IMG/VR virus record: IMGVR_UViG_3300043427_003220
Span: 1-64,000 of that record
Reading direction: 5' to 3' (one strand)
Origin: a virus
Length of the DNA stretch: 64,000 bases
Part shown: positions 1 to 64,000 of the stretch, piece after piece
How positions within the stretch are numbered: position 1 is the stretch's first letter
How the letters are laid out: each line of letters begins with the position of its first letter
Position numbers and translations under genes: made by a program
The notes under the pieces: model-generated
The model's input: only the letters and a program-made list of their open reading frames with translations
Databases searched by the model: none
Told to the model about the DNA's origin: nothing

Positions 1-74
1 CTGCTCAAACTATTTCAGGCGATAACGAGACAAGACCTAGTAATAAAGGTGTTAATTATATTATTAAAGTTTAA
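1..74 (+). CDS. 3' end of a tail fibre/collar protein (partial)
   Basis: This is the tail end of a reading frame that enters the window from the left and stops with TAA at 72-74. The visible 23 codons end in NETRPSNKGVNYIIKV, the typical C-terminus of phage tail-collar fibre proteins (NETRP followed by a hydrophobic end). It is almost identical to the C-terminus of the next gene, differing at the last residue. The shared stretch continues past the stop codon, so the two genes are probably recently duplicated or recombining members of a fibre array. Only the end is visible, so the size and upper domains are unknown. Confidence 0.8.
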   Translation, partial: AQTISGDNETRPSNKGVNYIIKV

Positions 75-103
75 AAATAATAATTTTTAATCAATTTTTA
101 AAA
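1..103 (+). repeat. Direct repeat, copy 1 (fibre gene 3' end plus spacer)
   Basis: This stretch of about 103 nt recurs at 832-935 with three substitutions and one single-A insertion. It covers the last codons of a fibre gene, the stop codon and an AT-rich spacer. Two substitutions are silent third-position changes and one changes the last residue (Val to Ile). The AT-rich spacer is conserved as well as the codons, which favours recent duplication or gene conversion over selection on protein alone. Confidence 0.9.
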
Positions 104-113
104 GGAGAAACAA

Positions 114-905
114 ATGGCTAACGTAGCGACGTTGGTATCTGTAGCAGATTCCAAAGCTTCTCAAAAAGTAAACGCAGTGTCACCTTTAATACCTACAGGC
201 ATAATTTTACCTTTTGCGGGGTCTGTCGTTCCAGTAGGATGGCTTCTCTGCGATGGTACAGCATATAATCAAGCTGATTATCCAGAATTGTATGCCGCAT
301 TGGGTACTCTTTATAATACACAAATAAATCCAACTACAGGAGCTGCGTGGGTAGCTCCTTCAGCTGGACAATTCAGAGTACCAGATTATAGAGCCGCCTT
401 TTTAAGAGGAACTGGAACTCCATCTGTAGGAGATGCCGTAACTACAGGTGGATGGCAAGCACAAAAAACAGCTAAAAATGGAATAAGTGCAGCTTCTGTT
501 TCAGCAACTGTTTCTGGTCTAAAAAATCAAATGAATGGAGGCACTGGAGGTGGAGGAGTTAACCATTCACATGGTGGGCGAGCACCCGGCGCAAACTCGC
601 ACACCCATACACATAATGATTGGTCGTGGAGTTCCCAAGCATTTGCCAACTGGGGATGGAGAGGTACAGGAGCAGGTGAAGATTATGACAATGCTCCAGG
701 CAACTCACACCCTAGAGGCGTTGACGCGAATGGAGATCATTATCATTGGCCTCACGGGAATACTTCTGACGCCCATACTCATAGTTGGAACTTTGGCACT
801 ACTGCAACCTTTAGTGCATCTGGAACAGTAGCTGCTCAAACTATTTCAGGCGATAATGAAACAAGACCTAGTAATAAAGGTGTTAATTATATTATTAAAA
901 TTTAA
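114..905 (+). CDS. Tail collar-domain fibre protein (receptor-binding tip candidate)
   Basis: The 263-aa product carries a phage tail collar domain at about residues 27-105: GIILPFAGSVVPVGWLLCDG, then the Tyr-Leu-Tyr region and FRVPDYRAAFLRGTG. The middle and C-terminal half is rich in Gly and His with several HxH motifs (HSH, HTHTH, HYH, HTH). In T4 gp37-like tips such motifs bind metal ions along the trimer axis. The C-terminus has the family's NETRP signature. The start has a good ribosome site, AAAAGGAG, 6 nt ahead of ATG. It lies at the end of a fibre array, convergent with the ClpX-like gene. The likely role is a trimeric host-recognition tip; the receptor cannot be inferred. Confidence 0.88.
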   Translation: MANVATLVSVADSKASQKVNAVSPLIPTGIILPFAGSVVPVGWLLCDGTAYNQADYPELYAALGTLYNTQINPTTGAAWVAPSAGQFRVPDYRAAFLRGTGTPSVGDAVTTGGWQAQKTAKNGISAASVSATVSGLKNQMNGGTGGGGVNHSHGGRAPGANSHTHTHNDWSWSSQAFANWGWRGTGAGEDYDNAPGNSHPRGVDANGDHYHWPHGNTSDAHTHSWNFGTTATFSASGTVAAQTISGDNETRPSNKGVNYIIKI

Positions 906-935
906 AAAATAATAATTTTTAATCAATTTTTAAAA
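832..935 (+). repeat. Direct repeat, copy 2 (fibre gene 3' end plus spacer)
   Basis: Second copy of the repeat at 1-103. It spans the C-terminal codons of the collar-domain gene, the 24-nt intergenic gap and the stop codon region of the convergent ClpX-like gene (stop at 930-932). The match ends abruptly at 935, just inside the ClpX-like gene, which marks a likely recombination breakpoint. Confidence 0.9.
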
Positions 936-1859
936 TCTTAACTCAGGAACTCCAGTTTTAACCGACCAATTATTTAATACAAATTGTTTAGGCTTAATTC
1001 CCATACTGGGAATATCAAATTGAGCCATTAAGAAAACGTCGTCTAATACGTTTTGCAATCCTCTAGCTCCCAATCCCCTTTCCAACGCACCTTTAACAAT
1101 TTCATCTAAAGCACTTTCTTCAATAATCAGCTCAACGCCTTCGCTAGCAAACCATTCTTTATAAGAATTTAATACACTATCGTTTGATTCTACTAATATT
1201 TTTCGCAAATCTTCCGCCTTTAGTGCTTCCAACGAAGCAACAACGCTAAATCGCCCTAAAAACTCAGGAATCATGCCATACTTTACTAAAGAATCCGTTT
1301 TGCACTCTTCTAGTCCAACAAAAGCCCCAGAGCAAATAAACAGTATGTCCTTTGTGTGTAATTTTTTGACAACATGATTGACCTCAAAGCCAATCTCACT
1401 ACCTTCTAGCAATTTCAACAGACTTTGCTGTACACCAACCCCGTTTACGTCCGGCGAACCATCATGGCTGCTTTTGCGCCTAATCTTATCAATTTCATCA
1501 ATATAAACAATAGCTTTTGATGCAACCTCGTCATTGAACTCACACATAGCACATAGCTCACTAATAATTTCAGTGACGTCCTTACCTACATACCCAGCAC
1601 TTGTAAACTGAGTAGCGTCAACCATCATAAACTTACTATTAAGAAACTCGGCTAACTTTTGAACAGTGTAGGTTTTGCCGCTTCCACTAGGCCCAATCAT
1701 GAGGACGTTGGATTTTTTAATTTTGGCGTTATGGCGAGTTCTTTTGTAGTGATTGTAGGCAGCAACAGCTAAAGCTTTTTTGGCTTTATCTTGGCCAACA
1801 ACATATGCGTCTAAATAGCTTTTAACATCTTTAGGAGTGAACACAGTATCCCCTTGCAT
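930..1859 (-). CDS. ClpX-like AAA+ unfoldase lacking zinc domain and ClpP-docking loop
   Basis: The 309-aa product aligns with the AAA+ core of ClpX. Motifs in order (numbered from ATG at 1859): box II YVVGQDKAK (about 19-27), Walker A GPSGSGKT (56-63), pore loop GYVGKD (89-94), Walker B VYIDEID (118-124), the pore-2/GVGVQQSLLKLLEG region, an arginine finger in IPEFLGRF, and sensor 2 GARGLQ. Two parts of bacterial ClpX (about 420 aa) are missing: the N-terminal C4 zinc-binding domain and the segment between GAF-GL and the IPEF motif that holds the IGF loop used to dock on ClpP. The inference is an unfoldase or remodeller acting without ClpP. A TTG codon 3 nt upstream could also start it. No clear Shine-Dalgarno is seen. 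It is divergent from the zinc-knuckle gene next door. Confidence 0.9.
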   Translation of the reverse strand: MQGDTVFTPKDVKSYLDAYVVGQDKAKKALAVAAYNHYKRTRHNAKIKKSNVLMIGPSGSGKTYTVQKLAEFLNSKFMMVDATQFTSAGYVGKDVTEIISELCAMCEFNDEVASKAIVYIDEIDKIRRKSSHDGSPDVNGVGVQQSLLKLLEGSEIGFEVNHVVKKLHTKDILFICSGAFVGLEECKTDSLVKYGMIPEFLGRFSVVASLEALKAEDLRKILVESNDSVLNSYKEWFASEGVELIIEESALDEIVKGALERGLGARGLQNVLDDVFLMAQFDIPSMGIKPKQFVLNNWSVKTGVPELRF

Positions 1860-1900
1860 CAATGATAAATATGTTCTACAGTATGTTTAAGGGGAAATCT

Positions 1901-2149
1901 ATGAAGGGACGCCTAACAGATAAAGAAAAAGAAGAGTTGCGCAAACTTTTAGAAGACCAAGATAAGCCACTGGACGACAAATGGCTAATGGCAGACGAAT
2001 ATGCCAAAAAAACTAAAAAAGAAAACCCTAATAATTATGGGTGTATATTGTGTGATAAAACGCACTTTGTCAAAAACTGTCCCAACAGAAAAGAAAAGTC
2101 AAAATATACTTATAGTTACTATAATCACGATGATAGCGGAGATTATTAA
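1901..2149 (+). CDS. Small charged protein with a zinc-knuckle-like motif
   Basis: The 82-aa product is very rich in Lys, Glu and Asp. It holds a C-x2-C-x3-H-x4-C cluster (Cys48, Cys51, His55, Cys60), close to the CCHC zinc knuckle of nucleic-acid-binding proteins but one residue shorter in the middle. I chose the ATG at 1901 because AAGGGG lies 6 nt upstream. An in-frame ATG at 1862 would add 13 residues but would overlap the divergent ClpX-like start and has no ribosome site. A zinc-dependent nucleic-acid or protein contact is possible; no family is recognised. Confidence 0.6.
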   Translation: MKGRLTDKEKEELRKLLEDQDKPLDDKWLMADEYAKKTKKENPNNYGCILCDKTHFVKNCPNRKEKSKYTYSYYNHDDSGDY

Positions 2150-2151
2150 TT

Positions 2152-2454
2152 ATGCCATTGGTAGCAGCAAAGCTTAAAAACAAACTAAAAGAGACAATTG
2201 AAAAAAACCTTAAAGAACAATTTGCTAAAGAAGCAAAAGACAATGAAAAGGCTACAGAGATGTGGACAAAAATGGCAGAGGCTATATCTCATATAGCAAC
2301 AGACATTGTTTCTGCAATTCAACAGGATGCCGAGGTCGCCCCAGGGATTCAGGTGCTTATAAACCCCGGCATTCCAACGGCGGGTAGCCCTGCGGCTCAA
2401 GTGACTACAGCCCCCGGCAATGGTACAACAACCGCGACAGGAAAGATTCTCTGA
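2152..2454 (+). CDS. Hypothetical protein, helical N-terminus and Gly/Thr-rich C-terminus
   Basis: The 100-aa product starts 2 nt after the previous stop, so translation is probably coupled. The first 60 residues are a charged, helix-forming stretch (KNKLKETIEKNLKEQF). The last 35 are low-complexity Pro, Gly, Ala and Thr ending GNGTTTATGKIL. Small proteins with this two-part design are common next to phage structural genes, but I recognise no specific family. It forms a short run with the genes on either side. Confidence 0.6.
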   Translation: MPLVAAKLKNKLKETIEKNLKEQFAKEAKDNEKATEMWTKMAEAISHIATDIVSAIQQDAEVAPGIQVLINPGIPTAGSPAAQVTTAPGNGTTTATGKIL

Positions 2455-2455
2455 T

Positions 2456-2707
2456 ATGCACCGCGCTGTCCAGAAAGCTTTTGAAGCCGTCTTGGTGGCT
2501 CAAAAAAAGCTGGCCGATGCAACAACAGACCAAGAAGCAGAAATTGCAGAAAAAGAACTAAAACAAGCCACCAACAATTTAATTACTATAGAAGCTAGGC
2601 TAGAGTTGCTTAACAAAATTGGTGCAGCTAATGGCCTTCCGGCTATTCAAGATGCACAACTATCTGAAGAAGCTATAGAAAAATTTTTAGAAATTTTATT
2701 GAAATAA
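2456..2707 (+). CDS. Hypothetical coiled-coil protein
   Basis: The 83-aa product is almost entirely Ala, Glu, Lys and Leu in a heptad-like pattern, suggesting one long helix or coiled coil. The start is set at ATG 2456, one base after the previous stop (TGATATG) with AGGAAAG about 10 nt upstream. An upstream in-frame ATG at 2420 would lie inside the preceding gene. The product is acidic at its C-terminus. No family is recognised. Confidence 0.6.
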   Translation: MHRAVQKAFEAVLVAQKKLADATTDQEAEIAEKELKQATNNLITIEARLELLNKIGAANGLPAIQDAQLSEEAIEKFLEILLK

Positions 2708-2710
2708 GCC

Positions 2711-2737
2711 TAAAGGTTTTTTGCTGACCTCCGATAT
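2711..2737 (+). promoter_or_regulatory. Sigma-28 (FliA)-type promoter, site 1
   Basis: TAAAGGTT at 2711-2718, an 11-nt spacer and TCCGATAT at 2730-2737 match the FliA consensus TAAAGTTT-N11-GCCGATAA at 13 of 16 positions. The site lies 40 nt upstream of the start codon at 2778, after a separate gene run has ended. Confidence 0.6.
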
Positions 2738-2777
2738 GTCTTATGTAAGACAGGAAACTAACACCAAGGAGGCTCCC

Positions 2778-3023
2778 ATGAGTACAGCAGAATTTCTCCA
2801 AAGCTACCTTGAGTCTTTTGAAACACAAGAAGACGGTTACAAAGATAGCCTTTGGGTCAAGGCTATCAAAGTCATGGCTATTCCAGAAGCCATGGAAGTG
2901 ACTGAAGAGTCTCCTGACTCCTTTGACAGCGGCATTAGGCTGCTGTTCAAAGATGGCAGTTGCCTCTACATTGGCAACCCACGCCAGTCAGCCTTCGCGG
3001 GCTTCAGCTATGTGATTGACTGA
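2778..3023 (+). CDS. Hypothetical 81-aa protein
   Basis: The start at ATG 2778 is fixed by a near-perfect ribosome site, AAGGAGG, 5 nt upstream. The frame is open further upstream, but that part overlaps the promoter motif. The product is small, acidic and soluble, with a beta-rich second half (IRLLFKDGSCLYIGNPRQSA). It forms a single-gene unit: a sigma-28-type promoter before it and a strong terminator just after it. No family is recognised. Confidence 0.65.
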   Translation: MSTAEFLQSYLESFETQEDGYKDSLWVKAIKVMAIPEAMEVTEESPDSFDSGIRLLFKDGSCLYIGNPRQSAFAGFSYVID

Positions 3024-3027
3024 CTCC

Positions 3028-3058
3028 AGCCCGCCCAAAAGGCGGGTTTAATTTTTTT
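3028..3058 (+). terminator. Rho-independent terminator
   Basis: The stem CCCGCC/GGCGGG with a 5-nt loop (CAAAA) is followed by TTTAATTTTTTT. It closes the transcript of the gene ending at 3023 and is followed directly by the next sigma-28-type promoter at 3060. Confidence 0.92.
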
Positions 3059-3059
3059 C

Positions 3060-3086
3060 TAAAGTTATTATTCTTAGCTCCGATAA
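3060..3086 (+). promoter_or_regulatory. Sigma-28 (FliA)-type promoter, site 2
   Basis: TAAAGTTA (3060-3067), an 11-nt spacer and TCCGATAA (3079-3086) differ from the FliA consensus at only two of 16 positions. The site starts 2 nt after the terminator at 3028-3058 and 48 nt before the start codon at 3108. Confidence 0.7.
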
Positions 3087-3107
3087 GAATAGTAATGGAG
3101 GTGATGT

Positions 3108-3608
3108 ATGAGAAACAATTGGGCACAAAGACTGGCTTCTGCATTCAAGCACCCTGTTCAAGATTATGTTTTTGTTGAACAGTCTGAAGGTGAGTCTTCA
3201 TGTGCCTGTGGGCACCCCATCAAGAACATCTTCACTGTTGCCTGCAATGGCCACACTGTCCAATTGGGCAGTGAGTGCATTGAGAACTACACTGAGCTTG
3301 AAAGCATTCAGGTTCAAGTCAAGGCCGCTGAAGAGCGCCGCAAAGCAGAAGAGAAGGCTCATCAAGAGCATCTCCAGACCAAAGAACTTGAGTCACTCAT
3401 TAATGAGTACAATGAGCTGCTCAAGCCATTTAAAGAACAAGTCGCCAAGAGACAGCGCATTGATTATATGGTTTGGATGTACTGCGCAGGCAAGAAAGGC
3501 TACTCTATTAAGAAGCTCAAGACCCTCAAGGGCAAGATTAAGGCAGTCCAAACTGCCATCAAAGAACTCAAACTGGCTATCAAACTTGCGCAGGAGGACG
3601 TGGCATGA
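3108..3608 (+). CDS. Hypothetical protein with Cys/His cluster and coiled coil
   Basis: The 166-aa product has an N-terminal Cys/His region at about residues 31-60: CACGHPI, then ACNGHTVQLGSECIENY, plausibly one metal site. A long charged coiled coil follows (about 63-115), then a basic C-terminal helix pair (KKLKTLKGKIKAVQTAIKELK). The start is certain because GGAGGTGAT sits just before ATG. The gene follows a sigma-28-type promoter and overlaps the small membrane protein gene after it by ATGA. Similar short CxCGH...GSxC proteins occur in large phages without known function, so the role is unknown. Confidence 0.7.
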   Translation: MRNNWAQRLASAFKHPVQDYVFVEQSEGESSCACGHPIKNIFTVACNGHTVQLGSECIENYTELESIQVQVKAAEERRKAEEKAHQEHLQTKELESLINEYNELLKPFKEQVAKRQRIDYMVWMYCAGKKGYSIKKLKTLKGKIKAVQTAIKELKLAIKLAQEDVA

Positions 3609-3739
3609 AGATAAATATAGCTATTGCTACGGCAATTGTGATTGGAATGCTGATTCAATTGGCGGCTATAATTGCTTTGGCCGTTTATGCACCGATTTGG
3701 CTTTCCGTTCCTTTGATTGTATTAATGATTGCTTTTTAA
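3605..3739 (+). CDS. Small membrane protein, two transmembrane segments (44 aa)
   Basis: The ATG overlaps the previous stop (ATGA), which implies coupled translation. The 44 residues are almost entirely hydrophobic: INIAIATAIVIGMLIQLAA, a short break, then VYAPIWLSVPLIVLMIAF. That gives two probable inner-membrane helices. The size and topology would suit a holin-like or inhibitory membrane peptide, but nothing specific supports either. The next gene has its own ribosome site overlapping this stop. Confidence 0.6.
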   Translation: MKINIAIATAIVIGMLIQLAAIIALAVYAPIWLSVPLIVLMIAF

Positions 3740-3749
3740 GGAGATTCTT

Positions 3750-4034
3750 ATGCGCTTTACGTATACAACAGATATTATTGGCGGACAGCCGGTAACGACT
3801 ATTCAAGAAACTGCCGGCGTGTTTTCTGGCTATACAGCGGAGCAAGTGGCGGTTGTCGCTGAAAACCTTTATCCAAACTATCAGTCTCGTAATATGTCTA
3901 ATATCTTTTCTGATATTTATTTCAACTATTGCCTCAGAAAGACTCTCGAAGGTCAGCCCATTCCAAATGAATATCTATCTAATAATATTAGACAAAGTGT
4001 AAATGATAGCGATTTGCTCGAAGAAAATGATTGA
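3750..4034 (+). CDS. Hypothetical 94-aa protein
   Basis: The start is ATG 3750 with AAGGAG 6 nt upstream; that site begins in the stop codon of the membrane peptide before it. The product is soluble, with mixed composition and an acidic end (DSDLLEEND). Its middle reads AEQVAVVAENLYPNYQSRN. No motif or family is recognised. It is the last gene of the unit that begins at 3108. Confidence 0.6.
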   Translation: MRFTYTTDIIGGQPVTTIQETAGVFSGYTAEQVAVVAENLYPNYQSRNMSNIFSDIYFNYCLRKTLEGQPIPNEYLSNNIRQSVNDSDLLEEND

Positions 4035-4082
4035 CAGTCGCGCTAATAGCAGATAACTTACCACTTAGGAGGTAGATTTATC

Positions 4083-4373
4083 ATGATTACAGGACTTTTT
4101 GCAGCAGGGCTTTTGGCGATGTTTGTGGGTCTTTCAAGCCGCACTCCAGAGGTAGATAATACCAATACCCAATACTGCGTAGCTGCTCCTACTCGTTCCA
4201 ATCCAAAACAAGAGCGAACAGTCACTATAGATGAGCTAGTTGTTGACTCGCGCTGCCCACAAGGTGCTCAGTGCATTCGTCAAGGCGAACTCAAAGTAGT
4301 TAAGAACTGCTCTAAAGGCACAATGACTACAGAGCCAACCAAATCATCACTATCAGAACGGAAATCAAAATAA
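4083..4373 (+). CDS. Hypothetical exported or membrane-anchored Cys-containing protein
   Basis: The 96-aa product begins with a hydrophobic stretch (MITGLFAAGLLAMFVGLSS) that looks like a signal peptide or anchor. A soluble part with four Cys (YCVAA, SRCPQGAQC, NCSKG) follows, which suits disulfides in the periplasm. The start has the strong site TAGGAGG about 10 nt upstream. The stop overlaps the start of the transglycosylase gene by one base (TAATG), so the two are probably made together and both act outside the cytoplasm. Confidence 0.65.
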   Translation: MITGLFAAGLLAMFVGLSSRTPEVDNTNTQYCVAAPTRSNPKQERTVTIDELVVDSRCPQGAQCIRQGELKVVKNCSKGTMTTEPTKSSLSERKSK

Positions 4374-5281
4374 TGCTAAAGTACATAGCTTTGGCGGCAT
4401 CGGCTCTATCTCTGAGTGCTACAGCACAAGAGGCAATAGAGCTGACTCCGCCAGTGTGTCTACAGCCAAATATTAACTTTTGGCATGACGTATATACAAA
4501 ATATACAAGACACGACATCATTGTTTACAACCAAAAGACAATGGAAGTCTACAACGTCTACCCACGCCCAAAGGGAAGCAAAAAGACAATTAAAAAGTAT
4601 AAAAGACACTTATTACATAAATATGTAAAGCTAATGCCCAAAGAGAAAAAGAACATTGCAGTCAAGACAGGGGCACGAGGCTTCTTTGAGAGAGGCTTTG
4701 AGAGAATGCACGAGCATTACCCCAAGATAGTCAAGAAGCTAGAGCAACAAGGAATGCCACACCAAATAGCCTTCTTGCCGTTCGTAGAGTCTTCGTACTC
4801 CTATAAAGCCACTAGCCCAGTCGGAGCAGTAGGCATGTGGCAAATCATGCCGGCAACAGGCAGACTCTTTGGAATCAAGAAGAGAGCAAGGCTTAGAGAC
4901 AATAAGGTAGCCACCGATGTAGCCATCAAGCTCCTTAAGTTTAATTACGAGATGTTGGGAGATTGGACTTTGGCTATCAATGCCTATCATTCCGGCACCG
5001 GACGACTCTTAAAAGCATCCAACATGGCAAATTCAAAAAACATTTGTGAAATACTCAACTATCTTGACGAAAATGACGTTACTATTAAGGGGTACAAGTT
5101 CTATAGCAGAAACTATGTAGCTCAATTGTTTGCTATTGACAAGGCAGTGACGGAAAGGCTAAACCCTCACGTAGAGGATGAAGCCGAAGAAATAGAAGAG
5201 GGGGTTCAAAATGAGTTTGAAGAGAAAGCTGGAGATGCAACTGGATTTGAGGAGTCCGACAGGGAAGACACTGCACCTTGA
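4373..5281 (+). CDS. MltD-like lytic transglycosylase with signal peptide
   Basis: The 302-aa product cleaves peptidoglycan by the lytic transglycosylase reaction (family function). A signal peptide covers about residues 1-19 (LALAASALSLSATAQ-like core). The SLT/MltD catalytic core spans about 120-250: catalytic Glu139 in LPFVESSYS, GAVGMWQIMPATG (151-163) and AINAYHSGTGRL, the equivalent of the AYNAG motif. The last 40 residues are strongly acidic. No LysM repeats are present, unlike full-length MltD. A signal peptide on a phage transglycosylase points to a role from inside the infected cell at lysis or wall remodelling, rather than a tail-tip enzyme. It overlaps the next gene by 71 nt. Confidence 0.88.
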   Translation: MLKYIALAASALSLSATAQEAIELTPPVCLQPNINFWHDVYTKYTRHDIIVYNQKTMEVYNVYPRPKGSKKTIKKYKRHLLHKYVKLMPKEKKNIAVKTGARGFFERGFERMHEHYPKIVKKLEQQGMPHQIAFLPFVESSYSYKATSPVGAVGMWQIMPATGRLFGIKKRARLRDNKVATDVAIKLLKFNYEMLGDWTLAINAYHSGTGRLLKASNMANSKNICEILNYLDENDVTIKGYKFYSRNYVAQLFAIDKAVTERLNPHVEDEAEEIEEGVQNEFEEKAGDATGFEESDREDTAP

Positions 5282-5615
5282 AGATGTAAAAAGCCTTAGG
5301 TCTTTACGCATTCATGACGCAGGGGATGCAGACAATATCTTTTTGGTTGACGTAGTAGACTTGGGTGGCAACCTTCTTCAAAACTACACATGTGGTTTTG
5401 AGTGCGTTAGTCTTATTTGCGCTATGTTGTATTCAGAAGGTGACGCGGAAGACAAAACCCAAGTAACTGTTTCTTTTGAAGCCCTTGTTAATGCCTTGAC
5501 TATGTCCCGTAATGCGGGTTATACAGATGCAAGCAAGGGTCTTCTCGAAGATGATACGGAAGAGGAAGCTTTGCAAGAGTATATGAACCGCGAAACTAAT
5601 GTTACTTTGAACTGA
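5211..5615 (+). CDS. Hypothetical 134-aa protein
   Basis: The start at ATG 5211 lies inside the transglycosylase gene but has a good ribosome site, GAGGGGG, 6 nt upstream, so the 71-nt overlap appears real. A shorter start at 5235 is possible. The product is acidic, with a beta-rich N-terminal half (NIFLVDVVDLGGNLLQNYTCG) and an acidic C-terminus. No family is recognised. It sits just ahead of the dUTPase gene. Confidence 0.6.
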   Translation: MSLKRKLEMQLDLRSPTGKTLHLEDVKSLRSLRIHDAGDADNIFLVDVVDLGGNLLQNYTCGFECVSLICAMLYSEGDAEDKTQVTVSFEALVNALTMSRNAGYTDASKGLLEDDTEEEALQEYMNRETNVTLN

Positions 5616-5622
5616 GGCTATT

Positions 5623-6183
5623 ATGAAAGTATCAGAAGAGGCGCTCAATCATCTGAAGTCGTTACAAGTAGACCCTACCAAGTTGTCTGAAGAAGAATAC
5701 TTCATGGCAACTCATATTCAGATGCCTAGACTTATCTACAGGGGCCCTAACGCTAATCCCCTGCCTGCATACCAAACAAAGCAGTCAAGTTGCTTTGACG
5801 TCTTAGCTGATGAGTATGTAACTATTCAGCCAAAGTCGTATGTAGTAATCAGGACTGGCCTCTATCTGACTATGGAAGATGCCGCCCACTTCATCAATCT
5901 TAACCCCGCAGTCATGAATCTAGCTCTAGTCCTTAGAGAGCGTTCTGGCTTGGCGGCCAAAGGTATTGGTTTAGGTGCGGGTGAAATCGACAGAGATTAT
6001 CTCATTGAAAATAATTCAGAGAACGAAATTAAAGTCATTCTTAGGAACTTTTCCGAAGTTCCACTCGAAGTCAAAGCTGGAGATAGAATCTGTCAGGCTA
6101 AGTGGGAGCTAGTTCTTAAAGACCCGTTTCTTGAAACTAAGAACCATAAGCGCATTGGCGGGCTAGGAAGCACAGGCACATGA
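5623..6183 (+). CDS. dut: dUTP diphosphatase (dUTPase)
   Basis: The 186-aa product hydrolyses dUTP to dUMP and pyrophosphate, keeping uracil out of DNA and supplying dTTP synthesis. All five trimeric dUTPase motifs are visible in order: SCFDVLA (56-62), RERSGLAAKGI (105-115), GEIDRDYLIE (120-129, with the catalytic Asp and Tyr), GDRICQ (153-158) and the C-terminal P-loop-like arm RIGGLGSTGT (177-186). An N-terminal extension of about 35 residues precedes the usual fold. It overlaps the next gene by ATGA. Phage dUTPases are common nucleotide-metabolism genes, and this one appears intact. Confidence 0.95.
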   Translation: MKVSEEALNHLKSLQVDPTKLSEEEYFMATHIQMPRLIYRGPNANPLPAYQTKQSSCFDVLADEYVTIQPKSYVVIRTGLYLTMEDAAHFINLNPAVMNLALVLRERSGLAAKGIGLGAGEIDRDYLIENNSENEIKVILRNFSEVPLEVKAGDRICQAKWELVLKDPFLETKNHKRIGGLGSTGT

Positions 6184-6572
6184 AGACTAAGAAAATTCCC
6201 AAAGACTCAGGACAGCCATTGTTTCAAGTCTCTCCGGAAGTGCGAGAGATAAACAATGTGCCCACTTCATGGAAGAAGCTAGTCTTGTATGTTTTTGAGG
6301 AAAAGTTGACTCATAAGTCGATTCCAACTCAATATATTATTGGATATGATGCTTTGGTAGATAATCCAATTCCTTCAAATCTTTATTACGACGGACTTTT
6401 TGAAACGACTTATGCAGGTCGTCGCAGAATTAAACCAGACGAAGAGTATCTATTTGTTTTAACTAAAGAAAATAAATTCCGTTCTATTCATTTTAGTCAA
6501 AAAACCCTTGAAAAATGGATACTTACAAAGACAATAATTGAAAAAGAAGAAATTCAATCAATTCTAGCTTGA
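6180..6572 (+). CDS. Hypothetical 130-aa protein downstream of dut
   Basis: The ATG overlaps the dUTPase stop (ATGA). The product is basic and soluble. Its central part (KLVLYVFEEKLTHKSIP, then YYDGLFETTYAGRRRIKPDE) looks like a small alpha/beta fold, but I recognise no family. It is the last gene before the tail module. The 113-nt gap after it holds a possible -10 box, GATAAAAT, near 6640 with no good -35. Confidence 0.6.
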   Translation: MKTKKIPKDSGQPLFQVSPEVREINNVPTSWKKLVLYVFEEKLTHKSIPTQYIIGYDALVDNPIPSNLYYDGLFETTYAGRRRIKPDEEYLFVLTKENKFRSIHFSQKTLEKWILTKTIIEKEEIQSILA

Positions 6573-6685
6573 ATTAACTAGCATAACTTTAACAAAATTG
6601 TTAAGATTCAAGAATATTCAGGTTTTTGCAAAAAATCTGATAAAATCTGTATGTAGCGTTTGGCCACAAAACTAGGAGCCATAAG

Positions 6686-9505
6686 ATGACAATAGCGTTT
6701 TCGGTAGGCGGGTCACGAGTTGTTACCCCCGGTGTTTATTCAGTATTTAAAGTGCAAGATTCATTGCTCAACGTAGTTGCTGCGGCAAGAAATGTTCTTC
6801 TTATTGGCGAAGCTTCCGAAGGCGTCCCTGGAAACTTGCTTGACCCAACAACTGCATTTTTTACTGACTACCCCACAATGCAGGCTTTTTTTACTTCGGG
6901 TTCAGTTGTAGACGCTGCTCGCCAACTCTTTACCGTGCAGCCTTCCGCTGTATTCACTGGTTCCGTTGGCCGCGTTTATGTTCAACAAACTAACCAAGCA
7001 ACTCGCGCAGAAAAAGCAATTGCGTCTCCCTCTGCTTACGGCAAGGTGGTTGCAACTAAGTTTGGCGAGTCAGGAAATTTTGCTAAGTCACAAATTGTGG
7101 CTTCTGCAGAAGCTCTTCCTTCTGTTTCATTTCAAGTTCTTCCTCTTTCTGTAAATATGGAAGCTGCAGTTTCAGGCGTTCAGTCTGCGGGCACCGCTGC
7201 TATGACATTTGCAGGAGTTGAGAGCTTTGCAAGCAACCTTTCAACCCTTTTGGGCGCCAAGGCCACAGTGTCAGGCGGAACTCTTCAAGACGTAGTTCCA
7301 ACTGGTGCTGACCTGACTCTCGCTGTTTCGGGTAATGATGTGGTCGTATCAAGCTCTATTGCTTGGAACAGCCTTCCTAAAACAGGCGAAGTTGCAATCA
7401 TTCCTCACAGCTCTGGCCTTGTAGGTGCTACCGACAAAAATACTGGCACTTATGTTGTTAAGGCTGCCACCTCAACAACTGTAACTCTTGAAAAGGTCCG
7501 TCAAATGGACAACTCAGGAGCTAGCGCAGTTGCTTGGACTGCTCCAGAAGCTGTTTCTACTCCTGTTACAGCAGGTACGGCTCCATTCACATACGCAACT
7601 GGTGAAGTCATCTTTGTTAGCCCAGTTTCCGTTGAAGTTACTGAGGCTGCTAAAGAGGGCGCAGGCGCTTCTCTTGAGTTGGCCGCTGCTTCCGCTTCCC
7701 TCTTGGGAGTTGCTGCCGTTGCTCGTATGTCAGCTCGCTCAAATCTTCTCAACGCAGCCAATGCCTCATTTGGAACCATTTCGGCTGCTGCTTCCGCAGA
7801 CCAACTCACCGTCTCTCTTGGAGCGGGCGCAGTTTGGATTGCAGCCCCAAAGCTAGGCGATGTTGTTTACGTTTCTCCTTCTTCTCCGGTTGCAGGAGCT
7901 TCTAAGCAAAACGTCGGCCTTCATATTGTATTGTCAGCTTCTCCTTCTTCGGTTGTTTGCAAGAGACTTGACGGCGGTTCCGCTGCTTCCGTTTCTTCAA
8001 CTGCCCTTGCTGGAAAAGAAGATGCTTTGCAGGCTCTTCCTGCATTGGTCAGCTCCTCGGTTGCTGCCAAGAAAGCTGTTTCTTCAAAAGAAGCTCAAGT
8101 GTCAATGAATAGCCTCAATACCGTCACTGGAGAGAGATTCCCTTCAGACAAAATCGGCGGAAAGGTTGTCCTTGAAATTTCTTACTCAGGCACAGCAGCG
8201 GCTGCTAAAGTTTCAATCGACACAAGCCGTCGCGTTAAACTTGTTGCCGATACAGATGAGGTTGTACTCCCAACTCTCAAGTACCCAACACTTGCTGCTC
8301 TAGCTGAAAAGATTAGCTCACTCACAGGATGGGCTGCTCGCGTTGTTGATGCTGGAATGAGTTCAGCTTCTCCAGCTGTGTTGGATATGGTTGATGAAGT
8401 TGGTTGCTTGTCACTTACAAGTGAGCACGCATTCTCAGGCCGCCTCAAAAATGACTACTCAGCTTGGACTTCATTCTTTGCTGGTACGGTTTCCATTCTT
8501 GACTTCGTCGCTGGTGCGCGTCCAGTTAAAGCTGGTCTACCTGCGGGCGAATCTTCACAGTCATTCTTGCTTGGTGGAGCTAAAGGCGCTACTTCAAATG
8601 CAGATATTCAAGCTGCTCTTGACGCTGGCCTCAAAGTTCCAACTGTTCAAGTTCTCCCGCTCTTCTCACGCGACGCATATCTTGATGCTGCTGATGGCCT
8701 AACTGAGCAAGAGTCAACTTACTCTATCGACTCAGTCCACGCCGCTCTTAGAGCACACGTTGCTACTGGATGGTCAAGCGCGGTTCGTCGTGAACGCTTT
8801 GGTCTAGCTTCATTCTTCGGCTCGTTCGAGGATTCAAAAGCTAAGGCTCAGGCTATGAACTATGAAAACGTCTCAATGACATTCCAGCTTGCTCGCGCTA
8901 CGGGCGCAGACGGTAATGCTCAGTGGTTCCTTCCATGGATGCTTCAGTGCTGCATGGCTGCAGGACGTTCACAGGCAGTTCTTGGAACTCCTTTGCTTCG
9001 TAAGTCATTCAACGTCCTCGACGTTAAGCACATTCCAGAGTCATCCGTCTACTCTGACACGTTAACACGTGACTTTGACCCCGCAAGCAGAACGATGGTC
9101 GATGAAGCTATCGAAGCTGGCCTTTTGACCATGGGTGTAGTTGAAGGTGCAGGACTCCGCTTGGTGTCTCCAGACCTCTCAACCCGCAGCCGCGTCAATG
9201 ACCCGAAAGCTTGGGTGTATGAGCGCAACAACGTATCGTTTATCTTTATTGAAGTTATCCAAACTCTCAGAAGCGTTCTTGAGAACTACATCGGCGAGCG
9301 TACTACGGACGTTACCACGGCTGAAGTTGCTTCTACAGTTGTCAATGTTCTTTCATCGTTTGTTACTAGCGGCGCAATCGTTGCATTTAATCGCTCACCG
9401 CTCGTAACCAACCTTGGAAATGGCTATGCTGTGCAAGTGCAGGTTCGCCCTGCTGAAGCGCTTGAGTTTATTTCACTTGATGTAACTGCAACGAGAAATC
9501 TTTAA
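6686..9505 (+). CDS. Tail sheath protein (unusually long)
   Basis: The 939-aa product has the two ends of contractile-tail sheath proteins. The N-terminus is SRVVTPGVYSVFKVQD, with RNVLLIGEASEG following. The C-terminal core is RNNVSFIFIEVIQTLRSVL, then RTTDVTTAEVASTVVNVLSSF and a final beta strand that links neighbouring subunits. Most sheaths are 400-700 aa. The excess here is a long Ala, Ser and Val-rich middle (about residues 130-560) that would form extra surface domains. Ribosome site AGGAG lies ahead of ATG. The position directly before tube-like genes fits the role. Energy stored in the extended sheath drives DNA delivery (family knowledge). Confidence 0.88.
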   Translation: MTIAFSVGGSRVVTPGVYSVFKVQDSLLNVVAAARNVLLIGEASEGVPGNLLDPTTAFFTDYPTMQAFFTSGSVVDAARQLFTVQPSAVFTGSVGRVYVQQTNQATRAEKAIASPSAYGKVVATKFGESGNFAKSQIVASAEALPSVSFQVLPLSVNMEAAVSGVQSAGTAAMTFAGVESFASNLSTLLGAKATVSGGTLQDVVPTGADLTLAVSGNDVVVSSSIAWNSLPKTGEVAIIPHSSGLVGATDKNTGTYVVKAATSTTVTLEKVRQMDNSGASAVAWTAPEAVSTPVTAGTAPFTYATGEVIFVSPVSVEVTEAAKEGAGASLELAAASASLLGVAAVARMSARSNLLNAANASFGTISAAASADQLTVSLGAGAVWIAAPKLGDVVYVSPSSPVAGASKQNVGLHIVLSASPSSVVCKRLDGGSAASVSSTALAGKEDALQALPALVSSSVAAKKAVSSKEAQVSMNSLNTVTGERFPSDKIGGKVVLEISYSGTAAAAKVSIDTSRRVKLVADTDEVVLPTLKYPTLAALAEKISSLTGWAARVVDAGMSSASPAVLDMVDEVGCLSLTSEHAFSGRLKNDYSAWTSFFAGTVSILDFVAGARPVKAGLPAGESSQSFLLGGAKGATSNADIQAALDAGLKVPTVQVLPLFSRDAYLDAADGLTEQESTYSIDSVHAALRAHVATGWSSAVRRERFGLASFFGSFEDSKAKAQAMNYENVSMTFQLARATGADGNAQWFLPWMLQCCMAAGRSQAVLGTPLLRKSFNVLDVKHIPESSVYSDTLTRDFDPASRTMVDEAIEAGLLTMGVVEGAGLRLVSPDLSTRSRVNDPKAWVYERNNVSFIFIEVIQTLRSVLENYIGERTTDVTTAEVASTVVNVLSSFVTSGAIVAFNRSPLVTNLGNGYAVQVQVRPAEALEFISLDVTATRNL

Positions 9506-9535
9506 TACATAGGGTTTAAAATACCCTATGTATTA
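9503..9535 (+). other. Perfect 13-bp RNA hairpin between sheath and tube genes
   Basis: The arms TAATACATAGGGT and ACCCTATGTATTA pair over 13 bp around a 7-nt AT loop. The left arm includes the sheath stop codon. No T-run follows, so it is not a standard terminator. The position suggests an mRNA processing, stability or partial-attenuation element that sets the sheath-to-tube ratio. This role is an inference. Confidence 0.6.
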
Positions 9536-9550
9536 ATAATGGAGTCTTAA

Positions 9551-10102
9551 ATGGCAAACAAATTACCATCATTTCTCGACGGAGCCAGACTCGTCATCAA
9601 GGTAGACGGTAAGCCGTTTGCTTTTTGCGAGGCCCTCAGCTTTTCTGACAATATGGCTTCTCAGTTGACCATGGCGATTGGTTCATACAGCCCTCACACT
9701 AACGAGCCATTGATTTACTCTGCTCAGGCATCAATGAGAGTATTGCGCTATACGAAAGCCGCCCTCGGTGAAAGTAAAAGCATCGCTCCCATGAAAGGCA
9801 AAATAGACGCAGTTAAATCGTCCACGGGAATGACGGCAGATAGAGCTTCTGATGGTAACTCCATGATGATGCTCAATAGCTTTTCTCCTGTTAAGATGCT
9901 TCTTGAGTCTACTTTCGATGTAGAAGTCTTTACTCGCGTTGGAGAAAAAAATACGCTTTCAGACAAGCCCACTTACGTAATGAAAGATTGTCTTATTACA
10001 GACCTTTCGATTCGTTTCAATGTTGGCTCTCTTGTTTCGGAAGACGTTACTCTTCTTTGCCGTATGATTGAAGATAAAGACGAACGAATTACTAAAGCAT
10101 AA
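9551..10102 (+). CDS. Tail tube-like protein, paralogue 1
   Basis: The 183-aa product directly follows the sheath gene, where contractile phages encode the tube. It begins FLDGARLVIKVDGKPFAFCEALSFSDN, a pattern repeated in the next gene and more loosely in the gene at 11204. The second half contains FDVEVF and LITDLSIRFNVGSLVSEDVTLLCRM, beta strands typical of tube/Hcp folds. It has its own ribosome site (GGAG). Which of the three paralogues forms the tube shaft cannot be settled from sequence; order favours this one. Confidence 0.65.
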   Translation: MANKLPSFLDGARLVIKVDGKPFAFCEALSFSDNMASQLTMAIGSYSPHTNEPLIYSAQASMRVLRYTKAALGESKSIAPMKGKIDAVKSSTGMTADRASDGNSMMMLNSFSPVKMLLESTFDVEVFTRVGEKNTLSDKPTYVMKDCLITDLSIRFNVGSLVSEDVTLLCRMIEDKDERITKA

Positions 10103-10114
10103 AGGTAACTAACG

Positions 10115-10795
10115 ATGGCAGCTCAAACTCCATTTTTCATGTCTGGCCCACGCCTCCTCCTGAAGATTGACGGAGTTAAGGTTGCCTACGCCGTTGGTCT
10201 AGACCTTCGAGTCAGCCGTAACGTACAGATTGTCAACACCCTCGGAAGCTTTGCTTCTGTAGCAATTCAGGCAACCATGTATAACGGTGTGTCCGGTAGT
10301 ATGCAGATTGTCCGTCTACTTGATTCAGACTCTCGCACCAAGCTAGTAAGTGCGGCCACTGCATCAGGAAAGCAAAGCGCCGCTCCAGCTCTTTCGGCTG
10401 CTCCTGAATCAGCTCTTACAGGAATTAACAGTCCTGTAACAGACAGTGATTCAGCTTCATCAAACTCCTTGGTTGCTGCAACTGAAAATATTAAAAAACA
10501 TCTTGACCCTGCTTCCGTCCTAGCGTCCTCTACTTTTGATATTGAAGTCTGGCAGATGTATCCCACCACTGAAACTGTGGCCGCCGGAAAAGACCCTAAA
10601 TTAAATAATAAGGGTGTTCTTGTTAAACATTTTACTGTGCAAAATTGCAGACTTAACTCTCGCTCCTCCAGTATTTCTGCTGGTCAGCTTCTAACCGAAT
10701 CCTTTAGTTTTACCGGCACTCTATTGGTGTCCGAGGACAGACAAGGCGGCGCAAGGGATGAGGTTGATCCATCTGGATTTGGCTCCGGCGTTTAA
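10115..10795 (+). CDS. Tail tube-like protein, paralogue 2
   Basis: The 226-aa product shares the layout of the gene before it: FMSGPRLLLKIDGVKVAYAVGLDLRVSRN at the start, SMQIVRLL, a Ser/Ala-rich loop (about 90-125), then FDIEVWQMYP and CRLNSRSSSISAGQLLTESFSFTGTLL. The Ser/Ala loop is an insertion relative to paralogue 1. A terminator lies about 35 nt downstream, so this gene ends the sheath/tube transcript. It may be a second tube protein, a tube terminator or a tube-baseplate adaptor. Confidence 0.6.
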   Translation: MAAQTPFFMSGPRLLLKIDGVKVAYAVGLDLRVSRNVQIVNTLGSFASVAIQATMYNGVSGSMQIVRLLDSDSRTKLVSAATASGKQSAAPALSAAPESALTGINSPVTDSDSASSNSLVAATENIKKHLDPASVLASSTFDIEVWQMYPTTETVAAGKDPKLNNKGVLVKHFTVQNCRLNSRSSSISAGQLLTESFSFTGTLLVSEDRQGGARDEVDPSGFGSGV

Positions 10796-10801
10796 ACTAG
10801 C

Positions 10802-10829
10802 TTGACTCCTTAACCTAATATGCTATAAA
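10802..10829 (+). promoter_or_regulatory. Sigma-70-like promoter overlapping a terminator
   Basis: TTGACT (10802-10807), a 16-nt spacer and TATAAA (10824-10829). A transcript would begin near 10836, inside the left arm of the terminator hairpin that follows, so new transcripts would lack that arm and escape termination. Confidence 0.65.
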
Positions 10830-10866
10830 ATGTCCTTAGATAGTCCCTAGGGGCATTTCTTTTTTT
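10830..10866 (+). terminator. Rho-independent terminator after the sheath/tube genes
   Basis: The arms ATGTCCTTAG (10830-10839) and CTAGGGGCAT (10847-10856) form 10 pairs, two of them G-U, around a 7-nt loop. TTCTTTTTTT follows. It stops read-through from the sheath and tube genes while the promoter immediately upstream starts a new transcript. Confidence 0.8.
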
Positions 10867-10877
10867 GGAGTAATATC

Positions 10878-11204
10878 ATGAAGTTAGCGCAACTACCTAA
10901 AAATACTGATACTAAATATTCTTCATCAGATACGACTCTAAAAACATTTGTAGTTCATCTCAGCGATGGTTCTGAGTTGCATGTACGCGCAGTCAGTTGG
11001 CTTGTCGGTGATTACGGCAAGATTTGTTTTTATATGCAGTCTCCAGAAGAAATCGCAAAAATGAGCATGAAGGCTCAAGAACCAATCGCTGTTTATGCAA
11101 TTAAACGCGGCCTTGTTGAAAGCGTTGCCGAAGAGGGTGCAGTTACTGTTACGGTTAAAAAGCGCGCCACTCGCAAAACAACTAAACGAAAAGTTAAAAA
11201 ATAA
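10878..11204 (+). CDS. Hypothetical 108-aa protein with basic tail
   Basis: The product has a beta-rich core (TFVVHLSDGSELHVRAVSW, then GKICFYMQSPEEI) and ends in a very basic stretch (KKRATRKTTKRKVKK) that could contact nucleic acid or an acidic partner. It has a ribosome site (TTTTTGGAG) and overlaps the next start by one base (TAATG). It is the first gene after the internal promoter and terminator in the tail module. No family is recognised. Confidence 0.6.
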   Translation: MKLAQLPKNTDTKYSSSDTTLKTFVVHLSDGSELHVRAVSWLVGDYGKICFYMQSPEEIAKMSMKAQEPIAVYAIKRGLVESVAEEGAVTVTVKKRATRKTTKRKVKK

Positions 11205-11764
11205 TGGCAGTCATTCAAGGTACAAAAAACGCATGGAAAAAATCCATGGAAGAGCTTGGCAAATCTTTTGAAGATGCCGCTGATCGCGATAAAGCGTTGG
11301 GTCGCAATCCAGAAGTTACCCTGCCTCAGTATTTTTCAGGCGCTCGCGCTTATGTTGCGGTTTCAGGCGAATTAATAGCGGTTTGCCAAGATTTTAATTA
11401 CACCATAGAGTTTACTCCAGAAGAAACACGAACAATTGACACCCACGTTCCTTGGGATATTTCCGTAGGACAGGTTTCAATTAGAGCATCTTTAAGACAA
11501 CTTGTAGACCCTTCCGAATCTCCAGAATCTCAGGGACTGTGGTCTAATATGGCCTCTATTATTCATCAACCGTTAATTGAATTAGAGGTATTTGATAAGC
11601 TTGGTCAAAAAATGTTTTATGCGCGGGGTATGTTTACTCGCATTTCGGGAAGCGTAACAATAGGTTCTTTGTCAAACAGAAGCGTTGATTTTATTGGAAC
11701 GGCGTATTCCCATAATGTTACGCAAAGTTTTGTGCCGTACAAAAAACAAAAAGAAGAAATCTAG
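11204..11764 (+). CDS. Tail tube-like protein, paralogue 3
   Basis: The 186-aa product resembles the two tube-like proteins upstream: YFSGARAYVAVSGELIAVCQ matches their F-x-G-x-R-x3-K/S-x-G-x3-A motif, and QVSIRASLRQLVDP matches SM-I-R. It has an extra N-terminal helix of about 35 residues and a beta-rich end (SVTIGSLSNRSVDFIGTAY). It lies before the tape-measure region, so a tail-completion or baseplate-proximal tube ring is a reasonable alternative to a shaft subunit. Confidence 0.5.
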   Translation: MAVIQGTKNAWKKSMEELGKSFEDAADRDKALGRNPEVTLPQYFSGARAYVAVSGELIAVCQDFNYTIEFTPEETRTIDTHVPWDISVGQVSIRASLRQLVDPSESPESQGLWSNMASIIHQPLIELEVFDKLGQKMFYARGMFTRISGSVTIGSLSNRSVDFIGTAYSHNVTQSFVPYKKQKEEI

Positions 11765-11821
11765 ACACTACTGGAGGAGCAAATCCGTTTGCAAATCTTT
11801 TTTAATTAGTAAGGAATTATT

Positions 11822-12205
11822 ATGGAACCGTATTTGGCCGAACGTATAGAGGCCGCTAAGAAAAAAGCCAAGCAGATTATTGAAGGCAAGATTGACGACG
11901 AAACCGACCTAAGGCTCGTTTTTCAGTTTGTACTTTGCCAAAAATATAATATTCCTATATTTTCTCCCTACTTTGAAGAAAGAACCCTTGACGAACTTAT
12001 GTTTGAAGTCTATCTTCATAAAGAAGCTACCATTAAGGCAGACCCAGAACTCGCCAAAGAAGAGGCGGCCGACTTTGTCAGAGAGGAAGCAGATAAAGAC
12101 GAGTATTGGGAAGATTTAGACATGCAGACAGACGAAGAGTTTTTAGAGCAAGCTAAGAAAGATTTTGCAGCAAGAAAAGGAAATATCAATGAGCAGTCCA
12201 CTTAA
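11822..12205 (+). CDS. Acidic protein upstream of the tape measure (possible tail assembly chaperone)
   Basis: The 127-aa product is strongly acidic in its second half (EEAADFVREEADKDEYWEDLDMQ). The middle contains FQFVLCQKYNIPIFSPYFEERTLDELMFE. The gene sits two before the tape measure, where many phages encode the first tail assembly chaperone. It overlaps the following gene by 17 nt in another frame, a geometry also seen where chaperones are joined by frameshifting, but I found no convincing slippery site. Ribosome site AAGGA lies upstream. The role is inferred from position only. Confidence 0.5.
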   Translation: MEPYLAERIEAAKKKAKQIIEGKIDDETDLRLVFQFVLCQKYNIPIFSPYFEERTLDELMFEVYLHKEATIKADPELAKEEAADFVREEADKDEYWEDLDMQTDEEFLEQAKKDFAARKGNINEQST

Positions 12206-12722
12206 TCCTGTTATCTTTGTTGAGTTGGATGTTGTAGGTACAACAACGGGTGAAAAGTACCAAGGGGTATTTGAACTCAAGAAATTTCTATCTCATAGAG
12301 ACATGACTGAATCATCTCGCGTAGCAAATAGACTTTCAACCGGCTTGCGACGCCCCCCGTCCTATAGTGTCCCCTCTCTCTTGGCGGGAATTAAGGACGC
12401 TCTTCAGAACATCCACGATGAAGTAGCTAATGGCCTTGAAGATAAGGACAAGGTGGCTTTGGTGGCTAGCGACGAAGCAATTCGCCGTGTTATCGAGGGT
12501 ATTTTGCCGGAACTTAAAGATATTGATCCACAATCTGAATTTATTCAAATGCTTGCGGTTCTTAATGCCCATATCGTCAAGGCTCCTGATTGGTGGAAAC
12601 CTAAAAATGAAGAACTAGGCGGGTATCACCTTCTTGACTATACTCCTATCCTAGAGCTAAATCGCCAGTTGGCCGATGCTCAACGTCCTGCTTCCTCAGA
12701 AGAAAAGCCATCTGAGGCTTAA
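12189..12722 (+). CDS. Protein directly upstream of the tape measure (possible second assembly chaperone)
   Basis: The start at ATG 12189 follows AAAAGGA by 7 nt, giving 177 aa. The N-terminal part (PVIFVELDVVGTTTGEKYQGVFELKKFLSHRD) is a beta-strand-rich segment. The rest is helical with an acidic end. It overlaps the previous gene and lies 26 nt before the tape-measure start. By position it could be the second chaperone that coats the tape measure during tail assembly. No sequence motif proves this. Confidence 0.5.
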   Translation: MSSPLNPVIFVELDVVGTTTGEKYQGVFELKKFLSHRDMTESSRVANRLSTGLRRPPSYSVPSLLAGIKDALQNIHDEVANGLEDKDKVALVASDEAIRRVIEGILPELKDIDPQSEFIQMLAVLNAHIVKAPDWWKPKNEELGGYHLLDYTPILELNRQLADAQRPASSEEKPSEA

Positions 12723-12748
12723 AATATTGCTAAGCATGAGGTGATGGC

Positions 12749-15700
12749 TTGGCACGTATAGATATTAACTTAGACGAACTGTTAGCGCCCATAAGGCAGA
12801 TGCGCGAAGAAATTCAGAAGATGAATGACGCGCTGCGTCAAACCGTGCAACTTCAAGCACAGATGGCTGCTCACCAAAGACAAGCAGCTAATTCTTATTC
12901 TCCAACAAGAGCAGGTGCTGTTCTTCAAATTCAAGACTTAGTTGCAGCTCGCGGTGGCCCTACCTCAAATGTTTATTCTATTGGTACAGGCGCACCAATT
13001 CCGCCATCTAATATTAATCCAACCGGAAGCCCATTGGGGTTTCCTATTCCTAGCGCCCCGTGGCAACTTGCTCGCGGCGGAGTTGGAATTGCTGCTGCAT
13101 TTGCTGGGCAAGCGGGTTTTCAAAATGATTTAGCTGCTAAGAGAGAACGTGAAGAAGCCGTTAAGTTACTGTCTGGCAGCGCCAATACAACTGCCAAAAT
13201 TTTATTAGACGTATCTAAAAAAATCGAACAAGAAAGAGCCGCTGCTTCTGAAACTCTTAAAAGAGCAACCGAAGATTACGGCAGAGCGTCCGAAACCGGA
13301 GCAAAAGACTTAGCTAAATTTGCTAGAGAGCTAGACGAAGCGGCCAAAAAGTTTAATAAAGTAAACCAAAAAGCAGAACAATTTTCTACCACTTTGGACG
13401 ATTTTATTAAAAAGGGCGGTGCCGGAGGCGGAGGCGGAGAGGGCGGAGGCCGTGGCGGGTTTGGCGGCTGGTGGGACAAGTACGGCGGAATCACTGGAAG
13501 AGCACTTTCTGGTGCAGCCGCTACAACAGCTTTGGGTTTTCAGTTAGCCGGCGGATATGCAAATATTCAAGCCATGGGTTTTCAGCAAAGCCTTACAGCT
13601 ATGCAGGCAATTCCGCAAAATATAGCAGCAGCTGAGTCTCTTAGATATCAAAAATATATGGCAGTTGTGGCCCCAACAACGGGCGAGCAGATGCTAGAGG
13701 CTTATGGTAATTTACTAACCCCAGGCAAAAATAAATTTTCTTATTTAGGTGTTGGTAATAGAAAAGCTCGTGAGACAGAAGCTAATAAGATTTTTGAAGA
13801 AGAGTTTAAAGTATCAGAAGCTGAGCGCAAGGCCACCACTCGCAGTGCAATCGGCGGTGCAATAGGGCAAGCGGCTCTTTCAATTGGAGCGATTGTTGGA
13901 GGTATCGGGTTAACTGCGGGTACTGCAGGCTTGGGCGCAGTGCCTGGTTTGGCTTTAGCCGGTGCAGGAATCACTGGTTTGGTCGGCGCAGGGAAAGATT
14001 TATTTACCACCGTTACTGGGGCACAAACGGGACTTGCTGGCCAAAAAGAAGGCGGGATTTATGACATGCCGGGGGCCGGTTTGTTTTTTGACAATACAAA
14101 ACAAAATGCCCAAGCTGTTAAGGCCATGTATCAGTCAGGCGCTATTCGCCGTCGAGAAGAAAATGAAAGAATGCTTCTCAATGCCGAAAAAGAAAGATTT
14201 GATGCTCGTCGCTTATCTATGGGCCTCGATGAAAACTTAGCTGCTATGAGAATGAGAACAGCGGCTACGGTTATGGCAGGTGGAGCCGCTGTAACAGGGT
14301 TTGAGGCATTTAGAGGTCTTTCTACAGAAAGAGCGGAGGCTTTAGCGACTAGGTATGCCAAATTGGGATATTCAATTCCAGAAGTTGGCCAAATATATAA
14401 TACATACGCTGGTATGATGGGAACTACTCGCGGAGCAGACAGACTTCTAGGCTTGAGCCGTGCGGGCGTTGGCTCCGTTGAGCAGATGGCTTCCAACGTA
14501 TTGGGAATCTCCGCCGTATCAGGAAAACAAGGCGACACCAAACAACTAGAAAATATCTTTGCCAAAGCCTTTGAGGCAGGACTCAAGGGCGCTCCTGCTA
14601 TTCAGCGATTCTCTCAAGCGGCAATGGAAATGTCTCAGGCACTTAAGCTTCAATCGGCTACAGGCGCAGCGGGATTCTTGTCAACATTAACAGGAGCCAT
14701 GGCAGGCAAGTCTGGTTCAGCCATGATGTATATGGAAGAGGCTAGGTCTGGTTTGATGGGACTCGCAGGCGCTACTGGCGCAACCACTGGGCTCATGGGA
14801 ACCCTCAAGGTTCTGTCAGGCGCGGGCGCTGGGCTTGGTATGGGCACGGGCCTTGGAGCCGTTAGTCGCTCAAATGTTATTCAAGTTCAAGAGGCTTTGC
14901 AGCAATTATCTGCAGGCGGCGATTACACTAAGATGACTGGACTTGCTCGCCGTATGGTAGGTGCTCAGATGGCTTCGGGCATGACGCAAACAGAAGCCAT
15001 TGCTAAGGCACGCAGAGCACTTGAAGGACAGATGGCCACTCAGGTCGCTCCGTTTGGTGCTGAATATAAAAGAAGAACCGGCAAGGATTTTTCTGCAATT
15101 CAAGCCAGAGCAAGGGAAATGCTCAAAAAGGGAGACTCAGAAGGTCTTCGCAACCTTATGTACCAATTTGAAGATGAAACAACAGGAATGGCTGGCCTAG
15201 AGGCCGAAGGTGCAGCCATGGCTTTATTGATGTCCGGCGCGCCGCCTGGAGACTTTAAAAAAGGCCAAAGAATGTTGGCTCAAGAAAAGGGCAAGGGCGC
15301 TGCAAAAGCTGCAGCAGATTTTGCTACGGTTAACTACAAAAGAGTTCTTAATAGCGCAGCAATTGATGCTGCTAAGGGAATTGATAGAACTGTAACAGAC
15401 GAGGAGTTAAAGACCACAGCAGCCGGCATGGGAATTGATACAAGTAAAGCTAACTGGAAGCAAGAGCTTGGTAAAGCCGCTGGTATTGATGTTGCAAAAG
15501 GAGAAAAGTTTACTTTTGCTAAATTGGCAACAGCAATGTCCGCCTATGCCGATAAGGATACTCAAAGAACATCTCTTAGTATTATCGAGGCTTTTGGTCC
15601 AACAGCCGTTCAGCAGCTTGCAGATGCCGTTGGCGGAACCCCCGCTGGAGGTACAATGCAAGCAACCCCTGGGCCAAATGCTCCAAAAACTCCACAACAG

Positions 15701-15760
15701 ATACAACAAGAAAAAAATAGAGCTAGAACAAAGTCAGCAATTGGTAGTATGGCCCCATAA
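12749..15760 (+). CDS. Tail tape measure protein
   Basis: The 1003-aa product sets tail length and is ejected with the DNA (family knowledge). It uses a TTG start at 12749 with GAGG 7 nt upstream. The N-terminus is coiled coil (IRQMREEIQKMNDALRQ). A Gly-rich hinge lies at about 225-245 (GGAGGGGGEGGGRGGFGG). Hydrophobic stretches that can insert in a membrane lie near 370-415 (IGGAIGQAALSIGAIVGGIG, GLALAGAGITGLVGAG). The rest is Ala, Met and Gly-rich helix. At about 0.15 nm per residue the tail would be near 150 nm. No lytic domain is seen inside it. Confidence 0.85.
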   Translation: MARIDINLDELLAPIRQMREEIQKMNDALRQTVQLQAQMAAHQRQAANSYSPTRAGAVLQIQDLVAARGGPTSNVYSIGTGAPIPPSNINPTGSPLGFPIPSAPWQLARGGVGIAAAFAGQAGFQNDLAAKREREEAVKLLSGSANTTAKILLDVSKKIEQERAAASETLKRATEDYGRASETGAKDLAKFARELDEAAKKFNKVNQKAEQFSTTLDDFIKKGGAGGGGGEGGGRGGFGGWWDKYGGITGRALSGAAATTALGFQLAGGYANIQAMGFQQSLTAMQAIPQNIAAAESLRYQKYMAVVAPTTGEQMLEAYGNLLTPGKNKFSYLGVGNRKARETEANKIFEEEFKVSEAERKATTRSAIGGAIGQAALSIGAIVGGIGLTAGTAGLGAVPGLALAGAGITGLVGAGKDLFTTVTGAQTGLAGQKEGGIYDMPGAGLFFDNTKQNAQAVKAMYQSGAIRRREENERMLLNAEKERFDARRLSMGLDENLAAMRMRTAATVMAGGAAVTGFEAFRGLSTERAEALATRYAKLGYSIPEVGQIYNTYAGMMGTTRGADRLLGLSRAGVGSVEQMASNVLGISAVSGKQGDTKQLENIFAKAFEAGLKGAPAIQRFSQAAMEMSQALKLQSATGAAGFLSTLTGAMAGKSGSAMMYMEEARSGLMGLAGATGATTGLMGTLKVLSGAGAGLGMGTGLGAVSRSNVIQVQEALQQLSAGGDYTKMTGLARRMVGAQMASGMTQTEAIAKARRALEGQMATQVAPFGAEYKRRTGKDFSAIQARAREMLKKGDSEGLRNLMYQFEDETTGMAGLEAEGAAMALLMSGAPPGDFKKGQRMLAQEKGKGAAKAAADFATVNYKRVLNSAAIDAAKGIDRTVTDEELKTTAAGMGIDTSKANWKQELGKAAGIDVAKGEKFTFAKLATAMSAYADKDTQRTSLSIIEAFGPTAVQQLADAVGGTPAGGTMQATPGPNAPKTPQQIQQEKNRARTKSAIGSMAP

Positions 15761-15774
15761 AAGGATTTTTTATT

Positions 15775-17640
15775 ATGAAAGTTAAATATACAAATAATTC
15801 AACAAGATGGGATATCATACTATTTGATTATCTTGATGATATTCCTTCGCCGGAAGAGTCTACAGTCGAAGTTCACAGCGGAAATAAAGGTGTAATATCA
15901 ATCGGTATTTCTCGCTCAAAAGCATCCATTCAAAATACCGCAAGTATTGATGTGGTTGGCGACTTACACCCAGCATATTCTATTGGCAATTGGGTGATTA
16001 TTAAGTCAAAAGTTGGAAAATTTATGGAAAAAGACACTACGTTTACGGAAGTTTCTCCACTGAAAGAGGGTTTAATTCGTTTTATTGGTCAGATTACAAC
16101 TATTGAAAACAATTACTCTGTTCAGGGTTCTGGCCTCTTAACTAAAAGAGCAACCGTTCATATTCGTGAATGGTCCAGCCTATTGAATATTCCTGTAAGA
16201 ATTGACGCTAACTCAATATCTAGTTATTTCAATAAAACCCAAGAGGCTCTCGGAAGATTAAATTTTGTTAAAACCCCAGAAGTTAATATTGCAGAATTGG
16301 CTCAAAAACTGATAGACCCTTTTATGGGCGCCGGCATGGTTTTATCTATTATCGGTGGTTTAAATACAGATTCGCAAACGGGAGCAGACCTCGGCGCTGA
16401 TTTGGGAGAGTATGAAAAGGTTGTAAGTCTTTCAAAACTTACATCTAGAATGCCTAATTTGCCACAACCTCTCCTTGATTATTTGGAGTTGCCAAAATCA
16501 ACACAAGCAAACAATGCTTTTGCAACTGGGTTTACAAATACTCTCTTGGGGGTAATGTATGCAAACTCAACATTTGAGGCGTCTAAACAGGGCGCTTTAG
16601 AAAATTACGGCAAGCAGGAACGCGATCCTAAATCATTTAATGGCTACTTTAAAAGTTACGAACAAGTTAAAACCATGTTCTCTAACTATCGAGATAGGCC
16701 AGTTAAATCAAACTTTTTGTCTTCACTGGGGCAGGGAGCGTCGGCTTGGAGCTTGATTCAAGAGCATATTGATACAACGATAAACGAAGCTTTTACTGAT
16801 ATTTGGTATTTCAAAACAGAATCTGGTGCAACTACGTCGCTGCCGATGATTGTTCTTCGGGATAAGCCATTTGCCCTTAAGGCATTTTTAACTGACCCAG
16901 ACAATCAAATTAAACATACAAAGTGGACAGCTTTTGATGACCTGCCCAGAGTATTTGTTGATGATTCAACAATACAAAGCGTTTCTACAACCAACAGTTT
17001 TTTTACTTCTCCAAACTTTATTATGCCCCAGCTGCAGACAGGCGAGGTTGGCTCATCTAGGTCTGATGACCCAACAGCGGTTCTTACAACCGCCGTACAT
17101 CGCATTATAGATGAGGGGGCTATTGATAGGTTTGGAACCATTGAGCACTATTGGAATACTGTTTATAGTGCTCCAACATCTCAATCGAGCGAAAAGGGCA
17201 CTGTTTATATTCCTTGGTTTGAAGACGCTAAAAAGCTGATGTATTATTGGCACTCTCTTAGTTATCGTTTTGGTGATGCGCGCCTATTACTTAAGGATAA
17301 CAACTTGCCAATTATGGTTGGTTGTAATATATCTTTTCCCATGGGCAAGAATGTTCTTTGCGGTCACGTCGAAGCCGTTAATTGGAGTTTTAGTATTGGT
17401 ATGGATGGAACAGCATCAACATCGACAAATGTTCAGTTGTCATATCTGTGCAAGGTCAAAGAAGACGGCTCGCTAACGCTTATCGGCCCCGCTGGCTTTA
17501 CGGACCTTTTTGACCCAGAGCTTGCTGATTCGGATATTAAAGAACTATTTAAGTTTCCTGAATTTAAAATAAAAGTTCCTAAATTGCAGGATTTGATACC
17601 AAAACTTAATTTACCTAAAATACCGAAAGTGCCATTCTGA
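15775..17640 (+). CDS. Baseplate hub-like protein
   Basis: The 621-aa product lies between the tape measure and the OB-fold spike, the position of gp27/gpD-type hubs. Its N-terminal beta-rich region (VISIGISRSKASIQNTASIDVVG, YSIGNWVIIK, LIRFIGQITTIE) looks like the first tube-like barrel of a hub. The second half has LPIMVGCNISFPMGKNVLCGHVEAVNWSFS. The end is a Lys/Pro repeat (KIKVPKLQDLIPKLNLPKI) that may bind the spike, whose start codon overlaps this stop. The identification rests on context and fold-like features, not on a clear signature. Confidence 0.6.
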   Translation: MKVKYTNNSTRWDIILFDYLDDIPSPEESTVEVHSGNKGVISIGISRSKASIQNTASIDVVGDLHPAYSIGNWVIIKSKVGKFMEKDTTFTEVSPLKEGLIRFIGQITTIENNYSVQGSGLLTKRATVHIREWSSLLNIPVRIDANSISSYFNKTQEALGRLNFVKTPEVNIAELAQKLIDPFMGAGMVLSIIGGLNTDSQTGADLGADLGEYEKVVSLSKLTSRMPNLPQPLLDYLELPKSTQANNAFATGFTNTLLGVMYANSTFEASKQGALENYGKQERDPKSFNGYFKSYEQVKTMFSNYRDRPVKSNFLSSLGQGASAWSLIQEHIDTTINEAFTDIWYFKTESGATTSLPMIVLRDKPFALKAFLTDPDNQIKHTKWTAFDDLPRVFVDDSTIQSVSTTNSFFTSPNFIMPQLQTGEVGSSRSDDPTAVLTTAVHRIIDEGAIDRFGTIEHYWNTVYSAPTSQSSEKGTVYIPWFEDAKKLMYYWHSLSYRFGDARLLLKDNNLPIMVGCNISFPMGKNVLCGHVEAVNWSFSIGMDGTASTSTNVQLSYLCKVKEDGSLTLIGPAGFTDLFDPELADSDIKELFKFPEFKIKVPKLQDLIPKLNLPKIPKVPF

Positions 17641-18512
17641 TGAGCAGAATACCCTACACCCCATCCATTTCTGTAGGTGAGATAGTCGCTATTCAAGAGC
17701 CGGCTTTTGATTCGGATACTGTATTGAAATATATTGTCAGAATAGAAACAGAAAACGGCACAAGCACATTTGTCTCCAACGTAGTGTCTTCAACTATGGT
17801 TGGCGGTATCGCCGATGGTTTTAAGATTTACAGAAGACCAACTGTTATAAACGACAAGACCTACACAATAGATGATAATACTCCCTTTGGAGTAGGCGAA
17901 AGAGTTATCGTTGCTTTTATTAACAATGATTTGCGTCGCGGCGTGATTATTGGTGGATATAATAGAATTATAGATTTGGTACAGCTTCCAGAGCCAGACG
18001 AAAAAAAGCCTCAAATGCGGTTTCAGTATCTTGGTATGATTTTTGATATTGATACTAAAGGGCAACTTACGATTACTCACACCGGTGCTCCTAAGATTAC
18101 CGACAGCCCTCAAGATGTCCCTGAAATCGACGAAAAAAAAGTTTCAACTTTAATGTTTATGGATGATTCTAGTTTTGTATTCGTTGATGCTAGTAAGCAA
18201 TCCGTCAAGGTTGACGCAACTAACAAAAAAATAGAACTCACTTCGGATAAAGAAAAAGTCTCTATTGACCAGACGGGTAGTATAAAAGTTGAGGCATCTA
18301 AGGACGTTACAATTAAGGCCCCCAAAATAGCTTTTGGTACTTCTTCTACAGAACTTCTTGATTTAATTGATAAATTATTAGAGGCTTTTCAACAAGCGGT
18401 ACCTCAGTTTGTTCAGACACCCGTTGGCCCAGGGGTTTTAGACCCCAATTTAGTCTCTACTATTGCTGAAACAAAAACAAAACTAGCCCAAATTAAAGGG
18501 AAAGTAGAATGA
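17640..18512 (+). CDS. Baseplate spike, OB-fold plus beta-helix (gpV/gp5-like)
   Basis: The 290-aa product has an N-terminal OB-fold region (VGEIVAIQEPAFDSD to VGERVIVAFINNDLRRGVIIGGY, about 10-107). A repetitive beta-helix follows at about 165-235 with alternating strands (SFVFVDASKQSVKVDAT, KKIELTSDKEKVSID, SIKVEASKDVTIKAP). A C-terminal helix pair ends it. This is the layout of the membrane-piercing spike of contractile tails. There is no lysozyme domain between OB-fold and helix, unlike T4 gp5. The start overlaps the hub stop by one base, so the two are translated together. Confidence 0.8.
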   Translation: MSRIPYTPSISVGEIVAIQEPAFDSDTVLKYIVRIETENGTSTFVSNVVSSTMVGGIADGFKIYRRPTVINDKTYTIDDNTPFGVGERVIVAFINNDLRRGVIIGGYNRIIDLVQLPEPDEKKPQMRFQYLGMIFDIDTKGQLTITHTGAPKITDSPQDVPEIDEKKVSTLMFMDDSSFVFVDASKQSVKVDATNKKIELTSDKEKVSIDQTGSIKVEASKDVTIKAPKIAFGTSSTELLDLIDKLLEAFQQAVPQFVQTPVGPGVLDPNLVSTIAETKTKLAQIKGKVE

Positions 18513-18547
18513 TGGTCGTCTCTTAAAATAGATATGAGGGGATGACA

Positions 18548-19618
18548 ATGTTCAATTTAAAAGCATTAGTCCAATTAGGTGCAAATAAGATAAAACAACA
18601 GAAAGACGGCGAAAAGCCTAATTCCGTTAGTGATTTGTTTTTAGAAGCGTTAGATGCCCTAAATCTTAAAGATAGTCGAGGGCCGTTCTATACGGTTTCG
18701 GCTGAAGATTGGTATAAGACCTACCCCTATAGATTTAAGATTGTTACAAAAGAAAAAACAACATACTATTCACTACCCATTCCTCCAGAAGCATTAAGTT
18801 ATCAGATGGTATCCGCGTCTCAACTTATTCCAACGCTTGGAGGCGTTGTTGAAGAAACTTCCCCAACCGTTTTTTGGCAAATTGCTTTATCTGGAACGAC
18901 TGGTATTGGCATTAGCCGTAAGTATTCAAATAAAACATCGACAGATACCTTAGACATGCCAGCCAGCGGCGAAAGTAACTTTAGAAGGGTTCTAAAGGGC
19001 GGCCTTTTGGCTAATACTTACAATAAAGCGGCCAATGCTTTTGAGGCGGTTACAGGCGCTCTTGACCAAGGAGCCGTGGGAGCCATGGGGCTATTGGAGG
19101 GATTGGCCTCTACTGCACAAAGATATAACTCCTCAGCCGTTAGAAATAACATACCCGAAGAAAGCGCAACATCAAAGGTGGCAAATTTAGTGGGCTTAGA
19201 CCTGTCTCGTTTTAGCAATGAGCAAAACGGCACAAACGGTTATGTGGAAATTCACCTGCTTCATACTTTTTTAAATGCATATTCTCACTTAAAAGAAGCT
19301 AATCCAGAGGACGTAAAGCTTTATTTTGAGTCACAAAAAGATAACATGCAATGGCAGGTAATTGTTAAGAATTTTGCATTTCAAAAAAACGCTAATCAAC
19401 CTTATTTGTACAAATACAATATAGTATTGCAGGGTTTTGATTTAAACGAGGTTGGAAAAGATAGTAGAAAGGTAGTAGACAGATTTGGGCCAAATGGCGA
19501 CCTTGGTAGTGTTAGTTCCTTTACTTTAAGCGGAGCGTCCGAAAGAGCGCAGGCACTAACAAGAAAAATATCAACAAACCCATTAGGATTAATTGCTTCT
19601 AAACCACCAATTATTTAA
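18548..19618 (+). CDS. Baseplate/tail protein with IPPEAL-TLGGVVEE motif
   Basis: The 356-aa product contains LPIPPEALSYQMVSASQLIPTL followed by GGVVEE and ALSGTTGIG, a pattern I associate with tail or baseplate proteins of large phages that act near the hub; no precise family name can be given. The middle is Ala-rich and probably helical. The C-terminal part is beta-rich (NMQWQVIVKNFAFQKN, YLYKYNIVLQGFDL). The start at 18548 is preferred because GAGGGG lies 6 nt upstream. The ATG at 18542 touches that site and is unlikely to be used. Confidence 0.6.
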   Translation: MFNLKALVQLGANKIKQQKDGEKPNSVSDLFLEALDALNLKDSRGPFYTVSAEDWYKTYPYRFKIVTKEKTTYYSLPIPPEALSYQMVSASQLIPTLGGVVEETSPTVFWQIALSGTTGIGISRKYSNKTSTDTLDMPASGESNFRRVLKGGLLANTYNKAANAFEAVTGALDQGAVGAMGLLEGLASTAQRYNSSAVRNNIPEESATSKVANLVGLDLSRFSNEQNGTNGYVEIHLLHTFLNAYSHLKEANPEDVKLYFESQKDNMQWQVIVKNFAFQKNANQPYLYKYNIVLQGFDLNEVGKDSRKVVDRFGPNGDLGSVSSFTLSGASERAQALTRKISTNPLGLIASKPPII

Positions 19619-19626
19619 GGTTTTCA

Positions 19627-21183
19627 ATGTCTTACACGTATTTAGACCAAGTAATGACTGACTATCTCGGATATGTTAAGGTATCCAAGAATACTCCGTT
19701 TACACTTGCTGACGTCCAATCTATCGCTATTAATAGATGGGATTGGTTTGTTCAAAATTGGGAACTTAAATTAAATACTGAATTTAAAAGAAAATTACCA
19801 AAATCTGATTTTTTTATTAATCTTCTTAAAGATTTAAATAACGAAATTACAACGCAAAAACTTTTTCCAACGACTAGCACAAATCCTTTTATTAATTTAA
19901 GTAAATTCATTAAATACAAACCAATTTTGTCTTACATTTCTTTATCCGATGTGGCGCTTACTCCATCGGAAAGCCTTGTGCTAAAAGAAGAGCAAAAACG
20001 CTTAGCTAATCTTTCTGTTTTTGATTTTAAAAATATGACCTTTTTTCTTAGAAATAGCGCGTCAACCGCCGCACAGATTGTCGGCCTTGGAGATAACGAC
20101 GGCGCGCTTGTGCAGGGGTTTTCTATTACAACGGCTCAAAGAGGATATGCTGTACAAGAATTAGAGCAAATAAATGATATTTTTGATTTAGCGGACGAAA
20201 TAGACGGAATTATTTATTTTTTGCAGCAAAAAACAGCTCAACAACCAAATTTGCTTGCAGTTGCCAATAGAAATACAGACCCAGATTCTCAAGTTGTATT
20301 CAATCAGTCTTATACCACCGCTATTTCCGTGCCATTTGCTGAATCGCTAGAAAAAATGGCAGAGATATATCTAGGCTCTAAGGATAGGTGGTTTGAGATA
20401 GCTTCCATTAATAACCTACACCCACCCTATGTGGATAGGACCGGCTCTAAAGAATATCTGCTGGGGCCGGGAACATTGGCTTCAATTAAGATATCAGCGA
20501 GCAGAGCCAGTGAAATTAAAGTCGGCACCAAAGTAAAAATTGGTTCGTATACAGTAAGAGAAGAGACTCGCTCAATCTTAAAGATTGTTAAGTTTGAAGA
20601 CGGAACAATGATTCTTTCTCTATCTGGCAATTCGGATTTGGCTAAGCTTAAATTATCAGAAAAACCCTACGTTAAGATTTACAAACCACAAACGGCCAAC
20701 GAAGATTCGCTGCTGCTTGTGCCTGTTACAGCCCAATCGCCTTTAATTCAAGGCAAACAGCCATCTTTAGATGTCCTTAAAAAACTTGATAGGGCTTTGT
20801 TGGATTTTGGCGTCGACGTTCGTAGAGACGAAAAGACCGGAGAAATTCAAATTGGTAAAAATGGTGATTTTGATATTGTATATGGAATGACCGCTGTCCG
20901 TCAGGCTATTCATTCACTAATGTCTACAAATATCAATGAGTTGCCATTTCATCCAAACTATGGCGTACCTTTTGCAAATTCAATCGGAGAAAGATTTTAC
21001 GGTAGCATTGAGCTAGCGGCGGCTTTTTCCGAGGTTTTACAAGAAGTTATACTTTCTGATGGCAGATTTTCAAAAGTTTTTGTGCAAAACTTAACTGTTA
21101 CAGAAACTTCTATTTCCATCAATGTTGTTGTAACAGTTGACGGTTCTAACGTAATAATTCCATTAAGTTTCGTGTCGCAGTAA
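19627..21183 (+). CDS. Baseplate wedge protein with gp25-like C-terminal domain
   Basis: The C-terminal 110 residues of this 518-aa product match the gp25/gpW wedge fold: GDFDIVYGMTAVRQAIHSLM, NELPFHPNYGVPFANSIGE, then an alternating strand end. In other phages gp25 is a separate protein of about 130 aa and forms a structural wedge joint to the sheath. Here it is fused to a roughly 390-aa N-terminal part that includes a possible LysM-like segment (LEKMAEIYLGSKDRWFEIAS, near 240-260). The next gene is the J protein, its usual wedge partner. Confidence 0.78.
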   Translation: MSYTYLDQVMTDYLGYVKVSKNTPFTLADVQSIAINRWDWFVQNWELKLNTEFKRKLPKSDFFINLLKDLNNEITTQKLFPTTSTNPFINLSKFIKYKPILSYISLSDVALTPSESLVLKEEQKRLANLSVFDFKNMTFFLRNSASTAAQIVGLGDNDGALVQGFSITTAQRGYAVQELEQINDIFDLADEIDGIIYFLQQKTAQQPNLLAVANRNTDPDSQVVFNQSYTTAISVPFAESLEKMAEIYLGSKDRWFEIASINNLHPPYVDRTGSKEYLLGPGTLASIKISASRASEIKVGTKVKIGSYTVREETRSILKIVKFEDGTMILSLSGNSDLAKLKLSEKPYVKIYKPQTANEDSLLLVPVTAQSPLIQGKQPSLDVLKKLDRALLDFGVDVRRDEKTGEIQIGKNGDFDIVYGMTAVRQAIHSLMSTNINELPFHPNYGVPFANSIGERFYGSIELAAAFSEVLQEVILSDGRFSKVFVQNLTVTETSISINVVVTVDGSNVIIPLSFVSQ

Positions 21184-21189
21184 TTTTGC

Positions 21190-21218
21190 TTGAAAAATAA
21201 CACAACTCATCTTAAAAT
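21190..21218 (+). promoter_or_regulatory. Sigma-70-like promoter for the giant J protein operon
   Basis: TTGAAA (21190-21195), a 17-nt spacer and TAAAAT (21213-21218). It stands in the 67-nt gap before the J gene and differs from the consensus in one -35 position and one -10 position. Confidence 0.7.
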
Positions 21219-21250
21219 GAAGTGACCTGAATCTTATTGAGGAGTTGGGC

Positions 21251-24200
21251 GTGACAGTTACTATTAAATCAAAAGAACAGCTACTTGGCACTTGGGTCAG
21301 AAGAATCAAGAATAATACAGATATTACTGACTTTCAGGCAGGCGGCGCCCTAGTTACTCTGATGGAGGCGGTAGCCCAGCAAGTTTATCAGGCACAACTT
21401 TCAGTTCTTAAAGTCTTAGAAGTCACGGAAGTAGACAACCTTACAGATAAACGCCTTGATGACCTTGCAGAGTCTCTTAAAATCCCCAATGGGCAAGGTG
21501 GAATTGGCAGACAAGCGGCACTGCAAGCAACTGGCTCGGTAATAATTGGGTCTGCCTTTACAAAAATTTCTACACGCGCTTACGCAGGTAAACCCGCCCC
21601 CTACGCTGGCTCTACCGTTTTGTATGTTCAAGACGCTTCTGAAATGTTTGCTAAGACTCCGGTTAATGGCAAAATCTACATCGGTCGAAATACTGTTGAC
21701 TCCTTTGAAGGTCCACTTTCATATTCTAGTATTTCTTCTACCGGCACCTATTGGATTATTAATCTTATTGACCCCCTTACAAAAGACCATCCTTATACCG
21801 ATGAGATTGTACTTGCTCAAGGCGGTGACAGAACGATTAACGCCTCAACAGTTGTTCAGGTGCCTGCATATTCAGATGCCCCTGCAATTCAATTTACAAC
21901 GGATGCGTCAGTTGTTTTGGCGGACGGCGAAGATTCAGTCACCGTGCCAATTACATGCTCTCAATTTGGCGTTATTGGAAATGTTGCCTCTGGTGCTATC
22001 ACTGAATTTTCCAATCCTCCATTTGCTGGAGCAACGGTTACAAACGATATACCATTTGTAAATGGTTCTGATACGGAATCGGACGCTTCCTTAAGACTAA
22101 GAATCAAAGACTACCCCAACACCTTGGCTCGCGGTACGATTGGTGCAATCAACTCGGCTCTTTTGTCGGTCGTTGATGCTGACACTAAAAAGAAAGTCGT
22201 ATCGGCTTCCGTTATTCGCCCTCTTGAAAAAGGCGAGCCAACAACGGTTTATATTGATGATGGTTCACTATTGGAGCCTGTTTTTGCTGGGCAAGATTAT
22301 GAACTTTTGTTGGCCAGAGCGTCTGGTTTAGAGCAAGGCTTTAGAACCGCTCAGGCTCCTATTACTCCTGCAATTGTAACAGGAGCGCAATCTGCGCCGT
22401 ATGTATTACAAGCTGGAATGTCAATTACTTTTTTGATTGATAATATTCCATACGTTTACACTATTGCCCCGTCAAACTACAAAGACCTCACGGCAGCTAC
22501 AGCTTATGAAGTTGTTCGTGACCTTAACTCAGATGCAGAAGGTATCTTAGACTTTCGTGTAATTGGGAACGGAACGCAAATCGTTGCGATTGACAGAACC
22601 AATGCAGCAGAAGAGATTCGCGTTATTTCTGGAGGTCTGCAGAATGTGCTTGGTTTTCCAACGGTTTCTCAAAGGCCAATCTATCTTTACAAGAACGGCG
22701 TCCTTCAGTCATTTAGAGGCAAAACCGCAACAATTTCTTCAAATCCATTTACTAGTTGGGAAATTACAGGTGCGCCATATACCGGACTTCAGGCAATAAT
22801 TGACGGCGTTACGGTAAATATTGACGATATTACAAATGCTGACTTCTTGTCTCGTTTTGGCGTATCTATGACCGCCGCAACTGCAGACAACTGGAGAGAG
22901 GTGCTGCAGGCAAAAATCCCTGGAGTGACCATAATTTTTCAAGATAATAGATTTATTATTACTTCTAATAAAGAAAACAGTTCTTCAAGCAAAGTTCAAA
23001 TTACTGCAGGAAGTTGGATTGACTCCGCATCTATTTTTCCACTAAATGAAGACGACCGCTTATCTGTAGGCGCTTCAAAAAATTACATATTCAATAGATA
23101 TACAGGCGATATTCGTTTTGTTTCTCGTTTGCAAGCGGGAGATATCGTTGAAGTTGCGTCAGTTAATACACGCGCATTTGTTAAATCTACAACCATCTCA
23201 TCCGGTTTGTATGATTTGTCAAATGACACCCCCGGCTTTGGACAAGCTAAATTTATTGTTTCAGTTGACAGCGAAGTGCAAGTAAAAACCACCGGAAGTA
23301 TTACCGGAGGTTTAATTAAAGTTACTGATGTGGATTCTGCAAACCTTACGGTATCTTTAAAAGATAAGTTGGGTAACGGACTTTTTATCAACGCTGAAGT
23401 AGATGATTATATTTATCTTACGTCAATCAGTTTAGCCCCTTTAGGGTTTTCAAGTATTTCAGAAGAGGTCGCTGGATTCTATAGAATTAAAAAAATAATT
23501 CGCAGCGCTTCTCCGGCAAATGAAGATACAATCGTAATTGAGGTGTCTAGTTATCAAGCTAGCATGTTTATTTTAAATACAGAATATGACACAGCCTATC
23601 TAGGAACGCCTGTTTTTAAAATATTTTCTTCAACCGCAACTCCTCAGTTAATTACACTTACCTCATCCGCTGCGGTAACCGTTGAGGATGTCGCCAATGA
23701 AATAAATTCACAAATAGTCGGTGCTACGGCGGAAAGAAGCACTGGACAATATTTCTTTTTAAGAACAAACACTTACGTGGACGGTTCGCTTTCTATTCTT
23801 GCTGCTTTTGGAAAAGCTAACAATCTATTTGCCGTAGAAAATGGTACAAGTCTGCAGTCCCACGTTGGCTCGTCTTCCTCCGCATTTTTAGATGGAGGAT
23901 TTCCAGTAGTCACGGAAATCGTTGCTCCCTCGTTGCCCTCGGACGGCCATGGTTTTAGAGACTACTTAAAAGTCGCCCCTACTTACACACAAATTACGCA
24001 AACCTCTGTCAATCCAATAGCGGAAGCTGCTTCTTTTATTTCATCATACCCGATTGGATTTCAGGAAACATGGATTACAGGTAAGCTTGCTGGCTGGACA
24101 GGCCGTGTTTATAATACAGAAACTACAGCTCCATTTCAGGGTTTTATGAGAACAGATAGCGCTATTAAGCCTATAGGCGCTATTAATGTTACAACTGAAA

Positions 24201-27200
24201 CATTGAATAAATATGCAAACGTGTCCTTTAGGCTCCAAGATTTGTCGGTCACCGCCGCTGATAAGTTTGTTGTTGAGATGGATTTGGATTCAACCAACAA
24301 AACTATTACTTTGCCAATGTACAAACGCGCCATCATTTCTGATGAGCAGTTAATTGGTACCTCTGGTAAAGGTCAAAAATTCCAGTTTACATTAAAAGAC
24401 CCAGAAGATTTTGACAAAGAGTTTTTTGACGTCACAAGTCCCTTTAAAAACTTTGACTTTAATGACTTTAAAGTCGTTGGTAAATCCGTGGGCGTTTATA
24501 AATTAAATAGCGGGGGAGTTGGACCCAACGAACCCGCACTTGTTGTTAGGTCTACCTCATTTGGCGGAGCAAACAGAATAAAACTAAATGTTTTATATCC
24601 GCAGTCTCCATCAAAAACAGACATTACAATTAATCATTCCAATTCATATGAAAACGAGGAAGTAAACACAACGGTAACTGCCGAAATGGCGTCTCAGGCC
24701 GTTATTCCTTCAACTATTTTAAATTCTGGAACATATACTGTTACCGGACTCTCAACATCAAATAACCTAACCGATATTATCCTATCTACATTTAGTCCAG
24801 CGGTGACCGCTGTGGCAAAAATGGAGTCTTATAGTCCTTTATTTAGCTTTTCTTTTGGGGCTAGAGCTTCTAGTTATCCAGGGGTACTAGGCAATAATAT
24901 TGAACTTATAATTCAAGATAGCGGTAAGTTAGGAGCAACGGCAGAGACTGTAATAATGATTGCGCAGTCTACTAAAAAAGTTACTCTTGACCTGAGAGGC
25001 TCTACTCCTACAAGCACAGAATTAGCAACTGCTTTGTCGGTTAGTACATATCTAGAAACAGTAACCAGCGCTAACCCATTAAGCACTCTGTCATTGGTTA
25101 AAATCCTCGGCACATATAATTATGTTCCAGAAGTTGCTGCTAAAATTTCAAATCCTTACTTTACAATTTCTTTTAATCAAATTGATTACAACCCAAGAAT
25201 AAGGGGCGCTGCTGGAAATACATGGTCTTTTAGGTGTATTGATACTGGTACAGGAACCCCTATTGTTACTATCAACACATCTTTAAAAACGATTGAAGTG
25301 AATCTAAGAGGAAGCAGTTTATATTTAACCGATCTTCAGGCATTGTTAAATGGAGCAGGTGGCTTTAATCAAGAAGTTATAAAAGTAGATGTTACGACCA
25401 ATGGATATTTGGCTCCTTTTGGCCCCTCATTCTTTTCCGGCGGAGTTACTATATCTAATACAATTTATACGGCAGATGGCGCCGACCAAACAGACGGTGT
25501 ATTTGCTGGATTGTATTCTGTTAATAATTTATTGCAAGTAACTGGAATACAGTCCTCCGTTTCTATGCCAATTGGGGTTTGGCCAATCGTTGCAAAACCA
25601 AGTCCCGCAGAAATTACAATTCGCGTGCCGCATTACAACGGTTTATCTTCCGCTGTTGCATTGAGCACAGTTTTTAATGCCTCTGATTATCAATTACAAT
25701 CTTTTGCAATAGCCCCCAAAACATTAAAAGATTTGGCGGACGCACTCAACGCATACTTGCCAGACGCAAGCATCGTTACCGCATCTACATTGGGTTTGGA
25801 TACGACGAGCTTTTTGACCCCAAATGCTCCTGAGATTCCAAGGTCAACGTATATCAACTATACAAATACCAGCTCATTGCCTGCGTCTATTACTAATCCA
25901 ACAGCCGCTTTGCAGTTTCATGCCTTTTTGGCAAACCGCTCAGAAGGGTGTGCAATTTATGATTATAGCTCAACCAACAATTGGATTAAGACGGTGCTCC
26001 AGTCAAACGATTCCATGTTTCCAAATGGAAGCGCAATTTTAGGCACCGCATACTCTTCAGTTGGTGAAGAAGTCTATATTTTGCCAACCAACACCGAAAC
26101 TTTTGGACGGTGGGCAAATTTTGCTCCTGCATCTTCGCTGCCCATTCAAGCAGACATTGTGCGCTCTGAGGGTGCATCAAAGATACAAATATCATCTAAG
26201 CTACGCGGAACCAGAGGAGCTGTATATCCAAAAGATACGCTCACTAATAATTACGAAACAACCGTTCTTGAGGCGGCGTCGTCACAAAACAATTCTGCGT
26301 ATTTTTCTTTATTGTCTTCTCAGACCAAACAGTTGCCCAAGGGGTCAATTGTTCAGGTTACAAACGCACTGACTACCGATTTGCTAAGGCCATTTAGGGT
26401 TTCATCGCCTTTGGTAAATCAAACTCCTGCTAATACGGCAAATGAAAAAACTTGGTTTCGTTCCGGAACCAAAATGATTTATGAGCAGGCGGGCGCATAT
26501 CGAGGTCGTTTATATTTTTTAAGAAATGGTCAAACAGTCAGTATTTCTGGAATTTCTGCAAGCGGAACGGAACCTCTAACTTCTGGCGCTACAATTGATG
26601 TAACATACAATAGTCCATCAGTTGGACTAGCTACTGTTAGCCTTACCAATCACCCAACAGAAGTGCTGTCCGCTAGAATTGGCGACATGATGTATATTAG
26701 GTCGGCAGCCTTTCCGTCTGAGCTAAACTGTCCAGCAATTGATTCTGGACGCTGCGTAAGAAGCGATTTGTATCAAGAAAATCCATACGGACTTACGGGA
26801 TATTTGGGATATCCCGTAGTACAGGTGAATGATACAAGAGAAATTGTTATTATGGCCCCCAATCTTACGCAAGACCACCTTGGCTTGAGTTTGGCTGCCA
26901 GTACAGATTTAGTATTTATTCCAAGTATTTATACGGAAAAAAATATTAAAACTAATTATAAAGCAGGACCTCAGGGCGTTGAGGTGGTGGGCAACACGGT
27001 TTTAACAGGAACCCATGCACAGGCTATTTCTGGTAAGTATTCTTATGGAATCTTAAAAAGACTATCAGATGGTTTTTCTGCACTTTTGTTATCAAACACA
27101 TCCGATGGAGCTGTATCTCCAGAATATGCAAATGACACCCTACTGTTAGCAAACAGCGGCGTAAATACAGACGATTATGTTTTCTTGAATGGATTTGGGT

Positions 27201-28297
27201 CAGGGGCGGACGGTCAATATCAACTAATCGCTCACGACGGAAAAAATACAATGATTTTGTATAATTCCATTCTACCAACCAAAGATGTGTTTTATGATGA
27301 TAGCTCTCGCACAGTGGCAGGACAAGCCAACATAGGTCAGTTGTGGTGGGGCAAGGAGTTGCAAGTCTCATATAATGACCCTGTAGACTATGCAATCGAC
27401 CCACGTCCTGTTCGTATTGTTGACTCTGAGTCTGTCTTGCCGGGATGCAAACTATCAATTGCTTCTGCTGCGGAGGGAACCGGAGAATGGCCGGTTGGAA
27501 CAGGTTCTGGTATGGACGGAACAACAAAATGGTTTGTTCAGTCATTGGTTGGATTGTGGAATATAACTTCAATTGGTTATTACGGGCCGTCAGCAAGCAT
27601 CTGTCAATATGTTGAATTTGATATGCCAGCGGGCGCTCCACCGGCTTCAAGATTGATCGAAGTCGAAGTGATTAACGAAGAGAATATCGGATTCATTGAA
27701 AAAACCCCATTTTCTGCATTTAGATTGGTTCAGGGATGGGCAATTGATTCAAAAAATTCAGAAAATTCTGAATTGTTTTTGGTTCCTTCTAAATCTTATC
27801 AAAAAATTTCAAATACATTGGGTACAGAAATTAATTGTACGCATAAATTGGGATACGAGACAGTGCCCAAAACAGGCGTTGATGGATATAAGATTTTTGG
27901 TGGTCTAATTAGAGAAGCGCAAAGAACTGTGGATGGCGTTCCAACGTCTATCAATCGCTACCCAGGTGTTAAATCGACAGGTACAGATGTTTCCGTGTTG
28001 CCGCCAATTCCCCGCTCGGTAGCAGTGACTTTCCGTGTGCGAACACGCGAAGGTATTTCTATTAACGTCATTGCCTCAGTTGTTCGTTCTGCGGTTACTT
28101 CATTTATTGGCGGTTTGGGAATTGGTCAATCTGTTATTTTGTCTGAGCTAATTGGTTTGGTGCAAGACATCCCAGGGGTTACGTCCGTTGAGATTATTGA
28201 AACTCTACCAATAGCAGTTGACGGACGAATTCCAGTAGCAGATAATGAAAAGGCAGTCGTTATTGACCCTACAACTAATATTAATGTTGGGCAGTAA
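21251..28297 (+). CDS. Giant baseplate J-like wedge protein with a large insertion
   Basis: The 2348-aa product is several times the usual gpJ/gp6 length. The N-terminal 330 residues are J-like: VDNLTDKRLDDLAESLKI, YSDAPAIQFTTDASVVLADG, then SDTESDASLRLRIKDYPNT with ARGTIGAINSALL. The last 110 residues resume the J C-terminal domain (PRSVAVTFRVRTREGISINV to DIPGVTSVEIIETLPI). About 1900 residues of beta-rich repeats lie between. These include a T-A-x-E-V/L-x-x-x-I-N module ending LGFPT near 390-480 and two similar segments near 1190-1350. The start is GTG 21251 (GAGGAG, 6 nt upstream). It is probably both wedge and baseplate arm. Confidence 0.82.
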   Translation: MTVTIKSKEQLLGTWVRRIKNNTDITDFQAGGALVTLMEAVAQQVYQAQLSVLKVLEVTEVDNLTDKRLDDLAESLKIPNGQGGIGRQAALQATGSVIIGSAFTKISTRAYAGKPAPYAGSTVLYVQDASEMFAKTPVNGKIYIGRNTVDSFEGPLSYSSISSTGTYWIINLIDPLTKDHPYTDEIVLAQGGDRTINASTVVQVPAYSDAPAIQFTTDASVVLADGEDSVTVPITCSQFGVIGNVASGAITEFSNPPFAGATVTNDIPFVNGSDTESDASLRLRIKDYPNTLARGTIGAINSALLSVVDADTKKKVVSASVIRPLEKGEPTTVYIDDGSLLEPVFAGQDYELLLARASGLEQGFRTAQAPITPAIVTGAQSAPYVLQAGMSITFLIDNIPYVYTIAPSNYKDLTAATAYEVVRDLNSDAEGILDFRVIGNGTQIVAIDRTNAAEEIRVISGGLQNVLGFPTVSQRPIYLYKNGVLQSFRGKTATISSNPFTSWEITGAPYTGLQAIIDGVTVNIDDITNADFLSRFGVSMTAATADNWREVLQAKIPGVTIIFQDNRFIITSNKENSSSSKVQITAGSWIDSASIFPLNEDDRLSVGASKNYIFNRYTGDIRFVSRLQAGDIVEVASVNTRAFVKSTTISSGLYDLSNDTPGFGQAKFIVSVDSEVQVKTTGSITGGLIKVTDVDSANLTVSLKDKLGNGLFINAEVDDYIYLTSISLAPLGFSSISEEVAGFYRIKKIIRSASPANEDTIVIEVSSYQASMFILNTEYDTAYLGTPVFKIFSSTATPQLITLTSSAAVTVEDVANEINSQIVGATAERSTGQYFFLRTNTYVDGSLSILAAFGKANNLFAVENGTSLQSHVGSSSSAFLDGGFPVVTEIVAPSLPSDGHGFRDYLKVAPTYTQITQTSVNPIAEAASFISSYPIGFQETWITGKLAGWTGRVYNTETTAPFQGFMRTDSAIKPIGAINVTTETLNKYANVSFRLQDLSVTAADKFVVEMDLDSTNKTITLPMYKRAIISDEQLIGTSGKGQKFQFTLKDPEDFDKEFFDVTSPFKNFDFNDFKVVGKSVGVYKLNSGGVGPNEPALVVRSTSFGGANRIKLNVLYPQSPSKTDITINHSNSYENEEVNTTVTAEMASQAVIPSTILNSGTYTVTGLSTSNNLTDIILSTFSPAVTAVAKMESYSPLFSFSFGARASSYPGVLGNNIELIIQDSGKLGATAETVIMIAQSTKKVTLDLRGSTPTSTELATALSVSTYLETVTSANPLSTLSLVKILGTYNYVPEVAAKISNPYFTISFNQIDYNPRIRGAAGNTWSFRCIDTGTGTPIVTINTSLKTIEVNLRGSSLYLTDLQALLNGAGGFNQEVIKVDVTTNGYLAPFGPSFFSGGVTISNTIYTADGADQTDGVFAGLYSVNNLLQVTGIQSSVSMPIGVWPIVAKPSPAEITIRVPHYNGLSSAVALSTVFNASDYQLQSFAIAPKTLKDLADALNAYLPDASIVTASTLGLDTTSFLTPNAPEIPRSTYINYTNTSSLPASITNPTAALQFHAFLANRSEGCAIYDYSSTNNWIKTVLQSNDSMFPNGSAILGTAYSSVGEEVYILPTNTETFGRWANFAPASSLPIQADIVRSEGASKIQISSKLRGTRGAVYPKDTLTNNYETTVLEAASSQNNSAYFSLLSSQTKQLPKGSIVQVTNALTTDLLRPFRVSSPLVNQTPANTANEKTWFRSGTKMIYEQAGAYRGRLYFLRNGQTVSISGISASGTEPLTSGATIDVTYNSPSVGLATVSLTNHPTEVLSARIGDMMYIRSAAFPSELNCPAIDSGRCVRSDLYQENPYGLTGYLGYPVVQVNDTREIVIMAPNLTQDHLGLSLAASTDLVFIPSIYTEKNIKTNYKAGPQGVEVVGNTVLTGTHAQAISGKYSYGILKRLSDGFSALLLSNTSDGAVSPEYANDTLLLANSGVNTDDYVFLNGFGSGADGQYQLIAHDGKNTMILYNSILPTKDVFYDDSSRTVAGQANIGQLWWGKELQVSYNDPVDYAIDPRPVRIVDSESVLPGCKLSIASAAEGTGEWPVGTGSGMDGTTKWFVQSLVGLWNITSIGYYGPSASICQYVEFDMPAGAPPASRLIEVEVINEENIGFIEKTPFSAFRLVQGWAIDSKNSENSELFLVPSKSYQKISNTLGTEINCTHKLGYETVPKTGVDGYKIFGGLIREAQRTVDGVPTSINRYPGVKSTGTDVSVLPPIPRSVAVTFRVRTREGISINVIASVVRSAVTSFIGGLGIGQSVILSELIGLVQDIPGVTSVEIIETLPIAVDGRIPVADNEKAVVIDPTTNINVGQ

Positions 28298-28299
28298 AA

Positions 28300-30831
28300 A
28301 TGTCAAATATTCGTCAATATTTACCATTAGTTGCAAAACCGCAAGCAGAACAGGCCCCCGTTGTAAATGCCTTTTTGGATGGAGCGGATGAAATCGTTGC
28401 GCAACTAGAGGCGTATGCAGAATTTGCGCAAAATCAATTTTTCTTTACTACGGCAGATGCTGAGTATGTATTTAAGCTTGCGGCCCGCAATGGTTTTTAT
28501 CTTCCAAGAGACGCTGGATTAAATATTGAAGGACTAAAACCCCTCGCTCCACTAATGATTAATCAGCCAAAGACAACTTTGGCCCTATTGCTTCGAGTTT
28601 TGGAAATTTACTTTTCTCAAACATTGACTCGTCCAAATATAATTTGCGCTCAGCCAGAGCCGTATCGCCTTAAAGAGAAAGATGATTTAATTGTCAAAAC
28701 ACGAGAAACAGAACATCGTTTAACGATTGACACCTCAATGTTTTCTAATATTAGAAATGTTTCTGCATCTGAGTTGGCAACATACATCAACTCTGCGCAG
28801 GATGATTACGTTGCAACCGTGTTTTATGATAGAGCGCTTGGAAAAAATAAACTTAGATTGATGTCAAGCGGGTCAGGACTAAGTGAAATTATACAAATTA
28901 CCGGCGGAACTTTACAAAATCTATTTTTATTTCCAAACGTAATTCCCACAACAAATTCATTTCAAACACGTTGGTCAGTATCAAAAATAGCTGATTATTC
29001 AGATATTATTACTTTTCAATATATTGATGGACCGCCCCCTTCGGTTCATTTGGCAAAAGTAGGGGACATAGTAACAATTCGGGGACAGTTTGACGTAGGA
29101 TCGAGCGGAGCAGTCGCCGTTCCGATTCAAGATGTTTTAGGAAACGATATTATAGACAATAACGGCAACATAGTGACCATATTAGTTAATTTGATTCAGG
29201 GCAATTATTCTGTCTTAAACGGAACGCATGAAATAATTGAAGTTGGGTATAATTATTTTAAAATTAGAAATAAATATTTAAAATTGCCAATATCAAATCA
29301 AGGCGAAGTTTTACAACTTTCGTCAAGAGATGTGATATTTACAGAGAATATCCCCCACAGAGTTTATGACCAAGATTTATTTTCATACTCGTTAGAAGCC
29401 ACCGACGATGAGTTAGCCATTACTGTACCAGCGGTTCCTCCAATCGTAAAAAGATTTTTGCAAGGCGCATGGCATATTTATGGACTTAAGCACCAAGTAA
29501 TTGATTTTTCTAGAAATTTTATAAAAATTCCAATAACTCTTAACACTTACTTTCCGCAACAGGGAAATAGCTTCGTGCTAGAAACGGGGCGTTCAAACGC
29601 AAATTTTGCTAACAAAAAATATAAGATTGTTGGAATTAACCCCTCGACTGGAGTGTTGACACTCGATTTGTCGGACAATAATGCCGTTTTGCCGCACACT
29701 TCGGCAACTCAAATTGGTAAAAATAATCCATTTTTTTGTGATCTTGACTCAGATATTGTTGAGGTTGAGTTTAATTATCCGCATGGATTAATTCAAAATT
29801 CAGAAATTATAATAAATTTATCCTCGGCCAATCCTGAAAGCCTTTTAAGCGTCAATGGGGCATGGGTAGTTAATAAAATTTTATCGGAAACAAAAATATC
29901 TTTTAAAATAAATCAAAAAAACATAGGACTACCATCAACCAGCGTATCTACTTTATATCCACTTGGAGATAAAAAATATCGACTACAATTTGCTTCTGTC
30001 TCCGCGCTCAATTTTTCTAAGTTGGGCACAGTCGGAAAAAAATTTAAATTATATGAAGACGGAACTGCAAATGTTTTAAATTCATATGCTTGGGAAAAGC
30101 TAAAAACAAGACAACATGTAGTTTCTAAAGTTGGAACAACCAGCATAGATTTTGAGACTATAGAAGACTGGTCAGTGATTCCAAATCAACCAATTGCCTC
30201 AAATGTCAAAACTCAAACTACGCAAACCGTGTGGGGAGAGTCAACAGCAACGTGTTATTTTGATAAAACATCGGCAATCAATCAGGAAATTTTTATAAAT
30301 AATTTAATGATGACGGTGGTTGATTACGTACAACCAAGCAGTCCGTTGTATTTGGGTTCATACCTTTATGATCCAAATGGAAGTGTTTATAAATACTTAC
30401 CAAGCTCAAACGGAGCAATTCTTGAAAATATTATTCTTAAGGGCGAAAGCGGAGTTCTGGTAACGGTAGATTCTGCATTGGATTTTGATGAAAACGGAGG
30501 CTACGTTGTTTTTGATTACGGCACTTCTTTGGAAGAGGGCCCTGTTCGTTACATAACCTTATCGGGTGGGCAGATTGTTATAGACCCATCCTATGTTTTT
30601 AAAAAAACTCATTCAAAGCTAGCCACGGTTCGGCAAGTAAAACAATTGCTTCCATTTTCTCCATCACCTAACGGACTGATGTTTCAGCCTTTTTTGACTG
30701 GCACATCAAAAGCAAGAGATAGTTTTTTTGAAATCATAAAAACAATTATTTCGGCTGGTGTTTTTATAACAGAAGATGTATTGTATCCGGAGTTGCGCTT
30801 TGCTGACGAAAGTATTGAGCCTTATAAGTAG
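28300..30831 (+). CDS. Baseplate protein downstream of J
   Basis: The 843-aa product starts 2 nt after the J stop. The N-terminal 115 residues (RQYLPLVAKPQAEQAPVVNA, FKLAARNGFYLPRDAG, LLLRVLEIYF) have the feel of a gpI/wedge-type protein that contacts J. Residues about 140-220 carry the same module found inside J (SASELATYINSAQDDY to GGTLQNLFLFPN). The rest is long beta-rich repeats. Position and the shared module point to a baseplate arm or fibre network protein. No enzyme motif is seen. Confidence 0.6.
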   Translation: MSNIRQYLPLVAKPQAEQAPVVNAFLDGADEIVAQLEAYAEFAQNQFFFTTADAEYVFKLAARNGFYLPRDAGLNIEGLKPLAPLMINQPKTTLALLLRVLEIYFSQTLTRPNIICAQPEPYRLKEKDDLIVKTRETEHRLTIDTSMFSNIRNVSASELATYINSAQDDYVATVFYDRALGKNKLRLMSSGSGLSEIIQITGGTLQNLFLFPNVIPTTNSFQTRWSVSKIADYSDIITFQYIDGPPPSVHLAKVGDIVTIRGQFDVGSSGAVAVPIQDVLGNDIIDNNGNIVTILVNLIQGNYSVLNGTHEIIEVGYNYFKIRNKYLKLPISNQGEVLQLSSRDVIFTENIPHRVYDQDLFSYSLEATDDELAITVPAVPPIVKRFLQGAWHIYGLKHQVIDFSRNFIKIPITLNTYFPQQGNSFVLETGRSNANFANKKYKIVGINPSTGVLTLDLSDNNAVLPHTSATQIGKNNPFFCDLDSDIVEVEFNYPHGLIQNSEIIINLSSANPESLLSVNGAWVVNKILSETKISFKINQKNIGLPSTSVSTLYPLGDKKYRLQFASVSALNFSKLGTVGKKFKLYEDGTANVLNSYAWEKLKTRQHVVSKVGTTSIDFETIEDWSVIPNQPIASNVKTQTTQTVWGESTATCYFDKTSAINQEIFINNLMMTVVDYVQPSSPLYLGSYLYDPNGSVYKYLPSSNGAILENIILKGESGVLVTVDSALDFDENGGYVVFDYGTSLEEGPVRYITLSGGQIVIDPSYVFKKTHSKLATVRQVKQLLPFSPSPNGLMFQPFLTGTSKARDSFFEIIKTIISAGVFITEDVLYPELRFADESIEPYK

Positions 30832-30863
30832 TAAAATCGCAGTATTAGGTAAAGGGAGCAAAA

Positions 30864-33341
30864 ATGTCAGTTCAATCAAGAGTTAATTGGTTAGGCGGTC
30901 AGCGAGTTGATCTTCCTGATTTGTTAGCGATTGACTCGTATGTTGTTAATGATATTAGAAATTTGCTAATGTCTCTTACCGGCAGTGCGTCTTTTGTTGT
31001 GCGCGGCTTAGAGATAACAGAATGGACTGGCCTTACAGTCAATGTAAAAATTGCAGATTCTTTGATATTTTGTCCTGATAACTTGGTTGTCCCCTTTTAT
31101 AAGGGACTACCAAGTGATTCTGATTTGACTATAAATCTTCAAAGTAATTCAGAAATTTTCCTAGAACTAATATTAGAAACATCCACAAGCGGAGCGGTAT
31201 CCAAGGGATTTTGGGATTCGCTGGCAATTACAGCGGATTCGGCTGCCGGTTCAGAATACGTTGAAACCGTTGATACACAAAAAATTATAGTTCCAAAGCT
31301 TGTCCAAAGATTTGGTGGATTTACTCCAAACTCCATTAAAATTGCCAAGATTTCTACTGGAGCTACAAATGTTACCGAAGTTGTAGACTCTCGTGACCTA
31401 TTTTTTAGGCTAGCTACGGGCGGTCCAACTCCTAACTCATCATACGTATTTCCTTGGGATTCAACCTCTCGGCAAGAACCTCCGCAGACCTCTGATATTG
31501 CCTCTAGAATGGATAATACAGACCCAGCGTCTGTGTATTATTCCAATACAATTGACGGAACAGTCTTAAACGATAAAGGAATCAAGACCTTTAAAGAATG
31601 GCTAAATGCCATGATGACTGTTTTAAAAGAAATCAAAGGAACGCCTACTTGGTATCAAGATGCGGGTAGCTCTTCCGGATATCCTTTAAATCTTTCCCTA
31701 TTGTCGCTATTTTTAGATTCTCAGGCCGGCCATTCTATTCTTGCGATTCCTTCTGCAACCATCTTTTGGAATAAAACAATATCAGGTATCCCAACTGACA
31801 ATATTCTTAGAAGCGAGGGTGCCTCTACTGTTCAGTGGGAAAATAATTATGGATACCAGACTAGATGGCAACTTGGTGGAACGTACTCATCGGGTCGCCA
31901 ATATAGTCAAATAAACTTCCAGTCTCCTGCGTTGGATGAGGGAGATTCACTTTATCTAACCTTGCAAAGAAATACTCGCCTCACAAACACTCCGGTTTTA
32001 TGGAAACCGACTGTTTCCCCTGGAGGTGGTTTAGATGCTGCCAAGTCGGTCGAAGGAAATGGTCTGTTTATTGGCGTTGCGGTTGGCGATTACATTAGGA
32101 AAGAATCCGATGGAATACTATCTTATTATAAAGTCACAAAACTTTATGACGGAACAACCGTCATAACAACCGAAGGGGCTGTGGCCGGCTCTACGATTCG
32201 CGCAGTCGAGCTAGACAGAGCCATTTCAACGTCAACAACCGAACAGTACAGATATTTCAGGTCGCGCTATTCCAATGCGGATTTGCAAGTAAGAGGCCCG
32301 ACCGACATACCCGCTAACGATGTAGATTGGTATTGGCTTGGTCGCAGAACAGGTACGACTTTTTATCTACGCGGATATGGAAATTTATCTGCGGGAGAAG
32401 AAATTGAAGTTGTAGATACTGGCGCAGACAACGAAAATCAAAATGATTTTGGCGCAGAGCCAATTTTGACGCTGGACCCTGATATTGCTTATGTTTCAAA
32501 TACGTTGGGCTTTAATCCCAGCTTACTGTCTCCCCTAGATAACACCGTTTATTTGTCTTTTTATAAAAGAAAAACAAGCAATAGAACTAATTCAGATACA
32601 ACGCAAAACCCTGCAATTTTTACTTATCAAATGAACAAGACCATTACCCTTAATACTAACCAAGAATTATGGGTAAAAATTTCAGATACTTATTCGGCAA
32701 CTCCGTATGTGTTAACCGCCGGCGACGTATCAGATGTTACGACTACAAATGTTTATCAAATAAGAGATGCGACAAACTCGCCCTTAAGAAATTACGACAA
32801 TCGCCAAGTATTTATGCTCGCCAAGCAAGTTACAATTGGCGGTAGTTCATACGTTATGTTCTTTGATGGGGCGGCAGTTGGTGCCAAAGGCCGCGCCACT
32901 CCTCAAAGACTTCAGGTAGAAAATGTTTGGATTCACGACACAGACGTTGATGTGACATCAACAGTCACCGACGCTCGTTTGTTTGAAAACGCCAACGAAA
33001 TTAAAGTTGGTAAATCTCTTAGTAGAACTCGAATTGAGGGCGCGCAGTCAGTTAAGAGAGCTAATGTGTCAGGAACGTACGCCGTACTTTCAACCGACCA
33101 CATTCTTTCTGTTGACACCTCATCTTCCGCTGCTACAGTAACATTGCCCGCAATTAGCGCGGTAGGGGATGGTCATACTGTAATTGTTAAAGATAGGTTT
33201 AACAGCTCTTATACAAATACAATTACAGTTAATCCAAGTGGCACAGATACGATAGATGGCGACACTTCTTTTGTTATTCAGTCAGATGGAGCTTCCCTTG
33301 TCCTTGTTGCCAATGCAGCGGGAGACTGGGAACTCATTTAA
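30864..33341 (+). CDS. Baseplate/tail fibre protein
   Basis: The N-terminus of this 825-aa product (SRVNWLGGQRVDLPDLLAID) resembles baseplate-attachment ends of large-phage fibres. The last 90 residues are a fibre-type beta domain (HILSVDTSSSAATVTLPAIS, GHTVIVKDRFNSSYTNTITV, DGASLVLVANAAGDWELI) widespread in tail fibres. The middle is long, soluble and beta-rich. It has the ribosome site AAAGGGAG and follows the J and arm proteins, so it probably links the baseplate to fibres or is itself a fibre. The distal fibres at 57604-63892 may attach to it. Confidence 0.68.
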   Translation: MSVQSRVNWLGGQRVDLPDLLAIDSYVVNDIRNLLMSLTGSASFVVRGLEITEWTGLTVNVKIADSLIFCPDNLVVPFYKGLPSDSDLTINLQSNSEIFLELILETSTSGAVSKGFWDSLAITADSAAGSEYVETVDTQKIIVPKLVQRFGGFTPNSIKIAKISTGATNVTEVVDSRDLFFRLATGGPTPNSSYVFPWDSTSRQEPPQTSDIASRMDNTDPASVYYSNTIDGTVLNDKGIKTFKEWLNAMMTVLKEIKGTPTWYQDAGSSSGYPLNLSLLSLFLDSQAGHSILAIPSATIFWNKTISGIPTDNILRSEGASTVQWENNYGYQTRWQLGGTYSSGRQYSQINFQSPALDEGDSLYLTLQRNTRLTNTPVLWKPTVSPGGGLDAAKSVEGNGLFIGVAVGDYIRKESDGILSYYKVTKLYDGTTVITTEGAVAGSTIRAVELDRAISTSTTEQYRYFRSRYSNADLQVRGPTDIPANDVDWYWLGRRTGTTFYLRGYGNLSAGEEIEVVDTGADNENQNDFGAEPILTLDPDIAYVSNTLGFNPSLLSPLDNTVYLSFYKRKTSNRTNSDTTQNPAIFTYQMNKTITLNTNQELWVKISDTYSATPYVLTAGDVSDVTTTNVYQIRDATNSPLRNYDNRQVFMLAKQVTIGGSSYVMFFDGAAVGAKGRATPQRLQVENVWIHDTDVDVTSTVTDARLFENANEIKVGKSLSRTRIEGAQSVKRANVSGTYAVLSTDHILSVDTSSSAATVTLPAISAVGDGHTVIVKDRFNSSYTNTITVNPSGTDTIDGDTSFVIQSDGASLVLVANAAGDWELI

Positions 33342-33350
33342 GGAGTTTTT

Positions 33351-33767
33351 ATGAGTAATGTTATTGATTTGACAAAAAAAATTAAACGCAAAACCCTCGC
33401 ATCGGTTGTACGACAGGAGACTTTGGGGGTTGATTTAACTCAAACTCAAATTTATAAATTGCGGCTCGGCACCGCGTTATGGTTTGACGCGGATGATGCT
33501 ATCGTTGCCATACAAAAAAATGGCGATGACTTTAAAATCCTCCTTTGTCCTGTTAATAGAGATTTACTTGAAGGCAAGTGGGATACGTTTGGGAGATTAA
33601 GTTGGTTTTGGCTCAGACACGTTAAACTTAAAAGAGTTGGTAAGCACAGAGCGTCTTCAGACGCATTTAAAATTTTGCTGCAAAGAACTTCTGGAGTTGA
33701 CGCAGATATTGAGTTTGTGAGAACATTGCCCCAACTACCGGAAATCAATCCGGCTTATTCAATATAG
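33351..33767 (+). CDS. Hypothetical basic protein after the tail module
   Basis: The 138-aa product is basic, especially at the start (DLTKKIKRKTLASVVRQ), and contains LEGKWDTFGRLSWFWLRHVKLKRVG. It has the ribosome site AAGGAG and begins 9 nt after the fibre gene. No family is recognised. It is the last gene in the tail run before the hairpin-led packaging region. Confidence 0.6.
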   Translation: MSNVIDLTKKIKRKTLASVVRQETLGVDLTQTQIYKLRLGTALWFDADDAIVAIQKNGDDFKILLCPVNRDLLEGKWDTFGRLSWFWLRHVKLKRVGKHRASSDAFKILLQRTSGVDADIEFVRTLPQLPEINPAYSI

Positions 33768-33776
33768 GCACTAAAT

Positions 33777-33805
33777 AGGAGTTGAGTGCATATTTAATAT
33801 GCACT
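33777..33805 (+). promoter_or_regulatory. Shine-Dalgarno separated from its start codon by a hairpin
   Basis: AGGAG at 33777-33781 is 32 nt from the ATG at 33814, too far for normal use. Between them lies a dyad with 10-bp arms, AGTGCATATT and AATATGCACT (33785-33805), around a single centre base. Folding out the dyad leaves 11 nt, a workable spacing. T4 gene 38 uses a comparable hairpin-bridged site. The same palindrome could instead be a protein-binding operator. Confidence 0.5.
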
Positions 33806-33813
33806 AATACACA

Positions 33814-34494
33814 ATGGCCAAGGTGACTGAACAACAGCTAGCTCAGCAGAAACTCTTGAAAGAACTTCAAGAGGCATACGAGCGTGACTATACTTGGCTA
33901 ACAGAAGAAGAGCGCAATATTGCAGAGAGAGCGTTGGCCGCTCAAAAAACGCTCGTTGTTAGTCCCTCTCAGGAGGCCGCTTTGTTCGGTGTCTATGCCA
34001 TGGGCAGGACTTGTGTTCAGATTGCCAGGCAGTCGGGTCACCTGCCTGAAACTATCGTCCTAAGTCTACTAAGATACAATTGGTGTCTTAGGATGCAGAT
34101 GGCCAACCAACAAGCAGACGGCAGCGTTTTAGAGGTCTTTGGTAAAGAGGCTATTGACACAATCTTTACTATGACTAAGATTGCGATTGAGAACGACTTG
34201 AAGAAAGTTTTGGCCGGCGAGATGGCTGCTGGCGACTCCGGCTTTGTGCCAAAAAACATCAAAGAGATGAAAGACTTTTTAGGGATTGTTGGCGAAGTCC
34301 ACAAGATTGATGCCTTCATGCGCCTTTCCGCCAAACAGCCTCTTGTGAATGTCAGTAACCAGACGTTAACTCTGAATGGCGGTCAGACACAGGCTCAGAC
34401 TCAAGTCACAGATGCTCAAACCGTTGAATTGCTTGAGACTTCTGAAAAACGTATTGAAGCCTTGAAGGCTCTTGAAGAAGAATCAAAAGAATAG
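33814..34494 (+). CDS. Possible small terminase subunit (HTH-like protein)
   Basis: The 226-aa product has a segment near 67-95 (GRTCVQIARQSGHLPETIVL, then LRYNWCL) that reads like a helix-turn-helix, followed by coiled-coil helices and a Gln/Thr-rich tail. Small terminase subunits bind DNA with an N-terminal HTH and oligomerise through a coiled coil. The large subunit is 5 kb downstream, so adjacency does not confirm the call. A transcription regulator is an alternative. No ribosome site lies at the usual distance; a hairpin appears to bridge the gap. Confidence 0.4.
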   Translation: MAKVTEQQLAQQKLLKELQEAYERDYTWLTEEERNIAERALAAQKTLVVSPSQEAALFGVYAMGRTCVQIARQSGHLPETIVLSLLRYNWCLRMQMANQQADGSVLEVFGKEAIDTIFTMTKIAIENDLKKVLAGEMAAGDSGFVPKNIKEMKDFLGIVGEVHKIDAFMRLSAKQPLVNVSNQTLTLNGGQTQAQTQVTDAQTVELLETSEKRIEALKALEEESKE

Positions 34495-34497
34495 TTA

Positions 34498-34526
34498 TTG
34501 ACATTCTTTTTGCTGTAGTCTACAAA
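34498..34526 (+). promoter_or_regulatory. Sigma-70-like promoter
   Basis: TTGACA (34498-34503, perfect -35), a 17-nt spacer and TACAAA (34521-34526). It lies upstream of the sigma-28-type site at 34556, so the gene at 34614 may have two promoters under different sigma factors. Confidence 0.5.
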
Positions 34527-34555
34527 TAAAAGACTTATTCAAATAAAAAAACAAT

Positions 34556-34582
34556 TAAAGTTTCTCCTTGACCCTCCGATAA
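34556..34582 (+). promoter_or_regulatory. Sigma-28 (FliA)-type promoter, site 3
   Basis: TAAAGTTT (34556-34563), an 11-nt spacer and TCCGATAA (34575-34582): 15 of 16 consensus positions. The start codon at 34614 follows, with GGAGG between them. Confidence 0.72.
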
Positions 34583-34613
34583 GACTTATGTAAGTCAACT
34601 ACGGAGGTCTTCC

Positions 34614-34934
34614 ATGAACAATCTTCAAGCCCAAGCCAGAACCTTCATTGAAACTGCAACCAAGCACAAATTCAACATTGTTGCGACCAGCGACACTGTC
34701 ATCAGAATTACGAGAAAGTTTGAAGTAGGTGACCGTCAAGCATTCTGTGAGTGCGACATGATGGCTTCCAGTGTCCTTGATTTGGCTCCCTTGAAGGGCG
34801 GTTCTGTCTGGGGCACTGATGGTGGTTCTATTGGCGGAGCTGTTGCTCTGCAGGATGGCCTATTTGTCATGAATAAGTCTGGTTCAGGCGGAGCACGCTT
34901 CATGCGTGAACTGCGCAAGCAGCTTGGTCAATAG
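34614..34934 (+). CDS. Hypothetical 106-aa protein under a sigma-28-type promoter
   Basis: The product has a beta-rich middle (FNIVATSDTVIRITRKFEVG) and a Gly/Ser-rich region (LKGGSVWGTDGGSIGGAVAL) before a short basic C-terminal helix (RFMRELRKQLG). It has the strong ribosome site CGGAGG. It forms its own unit, with a promoter before it and tandem 10-nt repeats overlapping its stop. No family is recognised. Confidence 0.65.
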   Translation: MNNLQAQARTFIETATKHKFNIVATSDTVIRITRKFEVGDRQAFCECDMMASSVLDLAPLKGGSVWGTDGGSIGGAVALQDGLFVMNKSGSGGARFMRELRKQLGQ

Positions 34935-34979
34935 AAGTCAATAGAAGTCAATAGATTGGCCGATAGAAGGTCAATAGAA
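34927..34979 (+). repeat. Short tandem repeats of GTCAATAGAA
   Basis: GTCAATAGAA occurs at 34927 and 34937 and GTCAATAGAT at 34947, directly in tandem. A fourth exact copy lies at 34970. The first copy contains the stop codon of the gene before. The array lies just upstream of a sigma-28-type promoter, so it could be a regulator-binding array or simply slippage product. Confidence 0.8.
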
Positions 34980-34986
34980 TTTTTGT

Positions 34987-35013
34987 TAAAGTTATTTTTG
35001 AGCGTGACGATAA
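34987..35013 (+). promoter_or_regulatory. Sigma-28 (FliA)-type promoter, site 4
   Basis: TAAAGTTA (34987-34994), an 11-nt spacer and GACGATAA (35006-35013): 14 of 16 consensus positions. The start codon at 35034 follows with GGGGGTGAG between. Confidence 0.68.
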
Positions 35014-35033
35014 GTTATTCATGGGGGTGAGTT

Positions 35034-35237
35034 ATGTACGTAGTGATTATTGACTCTGCAACTGACGGCTGGACTGTAAACCAATCTTTTGAAGCTGAGT
35101 TCTCAACGCTCGGCGAGGCAGAATCCTATGTGCGCACGCTTGAGCGTTGGTCTGCTACTGATAGTCAAAAACAGTTGTGGATTTCTCATGGTCCACAGTT
35201 TAGAATTTTTTGTGAAGAATCAGGCGAATACGTTTAA
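35034..35237 (+). CDS. Hypothetical 67-aa protein
   Basis: This small soluble protein (YVVIIDSATDGWTVNQSFEA, then LGEAESYVRTLERW) has a beta-alpha-beta look. Its start MYVVIIDSATDGW and the later aromatic residues resemble the small proteins at 36522 and 48905, which also open with a beta strand MxVYxI and have a charged helix. It is the first gene of a unit under sigma-28-type promoter 4, with the lipoprotein gene next. Function is unknown. Confidence 0.6.
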   Translation: MYVVIIDSATDGWTVNQSFEAEFSTLGEAESYVRTLERWSATDSQKQLWISHGPQFRIFCEESGEYV

Positions 35238-35252
35238 TTTATGGAGGTATTT

Positions 35253-35627
35253 ATGTTTAAGTATTTGATTTCTTTTGTTTTGTTGGTCGGTTGCGGTGCT
35301 CCTCAAACGCCAGTAGAGGTGTCAGCAGATAAAATGCTACATGATTTTGTGACTGATTGTAAGTCTGTTTATGGAGATAGATGCAACACTTCTATAGTCA
35401 TTCATAGTTTGGCAGAGTCTGCTGAAGAAGAGGCTTGTTGGTTTGAGGATGGCAATCCCGTTAGGCAAATTGTGCCATACAAAGGCTTTGTGGCTCAAAA
35501 CAATAAAACCGCTGTTTATGAGCTATTGTTTTTTTGTAACTTGAATTTAGGAACACTAGAGAGTAAACTGTTAAAGTTTGATGAATTTGCGTTGGTATTA
35601 GGGTTGACAAAACAGGAGCAGCAATGA
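35253..35627 (+). CDS. Predicted lipoprotein 1
   Basis: The start is ATG 35253 with GGAGG 5 nt upstream, giving 124 aa. The N-terminus MFKYLISFVLLVGCGAP is a signal peptidase II signal with lipobox LVGC, so Cys14 would be lipidated. The mature part is acidic with five further Cys (DCKSVYGDRC, EEEACW, FFCNLN), which may pair in the periplasm. Phage lipoproteins often act in lysis (outer spanin) or superinfection exclusion; neither is shown here. The next gene overlaps by ATGA. Confidence 0.7.
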   Translation: MFKYLISFVLLVGCGAPQTPVEVSADKMLHDFVTDCKSVYGDRCNTSIVIHSLAESAEEEACWFEDGNPVRQIVPYKGFVAQNNKTAVYELLFFCNLNLGTLESKLLKFDEFALVLGLTKQEQQ

Positions 35628-35836
35628 CGGAATCACAATGGCTTCAGGCACAACAAGCCTATGACAGAGTAAGAGCCTTACTAGTTAAGGACGGTCAAAC
35701 AATGGAGCAAGCTCAAAAAACGCTTGAAACGCTTGTTTTGTTTGTAATGGGAAGTAAGCTTTCAAAAGAAGAAAACAATGTTGATTTAGCTAGATTTATT
35801 GAAGCCATGTTAAAGGGCGATAAGCCTCAATGTTAA
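35624..35836 (+). CDS. Hypothetical 70-aa helical protein
   Basis: This gene is translationally coupled to the lipoprotein gene (ATGA). It encodes a small all-helical protein (QWLQAQQAYDRVRALLVKDG, then EQAQKTLETLVLFVMGSK) with an acidic second helix and no membrane segment. No family is recognised. Confidence 0.6.
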   Translation: MTESQWLQAQQAYDRVRALLVKDGQTMEQAQKTLETLVLFVMGSKLSKEENNVDLARFIEAMLKGDKPQC

Positions 35837-35848
35837 GGAATTTTAATT

Positions 35849-36094
35849 ATGGAACAGCAATGGATTAGCGCCAAAAAAGCAAAAAAAATGCTTAAAATTG
35901 ATGAAGAACAGTTAGATATTTTAGAAAAACAGGGAAAAGTTAAAACAATTCAGTCTATTGGCAATAAACTGTATCTTTTGTCTAGTCTTTCTGAAGAAAA
36001 GATTGAGTCTTTGCCACAAGAAACGCAAAAAAATATTCAAAAAAACGTATTTAAAAGATTTTTTTCTAAAGTTTTTTCTTGGCTTTCTGTTTAA
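35849..36094 (+). CDS. Possible small DNA-binding protein (excisionase/MerR-like helix)
   Basis: The first 50 residues of this 81-aa protein (WISAKKAKKMLKIDEEQLDI, LEKQGKVKTIQSIGNKLYLL) follow the layout of helix-turn-helix_17/excisionase domains, which begin with an aromatic residue, a helix, a turn and a KV-x-wing. The C-terminal 25 residues are basic and amphipathic (FKRFFSKVFSWLSV) and may touch a membrane or partner. It is a candidate regulator of the accessory genes. The match is by pattern only. Confidence 0.5.
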   Translation: MEQQWISAKKAKKMLKIDEEQLDILEKQGKVKTIQSIGNKLYLLSSLSEEKIESLPQETQKNIQKNVFKRFFSKVFSWLSV

Positions 36095-36134
36095 TTGTTT
36101 GAAAAAAATATATTTTTTCTAACTAGGAATTTTT

Positions 36135-36473
36135 ATGAAACATTTATTTTTATGTGTATTATTGGTTGGTTGTGCGACATCTCCGCAAGTTCCAAATTTG
36201 GCTCCACAACCAACGCCCTCCCCTACCCAAACGCCCAAACGCAAGCCAAAATACAAGGTTGGCGACTGTCTTATGATTGTAGATTTGATTAAAGGCGAAA
36301 CTGAATCTCGCCATAGAGTCAAAATTGAGAAAGTCGGCGTAGATCGTTATTACTACAGATGGCTTCTTGACGACGGACGTTGGGACTCGGAATTATCTGG
36401 CAGCGCTGGCAAATTTGAAGTTTTAGAAAAAATTTCAAAAAAAGTGTTTGACTGCCCTAAAGTTTCACAATAA
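36135..36473 (+). CDS. Predicted lipoprotein 2, proline-rich linker
   Basis: The signal MKHLFLCVLLVGCATS carries lipobox LVGC. A Pro/Thr-rich linker follows (PNLAPQPTPSPTQTPKRKPK), then a compact beta domain of about 70 residues (YKVGDCLMIVDL, HRVKIEKVGVDRYYYRWLLDDG) with two Cys. A linker then small domain is typical of proteins that reach through the periplasm from a lipid anchor; an outer spanin has similar proline content but no such domain. The following promoter overlaps the end of this gene. Confidence 0.68.
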   Translation: MKHLFLCVLLVGCATSPQVPNLAPQPTPSPTQTPKRKPKYKVGDCLMIVDLIKGETESRHRVKIEKVGVDRYYYRWLLDDGRWDSELSGSAGKFEVLEKISKKVFDCPKVSQ

Positions 36474-36484
36474 ACAGTCGATAA
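36458..36484 (+). promoter_or_regulatory. Sigma-28 (FliA)-type promoter, site 5
   Basis: TAAAGTTT (36458-36465, perfect), an 11-nt spacer and GTCGATAA (36477-36484): 15 of 16 consensus positions. The -35 box lies inside the last codons of the lipoprotein gene. The start codon at 36522 follows. Confidence 0.7.
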
Positions 36485-36521
36485 GTCTTACATGAGCAAT
36501 TCAGCTCGTAAAGGAGGCTTT

Positions 36522-36764
36522 ATGCAGGTTTATGTAATTACTTCAGTGGTTAATTCATATGAAGATGTTTCTCCAAATTATGGCGCTGCCAGTGTGTGGT
36601 ACGAAGTGTTTCGTAATAAGGAAGATGCTGTCAACCTTTTGAAAGAATGGGGCTGCGAGCCATTGTCAGACGCAGAAGATACCTTTGCTAGAAAAAAAGA
36701 AAAAGATGGGTGTGTTTACAATTTTTATTACAAAATCAACTCTCAGTTTTTTGCAGGAGCTTAA
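36522..36764 (+). CDS. Hypothetical 80-aa protein
   Basis: The start is ATG 36522 with AAAGGAGG 4 nt upstream. The product opens MQVYVITSVVNSYEDVSPNY and has a charged helix (RNKEDAVNLLKEWG) and aromatic strands (CVYNFYYKINSQFF). The beta-helix-beta layout resembles the small genes at 35034 and 48905, so these may be one family of tiny accessory proteins. Function is unknown. Confidence 0.62.
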   Translation: MQVYVITSVVNSYEDVSPNYGAASVWYEVFRNKEDAVNLLKEWGCEPLSDAEDTFARKKEKDGCVYNFYYKINSQFFAGA

Positions 36765-36765
36765 G

Positions 36766-36855
36766 ATGACAGAATATCAATTTTTTTTAATTTTTGCGGT
36801 TGCCGTAGCCGCATTGTTTGTGTTGGGGTTGACGGTTAATATCATTCAAGACTAA
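36766..36855 (+). CDS. Small single-pass membrane protein (29 aa)
   Basis: ATG 36766 lies one base after the previous stop, with AGGAG about 7 nt upstream. The peptide is MTEYQ, then a hydrophobic helix (FFLIFAVAVAALFVLGLTV), then NIIQD. The next gene has its own AAGGAG ribosome site beginning inside this stop. The ribosome site, tight spacing and clear membrane helix support a real gene. Confidence 0.55.
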   Translation: MTEYQFFLIFAVAVAALFVLGLTVNIIQD

Positions 36856-36867
36856 GGAGTCACTGTC

Positions 36868-37137
36868 ATGGCTAATCCAAAAGTGATACTTCAGGCAGCA
36901 GACTTCTTGACCAAAATGAACATACCCTATAAGTCCATCAAGATGTTTGGGAAGATGCTTATGATTAATACAACGGACTATGAATCTGCTTGTATTATTG
37001 AAAGTATCCTTAATGGCTCTGGCGCAGCCAATGTCAGTGTAGAGGCTCCAGAAGACCGCTATAGCGATGACTATGCGGTGGTTGGCCTTCTAAATGATGA
37101 AATTGAATACGATGACGAGCAGGATGAAGAGCAATGA
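36868..37137 (+). CDS. Hypothetical 89-aa acidic protein
   Basis: AAGGAG precedes the ATG at 36868. The N-terminal two thirds is a small alpha/beta domain (PKVILQAADFLTKMNIPYKS, then SACIIESILNGSGAANVSVE). The last 25 residues are very acidic (LNDEIEYDDEQDEEQ), like DNA-mimic or chaperone tails, though this alone proves nothing. It is coupled to the next gene by ATGA. Confidence 0.6.
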   Translation: MANPKVILQAADFLTKMNIPYKSIKMFGKMLMINTTDYESACIIESILNGSGAANVSVEAPEDRYSDDYAVVGLLNDEIEYDDEQDEEQ

Positions 37138-37328
37138 AACACTTAGTTGCAGCCATTATGTTTTTTCAGATTTGTGGCAATGATTTGGTAATTATTAAGA
37201 ACAATCAACCTTATGCCGTCTGCGGCACTGTAACGCAACTATGCAAAAGTCTTGACATTATTGATTTAATGCTGATTAGGCAGATTTCTTCTTGTTCAAC
37301 TTTAAAGAAGTTTAATGTTATTGAGTAG
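37134..37328 (+). CDS. Hypothetical small Cys-containing, possibly exported protein
   Basis: The 64-aa product starts MKHLVAAIMFFQICGND, a short hydrophobic stretch that might be a signal peptide. It contains four Cys in total (ICGN, VCGT, LCKS, SCST). The gene overlaps the previous stop and lies 9 nt before the metallopeptidase lipoprotein gene. Export and disulfide formation are plausible because its neighbour is also exported. No family is recognised. Confidence 0.55.
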   Translation: MKHLVAAIMFFQICGNDLVIIKNNQPYAVCGTVTQLCKSLDIIDLMLIRQISSCSTLKKFNVIE

Positions 37329-37337
37329 GAGCTTACT

Positions 37338-37940
37338 ATGCTGAAGGTACTTTTGGCTTTGTTGTTAATTGGGTGTGGAACCGTCGAGCAACAAATAATA
37401 GAAGTAGAAAAAGAAGTCCCTGTCCCGTTCTACATTGATAAGTCAAAAGTAGATTCTAAGCTGCTCCCATATGTCATGGAATTTGCAGGCCATTGTGAAA
37501 AGTTTGGAGTTTCTGAACTTTGTCAAAAAAACTTTAAAAAAATTAAATCAATTAAAACAGTTAAATCTTTTTCTGAAAAAATGGTTTTGGGCAAGTGCTA
37601 TATGCACCATAGTGGTCAAAGGTGGGTTGAGGTCACAGAAAGTTGGTACAACTTGGATTCACACTCCATGCGCACTGTCATTATTCATGAGATGATGCAC
37701 TGCACTTTGGCTGCTGGAGACGCCGAAATCTTTCCTCACTACGACGACGAAGAAGACATCATGAACAGCTACCTTTTGTCAGAAAAAACTTTGTTTTTTA
37801 ATTGGCCGGCTTTGTTGAAGGCTGTGTTTCTTAGGGCTGGCGGGACTTTGTCATTGACAAGCCCAGCAGAGACTGCTACAGTAACGCAAACCATAATGGA
37901 CGAAACGGGAGGAATATCTTGTGAAGCCAGAAAAGATTAG
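37338..37940 (+). CDS. Lipoprotein with zinc metallopeptidase (zincin) motif
   Basis: The 200-aa product has a lipoprotein signal (MLKVLLALLLIGCGT, Cys13 lipidated) and a zincin motif VIIHEMMHC: His117 and His121 are zinc ligands and Glu118 the general base. Thirteen residues later comes His134 (FPHYDDEED), a likely third ligand, then IMN (141-143), a possible Met-turn. The order HExxH ... H-x-D ... DIMN matches small metzincin-like proteins seen in some phages. An extended-zincin fit (HExxHxxGxxH) is not met exactly. It probably acts on an envelope or superinfecting-phage protein from the outer membrane; the substrate is unknown. Confidence 0.75.
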   Translation: MLKVLLALLLIGCGTVEQQIIEVEKEVPVPFYIDKSKVDSKLLPYVMEFAGHCEKFGVSELCQKNFKKIKSIKTVKSFSEKMVLGKCYMHHSGQRWVEVTESWYNLDSHSMRTVIIHEMMHCTLAAGDAEIFPHYDDEEDIMNSYLLSEKTLFFNWPALLKAVFLRAGGTLSLTSPAETATVTQTIMDETGGISCEARKD

Positions 37941-38295
37941 TTACGAAGCACTAAAAGAACAATTTCCAGAACTGCTTGATAAGTGCCCGATTGAAGTTAG
38001 AGAGGGATGGTACGGACTTGTTTGGGATATGTGTGAGCAGATATTGGCTGCACGCAAAGCCAAAAATATACCGATTGATGAAGAGAATCCCTTTTATTTT
38101 GTGCAAATTAAAGAAAAGTTTGGCACTTTGAGGGCATATGCTTCTTGGTCAACAGAGGAAGATGAAAAGATTATTTCTATGTTTGAAGATATGAGTCAGT
38201 TTGTCTGCGATGCCTGCGGCGGTGTTGGAAAACTCAGGGGTCAGTATTGGCTCTATACGGCCTGCGATGAGCATACAAACCCTAAAGACAGGTAA
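37921..38295 (+). CDS. Hypothetical protein with C-terminal zinc-binding Cys/His motif
   Basis: This 124-aa gene uses a GTG start inside the previous gene, with GGAGG 8 nt upstream. The core includes FVQIKEKFGTLRAYASW and the end holds CDACGGVG, then TACDEH, a four-ligand zinc site (CxxCG...CxxH). Proteins with KEKFGTLR plus this terminal zinc motif recur in metagenomic phages, without known function. It precedes the fructose-bisphosphatase gene by 3 nt and may share its message. Confidence 0.7.
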   Translation: MKPEKISYEALKEQFPELLDKCPIEVREGWYGLVWDMCEQILAARKAKNIPIDEENPFYFVQIKEKFGTLRAYASWSTEEDEKIISMFEDMSQFVCDACGGVGKLRGQYWLYTACDEHTNPKDR

Positions 38296-38298
38296 GAT

Positions 38299-39201
38299 AT
38301 GGATTTCTTTAAGTTTTTGCGAGTCACTGAAGCAGCAGCTATTGCTAGTTCTAAGTGGATTGGCAAGATGGACAAAAATGCAGCAGATGGAGCTGCTGTA
38401 GATGCCATGAGGGCAGAATTTGATTTTATGGATATTCAAGGCGTTGTGGCTATCGGTGAAGGCGAACTCGACGAAGCTCCTATGTTGTACATTGGCGAAA
38501 AGTTAGGGACAGGCCGTGGTGACAAGTATGACATTGCTGTAGACCCACTAGAGGGGACTGAGTTGGTTGCTAAGGGTAAACCCAATGCTATCTCTGTTAT
38601 GGCTGTAGGAGATTGGGGTTGCCTCATGAGAGCGCCTGATTGCTATATGGATAAGATAGTTGTGGGTTCAAACGCTAAAAGTGCTCTAGTAAGTCTATTC
38701 AAGACTCCTGAGCAAAACCTTAAAGCAATTGCCGACACAATGAGGAGGCCAGTCAAAGACCTGACTGTTTGTGTTTTAGATAGGCCAAGACATATTGATT
38801 TGATTAAAGAAATTACCCAATTAGGGGCTAAAATATCACTTATCAGTGACGGCGACGTACTCGCTGCTATTGGTGTGTGTATGGGCAAGTACGATGTGTT
38901 GATGGGTATTGGCGGCGCTCCAGAGGGTGTTGTATCGGCTGCAGCAGTCAAGAGTCTGGGTGGAAGGATTCTAGGACGTTTAGTATTAGATACATCAGAA
39001 CTCAAAGAACGAGCCGCCAAGATGCACAAACGCGAAGATATAGAGTACGATACGGTAGATATGGCTCATGGTGAACATATAGCCTTTATTGCGACGGGAG
39101 TGACAGACTCTTTCTTGTTGAACGGAGTCATCCACAATGAGGTCCATTCAGTTATACTGACTCCAAAAGAAAGAAGATTCATAAAGACAACTTATGGCTA
39201 A
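38299..39201 (+). CDS. glpX: Class II fructose-1,6-bisphosphatase (GlpX-like)
   Basis: The 300-aa enzyme converts fructose-1,6-bisphosphate to fructose-6-phosphate and phosphate; some GlpX enzymes also use sedoheptulose-1,7-bisphosphate. The match to bacterial GlpX (about 336 aa) is end to end. Metal and phosphate residues are kept: Asp30 (NAADGAAV), Glu54 (AIGEGELDEAPMLYIGE), Asp82 and Glu85 (AVDPLEGT), ISDGDV, and Glu209 (GIGGAPEGVVSAA). Only a short loop and the extreme C-terminus are missing, so it is probably active. It overlaps the large terminase start by 8 nt, so it is expressed with packaging genes. This is an auxiliary metabolic gene that would steer carbon to hexose and pentose phosphates for nucleotide synthesis (inference). 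Confidence 0.93.
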   Translation: MDFFKFLRVTEAAAIASSKWIGKMDKNAADGAAVDAMRAEFDFMDIQGVVAIGEGELDEAPMLYIGEKLGTGRGDKYDIAVDPLEGTELVAKGKPNAISVMAVGDWGCLMRAPDCYMDKIVVGSNAKSALVSLFKTPEQNLKAIADTMRRPVKDLTVCVLDRPRHIDLIKEITQLGAKISLISDGDVLAAIGVCMGKYDVLMGIGGAPEGVVSAAAVKSLGGRILGRLVLDTSELKERAAKMHKREDIEYDTVDMAHGEHIAFIATGVTDSFLLNGVIHNEVHSVILTPKERRFIKTTYG

Positions 39202-41170
39202 GAAAAAAGAACCAGAAATAACAGAAGAACAGCGACTGCGCATTGAGATGCGTAAGCGCCTTTTGTTTACTATTTGTGAATCTAAAGAAGAGCTTCAACA
39301 ATTTATTAAAACTTTCCTTAAGCTAGATTTGCCAGACTGTACAGTAGACGAACTGTCTACTTCTAATCCTATGGAGTCAGTTTGGCAAATTTACTGTACA
39401 ATGAGGACCAACAAGGGCGCCCATCGTGTTGTCGTGGCTGCTTCTCGTAACTCAATGAAGACCGTTATGTCGGCAGTCATTCACTGGTTGGCCATGGTTC
39501 ACTTTAGAAGGTCATGCCTGCAGATTGCCGCCATCAAAGACCAATCTTATAAGGCAATCAAGTATCTTAAGAAATTCCTCCGTATTCCGGAACTTCAAGA
39601 CCACTTTGAAACAAACAGAGCAGGCGAACTTAGACTATCTAATTTGCCTCCCAACTCATATACATCTAAAGATGATGCAGACGTATTTGTGACAGCAGCA
39701 ACCCTTGAAGGTGCTAACTCATCACGTGCGTCTATTATCATTCGAGATGAGTGTGACTTAACACCCAGAGAGATTCTTTCAGAAGTTGCTATGGTTGCCG
39801 ACCCTACTCAAGACGAACACGGCTTTGAGCCAATCACAATTTCTTTGTCGTCTCGCAAGACTTCTCAGGGACCCTTGCAAGAATTGATGGAAGAGGCCGA
39901 GAAGGGCGAAGATACGGACATTAGGTTGGATAAGTGGTCAGCAGTAGACTTCATGAGAAAGTGCCCTCCCGAAGTTCACGGAGAGAAAAGACTCAAGGCA
40001 TACCTTCATACGGAAAACCTTAAAGTTAGATGGGATGAGGAGACATTTCAAGAAGAGCCGCAGGCTATCAAAACCAAGTACAAAGAAATATTGGCCTACG
40101 AAGGCTGCGTTACTTGTCCTGCGTTTATTGCCTGTCAAGCTCGCGCTCCTAAGCAAACAGGCAAGTCAAAGACATTAAGAACAATTGCCTTTACGGGCAA
40201 CTTTATTAAAGAAACCAAAGAAGCCAATAAGATTATTGCCCAGATTTTGAACTGGCGTCCTGAAACCGGCGGCTTAGTGTTTCCTACGTTTAGTCGTCAT
40301 CTTCACGTGAGAAACGTGGAAGAAACTTGGCTTTGGGTAACTGGTCAACAATGGAAAGCGAATAGAAAATGCACTAAGCAGGATGTCTATGCTTGGGCAG
40401 TGACGAACAAGTGGGAAGTTAGCTTCGGTGTTGACTGGGGTGTTAGAGATGCCGCCGTGGTTACGGTAATTCTGTATTCACAAACTCAATCGCGTTGCAT
40501 TGTTTTAAGCGTTCGCGCAGCTACGGGCTACCCTAACTCTCAGTGGGCTGAAACTATTAGACAAAAAGAATGTATGACTTTTCCGCCAGACATTATCTGC
40601 CCTGATATGGCTGATGCTGGCTCGGCCCATTATTTTCAGCCGTATGGTTTCGCCGTCAAAACTAAAAAGCCAGCTCAAATTGAAACAGGTGTAAGCCAAA
40701 TTCAGTCGTTATTGTGGAATGTCGAAAGACAAGAGGCCGACGTAGTATTTTGCAAGACGGAAAACGATTCGGGGATGGACTTTGCTATTGATTGTATGAT
40801 TGGTTGGATGCACAAGAAAGACCCCCGTGGAGAGTTTGACACAAGTCGATACGAAGACGATGATAACACTCACTTTCCCGATGCTTTTCGTTATGCGTTG
40901 GACAAATATCGAACTTCTATGGAAATTCGTATCGCCTCCAAAAAGAATATTGAACAGGCCCCCATGACTCGCGAACAAGCCTATCGCAAAGATATTGATG
41001 CCGCTATGTACGATACCTATAAAGAAATGGGCGTCCCTATGATGCCGTCGCAACTAGCTGAAATGACTATAGACGCTTACAGAAAAGCTGGCATGGGGCA
41101 CCTTATTGAGGGTGATTCTCAGGGGCCGGCTCCTGAGCCAAAGAAAAAATTAATCAAATTTAGTATTTAA
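39194..41170 (+). CDS. terL: Large terminase subunit
   Basis: The 658-aa motor packages DNA into the prohead and cuts it. The ATPase part has a deviant Walker A AASRNSMKT (82-90) and Walker B SIIIRDECDL (180-189, Asp185-Glu186). TISLSSRK may be the coupling motif. The nuclease part has the RNase H-like first acidic strand SFGVDWGVRDAAVV (about 408-421), PDIICPDMADAG and the final FPDAFRYAL (about 562). A Cys-containing insert (about 305-325) separates the domains. Its start overlaps the fructose-bisphosphatase gene. The layout resembles headful and cohesive-end enzymes alike, so the packaging mode is not decided. Confidence 0.92.
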   Translation: MAKKKEPEITEEQRLRIEMRKRLLFTICESKEELQQFIKTFLKLDLPDCTVDELSTSNPMESVWQIYCTMRTNKGAHRVVVAASRNSMKTVMSAVIHWLAMVHFRRSCLQIAAIKDQSYKAIKYLKKFLRIPELQDHFETNRAGELRLSNLPPNSYTSKDDADVFVTAATLEGANSSRASIIIRDECDLTPREILSEVAMVADPTQDEHGFEPITISLSSRKTSQGPLQELMEEAEKGEDTDIRLDKWSAVDFMRKCPPEVHGEKRLKAYLHTENLKVRWDEETFQEEPQAIKTKYKEILAYEGCVTCPAFIACQARAPKQTGKSKTLRTIAFTGNFIKETKEANKIIAQILNWRPETGGLVFPTFSRHLHVRNVEETWLWVTGQQWKANRKCTKQDVYAWAVTNKWEVSFGVDWGVRDAAVVTVILYSQTQSRCIVLSVRAATGYPNSQWAETIRQKECMTFPPDIICPDMADAGSAHYFQPYGFAVKTKKPAQIETGVSQIQSLLWNVERQEADVVFCKTENDSGMDFAIDCMIGWMHKKDPRGEFDTSRYEDDDNTHFPDAFRYALDKYRTSMEIRIASKKNIEQAPMTREQAYRKDIDAAMYDTYKEMGVPMMPSQLAEMTIDAYRKAGMGHLIEGDSQGPAPEPKKKLIKFSI

Positions 41171-41210
41171 TGTTAAAATGTACCATAGTTTCAACTAAAG
41201 GAGAAAAAAC

Positions 41211-41474
41211 ATGGCTCTATCAGATAAAGCAAAACAATACCTTGAGTACGCTCTTGCAAGCCAAGAAGTAGCTGACGAAGTCGTTGCTTCTCTTGACAAG
41301 CAAGCCGAAACCGTTGCCGCTATTGGCGCTACAGCAAACCTCGTCGGTACAGACGGCGCTGGCGGAGCTGGAGATGCGGCACCACTTGCTGGAACTGAAT
41401 CACGCCTCGATGCGGTCGAAGCTAAAATCGACTCCGTTATTGCCGCTCTTAAAGCCGCAGGACTAATGAAGTAA
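41211..41474 (+). CDS. Hypothetical small Ala-rich protein
   Basis: The 87-aa product is Ala-rich, with an N-terminal helix (YLEYALASQEVADEVVASLD), a Gly/Ala-rich linker (GTDGAGGAGDAAPLAG) and a C-terminal heptad helix (LDAVEAKIDSVIAALKAAG). This looks like a small oligomeric virion or head-completion protein, as its place between terminase and portal would allow. It has the ribosome site AAAGGAG, and a TTAAAAT box lies about 35 nt upstream. No family is recognised. Confidence 0.6.
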   Translation: MALSDKAKQYLEYALASQEVADEVVASLDKQAETVAAIGATANLVGTDGAGGAGDAAPLAGTESRLDAVEAKIDSVIAALKAAGLMK

Positions 41475-41476
41475 TA

Positions 41477-41809
41477 ATGATTGGCCACGTAAAAGATGTA
41501 ATTAAGGGAAAAGCTAAGCTTTTTTCAAAGCGTTCTTCTAGGTGGCCATCATTACGCAAATCTTATTTAGAGACTAATAACTCATGTGCAGCTTGCGGCT
41601 GCACAGAGTTTTTAGAAGTGCATCACATTGAACCGTTTCATGAAAATCCTTCCTTAGAGCTAGAAGCAAGTAATCTTATTACGCTGTGCGACAAACCTGG
41701 CAAAGATAATTGTCATCTTGAGATTGGCCATCTTGGCAGCTTTAAGAGCAAAAATCCGAATGTTCGAGAAGATGCAGCCAAAGCCCTTCAAGAAAAAATT
41801 AAAGAATAA
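41477..41809 (+). CDS. HNH endonuclease
   Basis: The 110-aa nuclease has a complete HNH fold: structural zinc Cys37/Cys40 (CAACG) and Cys71/Cys79 (LCDK, NCHLE), catalytic His49-His50 in FLEVHHIEP, Asn66 in ASNLITLC and His80. It starts 3 nt after the previous gene. HNH proteins encoded beside the terminase and portal assist terminase cutting in several phages (HK97 gp74 type). A free-standing homing nuclease is the alternative, but the compact operon position favours packaging. Confidence 0.88.
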   Translation: MIGHVKDVIKGKAKLFSKRSSRWPSLRKSYLETNNSCAACGCTEFLEVHHIEPFHENPSLELEASNLITLCDKPGKDNCHLEIGHLGSFKSKNPNVREDAAKALQEKIKE

Positions 41810-41826
41810 ATTCCACAGTCCGATGA
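41800..41826 (+). promoter_or_regulatory. Sigma-28 (FliA)-type promoter, site 6
   Basis: TAAAGAAT (41800-41807), an 11-nt spacer and TCCGATGA (41819-41826): 12 of 16 positions, one of the two weakest of the set. It overlaps the HNH stop codon and precedes the membrane peptide at 41847. Confidence 0.5.
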
Positions 41827-41846
41827 GAAACTCATGGGGGTGGACT

Positions 41847-41951
41847 ATGAACCTTATTTTAAGTGCAATTGTTGTTTTTGTTGGTTATTGCATGATTAAA
41901 ATTGGTCTTTTTTGGATTGGATTGCTTATGTGGATTTTAAATTTGCTGTAA
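41847..41951 (+). CDS. Small membrane protein (34 aa)
   Basis: ATG 41847 follows GGGGGTGG by 3 nt. The peptide (NLILSAIVVFVGYCMIKIG, then LFWIGLLMWILNLL) is hydrophobic along its whole length, giving one long or two short membrane helices. It sits alone after a sigma-28-type promoter. Other small membrane peptides in the window (3605, 36766, 57386) show the same pattern of tiny gene plus good ribosome site. Confidence 0.6.
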   Translation: MNLILSAIVVFVGYCMIKIGLFWIGLLMWILNLL

Positions 41952-41986
41952 AATTAAGTTGGCTGTTCGACCAATAAAGGACCCAA

Positions 41987-42307
41987 ATGAAAAATATTTA
42001 CGTCTGTGCCCCTTGGCGTGACCCGAACTCTATCCTTCAATTCAAACAAATCTGCAATAAAATCATTCAGATGGGGCACAATCCAATCTGTTGGGAAATA
42101 ATGTACTCGTCGCTTCTTGACTTTTCTGATTATAAAAACAGAGACAAGGCGCTGAATATGGGTTTATCCCTCATGAATACTTGTCACGAAGTGTGGTTAT
42201 TTGGAGCCAAGACTCCATCAATGCTTCAAGAGATAGAGTTGGCCAAAATAAAAGAATTGACAATTGTGGAGCACTCTCTTCTTGACTTTCTTCATAGTTC
42301 AAGGTAA
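41987..42307 (+). CDS. Nucleoside 2-deoxyribosyltransferase-like protein (DUF4406-type)
   Basis: The 106-aa product begins KNIYVCAPWRDPNS and continues with CNKIIQMGHNPICWEIMY, RDKALNMGLSLMNTCHEVWL, FGAKTPSMLQEIELAK. This matches the small Rossmann-like family related to nucleoside 2-deoxyribosyltransferases (YVxxPYR...GH.P...D...R...GL.....C.EVW..G...S.GM..E...A). The nucleophilic-Glu equivalent may be the E in LQEIELAK. A role in nucleotide salvage is plausible but unproven. The -35 box of the next gene's promoter lies in its last codons. Confidence 0.7.
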   Translation: MKNIYVCAPWRDPNSILQFKQICNKIIQMGHNPICWEIMYSSLLDFSDYKNRDKALNMGLSLMNTCHEVWLFGAKTPSMLQEIELAKIKELTIVEHSLLDFLHSSR

Positions 42308-42310
42308 AAT
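42282..42310 (+). promoter_or_regulatory. Sigma-70-like promoter before the portal unit
   Basis: TTGACT (42282-42287), a 17-nt spacer and TAAAAT (42305-42310). The -35 lies in the preceding gene. It drives the structural protein at 42335 and the portal at 43331. Confidence 0.75.
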
Positions 42311-42334
42311 GTCGAAGACTATAGGAGTTTTCGC

Positions 42335-43315
42335 ATGTCCTATCTATCTTTGACTCTAAATACAGCGGCCTCTTCAGTTGAAAACCCGCTAAAATCAACA
42401 ACCGCAGCAACTATGAACTTTGAAGTTGCTGGACTAGTCCTCGATATTGCCGAGGGCTTTAGCGTATCTCTTGACCCCTATGAAGAGCGCATTATTGCGT
42501 CAACTCGCAAGTCACTGTCTCTTGACGCCACAACACAACTTCAGATTATTCAGCCTTATAATAGTTTAGGGCAGGAATCTCTTTGGAGAGTGCAGTGGAT
42601 TGGCGGCACAAACCCTAACTTTCGTGTTAGAAGGTCACTTACGGTTAACTCTACGACCACCGTCAGCGTAACTCGCCTTAATGATATTGTTGCTCGTGTG
42701 CAGTTTTCAGGAGCAATTGGCTCGAATGCAAAATTAAACGATATTCTTCTCTTTGAAAAAGACAATGATATTGGTTTACAATCTCCTTTCAATGCGGTCA
42801 ATACCGGCATTCCTTGTCGTATTGTAGGAGTTGGAGCAGACTTCCTCGACGTGGAAGATTCAGGAGTTCTTGTTAATGACCCAAGTGTTCTCCTTGGCGT
42901 TGATTATCTCGATGTACTCAAAGTCTTTTCCGCTATTGGTGCTCAAATCACTGATACTCTGAGTATTTCATCTTCTGCATTCAACTACGGAAACCGAGGT
43001 TCGTTCAAGATTGTTGCTGTGTCGGCAGACTATATTGACATTGAAGCGCCATCTCTTGTTCCCGAAACGGTATCCAACATTACCGAAGGTTTTAGAATTT
43101 TCATTAATACTATTTATTACATTGCCCTGAAGGCAAAGGGTTCGTTTAAGTTGGTCGTTGATGAAAAAGAACTTGACCTTTCTCCGTTAGGTGATACAGC
43201 TATATTTGCAAGCTCCGTGACTTGCTCAGAAGTTATTGTTAAGAATATGTCTGATGGTATGTTGTCTGTTGAGGGTCTTTGGTGCGCTTCTGGTATAAAC
43301 GGAACTGCTTGTTAA
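42335..43315 (+). CDS. Probable structural protein upstream of the portal
   Basis: The 326-aa product is beta-rich and Thr/Ser/Val-rich, with repeated strand pairs (NDIVARVQFSGAIGSNAKLN, ADFLDVEDSGVLVND, ADYIDIEAPSLVPE). Two DxxDVED/DYIDIEA-like segments (about 172 and 236) hint at an internal repeat, also similar to phrases in the long fibre at 57604 (NAGYIDVVNPKRTD). A head- or neck-associated virion protein is the best guess. It lacks major capsid signatures. Confidence 0.55.
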   Translation: MSYLSLTLNTAASSVENPLKSTTAATMNFEVAGLVLDIAEGFSVSLDPYEERIIASTRKSLSLDATTQLQIIQPYNSLGQESLWRVQWIGGTNPNFRVRRSLTVNSTTTVSVTRLNDIVARVQFSGAIGSNAKLNDILLFEKDNDIGLQSPFNAVNTGIPCRIVGVGADFLDVEDSGVLVNDPSVLLGVDYLDVLKVFSAIGAQITDTLSISSSAFNYGNRGSFKIVAVSADYIDIEAPSLVPETVSNITEGFRIFINTIYYIALKAKGSFKLVVDEKELDLSPLGDTAIFASSVTCSEVIVKNMSDGMLSVEGLWCASGINGTAC

Positions 43316-43330
43316 TAATAGGAAATTTCA

Positions 43331-45325
43331 ATGTCAGACGATAAGAAAATTACTATCAAAATAGCAGACGGCATAAGTCCAGACGAAAACATCAACGTCA
43401 ACTCGATTGATGATGTGACTGGAATCATTAAGCAGCGCCTTGGTCGCACAATGCTATCTAAGTCCGATGTCCAAAAAATCAACGAAGAAGAGTTCAAAAA
43501 GCGCAAATACAAACAATCTAAAGTCAAGTTTGGTTCACGCTTTAATACTCGCATTGGTGTAGGCGACTCTCTTTCAAAAGAGCCCAAGCGCCTCTCAGAC
43601 GCTGAACTCAAAGAGCTTTCATTGATTGACCCATATATTGGCGCAATCATCAACACCCGTGTTGCCCAAATTTCTAGCTTTGGTGCCCAATCTGAGTCTA
43701 AGTTTGACAAGGGTGTTCGCGTTATCGACCTAGAAGAGATTCGCCGTGAAGACTTTGAGACAGAAGAAGCTTTTGAGCGCGAACTCAAACTTCGTGAAGC
43801 GGAAAAGAAAGCCATCCTTGAGTGGGTACTGAAGTGCGGCACGTCGGACAAAAGAATCCTTGATGAGATGTATGAAGCCGCCGACCCTACTTTCAAGCAT
43901 TGTTCTTTGAAGGACTACTTTCAGGCTCAGTCCCGTGCATTGTTGACGTTTGGCCGTAGTGCTAGACAGAACCTTCTAAATGCTGATGGGACTATCTGCG
44001 CTTTTAGGCCAACTCCTATTGAGACTATCAAGCAAGTTAAGTTTGGCTCTAAGGTTCATGTAACCGCTGTCTCTGATATTGCTCAGCAGTCAGAAGTAGA
44101 CGCTGAGCAGTACAACAAGATTCCTGTAAACGACAAGCCCATCGCTTACGTACAAGAAGTAGACGGCGTTCAGACTGGTTTCTTTACTGAAGAAGACTTG
44201 AAAGTTGTTTACTATCAAGTTCAATCATTCCTTGACCTCAATGGTTACCCAATGGGGCCTATTGAGTTTGCTTTGTTCTTGGTTTACATTCATCAGCACA
44301 CATTGAGTTACCTCCGCAATCAGTTTGTAAAGGGTCAGCTCTCAAAGAGCATGATTGTCATTAGGCCAACCGACCCATCAGTCAAAATTTCTGATGAAGA
44401 TATTGAATCTTTTAAGATGGAGATTCAAAACCTAGCCACAAGAACAGACAATAGTGCTGTCATTCCAGTCATTGGTGGGCCGGTTGAGCTTGAACTTATC
44501 AAGACAACCGAGACTCCAAAAGATATGGAATGGATGCAGGTCGAGCAAACGGTCATTCGTGCATTGTGCTCTGCCTTTCAGATTTCCCCTACAGAAGCTG
44601 GCTTTGGACAGTTGGGCGATACTGCAGGCATGGGGCAAGGTTCACGTGACTACGAACTTGTTCAAGGTGAAGAGCGCGGCCTAAGACTCTTAGTAGATAT
44701 CTTGATGGAAGACATCAATGATGCCGTCTATCAAAACTTCCCCGAAGCCAAGAAGCGTTACAAGGTAGCAGCATTCGGCGTTGGTAATGAGACACGTGAA
44801 GGCGTGTTGCAACGCCAAGTCCAAGAGCTACAGACGACAGCAACTCTAAATTCGCTGTTCAGCGATTCTGACAAAAATAGACAATTTGAGTATGGCGGCG
44901 ACGTTCCTCTAGCCCCAGCATTCCACCAAAACGTGGCTCGCTATATGACTTATGGAAAGTTTATGGAAACGTACTTTGGAATGGAAGGTGCAAGTAAGCG
45001 CCCAGAGTTAGACTTTATTATTGACCCCAACCTCAATCAAGCCTATCAGCAACTCAAGATGGGTATGCAGCAGATGCAGGCTCAGCAGCAGGCATTGGGA
45101 TTGCAGGGCCAACAGATGCAGCTTGAGATGCAACAGGCTCAGATGCAACAGGCGGCTCAAGGCGGACAACCACAACAGGGTCAACCTCAACAACAGCCAG
45201 AAGAGCAGCAGAAGTCAGAAGACGTTGAGCTTCAAAAAGCATGGGAAGAGTCTATGAAGTCTAACCACGAAAGCCTATTGAAATCATGGCTTAGGATTCA
45301 TGACTCAAAGATTGATGAAGAATAA
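43331..45325 (+). CDS. Portal protein
   Basis: The 664-aa product forms the ring through which DNA enters and leaves the head. Typical features: the N-terminal LSLIDPYIGAIINTRVAQISSF, a long helical region around EIRREDFETEEAFERELK, the crown/stem region VYIHQHTLSYLRNQFVKGQ, the SKSMIVIRPTDPSV strand, and EWMQVEQTVIRALCSAFQIS with PTEAGFGQLGDTAGMGQGSRDYE, a portal signature. The C-terminal 90 residues are extremely Gln-rich (about 575-635), low complexity, before a final acidic helix. It lies downstream of the terminase and HNH genes, as expected. Confidence 0.88.
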   Translation: MSDDKKITIKIADGISPDENINVNSIDDVTGIIKQRLGRTMLSKSDVQKINEEEFKKRKYKQSKVKFGSRFNTRIGVGDSLSKEPKRLSDAELKELSLIDPYIGAIINTRVAQISSFGAQSESKFDKGVRVIDLEEIRREDFETEEAFERELKLREAEKKAILEWVLKCGTSDKRILDEMYEAADPTFKHCSLKDYFQAQSRALLTFGRSARQNLLNADGTICAFRPTPIETIKQVKFGSKVHVTAVSDIAQQSEVDAEQYNKIPVNDKPIAYVQEVDGVQTGFFTEEDLKVVYYQVQSFLDLNGYPMGPIEFALFLVYIHQHTLSYLRNQFVKGQLSKSMIVIRPTDPSVKISDEDIESFKMEIQNLATRTDNSAVIPVIGGPVELELIKTTETPKDMEWMQVEQTVIRALCSAFQISPTEAGFGQLGDTAGMGQGSRDYELVQGEERGLRLLVDILMEDINDAVYQNFPEAKKRYKVAAFGVGNETREGVLQRQVQELQTTATLNSLFSDSDKNRQFEYGGDVPLAPAFHQNVARYMTYGKFMETYFGMEGASKRPELDFIIDPNLNQAYQQLKMGMQQMQAQQQALGLQGQQMQLEMQQAQMQQAAQGGQPQQGQPQQQPEEQQKSEDVELQKAWEESMKSNHESLLKSWLRIHDSKIDEE

Positions 45326-45326
45326 T

Positions 45327-45354
45327 TAAAGTTCGTTCCCGTGTGTTCCGATAA
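45327..45354 (+). promoter_or_regulatory. Sigma-28 (FliA)-type promoter, site 7
   Basis: TAAAGTTC (45327-45334), a 12-nt spacer and TCCGATAA (45347-45354): 14 of 16 positions, with a spacer one base longer than consensus. It lies right after the portal stop, 21 nt before the start at 45376. Confidence 0.6.
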
Positions 45355-45375
45355 TTGTACTTGGAGGTACCCGTT

Positions 45376-45675
45376 ATGAGTAAAGCAGTAGAAGCAAGAG
45401 AACTAGCAGACAAGTTTAATGACCCTGAGCAAAAAGACAAAAGATTGCAGGGTCTTATGGATTTTATTGTTGATATTCTTTTGGAAGATGCTATTAATGC
45501 TGCTAAGCGCGGTCTTTATGACATGTCTTACAAAATGGGTGACATGGAAAAAGAGCGTATCCGTCTTGCTAACCTCCAAGAAGAAGAAGTTACTAAAAAA
45601 GTAATTGATAAGATGAATCAGCTTGGATTTCAGGCTGGTTTTAGCCGTCCCTACATCAACGTCTCATGGAAATAA
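45376..45675 (+). CDS. Hypothetical 99-aa helical protein
   Basis: The start is ATG 45376 with GGAGG 7 nt upstream. The product is helical and charged (FNDPEQKDKRLQGLMDFIVD, then MEKERIRLANLQEEEVTKKV) and ends SRPYINVSWK. It forms a three-gene unit with the next two genes, which follow with overlap or near-contact. No family is recognised. Confidence 0.62.
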   Translation: MSKAVEARELADKFNDPEQKDKRLQGLMDFIVDILLEDAINAAKRGLYDMSYKMGDMEKERIRLANLQEEEVTKKVIDKMNQLGFQAGFSRPYINVSWK

Positions 45676-45902
45676 ATGAGGCGCTCGACCAGCTTGTTGA
45701 GTTGGTCAAAAAAATCCTTTCAAAAAAGAAAACAAAAGTAATTGGAATCAGAGACTTAGAGAGGGCTGCTCAAAAGGCAGACATTCAAATAGTTCTTGAC
45801 GAAGACACTGTGGCTGAGTTATGTTTTAGGCTACGTGACGAGAATGTGATTGCCCGCCCACAAGGAGCTGGCGTCTTTCGCCACATTAGAATTGTGGAGT
45901 AG
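45666..45902 (+). CDS. Hypothetical 78-aa protein, possible winged-helix
   Basis: The gene overlaps the previous one by 10 nt. The order of helices and the final strand pair (IRDLERAAQKADIQIVLDED, VAELCFRLRDENVIARPQGA, FRHIRIV) resembles a small winged-helix domain, but no specific family is recognised. It may be a regulator or nucleic-acid contact protein. Confidence 0.5.
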   Translation: MEINEALDQLVELVKKILSKKKTKVIGIRDLERAAQKADIQIVLDEDTVAELCFRLRDENVIARPQGAGVFRHIRIVE

Positions 45903-45904
45903 TT

Positions 45905-46366
45905 ATGTCTGAACATAAAAAAACAGTAGAAATGCTACTTGGCCTCAAAAGCAGACTGATTGCTGGTTCTAAGTCAGGCTATAGACGCCGTCATCCTAAA
46001 AACCTTGTTTGTTTTAATGCCAATGTTGTCGTCGAGGGGTTGGGAAAAGTTTGGTATGGCGACTTAGATATTACCTTGGATGAGGCTTTATTGGTTAGGC
46101 TGGCTCAGCTTCTTGAGAGAGAAGTTTATGTGTTGCAAGAGATGGACGGACGGTTTGAGAACGAAGATAACCCCAAAATCGAAAAAGCTGTATATAAAGT
46201 TGCCAAGATACCTTTTATGAGTTGGCATATTTATGAAGGTGAAATTCGCATTGAGTATTACGAGAGAAGCAAGAAAAGCGGCGTCATTCAAGAGAAGTCT
46301 AAAAGACAAATAGATAAAATTTTGGAAAGACTCAAAGAGCAAAGCGGAAAAGCGGCTTTTGTTTAA
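45905..46366 (+). CDS. Hypothetical 153-aa protein
   Basis: It starts 2 nt after the previous stop (TAGTTATG). The product is basic. Its middle has CFNANVVVEGLGKVWYGDLD and a helix (EALLVRLAQLLEREVYVLQE), followed by a Lys/Glu-rich C-terminal helix. The VEG-x-GKVWYGDLDI phrase is one I associate with unnamed proteins of large phages. No function can be given. Confidence 0.6.
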   Translation: MSEHKKTVEMLLGLKSRLIAGSKSGYRRRHPKNLVCFNANVVVEGLGKVWYGDLDITLDEALLVRLAQLLEREVYVLQEMDGRFENEDNPKIEKAVYKVAKIPFMSWHIYEGEIRIEYYERSKKSGVIQEKSKRQIDKILERLKEQSGKAAFV

Positions 46367-46397
46367 CTGAAAATATACTTTTCTTTATGGTGTTTAA

Positions 46398-47009
46398 ATG
46401 AAAGTAAATCTTCCTACGGTGACTCTTATTATTGCTGACTGTGTTGACTACGATAGAGCCAAACTGTCTTTTGACCACTGTAGAGCCGTCTGCAACTTCG
46501 GCGAAGCTAAACTATTAACTCACTTCGACACTCAAGACTCCAATATAGTAAAAATCCCTCAAATTAAGTCTATTGAAGAGTATTCTCATTTTATGATTAA
46601 AGACTTGGCTAACTACTTTGACACTCAGCATGTCTTAGTGGCTCAGTGGGATGGGTTTGTTTGGAAGCCAGAGTTGTGGGACAACAAATTTCTTCAGTAC
46701 GACTACATCGGGGCACCATGGCCTGAGAGTGTTCTGTTTAAGGGAGTGCCCAAGCATTTCAATGTAGGTAATGGAGGATTTTCTCTTAGGAGCAAAAGGC
46801 TTCAAGATTTTCTACGAGATGACGATAATATTACTATGCACAGGGCAGAAGACGTGGCAATATGCCAGCTTAATAGGGCGTACTTGGAAGCCAAGGGGTT
46901 TACGTTTGCTCCGTTTGAGCTAGCTAAGAAGTTTAGTTGGGAATGCTTGGAAATGAGTCCAGCATTCGGAGTTCATGCTAGGTTGAGGTTGGTTAAGAAA
47001 GGGGAGTGA
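46398..47009 (+). CDS. DUF5672-type glycosyltransferase
   Basis: The 203-aa product matches the DUF5672 family of putative glycosyltransferases: LPTVTLIIADCVDYDRA at the start, YSHFMIKDLANYF, HVLVAQWDGFVWKPELWDN, FLQYDYIGAPWP, NVGNGGFSLRSKRL and RAEDVAICQLNR. The Gln-Trp-Asp-Gly element (about residues 86-89) takes the place of a DxD metal/sugar-nucleotide site. It is full length for the compact members of the family. It may modify phage DNA, a virion protein or host surface glycans; the target is not visible. It precedes a lipoprotein gene by 2 nt. Confidence 0.82.
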   Translation: MKVNLPTVTLIIADCVDYDRAKLSFDHCRAVCNFGEAKLLTHFDTQDSNIVKIPQIKSIEEYSHFMIKDLANYFDTQHVLVAQWDGFVWKPELWDNKFLQYDYIGAPWPESVLFKGVPKHFNVGNGGFSLRSKRLQDFLRDDDNITMHRAEDVAICQLNRAYLEAKGFTFAPFELAKKFSWECLEMSPAFGVHARLRLVKKGE

Positions 47010-47011
47010 TT

Positions 47012-47254
47012 ATGAGAGCATTGCTGTTACTCTTATTGGTTGGTTGTGCGACTGCTCCAAAGCCTGATAAGCCAGACTTGTGTGCGACTGTTTATGACCC
47101 TCATCTTTGCCTTATCACTATTGACAGTACGACATTTGCTGCTCACGGCAGTAACCGCTGTGTTGCCATTAGAAAGTTGAAAAAAACTCTTGAAGAAAGA
47201 GGGCACAATCCTCTAATAGTAGAAAAGGCGGAATGTGGGCGAGTTTATGAATAA
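47012..47254 (+). CDS. Predicted lipoprotein 3
   Basis: The start is ATG 47012 with AAGGGGAG upstream (a GTG at 47006 is less likely). The 80-aa product has a short lipoprotein signal, MRALLLLLLVGCATA, with lipobox LVGC at residues 9-12. The mature part of about 68 residues holds four Cys (DLCAT, HLCLI, NRCVA, AECGR), so two disulfides are plausible. It lies next to the glycosyltransferase. The role could be envelope modification or superinfection exclusion; neither is proven. Confidence 0.68.
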   Translation: MRALLLLLLVGCATAPKPDKPDLCATVYDPHLCLITIDSTTFAAHGSNRCVAIRKLKKTLEERGHNPLIVEKAECGRVYE

Positions 47255-47262
47255 GAGTCAGT

Positions 47263-47290
47263 TGCCGAGGATTCCTCGGTAGCTTATTTT
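47263..47290 (+). terminator. Possible weak terminator hairpin
   Basis: CCGAGG and CCTCGG pair around ATT (47265-47279), with a G-U and a T-A pair extending the stem. The following sequence TAGCTTATTTTG has only a short T-run. It separates the lipoprotein gene from the next start, so partial termination or mRNA end protection is possible. Confidence 0.35.
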
Positions 47291-47305
47291 GAATGGGGGA
47301 TAATT

Positions 47306-47659
47306 ATGACTGAATCTAACTACATGAAATATCGAGGAAAATGCAAAGAAATGGCAGAACAGGCTGCTGCCGAAGACCCCTCGCTTACAGTAGTGCGCGG
47401 TCATTATTATTGTCCACTATGGAACCGCCGCGAACCTCACTGGTGGTGCGTCAAACCAGATGGCGAAATTGTTGACCCCACAGCCCTTCAGTTTCCTTCA
47501 GGTGGCCTTGGAATTGGCGAATACGAGCCGTTTTATGGTTACTTGGCCTGCGAAGAATGCGGAAAGACCATTCACGAAGACGAGCGCCATGCGGGTTATT
47601 CTGTTTGCAGCTATGAGTGCTATGGCAGCATGGTCGGATTGTTGCGGAGAAGTTTATGA
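47306..47659 (+). CDS. Hypothetical phage protein with zinc ribbon
   Basis: The 117-aa product reads YMKYRGKCKEMAEQAAAEDP, VVRGHYYCPLWNRREPHWWC, VKPDGEIVDPTALQFPSG, then a terminal zinc ribbon (CEECGKTI ... CSYECYG). This combination of RGKCKE, RGHYYCP-W, HWWCVKPDG and zinc ribbon is common in unnamed proteins of many tailed phages. The WWxVxxDGxIxDPTA phrase suggests a small enzyme-like or binding fold. Function is unknown. It overlaps the next gene by ATGA. Confidence 0.72.
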   Translation: MTESNYMKYRGKCKEMAEQAAAEDPSLTVVRGHYYCPLWNRREPHWWCVKPDGEIVDPTALQFPSGGLGIGEYEPFYGYLACEECGKTIHEDERHAGYSVCSYECYGSMVGLLRRSL

Positions 47660-48060
47660 ATAGCCTTGAACAACTACAACAAATTAAAGAATTAGCCCTC
47701 AATCTTTTTGATGGCGAATATGCAGCAAATGAATGGCTAAACACGCCAAATCATTTGTTTTTTGACAAAACGCCTCTTGAATATGCCAATAGTGTAAACG
47801 CCCAAAGTGTTATTGACGTGCTAAAAGAATGGTCTGAAGAGCCTAGCTATCCAACTTTTGACGAGCTAAAAGCGTGGCTAGACATAAAGACTGAACATCT
47901 TGACCCAGAAGACCTCAAGATTGTTGACTCGTGTTTTGAGCGAGCCGGTAAATATGGCTTAGAGTGGGAGATTATTTACACCATTCATCGTTCTTACAAC
48001 GATGAGAGCTTTAACGTCGTTGAATATTTGCTAGATGCTTGTGATGATTGGGATATATGA
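47656..48060 (+). CDS. Protein with MbcA/ParS/Xre-type antitoxin-like domain (DUF2384-like)
   Basis: The start is ATG 47656, overlapping the previous stop. Residues about 22-60 (AANEWLNTPNHLFFDKTPLE, then YANSVNAQSVIDVLKEW) match the DUF2384 pattern: A-x2-WL-x-T-P-N, x4, TPLE-x-A, then V-x2-L. In bacteria that domain binds RES or MbcT toxins and is usually preceded by an Xre helix-turn-helix, absent here. The C-terminal 70 residues are acidic and unrecognised. No toxin gene lies nearby. It could neutralise a host toxin-antitoxin defence (speculation). Confidence 0.6.
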   Translation: MNSLEQLQQIKELALNLFDGEYAANEWLNTPNHLFFDKTPLEYANSVNAQSVIDVLKEWSEEPSYPTFDELKAWLDIKTEHLDPEDLKIVDSCFERAGKYGLEWEIIYTIHRSYNDESFNVVEYLLDACDDWDI

Positions 48061-48323
48061 GTATTCAAAAACTTAAAGAACATATTGAAAATTTTATGAA
48101 TAAAAAGCGTGAATTTAATGAGTTTAAGTTTACGTGTAAAGACGATAGGCATTCACTCGGAGTTTACCTAACTATTTGGAATCGTTACGGTCATTTTGTG
48201 TATCATTATTTTAGTTTGGAAATATGCAAACAGTTTTCTGGTTCAGAAGATTTTATTATTGAATATGGATGCACACAAGCAATTCGTCTTTTAAACAGGG
48301 ATTATTATGAGGGGAACTTTTAA
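48057..48323 (+). CDS. Hypothetical 88-aa protein
   Basis: The ATG overlaps the previous stop (ATGA). The product is a small alpha/beta protein (IQKLKEHIENFMNKKREFNE, then LGVYLTIWNRYGHFVYHYFS) rich in aromatic residues. No family is recognised. It directly abuts the next gene without a gap. Confidence 0.58.
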   Translation: MSIQKLKEHIENFMNKKREFNEFKFTCKDDRHSLGVYLTIWNRYGHFVYHYFSLEICKQFSGSEDFIIEYGCTQAIRLLNRDYYEGNF

Positions 48324-48563
48324 ATGAAACTCGAAGTTGGCAAAAAATACCAAGATAGCCAAAATAGAGTTATTAAGATTATTTCAGATGTAGCCAGCCT
48401 TCCATTTTGCTACATAGGGGAAGTTCTATTTACTGGCGAGCTTGCAAGGTACTCACACGATGGAACGATTTATGGTTCTAATGACATTAATCTTGTAAAA
48501 GAACTCGGTACGACTCAGAAGATGGATTGCCTGCAAGACCAAAGCGCACGATTGTACACCTGA
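48324..48563 (+). CDS. Hypothetical small beta protein (MKLExGKKY type)
   Basis: The 79-aa product begins MKLEVGKKYQDSQNRVIKII and has LFTGELARYSHDGTIYGSND, a beta-rich pattern I associate with small unnamed phage proteins. The last 14 residues (KMDCLQDQSARLYT) look unlike the rest and run across a region where another frame has better coding character (see 48569). A frameshift joining the two is possible. Confidence 0.55.
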   Translation: MKLEVGKKYQDSQNRVIKIISDVASLPFCYIGEVLFTGELARYSHDGTIYGSNDINLVKELGTTQKMDCLQDQSARLYT

Positions 48564-48568
48564 CGGAA

Positions 48569-48676
48569 ATGGGCAGTCACATTTATGTCCTTAGTACCGA
48601 TGGAAAGTTATTTCGTAATCATTGGGCAACACCGCAAGAATGGCAAGCACTTCCAGACTTGCCGCAGGAGGACTAA
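48569..48676 (+). CDS. Short 35-aa reading frame, possibly the shifted end of the previous gene
   Basis: ATG 48569 lies 6 nt after the previous stop. The product is GSHIYVLSTDGKLFRNHWAT, then PQEWQALPDLPQED. The YVLSTDGKLF...W..LP.LP pattern is typical of small phage proteins, so this frame looks real even though it is short. The frame is open upstream from about 48492, inside the gene before. It may be a separate small gene, or the original C-terminus separated by a frameshift. Confidence 0.45.
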   Translation: MGSHIYVLSTDGKLFRNHWATPQEWQALPDLPQED

Positions 48677-48677
48677 T

Positions 48678-48908
48678 ATGAGACGCAGTTTCACACTACT
48701 CCGTAGTGACTACCTTTATCACTGCCTGTTCACCGACGAGTTCAACACTCCAGAAGATAAGATTGACCAGCAGATAGAGGACGTTATCAAGAATGAGGCG
48801 GAAATATGGGAGTGGGCGGAGTACGAGTGGACTAAGCATAAGATTGTCAGTGAGTTTATGGAGCCAAAGATTACCTATTACATCGTGGAAGTGAGGGAGA
48901 AAAGATGA
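48678..48908 (+). CDS. Hypothetical 76-aa acidic protein
   Basis: The start is ATG 48678 with AGGAGG 6 nt upstream; the frame is open further upstream but that part is not needed. The product is acidic and helical (PEDKIDQQIEDVIKNEAEIW, EWAEYEWTKHKIVSEF), with many aromatic residues. It overlaps the next gene by ATGA. No family is recognised. Confidence 0.6.
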   Translation: MRRSFTLLRSDYLYHCLFTDEFNTPEDKIDQQIEDVIKNEAEIWEWAEYEWTKHKIVSEFMEPKITYYIVEVREKR

Positions 48909-49090
48909 AAGTCTACGCAATTGTTGAAAATTCTGGCCCATTTACTGTCCTTCTTCATTTGACTGTTTATCGCACAGAAGAGCAGGCTCAAGAGGCCCTT
49001 GAACAAATCAATAAAGATTACGTAGAGTGGTCAAAAGATACAGAATTTGTTTCTAAAGCAAAAGTTATTGAGTTAGAAGTTGCGGACTAA
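48905..49090 (+). CDS. Hypothetical 61-aa protein
   Basis: This gene is coupled to the previous one by ATGA. It reads KVYAIVENSGPFTVLLHLTV, YRTEEQAQEALEQINKDYVE, with a beta-helix-beta layout similar to the tiny proteins at 35034 and 36522. The sigma-28-type promoter 8 overlaps its stop codon. Function is unknown. Confidence 0.6.
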   Translation: MKVYAIVENSGPFTVLLHLTVYRTEEQAQEALEQINKDYVEWSKDTEFVSKAKVIELEVAD

Positions 49091-49114
49091 AGTTTTTCCT
49101 TGTCCTGCCGATAA
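49088..49114 (+). promoter_or_regulatory. Sigma-28 (FliA) promoter, exact consensus, site 8
   Basis: TAAAGTTT (49088-49095), an 11-nt spacer and GCCGATAA (49107-49114): 16 of 16 positions of the FliA consensus with the ideal spacer. The nearest good start codon is 190 nt downstream (49304), and a second such site lies at 49255, so this promoter may make a leader or a small RNA. Confidence 0.8.
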
Positions 49115-49254
49115 GCCTTATGTTATGAGTGAGAATTATGAGTCTTGTCCACTATAGACAAACTACTTTGCCTATAATAAAAGCCACTTTCACTATAAAC
49201 AAATTTCATACTCATGAAATTTAGATTACGAACTAATGAAATTATGACTCTTTA
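49115..49254 (+). other. Non-coding leader between two sigma-28-type promoters
   Basis: This AT-rich segment has no convincing gene. It holds a dyad (ATTTCAT and ATGAAAT around ACTC, near 49203-49220) and two similar stretches, CACTATAGACAAAC at 49150 and CACTATAAACAAAT at 49191, 41 nt apart. It would be the start of the transcript from promoter 8, and might be an untranslated leader, a small RNA or a regulator-binding region. Confidence 0.4.
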
Positions 49255-49282
49255 TAAAGTTTTATCAATAAGAATCCGATAA
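49255..49282 (+). promoter_or_regulatory. Sigma-28 (FliA)-type promoter, site 9
   Basis: TAAAGTTT (49255-49262, perfect), a 12-nt spacer and TCCGATAA (49275-49282): 15 of 16 positions, spacer one base long. It precedes the start at 49304 with AAGGGGG between. Confidence 0.65.
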
Positions 49283-49303
49283 GCATATCAAAGGGGGAAA
49301 GCC

Positions 49304-49474
49304 ATGTTCTACACTATCACAGCCACAATTGATGATGAGGTCCACGTAGTTGCCACAAACGTCCCAGACGACGAGCTTGAAGGAGAGCTTCAACATCTAA
49401 CCCGCAGGCACGAGTTTAAGAACGTGACTCGGTTTGAGATAACTGAAGAGCCTGTTTTTAGTCTATCGCCTTAG
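49304..49474 (+). CDS. Small 56-aa protein under a sigma-28-type promoter
   Basis: ATG 49304 follows AAAGGGGGAAAGCC. The product reads FYTITATIDDEVHVVATNVP, DDELEGELQHLTRRHEFKNV, TRFEITEEPVFSLSP. It opens with a beta strand, then a charged helix, then a strand, like the other tiny accessory proteins. The promoter, ribosome site and well-balanced codon use support a real gene. Confidence 0.62.
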   Translation: MFYTITATIDDEVHVVATNVPDDELEGELQHLTRRHEFKNVTRFEITEEPVFSLSP

Positions 49475-49526
49475 CCTAAATTAACCACCAGTCTACTTTT
49501 AGGCCAACGCCTTATCCTAAAATAAC
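49467..49526 (+). repeat. Imperfect 19-nt direct repeats, 41 nt apart
   Basis: CGCCTTAGCCTAAATTAAC at 49467 and CGCCTTATCCTAAAATAAC at 49508 share all but about three bases. The first begins in the last codons of the gene ending at 49474. The 41-nt period equals that of the CACTATA repeats at 49150 and 49191 (about four helical turns), which would suit paired protein binding. Confidence 0.5.
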
Positions 49527-49554
49527 GACAACTTTAATTTTAACTTCCATCAAA

Positions 49555-49583
49555 TTGACAAATCCTTAGACATTGTCTACCTT
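49555..49583 (+). promoter_or_regulatory. Sigma-70-like promoter
   Basis: TTGACA (49555-49560, perfect -35), a 17-nt spacer and TACCTT (49578-49583, weak -10). It lies 22 nt before the start at 49606 and begins the unit that ends with the minor head protein. Confidence 0.5.
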
Positions 49584-49605
49584 TACCTCAAAGGAGAGGC
49601 GAACT

Positions 49606-49908
49606 ATGTCTGATTTGCTTAATAATCTCGACTCAGTCGAACAAGACGCAGAAAAACAACAAGAGTTCTTCAAGATGCTAGACGAAATGGTGTCTTCCTA
49701 TGGCCATCTCGTTATGGAAGTGCAGGCTATGGGTCAAAAGCTTCATGACTTAGCCGGCCTAGCTCATTGGTCAAAAGAGCATATCGAATATCTTCTAGCT
49801 AAAGACGAAGAATATATGGCAGCCGTCAAGGCATTCATGGAATCTAAGGAGAGCAGCGATGGCAGCGAAGCCGACGCGGTTTCAGCAGACGTGTCCGAGA
49901 AAGCTTGA
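49606..49908 (+). CDS. Hypothetical 100-aa acidic helical protein
   Basis: The start is ATG 49606 with AAAGGAGAGG upstream. The product is an acidic, Met- and Glu-rich helical protein (QQEFFKMLDEMVSSYGHLVM, AVKAFMESKESSDGSEADAV). The next gene starts inside it and overlaps by 50 nt. It belongs to the unit with the MuF-type head protein. No family is recognised. Confidence 0.6.
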   Translation: MSDLLNNLDSVEQDAEKQQEFFKMLDEMVSSYGHLVMEVQAMGQKLHDLAGLAHWSKEHIEYLLAKDEEYMAAVKAFMESKESSDGSEADAVSADVSEKA

Positions 49909-50506
49909 AAAGCTTCCCTCAACACACTGCCCACTAGCCGTAGAGTCTATCGAAGCAATCAAGGCGGGACAGCCAGACAAAGTCACATGCCCCTTCTTTG
50001 TTAACGATATGCACTCTAATTACTGTTTTTGGAAATTCATGGACGAAGATGGCGAGGCTATTGACTCTGCCCGCAGGATTGCTCAGCTAAATGTTATGCA
50101 AGAAACCGAAGTTAAAGAAATTATTGGAAATACTGCCGAAACTATTTTAGAATCGGTTAATTCTGAAGACATTCAGCTTTTCAAAGAGGCCGTTTACGAA
50201 GCCATGCCAGAAGCCTCATACGACATCTATACTCAAGAGTCATGGGTAGAGGAAGTCATAGGGGCTGAGGGGTTGCCCCAAGAACCAGGCAAACCTGGTC
50301 GTAAAAAGAAAGTTAAAATTCAAGCGCCCAAGGGTTTTTCAGGTGGCCATGCTTTGCATAAGTCTGGAAAAAGAACTCAGTTGACTGGATTGTCGGCTAA
50401 GTGGCATGAACACGTTAAAGAGTTCCAAAAAGGTGACACGCCTATTCGTATGACTTCTAATACTATGACAAAAAAGAAGAAAGACGAAAAAGATGAAGAC
50501 GCATGA
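49859..50506 (+). CDS. Protein with Cys cluster and possible sigma-like/HTH region
   Basis: The start is ATG 49859 with AAGGAG 8 nt upstream. The 215-aa product has a Cys/His group in its first 60 residues (TCPRKLEKL, THCPLAVES, VTCPFFVND, NYCFWKFM), then a helical segment (AIDSARRIAQLNVMQETEVK). The CP-F-VND-x-NYCFW phrase followed by a helix-turn-helix resembles a family of small phage proteins with a sigma region 4-like HTH, but the HTH here is degenerate. The C-terminus is very basic. It could be a transcription factor; confidence is low. Confidence 0.55.
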   Translation: MAAKPTRFQQTCPRKLEKLPSTHCPLAVESIEAIKAGQPDKVTCPFFVNDMHSNYCFWKFMDEDGEAIDSARRIAQLNVMQETEVKEIIGNTAETILESVNSEDIQLFKEAVYEAMPEASYDIYTQESWVEEVIGAEGLPQEPGKPGRKKKVKIQAPKGFSGGHALHKSGKRTQLTGLSAKWHEHVKEFQKGDTPIRMTSNTMTKKKKDEKDEDA

Positions 50507-50699
50507 GGCAATTGAAAAGCTCAAATCAAACAATTCCGGCGACCGTGAAGACGGTGCGTGGGTGCTGTATGTAAATGCCTTACATTGTTATAAAACTTTA
50601 GAGCATCACGCTAAAAATGAATCTGACTGGAAATTAAGAGATTTATTGAATAAAATGCTAAATGATTTTAGGATTTTACATGACAAAGAAAACAGTTAA
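50493..50699 (+). CDS. Hypothetical 68-aa protein
   Basis: The gene overlaps the previous one by 14 nt and the next by 20 nt. The product is small, helical and charged (THEAIEKLKSNNSGDREDGA, then HAKNESDWKLRDLLNKML). No motif is recognised. The tight overlaps on both sides support a real, co-translated gene. Confidence 0.55.
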   Translation: MKTHEAIEKLKSNNSGDREDGAWVLYVNALHCYKTLEHHAKNESDWKLRDLLNKMLNDFRILHDKENS

Positions 50700-51816
50700 A
50701 AACGTCAAACCAGTCTTAAAGACTATTCAGCATCTCAAGTTCATCAAGCAACTTGAGAAGAATGGTAATTTGGCCTATCAGATTATTGTAGACAAGATGG
50801 TTGACGATATTGTCAGTTACTTGAAGTCAGAGAGACTCGCCAAGGCTGAAGATCCCCTCAATATCCCCAAGAACTGGTCTAAGCTAGTCCCACGCATTGA
50901 ACTTAATGTAAATAAGACACTCGGCCCCATTATTGAAAAGTACATGTTGGCTTTGAAGTATGCCCTACTCGGTAAGGCTGCCGGCCAAGAAGCTGAAGAT
51001 GCAGTCGAAGAGCTAGGACTTAAGACATACTTGCCCAAGGGTTTATTGTTTCAGGGCTTTTTTGATGCTGTAGATACTCAATCTGATTACTTCTCCAAGG
51101 CACTAAAGCTACCCAAAATCAAGACTGATGCCTCCAAAGACCCCTTCATGGAGTACACGTTTAAGTTCATTAAAGAAAAGACGGCAAGGCATCTTGATAA
51201 GACTCTTGTCGATATGAAGACTAAGGCTCTGACGGCAATAGAAGAAGTCATTACGGAACACAACCACGAAAACACCTCGAACGTCCACCGCGTTGCCAAC
51301 CAACTTGCATCTGAACTCACAGAAACAAAGAAGAAGCGCGAAGCCGTCCATGATGCCGTCAAGGCAGTTGCCGAACACAAACTCAGTCTGACTAAAGCAA
51401 AGCAAACCCTTAAAGATACTTTTAAAGACTATGCGACAAATTGGGACTTGGTTGTCAAAACCGAAGTTGGCATGGCATCTGCTACGGCAACAAGCCAAGC
51501 AATTATGAACTTGGCGGGCTCCAAAGACAAAGACGTAATTGTGACGATTGTTTCAATTGAGGACGATAGAGTGTCCGAGGAGTGTAAGAATTGGTCTAGA
51601 AACGAGGATGGTTCTTTAAAATACTTTAACCTTACGGCTTTAAAACCAGCGGGCTATAATTTGGGTAAGAAAAAGGCGCAATGGGAAAACTGTCAACCAT
51701 TGCGGCATTTTAGATGTCGTTGTACTTTGGTATACGTTCCTAAAGGCTATAAAGTAGATGACTTTGGCTCGTTAGTAAAATTAGCTGAAGGTGAAAAAAT
51801 TAATATAGAGCGTTAA
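50680..51816 (+). CDS. Minor head protein, MuF/gp7-like
   Basis: The start is ATG 50680 (AGGA, 8 nt upstream). The 378-aa product has a long helical N-terminal part, then the MuF-type core: WDLVVKTEVGMASATATSQA, VTIVSIEDDRVSEECKNWSR, FNLTALKPAGYNLGKKKAQW and a closing HFRCRCTLVYVPKGYK. The DDRVSEEC and RCRC elements are family hallmarks. MuF-type proteins sit inside the head near the portal and are injected or assist assembly (family knowledge). There is no extra C-terminal toxin domain. The gene converges on the minus-strand operon and overlaps its last stop by 4 nt. Confidence 0.82.
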   Translation: MTKKTVKNVKPVLKTIQHLKFIKQLEKNGNLAYQIIVDKMVDDIVSYLKSERLAKAEDPLNIPKNWSKLVPRIELNVNKTLGPIIEKYMLALKYALLGKAAGQEAEDAVEELGLKTYLPKGLLFQGFFDAVDTQSDYFSKALKLPKIKTDASKDPFMEYTFKFIKEKTARHLDKTLVDMKTKALTAIEEVITEHNHENTSNVHRVANQLASELTETKKKREAVHDAVKAVAEHKLSLTKAKQTLKDTFKDYATNWDLVVKTEVGMASATATSQAIMNLAGSKDKDVIVTIVSIEDDRVSEECKNWSRNEDGSLKYFNLTALKPAGYNLGKKKAQWENCQPLRHFRCRCTLVYVPKGYKVDDFGSLVKLAEGEKINIER

Positions 51817-52082
51817 ATAACTTCCTTAAAGACTACGACGCGAATAGATACCCAAGTTTCTAATCCATCGTAATTAAAACTACGGCGATGTTTGATTTGG
51901 TCTGGAGCGCGCCTATAGGTCCTAAGTGATGGTACCTGTTCCAAGGTCGAAACTGATTTTATAGGCAGGTTAACTTCTTGGCTCTTCCATTCGCAACCAA
52001 ACGTGTTCTTAAACTCGATTGGACTAAAAGATTTTGTTAGTAATTCATCCGCACTAACGAGTATAATCTCAATAGAGTCCAT
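51813..52082 (-). CDS. Hypothetical 89-aa protein, last gene of the helicase operon
   Basis: The product is basic (LRTYRRAPDQIKHRRSFNYD) with beta-rich ends (SIEIILVSADELL, WVSIRVVVFKEV). Its start is next to the stop of the upstream gene. No terminator follows; the gene overlaps the convergent head-protein gene by 4 nt, so transcripts from the two strands meet here. No family is recognised. Confidence 0.58.
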   Translation of the reverse strand: MDSIEIILVSADELLTKSFSPIEFKNTFGCEWKSQEVNLPIKSVSTLEQVPSLRTYRRAPDQIKHRRSFNYDGLETWVSIRVVVFKEVI

Positions 52083-52345
52083 TATGCGTCCTCGTCTCTG
52101 CTTTTAATGATGTGGATTTTTTCTTGCTTAAGATAGGTACTAAACACTTTAACTAAATGCTTTTCCACCGTTGTTTTCCAGTTTTCACTTAGAGGGGTCA
52201 TCCCATTTACGTTGCTTGACTGGGCATTATAGGCAATAGCGTGGGCAAGCTTAATAAGGTCTTGAGCGTGAATTACAAGGTGATAATCGCCAGTGTGCCC
52301 TTCTGCAATTAACATATCAATCTCTTCTCTTGAGTAAGTTTTCAT
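52082..52345 (-). CDS. Hypothetical 87-aa protein
   Basis: The product reads YSREEIDMLIAEGHTGDYHL, VIHAQDLIKLAHAIAYNAQS, then a basic helix. It is a mostly helical, soluble protein that overlaps the upstream stop by one base (TAATG on the minus strand). No motif is recognised. It belongs to the operon led by the SF2 helicase. Confidence 0.58.
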   Translation of the reverse strand: MKTYSREEIDMLIAEGHTGDYHLVIHAQDLIKLAHAIAYNAQSSNVNGMTPLSENWKTTVEKHLVKVFSTYLKQEKIHIIKSRDEDA

Positions 52346-52662
52346 TATTCTGACTTTCTGGACAACGTAGCGTTAATAGAATTTTTAGCTTCTTTCCACT
52401 TAGCTGCAGAAATTCTTATCTGCTTTTCTGCTAAACCGACTAGCTCCCACTGATTATCTAATGACATCAATGTCATGCGCCCAAATTTAACAATTTCATC
52501 GCTTTCTGTCAAGACGTAAATTGTCATTTTGTTAAGCATAACGATTACACCATACCGGCTATTGTTTTTTTCATCAATAAATTCCACGGTATCGCCGAGT
52601 TCGGCTCCTATAAGCTGCAACTCGTCATAAGCCCACGGCGTCGCTGTTGTTTCTAAGCTCAT
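52345..52662 (-). CDS. Hypothetical 105-aa protein
   Basis: The start at 52662 is chosen because AAGGAGG lies 5 nt upstream; the frame could extend to 52689. The product has a small beta-barrel look (LGDTVEFIDEKNNSRYGVIV, MTIYVLTESDEIVKFGRM), similar to KOW/SH3-like binding folds, then a basic helical tail. Function is unknown. Confidence 0.6.
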   Translation of the reverse strand: MSLETTATPWAYDELQLIGAELGDTVEFIDEKNNSRYGVIVMLNKMTIYVLTESDEIVKFGRMTLMSLDNQWELVGLAEKQIRISAAKWKEAKNSINATLSRKSE

Positions 52663-52672
52663 CGTCTCCTCC

Positions 52673-52948
52673 TTAAGGGGCCGGAACAATTTTCCACATT
52701 GGTTTATGATGTGAATTATTAAAAATTAAAATAGTTTTATAGTACCATCCATCTGGGCGCTCAATTCTAAGATTGTCAATATAATCCGCTGAATATCCAT
52801 TTAGCTCATCGGATTTTCTTAAAGCGTCAATAATATCTTCTCTCGACGGCATCGAAGACATCATAATATCGCAAACGTAATCGTCTTGACCGTCCGCCCA
52901 ATAAGCGGGAATTGTTAATTTATAGCGGTGCGGCTGAGAAAAGCTCAT
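52673..52948 (-). CDS. Hypothetical 91-aa protein
   Basis: The start has AAGGAG upstream on the minus strand. The product has a beta-alpha-beta layout (YKLTIPAYWADGQDDYVCDI, SREDIIDALRKSDELNGY, GWYYKTILIFNNSHHKPMWK). No family is recognised. It lies 10 nt downstream of the GT9-like gene. Confidence 0.58.
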   Translation of the reverse strand: MSFSQPHRYKLTIPAYWADGQDDYVCDIMMSSMPSREDIIDALRKSDELNGYSADYIDNLRIERPDGWYYKTILIFNNSHHKPMWKIVPAP

Positions 52949-52957
52949 AACTTCTCC

Positions 52958-53881
52958 TTACCAAATCTTTAATTGATTCAAAGCGTCTATAAACTTTTTG
53001 CTAGTCATTTTCGTAACGCACTCAGCAATTTCCATCTTGCGAGGACAATTAGCAAAGTTCCAATAGTTTAACGACCAATCGGACTCGCAAAAGCTGCAGG
53101 CAATGTTAGGAACAACAGCAATTGTTGGAACGCGGCCTCTATAGGGAATACGAAGGTCTGGCTTGATGGTTGTAAAGCCACAGACAACAGGAGTTCTTGT
53201 TGTCCAAGCAATATGTATAGGTCCGCCGTCCATCCCCACAATAGCTTTGGCTTGGCTCATAATAGTGGCAAGTTCTCTGAATGTTGTATCGTCTCTAAGG
53301 TCTACTCCAAATCCTGGGTACTCAAAGTCACTTGCAGCAAGGCTGGTTTTCCAAATAGAAATAGCTCCTCTCTTGCCCACATAAACAGGAGTCAAACCCT
53401 TGGAATAAACATATTCAGCAATCTTGGTGATTTCTTCTGGCAAGATTGTGCGTTGCTTGTCTCTATAAGTTGTGATGATAATGACTGACTTTGAAAAGTC
53501 TACGCCATAGCGATTGACATCTGCTGGCAAAAGAGGAACATACTGAGCATCAACGTCGTCAATAACGCGCCCCAATAAACCAATAGATGCGTATTGAGTT
53601 AACTTCATTCGAGATGGAGTTAGCTTACAAACATGATTGCCAACTCCAAGCATATTTAAGTGCCTGATTGAATAACCTGCAGGATACTGAGCGGTTACCT
53701 CGGTAAACTTACTTTCAGGAACAAAATGAAAGAAATCTTTAAAGTCTGGGTAAATTCCAACAAGATAATCATCTGTTCTTCTGTGGAAGTTTTCAATAGC
53801 GAACTTTAAAGAAGGAGCTGCGGCTATTAAATCGCCCACGGCAGCAGAGTTCAAACAATATACGACTTTATCTGCAATCAT
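52958..53881 (-). CDS. GT9-family (heptosyltransferase-like) glycosyltransferase
   Basis: The 307-aa product has the GT9 layout of ADP-heptose:LPS heptosyltransferases: an N-terminal Rossmann part (VYCLNSAAVGDLIAAAPSLK), a middle sheet (KSVIIITTYRDKQRTILPEE), then the donor-binding signature LATIMSQAKAIVGMDGGPIH, IAWTTRTPVVCGFT. The GDxGPxH motif of the family appears here as MDGGPIH. The start is ATG 53881 with AGAGG 7 nt upstream. Four Cys near the end (ACSFCESDW, NCPRKMEIAEC) may bind metal. It could alter host surface sugars to block superinfection, or decorate a phage component; the acceptor is unknown. Confidence 0.8.
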   Translation of the reverse strand: MIADKVVYCLNSAAVGDLIAAAPSLKFAIENFHRRTDDYLVGIYPDFKDFFHFVPESKFTEVTAQYPAGYSIRHLNMLGVGNHVCKLTPSRMKLTQYASIGLLGRVIDDVDAQYVPLLPADVNRYGVDFSKSVIIITTYRDKQRTILPEEITKIAEYVYSKGLTPVYVGKRGAISIWKTSLAASDFEYPGFGVDLRDDTTFRELATIMSQAKAIVGMDGGPIHIAWTTRTPVVCGFTTIKPDLRIPYRGRVPTIAVVPNIACSFCESDWSLNYWNFANCPRKMEIAECVTKMTSKKFIDALNQLKIW

Positions 53882-53883
53882 AA

Positions 53884-55335
53884 TCAAACCTCTTTATATA
53901 CAATATCGTCCGTTATTGTTTCATATACGTTATATCTTGACTTAGCATACTGTTTAAAAATATCAAAGAACTTTTCGCTGTCATTGTTCCAAATTCCATA
54001 CCCAGCAGTTGTAATATCAATAAAAATTAGTTTTTTGCCCTTCTTGTATCGCAATCCACGGCCAATAACCTGCCGAGTCAAAGCCTCTGCTGAGTTCTGA
54101 ACACAAGAAATCATGAAGTCAACATCAGGCAAGTCGATACCCTCTCCAAGCAAACTGCTATTGGAGATTAGTAAATTTGTTTTGCCGTCTTTAAATTTAT
54201 AAAAAGGATTGCGATATCCACTATGGGCGGGCTCACAAGATATCCCCATCTCAGTTGCATACTCGCAAAACTCTGCCGACGGCTCTACGGTCTTAAACAA
54301 CACTAAGACTTTAAGACCCTTGTTCAGCCCGCTCTTTACTAGATTAAGCACCGTATGGAGTGCTTTCTCATGAGTCGAAAGCATCTTATAAGCTGTTTGC
54401 TGATGAGTCATTTCTCGAACGCGACCAAGCCCAGTAATTGTAAGGCAGGTGATGGCTACAGGACAAAGATACTCATTATCAATAGCCCATTTACTGTCCC
54501 TCTGAAAGACGATAGGACCTACAATCCCATGAAAACCTAGCTCTAGGTTGTCTGCCCTGACTGGAGTCGCAGTAAAGCCATAGATATACTTGGCTCGACT
54601 CCCAAAGATAGCCAGCTCTTTATACATATTAGAGGAAGAATGATGAGCTTCGTCGATGATGATGGCATCAAAAATGTCCGAATAGTTACGGCCACTGTTA
54701 ACAGTAGCAATAGCAATATCGACACCCTCTTTAAATTTGTGTTTGCCTCCAATTCCGCAGCTCTTGGGAGCAATCTGTTTAATGTCTTTGAGCATCTGAG
54801 AAATGAGTTCGACAGTAGGGACAACAATCAGGACTCTAAGGCCACGCTCGATGAGGGCGCGGCTCAGTAGACTGATACACATTGACTTGCCCGTTCCCGT
54901 GGGAAGAACGATACAGCCCCTTTTGTATTGCAGAGCCGTTCTAACGGCATCAGCCTGATAGTCTCTTGGAACTTTAGGGCCAACTGGAGACAGGTTAAGC
55001 TCCTTGCTTTTTTCCTTGTGACCATCCATATTGGGCACAAGCCACCAAAAACCTGGGGGTACGCTCAAAGTGCCGTCCTCGTTGTCGCCATAAAACTCAA
55101 CCTTAGTTTCCAGTTCTAACTGTGCAATTTCATTCTTTATTTTAATTGCGTGCTTGTCGTTGTAAGGTTTTTGACGTTTGAGCTGTTTAATCTTTGAAAT
55201 GACACCTTTATTTTCAACTGTTAAGAGATTCTTGACAGTTTCAAGTACACTCACAGAGCCAGACAAGGTGATTTCATTGTTCTTGTATTCGCCAATAAGG
55301 CCGTGTATGGGTTCAAAAGCATTATCTTTAGCCAT
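53884..55335 (-). CDS. Superfamily 2 DEAH-box helicase
   Basis: The 483-aa product carries the SF2 motifs in order: Q-like PRDYQADAV (about 123-131), Walker A LPTGTGKS (144-151), Ia VVPTVELISQ, II IIIDEAHH (215-222), III GFTATPVR (243-250), then domain 2 with LGEGIDLPDVDFMI (motif V) and TRQVIGRGLRYKKGK (motif VI). This is the layout of T4 UvsW and RadD-like enzymes, which remodel branched DNA or RNA-DNA hybrids. It has an N-terminal extension of about 110 residues. The ribosome site is CGGAG. It is the first gene of a six-gene minus-strand operon with a clear promoter. Confidence 0.9.
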   Translation of the reverse strand: MAKDNAFEPIHGLIGEYKNNEITLSGSVSVLETVKNLLTVENKGVISKIKQLKRQKPYNDKHAIKIKNEIAQLELETKVEFYGDNEDGTLSVPPGFWWLVPNMDGHKEKSKELNLSPVGPKVPRDYQADAVRTALQYKRGCIVLPTGTGKSMCISLLSRALIERGLRVLIVVPTVELISQMLKDIKQIAPKSCGIGGKHKFKEGVDIAIATVNSGRNYSDIFDAIIIDEAHHSSSNMYKELAIFGSRAKYIYGFTATPVRADNLELGFHGIVGPIVFQRDSKWAIDNEYLCPVAITCLTITGLGRVREMTHQQTAYKMLSTHEKALHTVLNLVKSGLNKGLKVLVLFKTVEPSAEFCEYATEMGISCEPAHSGYRNPFYKFKDGKTNLLISNSSLLGEGIDLPDVDFMISCVQNSAEALTRQVIGRGLRYKKGKKLIFIDITTAGYGIWNNDSEKFFDIFKQYAKSRYNVYETITDDIVYKEV

Positions 55336-55353
55336 AAAAACTCCGTTTTATCT

Positions 55354-55382
55354 GTATTACCAAACGCAAACATACGAGTCAA
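55354..55382 (-). promoter_or_regulatory. Sigma-70-like promoter for the minus-strand helicase operon
   Basis: Read on the minus strand: TTGACT (55382 to 55377), a 17-nt spacer and TAATAC (55359 to 55354), 19 nt before the helicase start codon. The plus-strand gene at 55419 starts from the same gap, where ATGATAAAAT (55382-55391) could be an extended -10. Confidence 0.72.
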
Positions 55383-55418
55383 TGATAAAATATAACAAGT
55401 ATTTCATAGGGGTTTCAG

Positions 55419-56201
55419 ATGGGACTAAAAGTCTTTGGGTTGGGAGCGGTACAGTCAGTCGACAAACAAGGCGAACTGATTGAAATTGCTAATATTGATA
55501 CATCCAACCTACGCATGATTACAGACGAACACAACTCCGACCAAAAGGGCGCGTGGTGTATTGTTGGCGGAATTACCGCTCACAAGAAAATTATGTCTGA
55601 AAAAGATTGCGAGACTCCTCGCCAAAAAAAATGCTGGGATTTGGTAAAAGTCCCCTATCTTTATGTTGAAGGAGAACTTGCCGATGGACACCCAAACGCA
55701 GATGCTGCTGCTGCACTTATTCGCTATACCGCTGCTAATCCTGATATTCCCCTAAAAATTGGTATGTCAATCGAAGGGCTTATCTTAAAACGCGGCGGGC
55801 CAGAAGGGTCAACAGAGCATAAAGTCATCAAGCAATCTTCCGCCGACGCCATTGCTATTACAGCTAAACCTTGCAATCCACAAGCTCAGATGTTTCCAAT
55901 GAACGACCTTATGAAGTCTTCCATTGAACCACCACCTGCAGAATACCTGCAGAAATTCATGAAGTCTGAAGGCGCTACGGAGTCTTTTAAGCATCGACCT
56001 GAAATTCGTCTTCAGCAGAAGCTTCAGCAGTTGAAAAAATCTTTGGAAGATGTTTTAAAGGGTGGTACATGCTCTGTTAAGTGCTGGAGCTGCGGCGATA
56101 CCGAACGCATGTTCAAGGCATCACGAGAGTGGAGTAATCGCTGCAAAAAATGCGGAGATGCTCGCAGTATGAAAGACATTTGGAACGCTTTAAACCAATA
56201 A
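55419..56201 (+). CDS. Probable prohead protease with C-terminal zinc ribbon
   Basis: The 260-aa product has features of phage head-maturation serine proteases: VPYLYVEGELADGHPNADAA with a candidate catalytic His (about 92), KIGMSIEGLILKRGG with a candidate nucleophilic Ser (GMSIEG, about 117), and IKQSSADAIAITAKPCNP, the strand that typically ends the protease core. A helical linker follows, then a four-Cys zinc ribbon (CWSCGDT ... CKKCGDA) that is unusual for the family. It lies with a small possible head protein downstream. The major capsid gene normally found next is missing here. Confidence 0.7.
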   Translation: MGLKVFGLGAVQSVDKQGELIEIANIDTSNLRMITDEHNSDQKGAWCIVGGITAHKKIMSEKDCETPRQKKCWDLVKVPYLYVEGELADGHPNADAAAALIRYTAANPDIPLKIGMSIEGLILKRGGPEGSTEHKVIKQSSADAIAITAKPCNPQAQMFPMNDLMKSSIEPPPAEYLQKFMKSEGATESFKHRPEIRLQQKLQQLKKSLEDVLKGGTCSVKCWSCGDTERMFKASREWSNRCKKCGDARSMKDIWNALNQ

Positions 56202-56210
56202 GAGGTTGAT

Positions 56211-56588
56211 ATGCCAAGTATTTTTTCTGATAATGGTGTAGCTGGTCTAAAATTAGATTACGGTGATGCCACAAAAGCTGTTCTCGCTGCTGCTACAGAA
56301 CTAGCACCTGCAATTTTAATGACATTGGCAGACCAATCTCACAAAGTCATTTTTCATAATGATTCCGACCAAGAAGTGCAAATTTTGGTTTCCAATCCGT
56401 CTAGCTTAGACGGCGTTTGGCAAAAACTATTGTGCTTGGCTCCTGCGCAGTCTCTACCCATTGAAAATTATGCGGGGCCAATGTGCCTATTTCCTCCGCG
56501 CACTAAATTTGCAGCATATTCATTAGGTTCTCACGTAGGAGTTGGCGACCCTGATGGTAAGTGCAGAATTTACGTGTGGCTAGGATAA
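56211..56588 (+). CDS. Small possible head-decoration protein
   Basis: The 125-aa product is beta-rich (KVIFHNDSDQEVQILVSNPS, LPIENYAGPMCLFPPRTKFA, GVGDPDGKCRIYVWL) with a helical start. Position after the prohead protease, small size and beta content suit a decoration or head-completion protein. Alternatively it could be a host-interaction protein. A strong terminator follows it, so it ends a transcript. Confidence 0.5.
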   Translation: MPSIFSDNGVAGLKLDYGDATKAVLAAATELAPAILMTLADQSHKVIFHNDSDQEVQILVSNPSSLDGVWQKLLCLAPAQSLPIENYAGPMCLFPPRTKFAAYSLGSHVGVGDPDGKCRIYVWLG

Positions 56589-56591
56589 ATT

Positions 56592-56616
56592 AAAGGCTCC
56601 TTTCGGAGCCTTTTTT
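56592..56616 (+). terminator. Bidirectional rho-independent terminator
   Basis: AAAGGCTCC and GGAGCCTTT pair around TTTC, with a T-run (TTTTTT) on the plus strand and a weaker TTTAATTT on the minus strand. It lies between two convergent genes and can end both. Confidence 0.92.
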
Positions 56617-57157
56617 ATTTCTTGCTGAGTCTTGCCACTTCTTGGACAATCACATCAAAGACAGATGTCTTCCTCTCGTCAGCCATCTCAAGCAAGCGTT
56701 TCAGGATAAGCTCAAGGGTTTTATTGGCCACGCTCTTATCGTAATCGGCTTGGCTAGGGCCGCTAATGCGCCAATCGCCGGTCGTAACAACTTGACTCTC
56801 TTCTTTCAAGACTTTAGAAAGAACTTCTGGTTTCTTTGGTTTTACTTTTGATGGCTTTTTGACGGGTCTATTATGAACACTCACAAACACATCTGGTTTA
56901 GGGGTGGGCTTGGCAACGGATACTTTAGGCTTTTTGCCTGATTTCCTAGAGGCAAACTCCGCCCTTAATGCGCTCAGGATTGGCAACTCTTCAGGGGTGT
57001 CTTGTTTGTTTTGTTCTTGGTCAAGCGCCTGCTTAGCCTCTTCGAGAGAAGAGAATCGTCCCAAGTAAACCCTCTTAGAGTCACGAATAATTCTTACAAG
57101 ATACTTACGCTCAGTTGCGCTATAAGAAATGCCCTTAATACCAATTTTCATAATCAT
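56615..57157 (-). CDS. AP2-like DNA-binding domain protein
   Basis: The 180-aa product opens with an AP2-type domain at about residues 7-47: KGISYSATERKYLVRIIRDS then KRVYLGRFSSLEEAKQALD, the three strands plus helix of this DNA-binding fold. The middle is basic and Pro-rich (KPKVSVAKPTPKPDV, KKPSKVKPKKPE). The last 60 residues are helical. In phages AP2 domains are usual in homing HNH nucleases, but no nuclease motif is seen here, so a free DNA-binding regulator is more likely. It is coupled to the upstream gene by ATGA. Confidence 0.72.
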   Translation of the reverse strand: MIMKIGIKGISYSATERKYLVRIIRDSKRVYLGRFSSLEEAKQALDQEQNKQDTPEELPILSALRAEFASRKSGKKPKVSVAKPTPKPDVFVSVHNRPVKKPSKVKPKKPEVLSKVLKEESQVVTTGDWRISGPSQADYDKSVANKTLELILKRLLEMADERKTSVFDVIVQEVARLSKK

Positions 57158-57417
57158 TTCCCTTCCTTAAAGAATCTTTTAGTTACAGAACACCATTCGC
57201 CATACATTCCATCACGCGCAAAACGTCTATTGTCATTTGCAGAATCACCAACATGAAGATGAGCTAGGCCCAACGCATCTAACCCATGAACAGCCGTATT
57301 GAACATATGAGGCGCATAAGTCGAACGCCCGTCAGCATACCTTTGAGCCATCCACAACGTATCCCTAATTATCTCTTTAAGTTTTTCATTTTCTTCTTTG
57401 AGTTTCTTCATCGTCAT
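57154..57417 (-). CDS. Hypothetical 87-aa protein, N-terminal coiled coil
   Basis: The start at ATG 57417 is chosen over an upstream GTG (57429); a G-rich run lies 5 nt upstream. The N-terminal helix (MKKLKEENEKLKEIIRDTLW) is a heptad coiled coil. The rest is soluble with an Asn/Arg-rich patch (GDSANDNRRFARDGMYGEWC). The 5' part overlaps the small membrane protein gene by 32 nt in another frame. No family is recognised. Confidence 0.55.
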   Translation of the reverse strand: MTMKKLKEENEKLKEIIRDTLWMAQRYADGRSTYAPHMFNTAVHGLDALGLAHLHVGDSANDNRRFARDGMYGEWCSVTKRFFKEGK

Positions 57418-57499
57418 GGCGGCCCCCACTCATATTCATAAGTAACAATGGCAACACTATCATAAGCGAACCGACCAGCACAAGAGCAAAATTAAACAT
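57386..57499 (-). CDS. Small membrane protein (37 aa), minus strand
   Basis: ATG at 57499 is preceded on the minus strand by a very strong ribosome site (GGAGGTGAGCT). The peptide is MFNFALVLVGSLMIVLPLLLMNM then a hydrophilic tail (SGGRHDDEETQRRK), so one membrane helix with a charged end. It overlaps the next gene. The ribosome site and clear topology support it. Confidence 0.58.
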   Translation of the reverse strand: MFNFALVLVGSLMIVLPLLLMNMSGGRHDDEETQRRK

Positions 57500-57513
57500 A
57501 GCTCACCTCCATA

Positions 57514-57536
57514 CCATTCTATTCGGTCTAGAATGG
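57514..57536 (+). promoter_or_regulatory. 8-bp inverted repeat upstream of the long fibre gene
   Basis: CCATTCTA and TAGAATGG pair perfectly around a 7-nt centre. The element lies between the minus-strand small genes and the plus-strand fibre gene, about 18 nt before a TAAAAT box (near 57554). No T-run follows, so an operator is more likely than a terminator. No regulator can be assigned. Confidence 0.45.
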
Positions 57537-57603
57537 AAAAACCTTTAGTATTATTGTAAAATAAGGCCATAAGGTCACGTCCAAACTCCTGTAAAGGTGC
57601 AAA

Positions 57604-60600
57604 ATGTCTGAAATTTTACATAAAGACTTAATTGGCGAAGATATTCATGAATTAAAAGTTACAGTATCTGCAGCCCCTCCAGCCTCGGTTCCAATATTCG
57701 TAGGGCAGGGCTATTATGATTTAGTAGCTAAAAAGTTTTATGTAGCGCAAGGGACATCTTTGTTGTCAGACTGGATTACTACAGACATTCCGCCATTTTT
57801 GACTTTTTTGGACACTAGGACAATCTCTTGGACTTCGACCACCAGCGGCGGCGGCACTCAAATTACATATAGTGCAAACGTGGAAGAAGCGGAGTTAATA
57901 TTAACTTCAACTAATATCACAGACTTTTCAAACGCCGTTCTTACTCTTCCAGAAATTGTTTCTTTGTTGGCAGACCAACACACTCGTTTAATTTTAAGAA
58001 CAGGAGGAGAGCCTAACCCAACGGTATGGAGCCCCGCTGTTTTTAATGGCCTAGAGCTTGACAGCGATTCTCAAAAAATTAAACTTTCTCAAAACTTATC
58101 TGAAATTGGCGACCCTACCTTCAACGAAACTACACTGACTATTCGTTCAAGAACTCCTTTATTAACTCTGACTTCCGGTGGTACTCCTACCGCTGCATCT
58201 TTATACCTTGACGGCAGTAAGGGCATGGTTGCGAGGGGTTTTGCCGGCAGTACGTCTAGCTTTACGTTGCAAAATGAGGCCGGAGACGACGTACTTAAAA
58301 ATCCTGTAAGCACCGATCAACTTGTTCTTCCGTCGTTAGGTGGATTGGATGCACCTTACGTTGTTCATTCCGATGCAAGTGGATTGCTTTCTGCATCTAA
58401 GCTCGTCGATGCTGATGTAGATGCCGCTGCAGCTATTGCAGGCACTAAGGTTTCTCCTGACTTTGGTAGTCAAAATATTACTACTACCGGTTCAGTTTTA
58501 GTTGACACAATCGAATCAAACACCAATGATATTGGTATTTTAACTGGAAACGATAATAAAACAATCTTAATTGGTACTGGTAGCGGATACAATACAATTA
58601 ATCTGGGTGGTACCAATACGGTTGTAAATATTTCAGGCGCCGTATATACAACTCCGGTTGAGTACGTAACAGAAGATAAAAACATTGTAGTAAATTTTAA
58701 TGCTTCTGGACAAGATTCTCCGGATTCAGGCCTTTATGTTCAAGAAGAATATAGCGGCGCACTTATTAACCTTACAGATGCAACTTGGCAAGCTGGAAAT
58801 ACGGTAAGATATGCGGTTGATATAGCCGGCATTGATGGTCTGGTCGCCGGTGAATATGTCCGTATTACTGGTTTTGTAAATACTCAAAATAATGGGACTT
58901 TTAAAGTATTAACCGCAAATGCTGGGTATATTGACGTTGTCAATCCCAAAAGAACAGATGCTTCTAAAGACGAAACAGGTGTAACTGCAAACGCAGCTCG
59001 CTTATTGCTAAATGGTTATATTCATGTTGGCTCGACTCGCATGAGTTGGGAAGTGCGTGCGCCCGCTCACGCCGGAATTATAGAATTAAAACCACAAACG
59101 GCAGCAAAAACTCTTCAAATTACCAGCGAGTCATCCAACGATGTAACCGTTAAATTTAATACAAATCTTACCGTAGACCAAGATTTACAAAAAACATCTT
59201 CGGTTGAGTTTTCTGATGCAAAAATATCAACTTTTGGCACAGGCATTGTTCACTCAAATGCCAGTGGACAGCTTTCATCTTCTTTAATTCAAAACGCTGA
59301 TGTGGACGGCTCAGCTGCTATTGCAGGAACAAAAATTTCTCCTGATTTTGGTAGCCAAAATATTACCACCACCGGAGACTTGTCCGTTAGTTCAGTAAAA
59401 GTTACAGGGATCGAACCCGTAGGCGGAGCTAACTTTTTTACATCCGCAACAAATGGACTTGTATTAAGAGGAGTTGCTGGAACATCCGCTCAGTTTAAGT
59501 TAATCAGCGACCTTGGTGTAAATTTTGTTACAATTACAGATACTTCTGTAACATTTCATAGCTTAACAAATGGAGTTGTAAAAGCATCTTCCGGAACACT
59601 AAGCTCAAGTTTATTAGTAAACGCAGACGTAGACGCTGCAGCAAATATTGAGGGCAGTAAAATTCAAGCTGCAGGCCCTACAAATGCCGGAGTTGTTGAT
59701 ACCGCCACTCAATCTTTTAGTGGAAACAAAACCTTTAACGGTAACGTAAGTATTACTAACTTTAGTGCAGCCGGAGTTGTTCACAACAACGCAGCGGGAT
59801 TACTATCAACGTCGCTCATTATGAACGCAGACGTTGACCCGTCGGCAGCTATTTCAGCAACAAAACTTTCAAATCAACCGTCCGGAAATATTGCAGCAAC
59901 AACCGTTCAAGCCGCAATCAATGAATTGGATACAGAAAAAGTAGCAAAATCCGGCGATAGTATGACCGGCGATTTATCTTTCGCCTCTAATTTTGGTATT
60001 CAATCAACCTCTGCAAGTAGCGTATTGGATGTCGGAACAAATGCAAATACCGCTGTATTAAACTTAGGCACGGGCAGCTTTACAAATACAATCAATTTAG
60101 GAACTGGCTCCGGCACAACGACTATTAATATTGGGGGTCCGAGCGATACTGTTAATATTACTGGAACCTTAAATACAGTCAATGTGACTGATATGGAAAT
60201 TACAGATAAAAACATTACTCTTAATAAAAACGGACCCGCTGCATCTGGTGACGGCTCTGGAATTAATATAGAAGAAGGCTCTTTAATTACTGGTTTTTCT
60301 AAAATAGGAAACAGTAGAACTAGTTGGGAATTTAAAGCTCCGGCTAGCTCTGGTTCTGTTTTACTAACTCCCTCTGCCGGCGCGCATGTGGCTGAATTTA
60401 AAATTCCAGCGCTTAGCTCTTCGGCAATTTACACTTTTCCTTTAACAACAGACTCGATTGTTGGAAGGAACAGTACAGATGATTTGTCTAATAAAACTTT
60501 GTTTAATCCAAAAATCGACCAAATTACCCCCTACAACGTAGACCAAACAATTACAATTAACGGCACAGCCGGCTTAAAAATACCCAGCGGAACAGACGCT

Positions 60601-62505
60601 CAAAGGTCTGCGTTTACTGGTCAAGACGGAATGGTTCGATACAACACGACAAATAATTTTTATGAAGGTCATTCTGCTGGAAGCTGGGCCCCATTAAGTG
60701 GCGGCAGAGTGGTTAATATCTCTTCTACAACAACACTATCAAATGAAACTAGATACCTAACAAATACTTTTGCAGGACCTTTTTCAGTTACACTACCTCT
60801 TGGCTCCCTTAATTCAAGAATTGAGATTAAAGACGCTGTTTATACATGGCAAACAAATAACTTAACAATTATTCCTGCTTCTGGCCAGAGAATTGAGTCA
60901 TTGGCGGTCAACGAGTCGCTTGTGTGCGACATCAACGGTGGGTGGGTTGTATTAGATTGGGATAATGCAAACTCAGTTTGGAACCTTTCAACAAGTGCTT
61001 TGGTTGATTTAAATGATACGTATGCTACCGAAAGCTATGCGGGAATTGTAAGTACAAGCAATCAAACTTTTGCAGGAACAAAAAAATTTAATGATGGTAT
61101 TATATTAGAAACAAATACCACCCCTGCAATTGCTCCGTCGAATGGCATTCAAGTTTACGCAAAAGCAGACAATAAGCTTTACACCCTTAATTCTTTGGGT
61201 GTGGAGCAAGCGGTCGGTTCCGGCGGTTCAGTATTGTCAATTGCTCAATCTGCGCACGGTTTTACCTCCGCTGACGTTGGTCGTCCGTTGTACCTTAATA
61301 CTTCTTTATACGCCTTTGCGCAAGCAAACACCGAAGCAAGGGCAGAGGTTGCTGCGCTCATTAGTAGAATCGTTGACGCAGATAACTTTGAAATCTGTCT
61401 CGGCGGTGAAGTCTCTTCTGTGGGGTCTAATCTAATTGTTGGCGGCGGCTCTCTTACGCCCGGAGAAATGTACTTTTTGTCCGCAACTGACGAGGGAAAG
61501 ATTTCTATTACTCCTCCGTCCGTGGTTGGTCAGATTTCTAAACCCGTTGGTATCGCCCGTACTACGACTGCGCTTGATTTCTTCAATATGCGCGGTTTGC
61601 CGGTTGGCGGAACAAACGCATATTCACAAATTACACTTACTAATAACGCAGTCACAACTATTCAAAATGCTTCGGCTTATGATAGCGTTGAGCTTTCCGG
61701 CTGGGTTTATATTAACGCAACCGTAAAATACCGCTTTGCTATAAAAGTTCAAGTAACTAAAAATGGAGCCGGAAATAACTATCTTGTCAGCTTTCAGCAT
61801 TCCGGTGATACCCCACCAACGGGATTTGACATAGACGCAACTGCGGCTGGTCTTGTTCAGATTACGCTTCCGTCGATTGCCGGTTTTACGTCTGCGGTTG
61901 TACAATTTAGCCTCAACGGCCCCGCAGTTGGCGCTAGTTTGCCATTGCAAATTGAGTCTACAAACGTAAGCTTTAGTACAGTTCAGGCTAAAGATAGCAC
62001 TGGTATTGCTTTTCGAAATTCATCTGGAACCACGATTGCAACTTTAAATAACAGCGGTCATTTGCTTTTACCAAAAATTCCAGTATTTTATGCGTGGAGG
62101 CCAGGTGCTGCTTTTGCAACGACTACCGGAGCTTTCGGAACAATCGCACCTGTATTTAATACAACCAGAGTAAATGTGGATACTTGTTACAATACAACAA
62201 ACGGCAGGTTCACCGCACCAGTTGCGGGAATTTATGAATTTCAATTTGGAATTACACATAGATGGAGCACCGGAGCAGGTAATTTAGAGCCAACTTTTTA
62301 TGTTGATGGCACAAATGCTTCTCCCAGAGGATGTGCGTATTCGTATGTAACCGCCGCGAATGATCATGATTGGGTTCATACTCATATTATCCTATCGTTA
62401 AACGCAGGTCAGTACGTTCAATGCGGAATTCATGCATGCGCAGCCGGAACAGATTATTATTATGGCGAACAGTTAGGTTATTTTTCTGGTAAATTAATTG
62501 GATAA
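57604..62505 (+). CDS. Long tail fibre with repeats and C-terminal C1q-like domain
   Basis: The 1633-aa product is a trimeric fibre. A repeat of about 45 residues occurs four times (about 253, 548, 658 and 725): VHSDASGLLSASKLVDADVD, AAAAIAGTK, with full copies ending SPDFGSQNITTTG. Two beta-helix blocks share the phrase TINLGTGSG/TINIGGPSDTVNITG followed by DKNI-x-x-N (about 320-370 and 815-870), a module of large-phage structural proteins. The final 140 residues are C1q/TNF-like (RFTAPVAGIYEFQFGITH, LNAGQYVQCGIHACAAG), a globular receptor-binding head. The three small genes that follow carry related end domains, so they may be alternative or accessory tips. Confidence 0.85.
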   Translation: MSEILHKDLIGEDIHELKVTVSAAPPASVPIFVGQGYYDLVAKKFYVAQGTSLLSDWITTDIPPFLTFLDTRTISWTSTTSGGGTQITYSANVEEAELILTSTNITDFSNAVLTLPEIVSLLADQHTRLILRTGGEPNPTVWSPAVFNGLELDSDSQKIKLSQNLSEIGDPTFNETTLTIRSRTPLLTLTSGGTPTAASLYLDGSKGMVARGFAGSTSSFTLQNEAGDDVLKNPVSTDQLVLPSLGGLDAPYVVHSDASGLLSASKLVDADVDAAAAIAGTKVSPDFGSQNITTTGSVLVDTIESNTNDIGILTGNDNKTILIGTGSGYNTINLGGTNTVVNISGAVYTTPVEYVTEDKNIVVNFNASGQDSPDSGLYVQEEYSGALINLTDATWQAGNTVRYAVDIAGIDGLVAGEYVRITGFVNTQNNGTFKVLTANAGYIDVVNPKRTDASKDETGVTANAARLLLNGYIHVGSTRMSWEVRAPAHAGIIELKPQTAAKTLQITSESSNDVTVKFNTNLTVDQDLQKTSSVEFSDAKISTFGTGIVHSNASGQLSSSLIQNADVDGSAAIAGTKISPDFGSQNITTTGDLSVSSVKVTGIEPVGGANFFTSATNGLVLRGVAGTSAQFKLISDLGVNFVTITDTSVTFHSLTNGVVKASSGTLSSSLLVNADVDAAANIEGSKIQAAGPTNAGVVDTATQSFSGNKTFNGNVSITNFSAAGVVHNNAAGLLSTSLIMNADVDPSAAISATKLSNQPSGNIAATTVQAAINELDTEKVAKSGDSMTGDLSFASNFGIQSTSASSVLDVGTNANTAVLNLGTGSFTNTINLGTGSGTTTINIGGPSDTVNITGTLNTVNVTDMEITDKNITLNKNGPAASGDGSGINIEEGSLITGFSKIGNSRTSWEFKAPASSGSVLLTPSAGAHVAEFKIPALSSSAIYTFPLTTDSIVGRNSTDDLSNKTLFNPKIDQITPYNVDQTITINGTAGLKIPSGTDAQRSAFTGQDGMVRYNTTNNFYEGHSAGSWAPLSGGRVVNISSTTTLSNETRYLTNTFAGPFSVTLPLGSLNSRIEIKDAVYTWQTNNLTIIPASGQRIESLAVNESLVCDINGGWVVLDWDNANSVWNLSTSALVDLNDTYATESYAGIVSTSNQTFAGTKKFNDGIILETNTTPAIAPSNGIQVYAKADNKLYTLNSLGVEQAVGSGGSVLSIAQSAHGFTSADVGRPLYLNTSLYAFAQANTEARAEVAALISRIVDADNFEICLGGEVSSVGSNLIVGGGSLTPGEMYFLSATDEGKISITPPSVVGQISKPVGIARTTTALDFFNMRGLPVGGTNAYSQITLTNNAVTTIQNASAYDSVELSGWVYINATVKYRFAIKVQVTKNGAGNNYLVSFQHSGDTPPTGFDIDATAAGLVQITLPSIAGFTSAVVQFSLNGPAVGASLPLQIESTNVSFSTVQAKDSTGIAFRNSSGTTIATLNNSGHLLLPKIPVFYAWRPGAAFATTTGAFGTIAPVFNTTRVNVDTCYNTTNGRFTAPVAGIYEFQFGITHRWSTGAGNLEPTFYVDGTNASPRGCAYSYVTAANDHDWVHTHIILSLNAGQYVQCGIHACAAGTDYYYGEQLGYFSGKLIG

Positions 62506-62517
62506 GGGGTATAAACA

Positions 62518-62970
62518 ATGGCAAAGACTACATTAATAGAAAAAGGCCAAATACTCCAATGTGCATATTTTGGTGAATTTAGCGGCAGTGGAACAAATAA
62601 TAACTGGTCTTTAGCATTGGGGACCGCATCGTTTACTCCGAAAAAAGCAAATTCTCAAATTTTAATAATGTACAATGGCACCCTTTATAATAACTCAGTT
62701 CCCTCTTCAGCTGGCGGCGGAGCAAGATTAAAAAGAAATGGCGTCGTTATTCAATCAGCGCAAAATACGGACGGCGGCGGCACGCAACCATATGCCATGT
62801 ATGCTTCCGGATTAGGAAATATGGCGACAAGGCTTCATTATCAATACTTAGACACACCAAACACAACGTCTGCAATAAATTATTCAATAGAAGTATCGTC
62901 ATACAGCACCGCAAGTTCCGCATTTACTGCTTTTGGTTGGTCAATTGTAATAATGGAAATTGCGGGGTAG
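62518..62970 (+). CDS. Small fibre-associated protein (fibre tip domain)
   Basis: The 150-aa product reads ASFTPKKANSQILIMYNGTL, GGARLKRNGVVIQSAQN, LDTPNTTSAINYSIEVSSY and ends GWSIVIMEIAG. This is a known phage fibre end-domain pattern (TPK-x-A-S-KILI ... RNG ... LDTP-T-x-A-I-Y ... MEI). It is a stand-alone beta domain without a shaft, so it may cap the long fibre or form its own trimer. It is the first of three tandem small tip genes. Confidence 0.7.
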   Translation: MAKTTLIEKGQILQCAYFGEFSGSGTNNNWSLALGTASFTPKKANSQILIMYNGTLYNNSVPSSAGGGARLKRNGVVIQSAQNTDGGGTQPYAMYASGLGNMATRLHYQYLDTPNTTSAINYSIEVSSYSTASSAFTAFGWSIVIMEIAG

Positions 62971-62971
62971 T

Positions 62972-63016
62972 TATGGCAAAAGTACCATTAATACAAAGTA
63001 GCTATCCTGTTTTTCC
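62972..63016 (+). repeat. 45-nt exact direct repeat, copy 1
   Basis: This stretch includes the start codon and first 14 codons of a C1q-like gene and recurs without mismatch at 63427-63471. Homology then drops at once. It points to duplication or recombination at the 5' ends of tip genes. Confidence 0.93.
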
Positions 63017-63425
63017 AGATAGACCTTACTTTTTTGCTAATACCGTTGGAGAGGGAAATGCAGGAAATGGTCTAACTCGAACTATTGTTTTTGGTACGGC
63101 GGTTGAAAACAGAGGCAGCTGCTACAGTACATCCACTGGGAGATTTACAGCTCCAATCGGCGGTGTATACCATTTTGACTGTTTAGTGATGGAAGAAACT
63201 TATTATGGCAATTGGAGCGATTGGGATTGTTATTTTAGAAAAAATGGAACAGCAATTGCTGGTATTTTGGGTGACATCAACACACCTCAATTAGATGAAC
63301 AAGTTTTTAGCGCATCGGTTACGGTATATTTAAACACCGGAGATTGGGTTGACATAGTGCTTTATACCAGCGGTGCCAACACAATTGAAGCTCCGTCTTA
63401 TTTTTGTGGACATTTAGTGGGGTAA
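62973..63425 (+). CDS. C1q-like fibre tip protein 1
   Basis: The 150-aa product starts MAKVPLIQSSYPVFPDRPYF and contains a C1q-type core: STSTGRFTAPIGGVYHFDCL, then VYLNTGDWVDIVLYTSGA and a closing YFCGHLVG. The pattern GRFTAP-x-x-G-x-Y-x-F is the hallmark of C1q/TNF-like domains, which trimerise and often bind surface ligands. The start is chosen at ATG 62973. It shares its first 14 codons exactly with the next gene. Confidence 0.78.
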   Translation: MAKVPLIQSSYPVFPDRPYFFANTVGEGNAGNGLTRTIVFGTAVENRGSCYSTSTGRFTAPIGGVYHFDCLVMEETYYGNWSDWDCYFRKNGTAIAGILGDINTPQLDEQVFSASVTVYLNTGDWVDIVLYTSGANTIEAPSYFCGHLVG

Positions 63426-63426
63426 G

Positions 63427-63471
63427 TATGGCAAAAGTACCATTAATACAAAGTAGCTATCCTGTTTTTCC
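63427..63471 (+). repeat. 45-nt exact direct repeat, copy 2
   Basis: Second exact copy of the stretch at 62972-63016, covering the start codon and the first codons of the next tip gene. The two genes encode clearly different domains after this shared leader. Confidence 0.93.
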
Positions 63472-63892
63472 TGAACGCCCTTCTTTTTTTATAGGGTGGC
63501 CTGGGGCAATGTCTTTAACCGGAACCGCCGCTCTTCCTCCCACCGGCGGATCGGTAAAATTTAATAATGGTTCTCATTTTAATACTTCGACAATGCGCTT
63601 TACCTGTCCTGTTGCTGGACTGTATTTAATAGGCGCAAGCTATTTACGGCAAAACGCAAGTAATGCTGTAGTTCGTATGAATGCTTTTAAAAATGGAACC
63701 GGTGAAAATCAGCAGTTGCGTTCTACCGAAGCCTATACTGGTTTTAATTATACAGCCGGACAATGGTGGTTAATAAAAGCAAATGTTGGCGATCTTTTAG
63801 ATGTCAGAATTTCGGCAGACAGCGCAACCTCTTTGTACGCAGACGGTGGAAACGGTGAATATAATTGGATTTGTGGGTATTTGATTGGATAG
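63428..63892 (+). CDS. C1q-like fibre tip protein 2
   Basis: The 154-aa product has the same first 14 residues as the previous one, then a diverged C1q-like core: FNTSTMRFTCPVAGLYLIGA, RMNAFKNGTGENQQL, LIKANVGDLLDVRISADSAT and a closing YNWICGYLIG. Conserved leader plus varied core suggests a family of swappable receptor-binding tips. The gene after it begins a further fibre-type product. Confidence 0.75.
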   Translation: MAKVPLIQSSYPVFPERPSFFIGWPGAMSLTGTAALPPTGGSVKFNNGSHFNTSTMRFTCPVAGLYLIGASYLRQNASNAVVRMNAFKNGTGENQQLRSTEAYTGFNYTAGQWWLIKANVGDLLDVRISADSATSLYADGGNGEYNWICGYLIG

Positions 63893-63953
63893 TATTACAT
63901 AATTTTAATGTAGCATACTGCACAAATAAAATAGTGTTGCAAAGGAGAACTCA

Positions 63954-64000
63954 ATGGCTAATTTAAGTACAATAGCAACGGCTGGAAGAGATTTTCAGGA
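63954..64000 (+). CDS. 5' end of another fibre-type gene (partial)
   Basis: A strong ribosome site AAAGGAG and ATG at 63954 open a frame reading MANLSTIATAGRDFQ, cut by the window edge. The start is similar to that of the collar-domain protein at 114 (MANVATLV) and shares the GGAGAA-x5-ATGGCTAA surroundings. It probably continues the fibre array; its size and domains are unseen. Confidence 0.6.
   Translation, partial: MANLSTIATAGRDFQ

Follow-up and report, generated by a model that had tools for sequence, protein, structure and literature searches.

Flagellar-type promoters precede small genes in a large environmental phage and recur in unrelated uncultured phages

A large environmental phage carries about eighteen copies of the promoter type that bacteria use to switch on flagellum genes (sigma-28, FliA/SigD class), most of them placed in front of small phage genes, and many unrelated uncultured phages have the same arrangement. 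This suggests that these phages time part of their gene expression by the swimming state of their host. No sigma gene was found in the nearly complete phage genome, and host FliA is the best-supported reader of the sites, although its involvement is inferred from sequence alone.

The sites were first noticed in a window of 64,000 nucleotides, which is the first 64 kb of an IMG/VR virus record of 162,747 bp (hereafter G000). The whole record was read on both strands. A relative, G006 (122 kb, about 75% identical and collinear), runs straight from the ortholog of G000 position 161,024 to that of position 930, indicating that the G000 contig closes on itself and is nearly complete; it breaks in a tandem set of three related tail-collar genes. 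No near-identical phage or close relative was found among isolated phages. The closest isolate is Myxococcus phage Mx1 (OR576727), with which, as with related large myophages, G000 shares a core of DNA polymerase III alpha, ribonucleotide reductase (54-57% identity), terminase, portal, sheath, baseplate and GroEL-like protein; the tail sheath and baseplate genes imply a contractile tail.

Given that the first-pass annotation had listed nine sigma-28-type promoters in the window, we first tested whether these sites are real. The observation held: all nine are present at the positions given (Table 1). The site at 49088 matches the consensus TAAAGTTT-N11-GCCGATAA at all 16 specified bases, and the window contains 8 matches at up to 3 mismatches against a shuffled mean of 1.09 (maximum 5). 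The spacer is 11 nt in seven sites, and 12 nt in those at 45327 and 49255. Eight of the nine lie 19-40 nt, measured from the end of the -10 box, before an SD-preceded start, whereas 49088 is 189 nt away, in tandem with 49255 before the same gene. We next examined the whole record. The strict form TAAAG-N16/17-CGATAA occurs 17 times, against a mean of 0.31 and a maximum of 2 in 100 dinucleotide shuffles, although three or four of the 17 are probably chance matches. Twelve of the 17 do not overlap a called gene at all, although 90% of the genome is coding. A matrix made from the nine sites showed about eighteen promoter-like sites, nine of them new: 57547(-) within the window, and 65762, 68584(-), 69661(-), 111936(-), 136385, 154791, 155196 and 158172 outside it. 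The strict matches typically lie about 21 nt before a start codon with a strong ribosome site. In ten sites the -10 box ends 18-21 nt before the start codon, which leaves room for a transcript start and one ribosome site. Two points of the first-pass annotation needed correction. Not every gene behind a site is a small unknown, since 136385 precedes a 482-aa gene with a weak PHROG match to replication initiation, and the weakest listed sites (2711 and 41800) are supported mainly by conservation in relatives.

Table 1. Sigma-28-type sites and adjoining genes in the 64-kb window, with one example of the second promoter class. G001, G003, G006 and G066 are contigs of related phages.
Position	Strand	Feature	Observation
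2711..2738	+	sigma-28-type promoter, spacer 11 (TAAAGGTT..TCCGATATG)	gene start 2778; position conserved in G003
2778..3023	+	81-aa protein of unknown function downstream of 2711	no Pfam or PHROG match
3060..3087	+	sigma-28-type promoter, spacer 11	orthologous site in G006, boxes 15/17 and spacer 4/11 conserved
3108..3608	+	166-aa conserved protein of unknown function	start 21 nt after the -10 box; no significant Pfam match
34556..34583	+	sigma-28-type promoter, spacer 11	followed by the inverted repeat GACTTATGTAAGTC; same promoter but a different downstream gene in G006
34614..34934	+	106-aa protein of unknown function downstream of 34556	
34987..35014	+	sigma-28-type promoter, spacer 11	conserved in G001 and G066
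35034..35237	+	67-aa protein of unknown function downstream of 34987	
36458..36485	+	sigma-28-type promoter, spacer 11	begins inside the end of the preceding gene; present in G001 and G066
36522..36764	+	80-aa protein of unknown function downstream of 36458	
41800..41827	+	weak sigma-28-type promoter (TAAAGAAT..TCCGATGAG)	stronger versions at the orthologous place in G001 and G066
41847..41951	+	34-aa hydrophobic peptide downstream of 41800	
45327..45355	+	sigma-28-type promoter, spacer 12	ortholog in G006, boxes 15/17 and spacer 1/12 conserved
45376..45675	+	99-aa protein with a weak match to a divergent DnaB-like ATPase segment	match below the curated cut-off; protein at this locus 78% identical in G006
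49088..49115	+	perfect sigma-28 consensus site, upstream member of a tandem pair	0 mismatches; kept in G001
49255..49283	+	sigma-28-type promoter, spacer 12, downstream member of the tandem pair	conserved in G001 and G066
49304..49474	+	56-aa protein of unknown function downstream of 49088/49255	
57519..57547	-	additional sigma-28-type promoter, spacer 12, not in the first-pass list	ortholog in G006
57386..57499	-	37-aa hydrophobic peptide downstream of the 57547 site	
6641..6646	+	TAAAAT of the second promoter class	upstream of the sheath-like gene 6686-9505; sheath assignment from similarity to the Mx1 sheath

To determine whether the boxes are under constraint, we compared 16 pairs of related sites from five related contigs (G001, G003, G004, G006 and G000 itself). 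The boxes were identical at 248 of 272 positions (91%) and the spacers at 86 of 178 (48%). Some of these pairs are not strict orthologs, because the downstream gene has been exchanged. Such exchange raises the alternative that the motif is not a promoter but a mobile or recombination element carrying accessory gene cassettes: at 34556 and 158172, promoter and flank are kept in G006 while the downstream gene differs, and promoter-leader blocks of 60-80 bp cross-match between loci. However, it is mainly the two boxes that are conserved and less so the spacer, and unrelated phages share the boxes but not the surrounding sequence. We consider this alternative very unlikely, and cassette exchange is in any case compatible with the sites also being promoters.

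We then investigated whether the motif is used by cells. An extended phage-derived pattern (TAAAGTTT-N11-KCCGATAAG-NN-TTANGTAAS) was scanned over 84,980 species genomes and hit only two, both Ruminiclostridium MAGs. In one of these it lies about 220 nt upstream of an SD-preceded ATG; the first 32 residues of this reading frame were too short for a Pfam match, but a PDB search returned flagellin N-termini as the only significant hits. The motif therefore has the properties of a sigma-28 promoter and not merely a resemblance to it, although this is one case, judged by position only, in an organism not known to be the phage's host. The phage sites agree with bacterial sigma-28 promoters in both boxes, spacing, strand and position before SD starts. 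They differ in lying in phages, before small phage genes and not flagellar genes, and in that box 2 is often TCCGATAAG or G[AT]CGATAAG in this phage.

Of the two readers proposed in the first-pass annotation, host FliA or a phage sigma encoded outside the window, the second was assessed by profile searches. No FliA/WhiG, Sigma70_r2, Sigma70_r4 or phage-sigma (phrog_351) match was found in G000. Mx1 carries a putative sigma, a homolog of which is common in the clade, but HMMER returned no homolog in G000, and hhalign with a 12-member profile against G000 proteins of at least 90 aa gave a best probability of 12%, over 27 residues. The candidate at the same place beside the helicase (window positions 52958-53881) is probably a glycosyltransferase family 9 protein and not a sigma. 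In addition, the Mx1-type sigma does not track the motif. Among the related contigs, motif-rich G012 and G083 have both (10 and 15 strict sites), whereas Mx1, G068, G069, G072, G073, G076, G078, G079, G081, G084 and G094 have the sigma and zero or one match (none in Mx1), and G000, G006, G066, G016, G021, G029, G034 and G048 have the motif and no detectable sigma, although several of these contigs are fragments. The alignment of the Mx1 and G012 proteins ends at a region-4.1-like segment, so from our reading of the sequence this sigma appears to lack a -35 reader. The cellular flagellin-associated match also speaks against a phage sigma whose resemblance to FliA is convergent or ancestral. A very divergent sigma among the many G000 proteins without a family match cannot be excluded by sequence profiles, but we regard a phage-encoded reader as unlikely.

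Herein, we also investigated whether the feature is peculiar to this phage, and this was not supported. The perfect core plus G was found in 93 IMG/VR stretches, against 5 for the reversed pattern. In 50 of these contigs, some of which may be fragments of bacterial or prophage DNA, a relaxed pattern has over 100 matches against no match of the control; since these contigs were chosen for having a site, the second and later sites are the informative ones. Several lineages (G020, G038, G045, G025 and G018) share few or no proteins with G000. In 15 phage contigs, 80 of 109 strict sites are followed within 60 nt by an SD start and an ORF, against 11% of random positions, while about a quarter have no evident start codon within that distance. 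In G021/G029-type phages, a site precedes an RIIA-like gene. A blastn search for the promoter in isolated phages gave only chance 18-base matches. Literature searches, which did not reach many subscription papers, found no phage described with a FliA promoter set.

Collectively, this evidence leads us to favor, with a probability of roughly 0.74, the view that the sites are genuine sigma-28 promoters read by host RNA polymerase carrying the flagellar sigma factor. The interpretation given with the first-pass list is thus supported in part: sigma-28-type promoters for accessory genes, with virion genes left to another motif, are upheld and host FliA is the favored reader, whereas dependence on FliA or on the motile state is an inference. 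In this view, mostly monocistronic mRNAs with very short leaders (about 10-30 nt, little more than a ribosome site) would be made after infection for some eighteen small accessory genes, including one replication-type gene, and coupling to FliA would restrict or boost this gene set in cells in their flagellated or dispersal state. Our analysis demonstrates the motif, its spacing and position, the conservation of its boxes, the absence of a recognisable phage sigma and the recurrence in unrelated phages; recognition by host FliA, the transcript starts, the timing and the physiological consequence are inferred. Phages are known to use the host housekeeping sigma or to bring their own. In phage sigma-factor cascades such as those of SPO1 gp28 or T4 gp55, separate promoter classes also serve different gene sets, but there the phage supplies the sigma, whereas here none was found and the motif is a host flagellar one. 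A phage-wide set of flagellar-class promoters, recurring in unrelated phages and absent from the closest relative isolated on Myxococcus, would mean that phages read a host life-style switch through an alternative sigma. It gives a sequence signature for finding phages tied to motile hosts, and predicts that deletion of fliA or of the anti-sigma gene flgM changes infection outcome.

We sought indications of the host. G000 has no tRNAs, and its GlpX homologs, at about 45-50% identity to many taxa, were uninformative. In Bdellovibrio bacteriovorus, FliA drives most attack-phase promoters, with TTAAG-N16-CCGATA at 92 of 140 and many of the controlled genes non-flagellar (PMC3627812); this is a cellular regulon, but it would make such predators natural hosts. 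The primase of G018, a sigma-28-site phage of another lineage, has its nearest isolated relative in Bdellovibrio phage phi1422. However, phi1422, the one Bdellovibrio phage examined, lacks the sites, so a FliA-rich host does not force their use, and nothing ties G000 to such a host; a Bdellovibrio-like predator is a possible but unproven host. No paper was found on Bdellovibrio phage MAC3UK. It is tentatively conceivable, though less likely than not, that several unrelated lineages of environmental phages have independently adopted their hosts' FliA for early or accessory genes, because these hosts (for example Bdellovibrio-like predators in attack phase, or other dispersing swimmers) meet phages mainly in a state in which FliA is the dominant alternative sigma, infection thereby being tied to the swimming phase of the host life cycle.

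Finally, we examined the upstream regions of the virion genes. The sheath-like gene at 6686, the baseplate gene at 21251, the fibre-like genes at 57604 and 83345, the capsid gene at 158790 and the protease gene at 55419 are preceded by TAAAAT, often as GATAAAAT or GTAAAAT, 30-80 nt upstream, with no recognisable -35, and have no FliA site of their own. This class would probably be transcribed later, an order in time that is inferred. The different -10-like motif of the virion genes also speaks against the possibility that the CGATAA box is a variant -10 read mainly by the housekeeping sigma-70 or another host sigma, the FliA resemblance being partly incidental. Sigma-70 can tolerate variant -10 boxes, but both boxes and the 11-12 nt spacing are constrained together, and sigma-70-type sites in this region are no more common than in shuffles (36 against 35.2), making this reading improbable. 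The site at 57547 points away from the fibre-like gene.

A second recurrent motif, GATAAAAT or GTAAAAT, was found 30-80 nt before virion genes and not on FliA-controlled genes, and it represents a candidate late promoter class. Comparison of the phage record (G000) with its relative G006 showed that the promoter and leader can be kept while the downstream small gene differs, indicating that promoter-gene cassettes appear to be exchanged.

Three related tail-collar-domain genes of about 262 aa across the two contig ends are probably the repeat that broke the assembly; contig G012 has a related gene. A class II fructose-1,6-bisphosphatase gene (GlpX, Pfam E 1.6e-111), with no close phage homolog, lies directly upstream of the large terminase gene. 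In addition, Pfam assignments of the proteins of alignments A2 and A3 pointed to unusual phage genes, namely deoxyhypusine synthase-like, GroEL-like chaperonin, SIS-domain, alliinase C-terminal and Mom-like genes, and two deoxycytidylate deaminases.

A sigma-like protein common in the Mx1 clade appears to end before region 4.2, and it may therefore need a partner for promoter recognition. In the related contig G034, a FliA-type site precedes a response-regulator-like protein.

Coordinates of the additional features (L numbers designate individual sequence stretches)
Sequence	Position	Feature
Window	6641, 10826, 21213, 42305, 50651, 55386, 57557	second motif
L005, L008		second motif
Window	38299-39201	GlpX
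Window; L008	114-905; 17081-18694	tail-collar-domain genes
L004, L006, L007, L008		unusual phage genes
L032; L145	15710-16702; 2071-3078	sigma-like protein
Window; G006	34556; 93288	promoter and leader kept, downstream gene different
G000; G006	158172; 52848	promoter and leader kept, downstream gene different
G034 (L184/L185)	about 19,800-20,214	FliA-type site and response-regulator-like protein

Follow-up and report, generated by a model that had tools for sequence, protein, structure and literature searches.

An intact class II fructose-1,6-bisphosphatase gene directly before the large terminase gene of a large tailed phage

A large tailed phage carries an intact, selectively maintained GlpX, i.e., a class II fructose-1,6-bisphosphatase (FBPase), encoded directly before the gene of its packaging motor. 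Judging from sequence, this gene is probably a functional auxiliary metabolic gene encoding an ordinary FBPase, whose placement would reflect cargo and not a packaging function. The window, i.e., the whole stretch of 64,000 nucleotides that was analysed, is taken from an IMG/VR virus record of 162,747 bp.

The glpX gene and its predicted enzyme

The gene (38299-39201, plus strand) encodes 300 aa from an ATG start and is identified by two family models, an AlphaFold2 model and structure matches. Its product matches PF03320 (FBPase_glpX) with an E of 1.6e-111 and 372.6 bits, against a cut-off of 27, and the NCBIfam equivalog TIGR00330 (glpX) with 312.1 bits, against a cut-off of 259.3; its best solved relative by sequence is E. 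coli GlpX 1ni9 (E 1.5e-76). A 124-aa gene (37921-38295, plus strand), found upstream of glpX throughout the lineage (contigs L002-L006 and L093), ends 3 nt before it. At its other end, glpX overlaps the open reading frame of the large terminase, TerL (39194-41170, plus strand), by exactly 8 nt, ATGGCTAA, the ATG of TerL overlapping the stop of glpX. TerL, which is without Pfam or PHROG match, is 29% identical to the annotated TerL of Myxococcus phage Mx1 (E 2e-51). The portal protein (43331-45325, plus strand) is recognised by PHROG portal families, with PF04860 under its cut-off and 24% identity to the Mx1 portal, and baseplate genes also lie within the window. The earlier note had described a complete phage-borne GlpX sharing 8 nt with the terminase gene and keeping all its catalytic residues, a description borne out by the open reading frame, both family matches and the residues detailed below. 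That the flanking DNA could be a bacterial chromosome is excluded, as the window belongs to a virus record and glpX is flanked there by genuine phage genes (terminase, portal and baseplate).

The metal, nucleophile and sugar-binding positions were compared singly with the mechanism published for the Francisella class II FBPase, in which Asp84, Leu86 and Glu57 are at the metal (84DPLE87), Thr89 is the nucleophile, Arg165-Pro-Arg167 binds the 6-phosphate and the IxDGD motif binds the furanose (PMC10289334). All these residues are present in the window GlpX. Codons 82-87 (DPLEGT; 38542-38559, plus strand) align with the metal site, as Asp82, Leu84 and Glu85, and with the nucleophile, as Thr87 at the N-terminus of a helix; codons 162-164 (RPR; 38782-38790, plus strand) align with the 6-phosphate-binding Arg-Pro-Arg, and codons 182-186 (Ile182-Ser-Asp-Gly-Asp186; 38842-38856, plus strand) with the IxDGD motif, which binds the furanose hydroxyls. 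Glu54 (38458-38460, plus strand), equivalent to the Francisella Glu57 near the metal (PMC10289334), is invariant in 60/60 GlpX rows.

The AlphaFold2 model, built from 31 aligned sequences, reaches a pLDDT of 94.4. Its top structure match is E. coli GlpX with fructose-1,6-bisphosphate (2r8t; Z 43.0, rmsd 1.7, 299/300 residues), and the dual FBPase/sedoheptulose-1,7-bisphosphatase (SBPase) of Thermosynechococcus (5a5l) is matched with a Z of 41.5. The window GlpX is 43-49% identical to the solved class II FBPase structures. For such a predicted model, likeness of structure alone does not separate an FBPase from a dual FBPase/SBPase.

Proposed metabolic role and the heptose branch

The reading that requires the fewest assumptions is a metabolic one. 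The enzyme would remove the 1-phosphate of fructose-1,6-bisphosphate, and possibly also that of sedoheptulose-1,7-bisphosphate; its catalysis would depend on a divalent metal held at Asp82, the Leu84 carbonyl, Glu85 and Glu54, with Thr87 as the nucleophile. As the end of glpX overlaps the start of TerL, both would be expected to be translated together and, through this co-translation with the terminase, GlpX would probably act in the later part of infection. Sugar flow would be made irreversible toward fructose-6-P or sedoheptulose-7-P, which could then give pentose phosphates for nucleotides, or sugars for glycans or heptose; the late need for sugar phosphates that the phage would thus satisfy could concern nucleotides, glycans or both. 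The pentose-phosphate and nucleotide destination would be plausible; GmhA, encoded by the same phage, points to an alternative one. An FBPase would be useful only with a host that makes hexose out of smaller carbon compounds or depends on a cycle in which FBPase is needed. What is observed is that the gene is the homologue of a cellular metabolic gene and is under purifying selection in phages (dN/dS about 0.1). A search of the record for thymidylate synthase, made as a first look at metabolism, was negative. With GlpX, the carbon requirements of a phage late in infection become open to testing.

The sedoheptulose product raises another possibility, which we consider unlikely: GlpX could be mainly a sedoheptulose-1,7-bisphosphatase feeding the phage GmhA, so as to provide heptose for glycosylation of the phage or host surface, with the later steps supplied by the host. 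GmhA consumes sedoheptulose-7-P, and a GmhA-like isomerase is encoded in the same record (156941-157543 of the record; TIGR00441, E 2e-61, 206.6 bits, just under the cut-off of 209.45), its PDB matches being mostly phosphoheptose isomerases. Conservation of this isomerase is 82% in the L004/L005 phage and 92% in L150, a contig whose sample number is that of L002 and L093. The record also holds a heptosyltransferase-like glycosyltransferase of family 9 (52958-53887 of the window, minus strand; PF01075, E 8.1e-8), a possible downstream user, and the GlpX model is nearly as close to the dual FBPase/SBPase structures as to FBPases. However, neither a PfkB nor a CTP-transferase-like domain, the two halves of HldE, is found in the record, which rules out a complete ADP-heptose pathway of the phage itself. 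Furthermore, neither in the clade B contigs (see below), which reach 223 kb, nor in contig L003, of 110 kb, was GmhA found, and GmhA occurs in other phage contigs that lack GlpX; as each of the two occurs in contigs without the other, they are not strictly linked. Family 9 transferases are present in 15/26 records searched, a raw count given without a background rate. The whole branch, going from GlpX through GmhA, the host ADP-heptose enzymes and the phage family 9 glycosyltransferase to heptose on virions or on the host surface late in infection, appears rather improbable; if true, it would mean that host carbon is diverted into heptose decoration during late infection.

Several other genes deserve mention. 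The GmhA-like gene ends a block (155590-157543 of the record, plus strand) that also comprises an alliinase/aminotransferase-like and a cytidine-deaminase-like gene and is kept in L144/L145. In two clade B phages (L146 and L147), family 9 glycosyltransferase domains lie inside open frames of roughly 680 aa. Elsewhere in the record are found a protein of the deoxyhypusine synthase family, unexpected in a phage (66939-67901, plus strand; L128:2939-3901; PF01916, E 2.8e-40, under the NCBIfam equivalog cut-offs), a divergent GroEL-like chaperonin (133642-135255, minus strand; L131:9642-11255; PF00118, E 1e-25) and a protein of the Mom family of DNA modification (130298-130939, minus strand; L131:6298-6939; PF25680, E 1.1e-23). 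The same phage encodes an AAA-domain protein, ClpX-like by sequence (PF07724 AAA_2, ClpB_D2-small), together with a ClpP-family protease (930-1862 of the window and 117162-118133 of the record, both minus strand).

Position and residence of glpX in the phage lineage

Among isolates, Myxococcus phage Mx1 is the only one with a TerL match to the window, and it is also the first-listed match for the portal and DNA polymerase III. A putative small terminase, TerS (33814-34494, plus strand), is 23% identical to the gene directly before the Mx1 TerL (E 1e-10) and has a counterpart in contig L141 (E 5e-14); as it has no family match, it is named by position and homology only. The gene between TerL and portal (42335-43315, plus strand) also belongs to the packaging core, with 27% identity over 200 aa to the Mx1 gene at the same position (E 2e-10). 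The Mx1 order is thus the TerS homologue, TerL, the homologue of 42335-43315 and the portal, without GlpX between them, and GlpX is not found anywhere in the whole Mx1 record. L141, whose TerL is 47% identical to that of the window, has the same core, again without GlpX between its genes. Putative TerS and TerL are adjacent in Mx1 and one small gene apart in L141, whereas the gap of the window lineage (34495-39193, plus strand) is about 4.7 kb long and contains GlpX along with small genes that are variable. Since related phages keep the TerS-TerL-portal core without GlpX and the gap holds variable small genes, the position of GlpX is best read, from gene order, as cargo between the putative TerS and TerL. 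The gap between the two terminase genes would then be a place where phages store cargo.

The earlier note had seen in the adjacency to the terminase gene a hint of a second role, which the comparison with related packaging cores does not support. GlpX as a virion or packaging factor, or as a phosphatase with a moonlighting activity on nucleotides or signals, is in our view highly unlikely. The 8-nt overlap with TerL would fit such a role, as would the location of GlpX between TerL and portal in an unrelated lineage (L096, L097) and the distant likeness of its fold to inositol monophosphatase and PAP phosphatase (Z about 12). However, the sugar-specific RPR and IxDGD motifs are intact, GlpX is not conserved with the packaging core of the related phages Mx1 and L141, and most viral GlpX genes are not adjacent to TerL in the contexts compared, being for instance about 7 kb downstream of it in L115-L119. 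A packaging role therefore has little support. The search of phage sequences for GlpX beside terminases, which the note had proposed, does find such cases, in L002-L006 and L093 and, between TerL and portal, in L096/L097. Its presence beside TerL in a second, unrelated lineage is somewhat unlikely under pure chance insertion, and we read it as recurring insertion into a tolerant region, the cases being few and the pattern noticed after the fact.

Coming back to the reading of GlpX as a metabolic gene carried as cargo, the gene is found in the identical slot in six more viral contigs (L002-L006 and L093). The copies of L002-L006, among which L004-L006 look like one phage, are 82-94% identical to that of the window. 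L093 retains the order 124-aa gene, GlpX, TerL, with a TerL and a portal that are respectively 88% and 93% identical to those of the window, whereas GlpX and the preceding gene are each only 55% identical. This difference between GlpX and its TerL neighbour indicates, as far as sequence comparison can tell, that GlpX is old in the lineage and that the rate of evolution or recombination on the cargo side of TerL is far above that on the packaging side. The dN/dS of GlpX is 0.09-0.16 (ten pairs of distinct clade A copies), its GC content is ordinary for the record, and so is its codon usage, 13/37 size-matched genes being nearer the record mean. With a dN/dS of about 0.1 and phage-typical codon usage, GlpX would be a long-resident and functional phage gene. 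That it is a functionless passenger recently picked up from a host, as the bacterial nature of the family and the place of the clade A sequences among bacterial ones in the tree might suggest, was already disfavoured and is extremely improbable given this selection, this codon usage and a slot kept among copies 55-94% identical.

As a separate observation, the TerL genes of L002 (8896-12126) and L141 (4983-8222) contain an intein-like insertion (about 418 aa in L002), which is absent from the window TerL. It is located after the equivalent of residue 561 of the latter, begins with Cys and ends in VQN or VHN, before a Cys.

Spread among viruses and comparison with known systems

Scans of IMG/VR show that about 20 contigs carry GlpX relatives, and GlpX is the only gene common to all contigs of the viral GlpX set. 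In one of them (L095:505-2663), the GlpX frame lies inside a 719-aa open frame, possibly through a fusion or an open contig end. The earlier note knew of no established phage GlpX, and this stands for the reference collections: at E 1e-3, PHROGs contain no GlpX family and BFVD no structure match to the GlpX model, and no genuine GlpX is found in annotated phage isolates. The "phage" matches in the latter are Salmonella/Escherichia sequences and one short metagenomic piece; one Salmonella record, when opened, turned out to be a bacterial contig filed among phages, with glpK beside glpX. It no longer holds for metagenomic viruses, given the IMG/VR contigs and two surveys of 2025: in the passages concerned, a soil study lists glpX as a viral auxiliary metabolic gene, stated to be previously unreported (PMC12615777), and a trench study lists it as such, too (PMC12448302). 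Both passages mention it in passing, so that the likeness to the window gene is one of gene name. A central-carbon enzyme thus recurs as phage cargo, including in a second viral clade, yet is missing from standard phage family libraries.

In the tree, the viral sequences form clade A, which is that of the window (support 100/97), and clade B (13 sequences, support 100/100). The two clades are apart, which suggests separate origins without proving them, as a single clade is not rejected by the AU test (p 0.34). The donor-lineage tree called for in the earlier note gives a partial answer: clade A is located among the bacterial sequences, and by path Myxococcota are its nearest neighbours; the forks are open, however, and clade A as sister of the Oligoflexia row is not rejected either (AU test, p 0.21). 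Better donors may exist, as the genome scan favoured sequences that contain two motifs of clade A. Together with the kinship to Mx1, the nearest tree neighbours loosely point to Myxococcota or their relatives as hosts, which is to be taken as a lead only. The window lineage, whose closest isolate has Myxococcus as host, appears to have fixed an irreversible step of gluconeogenic or Calvin type.

Clade B (L096-L099, L111-L121 and L127) is likewise phage-borne, in diverse and unrelated contexts, with two clusters near a terminase gene. The clade B proteins that were compared with the window GlpX share about 39-41% identity with it. The clade differs by the change of DGD to DCD in 13/13 sequences and of PEG to PEA in 12, and the Glu of the GEGE motif is changed to Lys in several members. 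Judging from the DCD and Lys changes, the clade B substrate may be different from that of the window GlpX.

Phage genes tilting host carbon metabolism are known, mostly from cyanophage work. The cyanophage carbon genes talC, cp12, zwf and gnd (PMC10452541) likewise provide a phage-encoded step of central carbon metabolism, but GlpX is a different enzyme acting at a different step. As transaldolase is not found in any of 16 GlpX-carrying records, a cyanophage-like pentose shunt is ruled out and the cyanophage pathway logic is not repeated here. With bacterial GlpX (E. coli 2r8t/3d1r, Francisella 7txa, M. tuberculosis 7txb), the window enzyme shares its fold along the entire chain (Z about 42-43) and the metal, nucleophile and sugar-phosphate binding residues; it is however shorter than E. 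coli GlpX (300 vs. about 336 aa) and, unlike the bacterial enzymes, has its gene in a phage packaging operon. It also shares family and fold with the cyanobacterial dual FBPase/SBPase (3roj, 5a5l; Z about 41), to which it is 44% identical. As a gene of central carbon metabolism, GlpX recurs among phages, and it is not a new kind of system.
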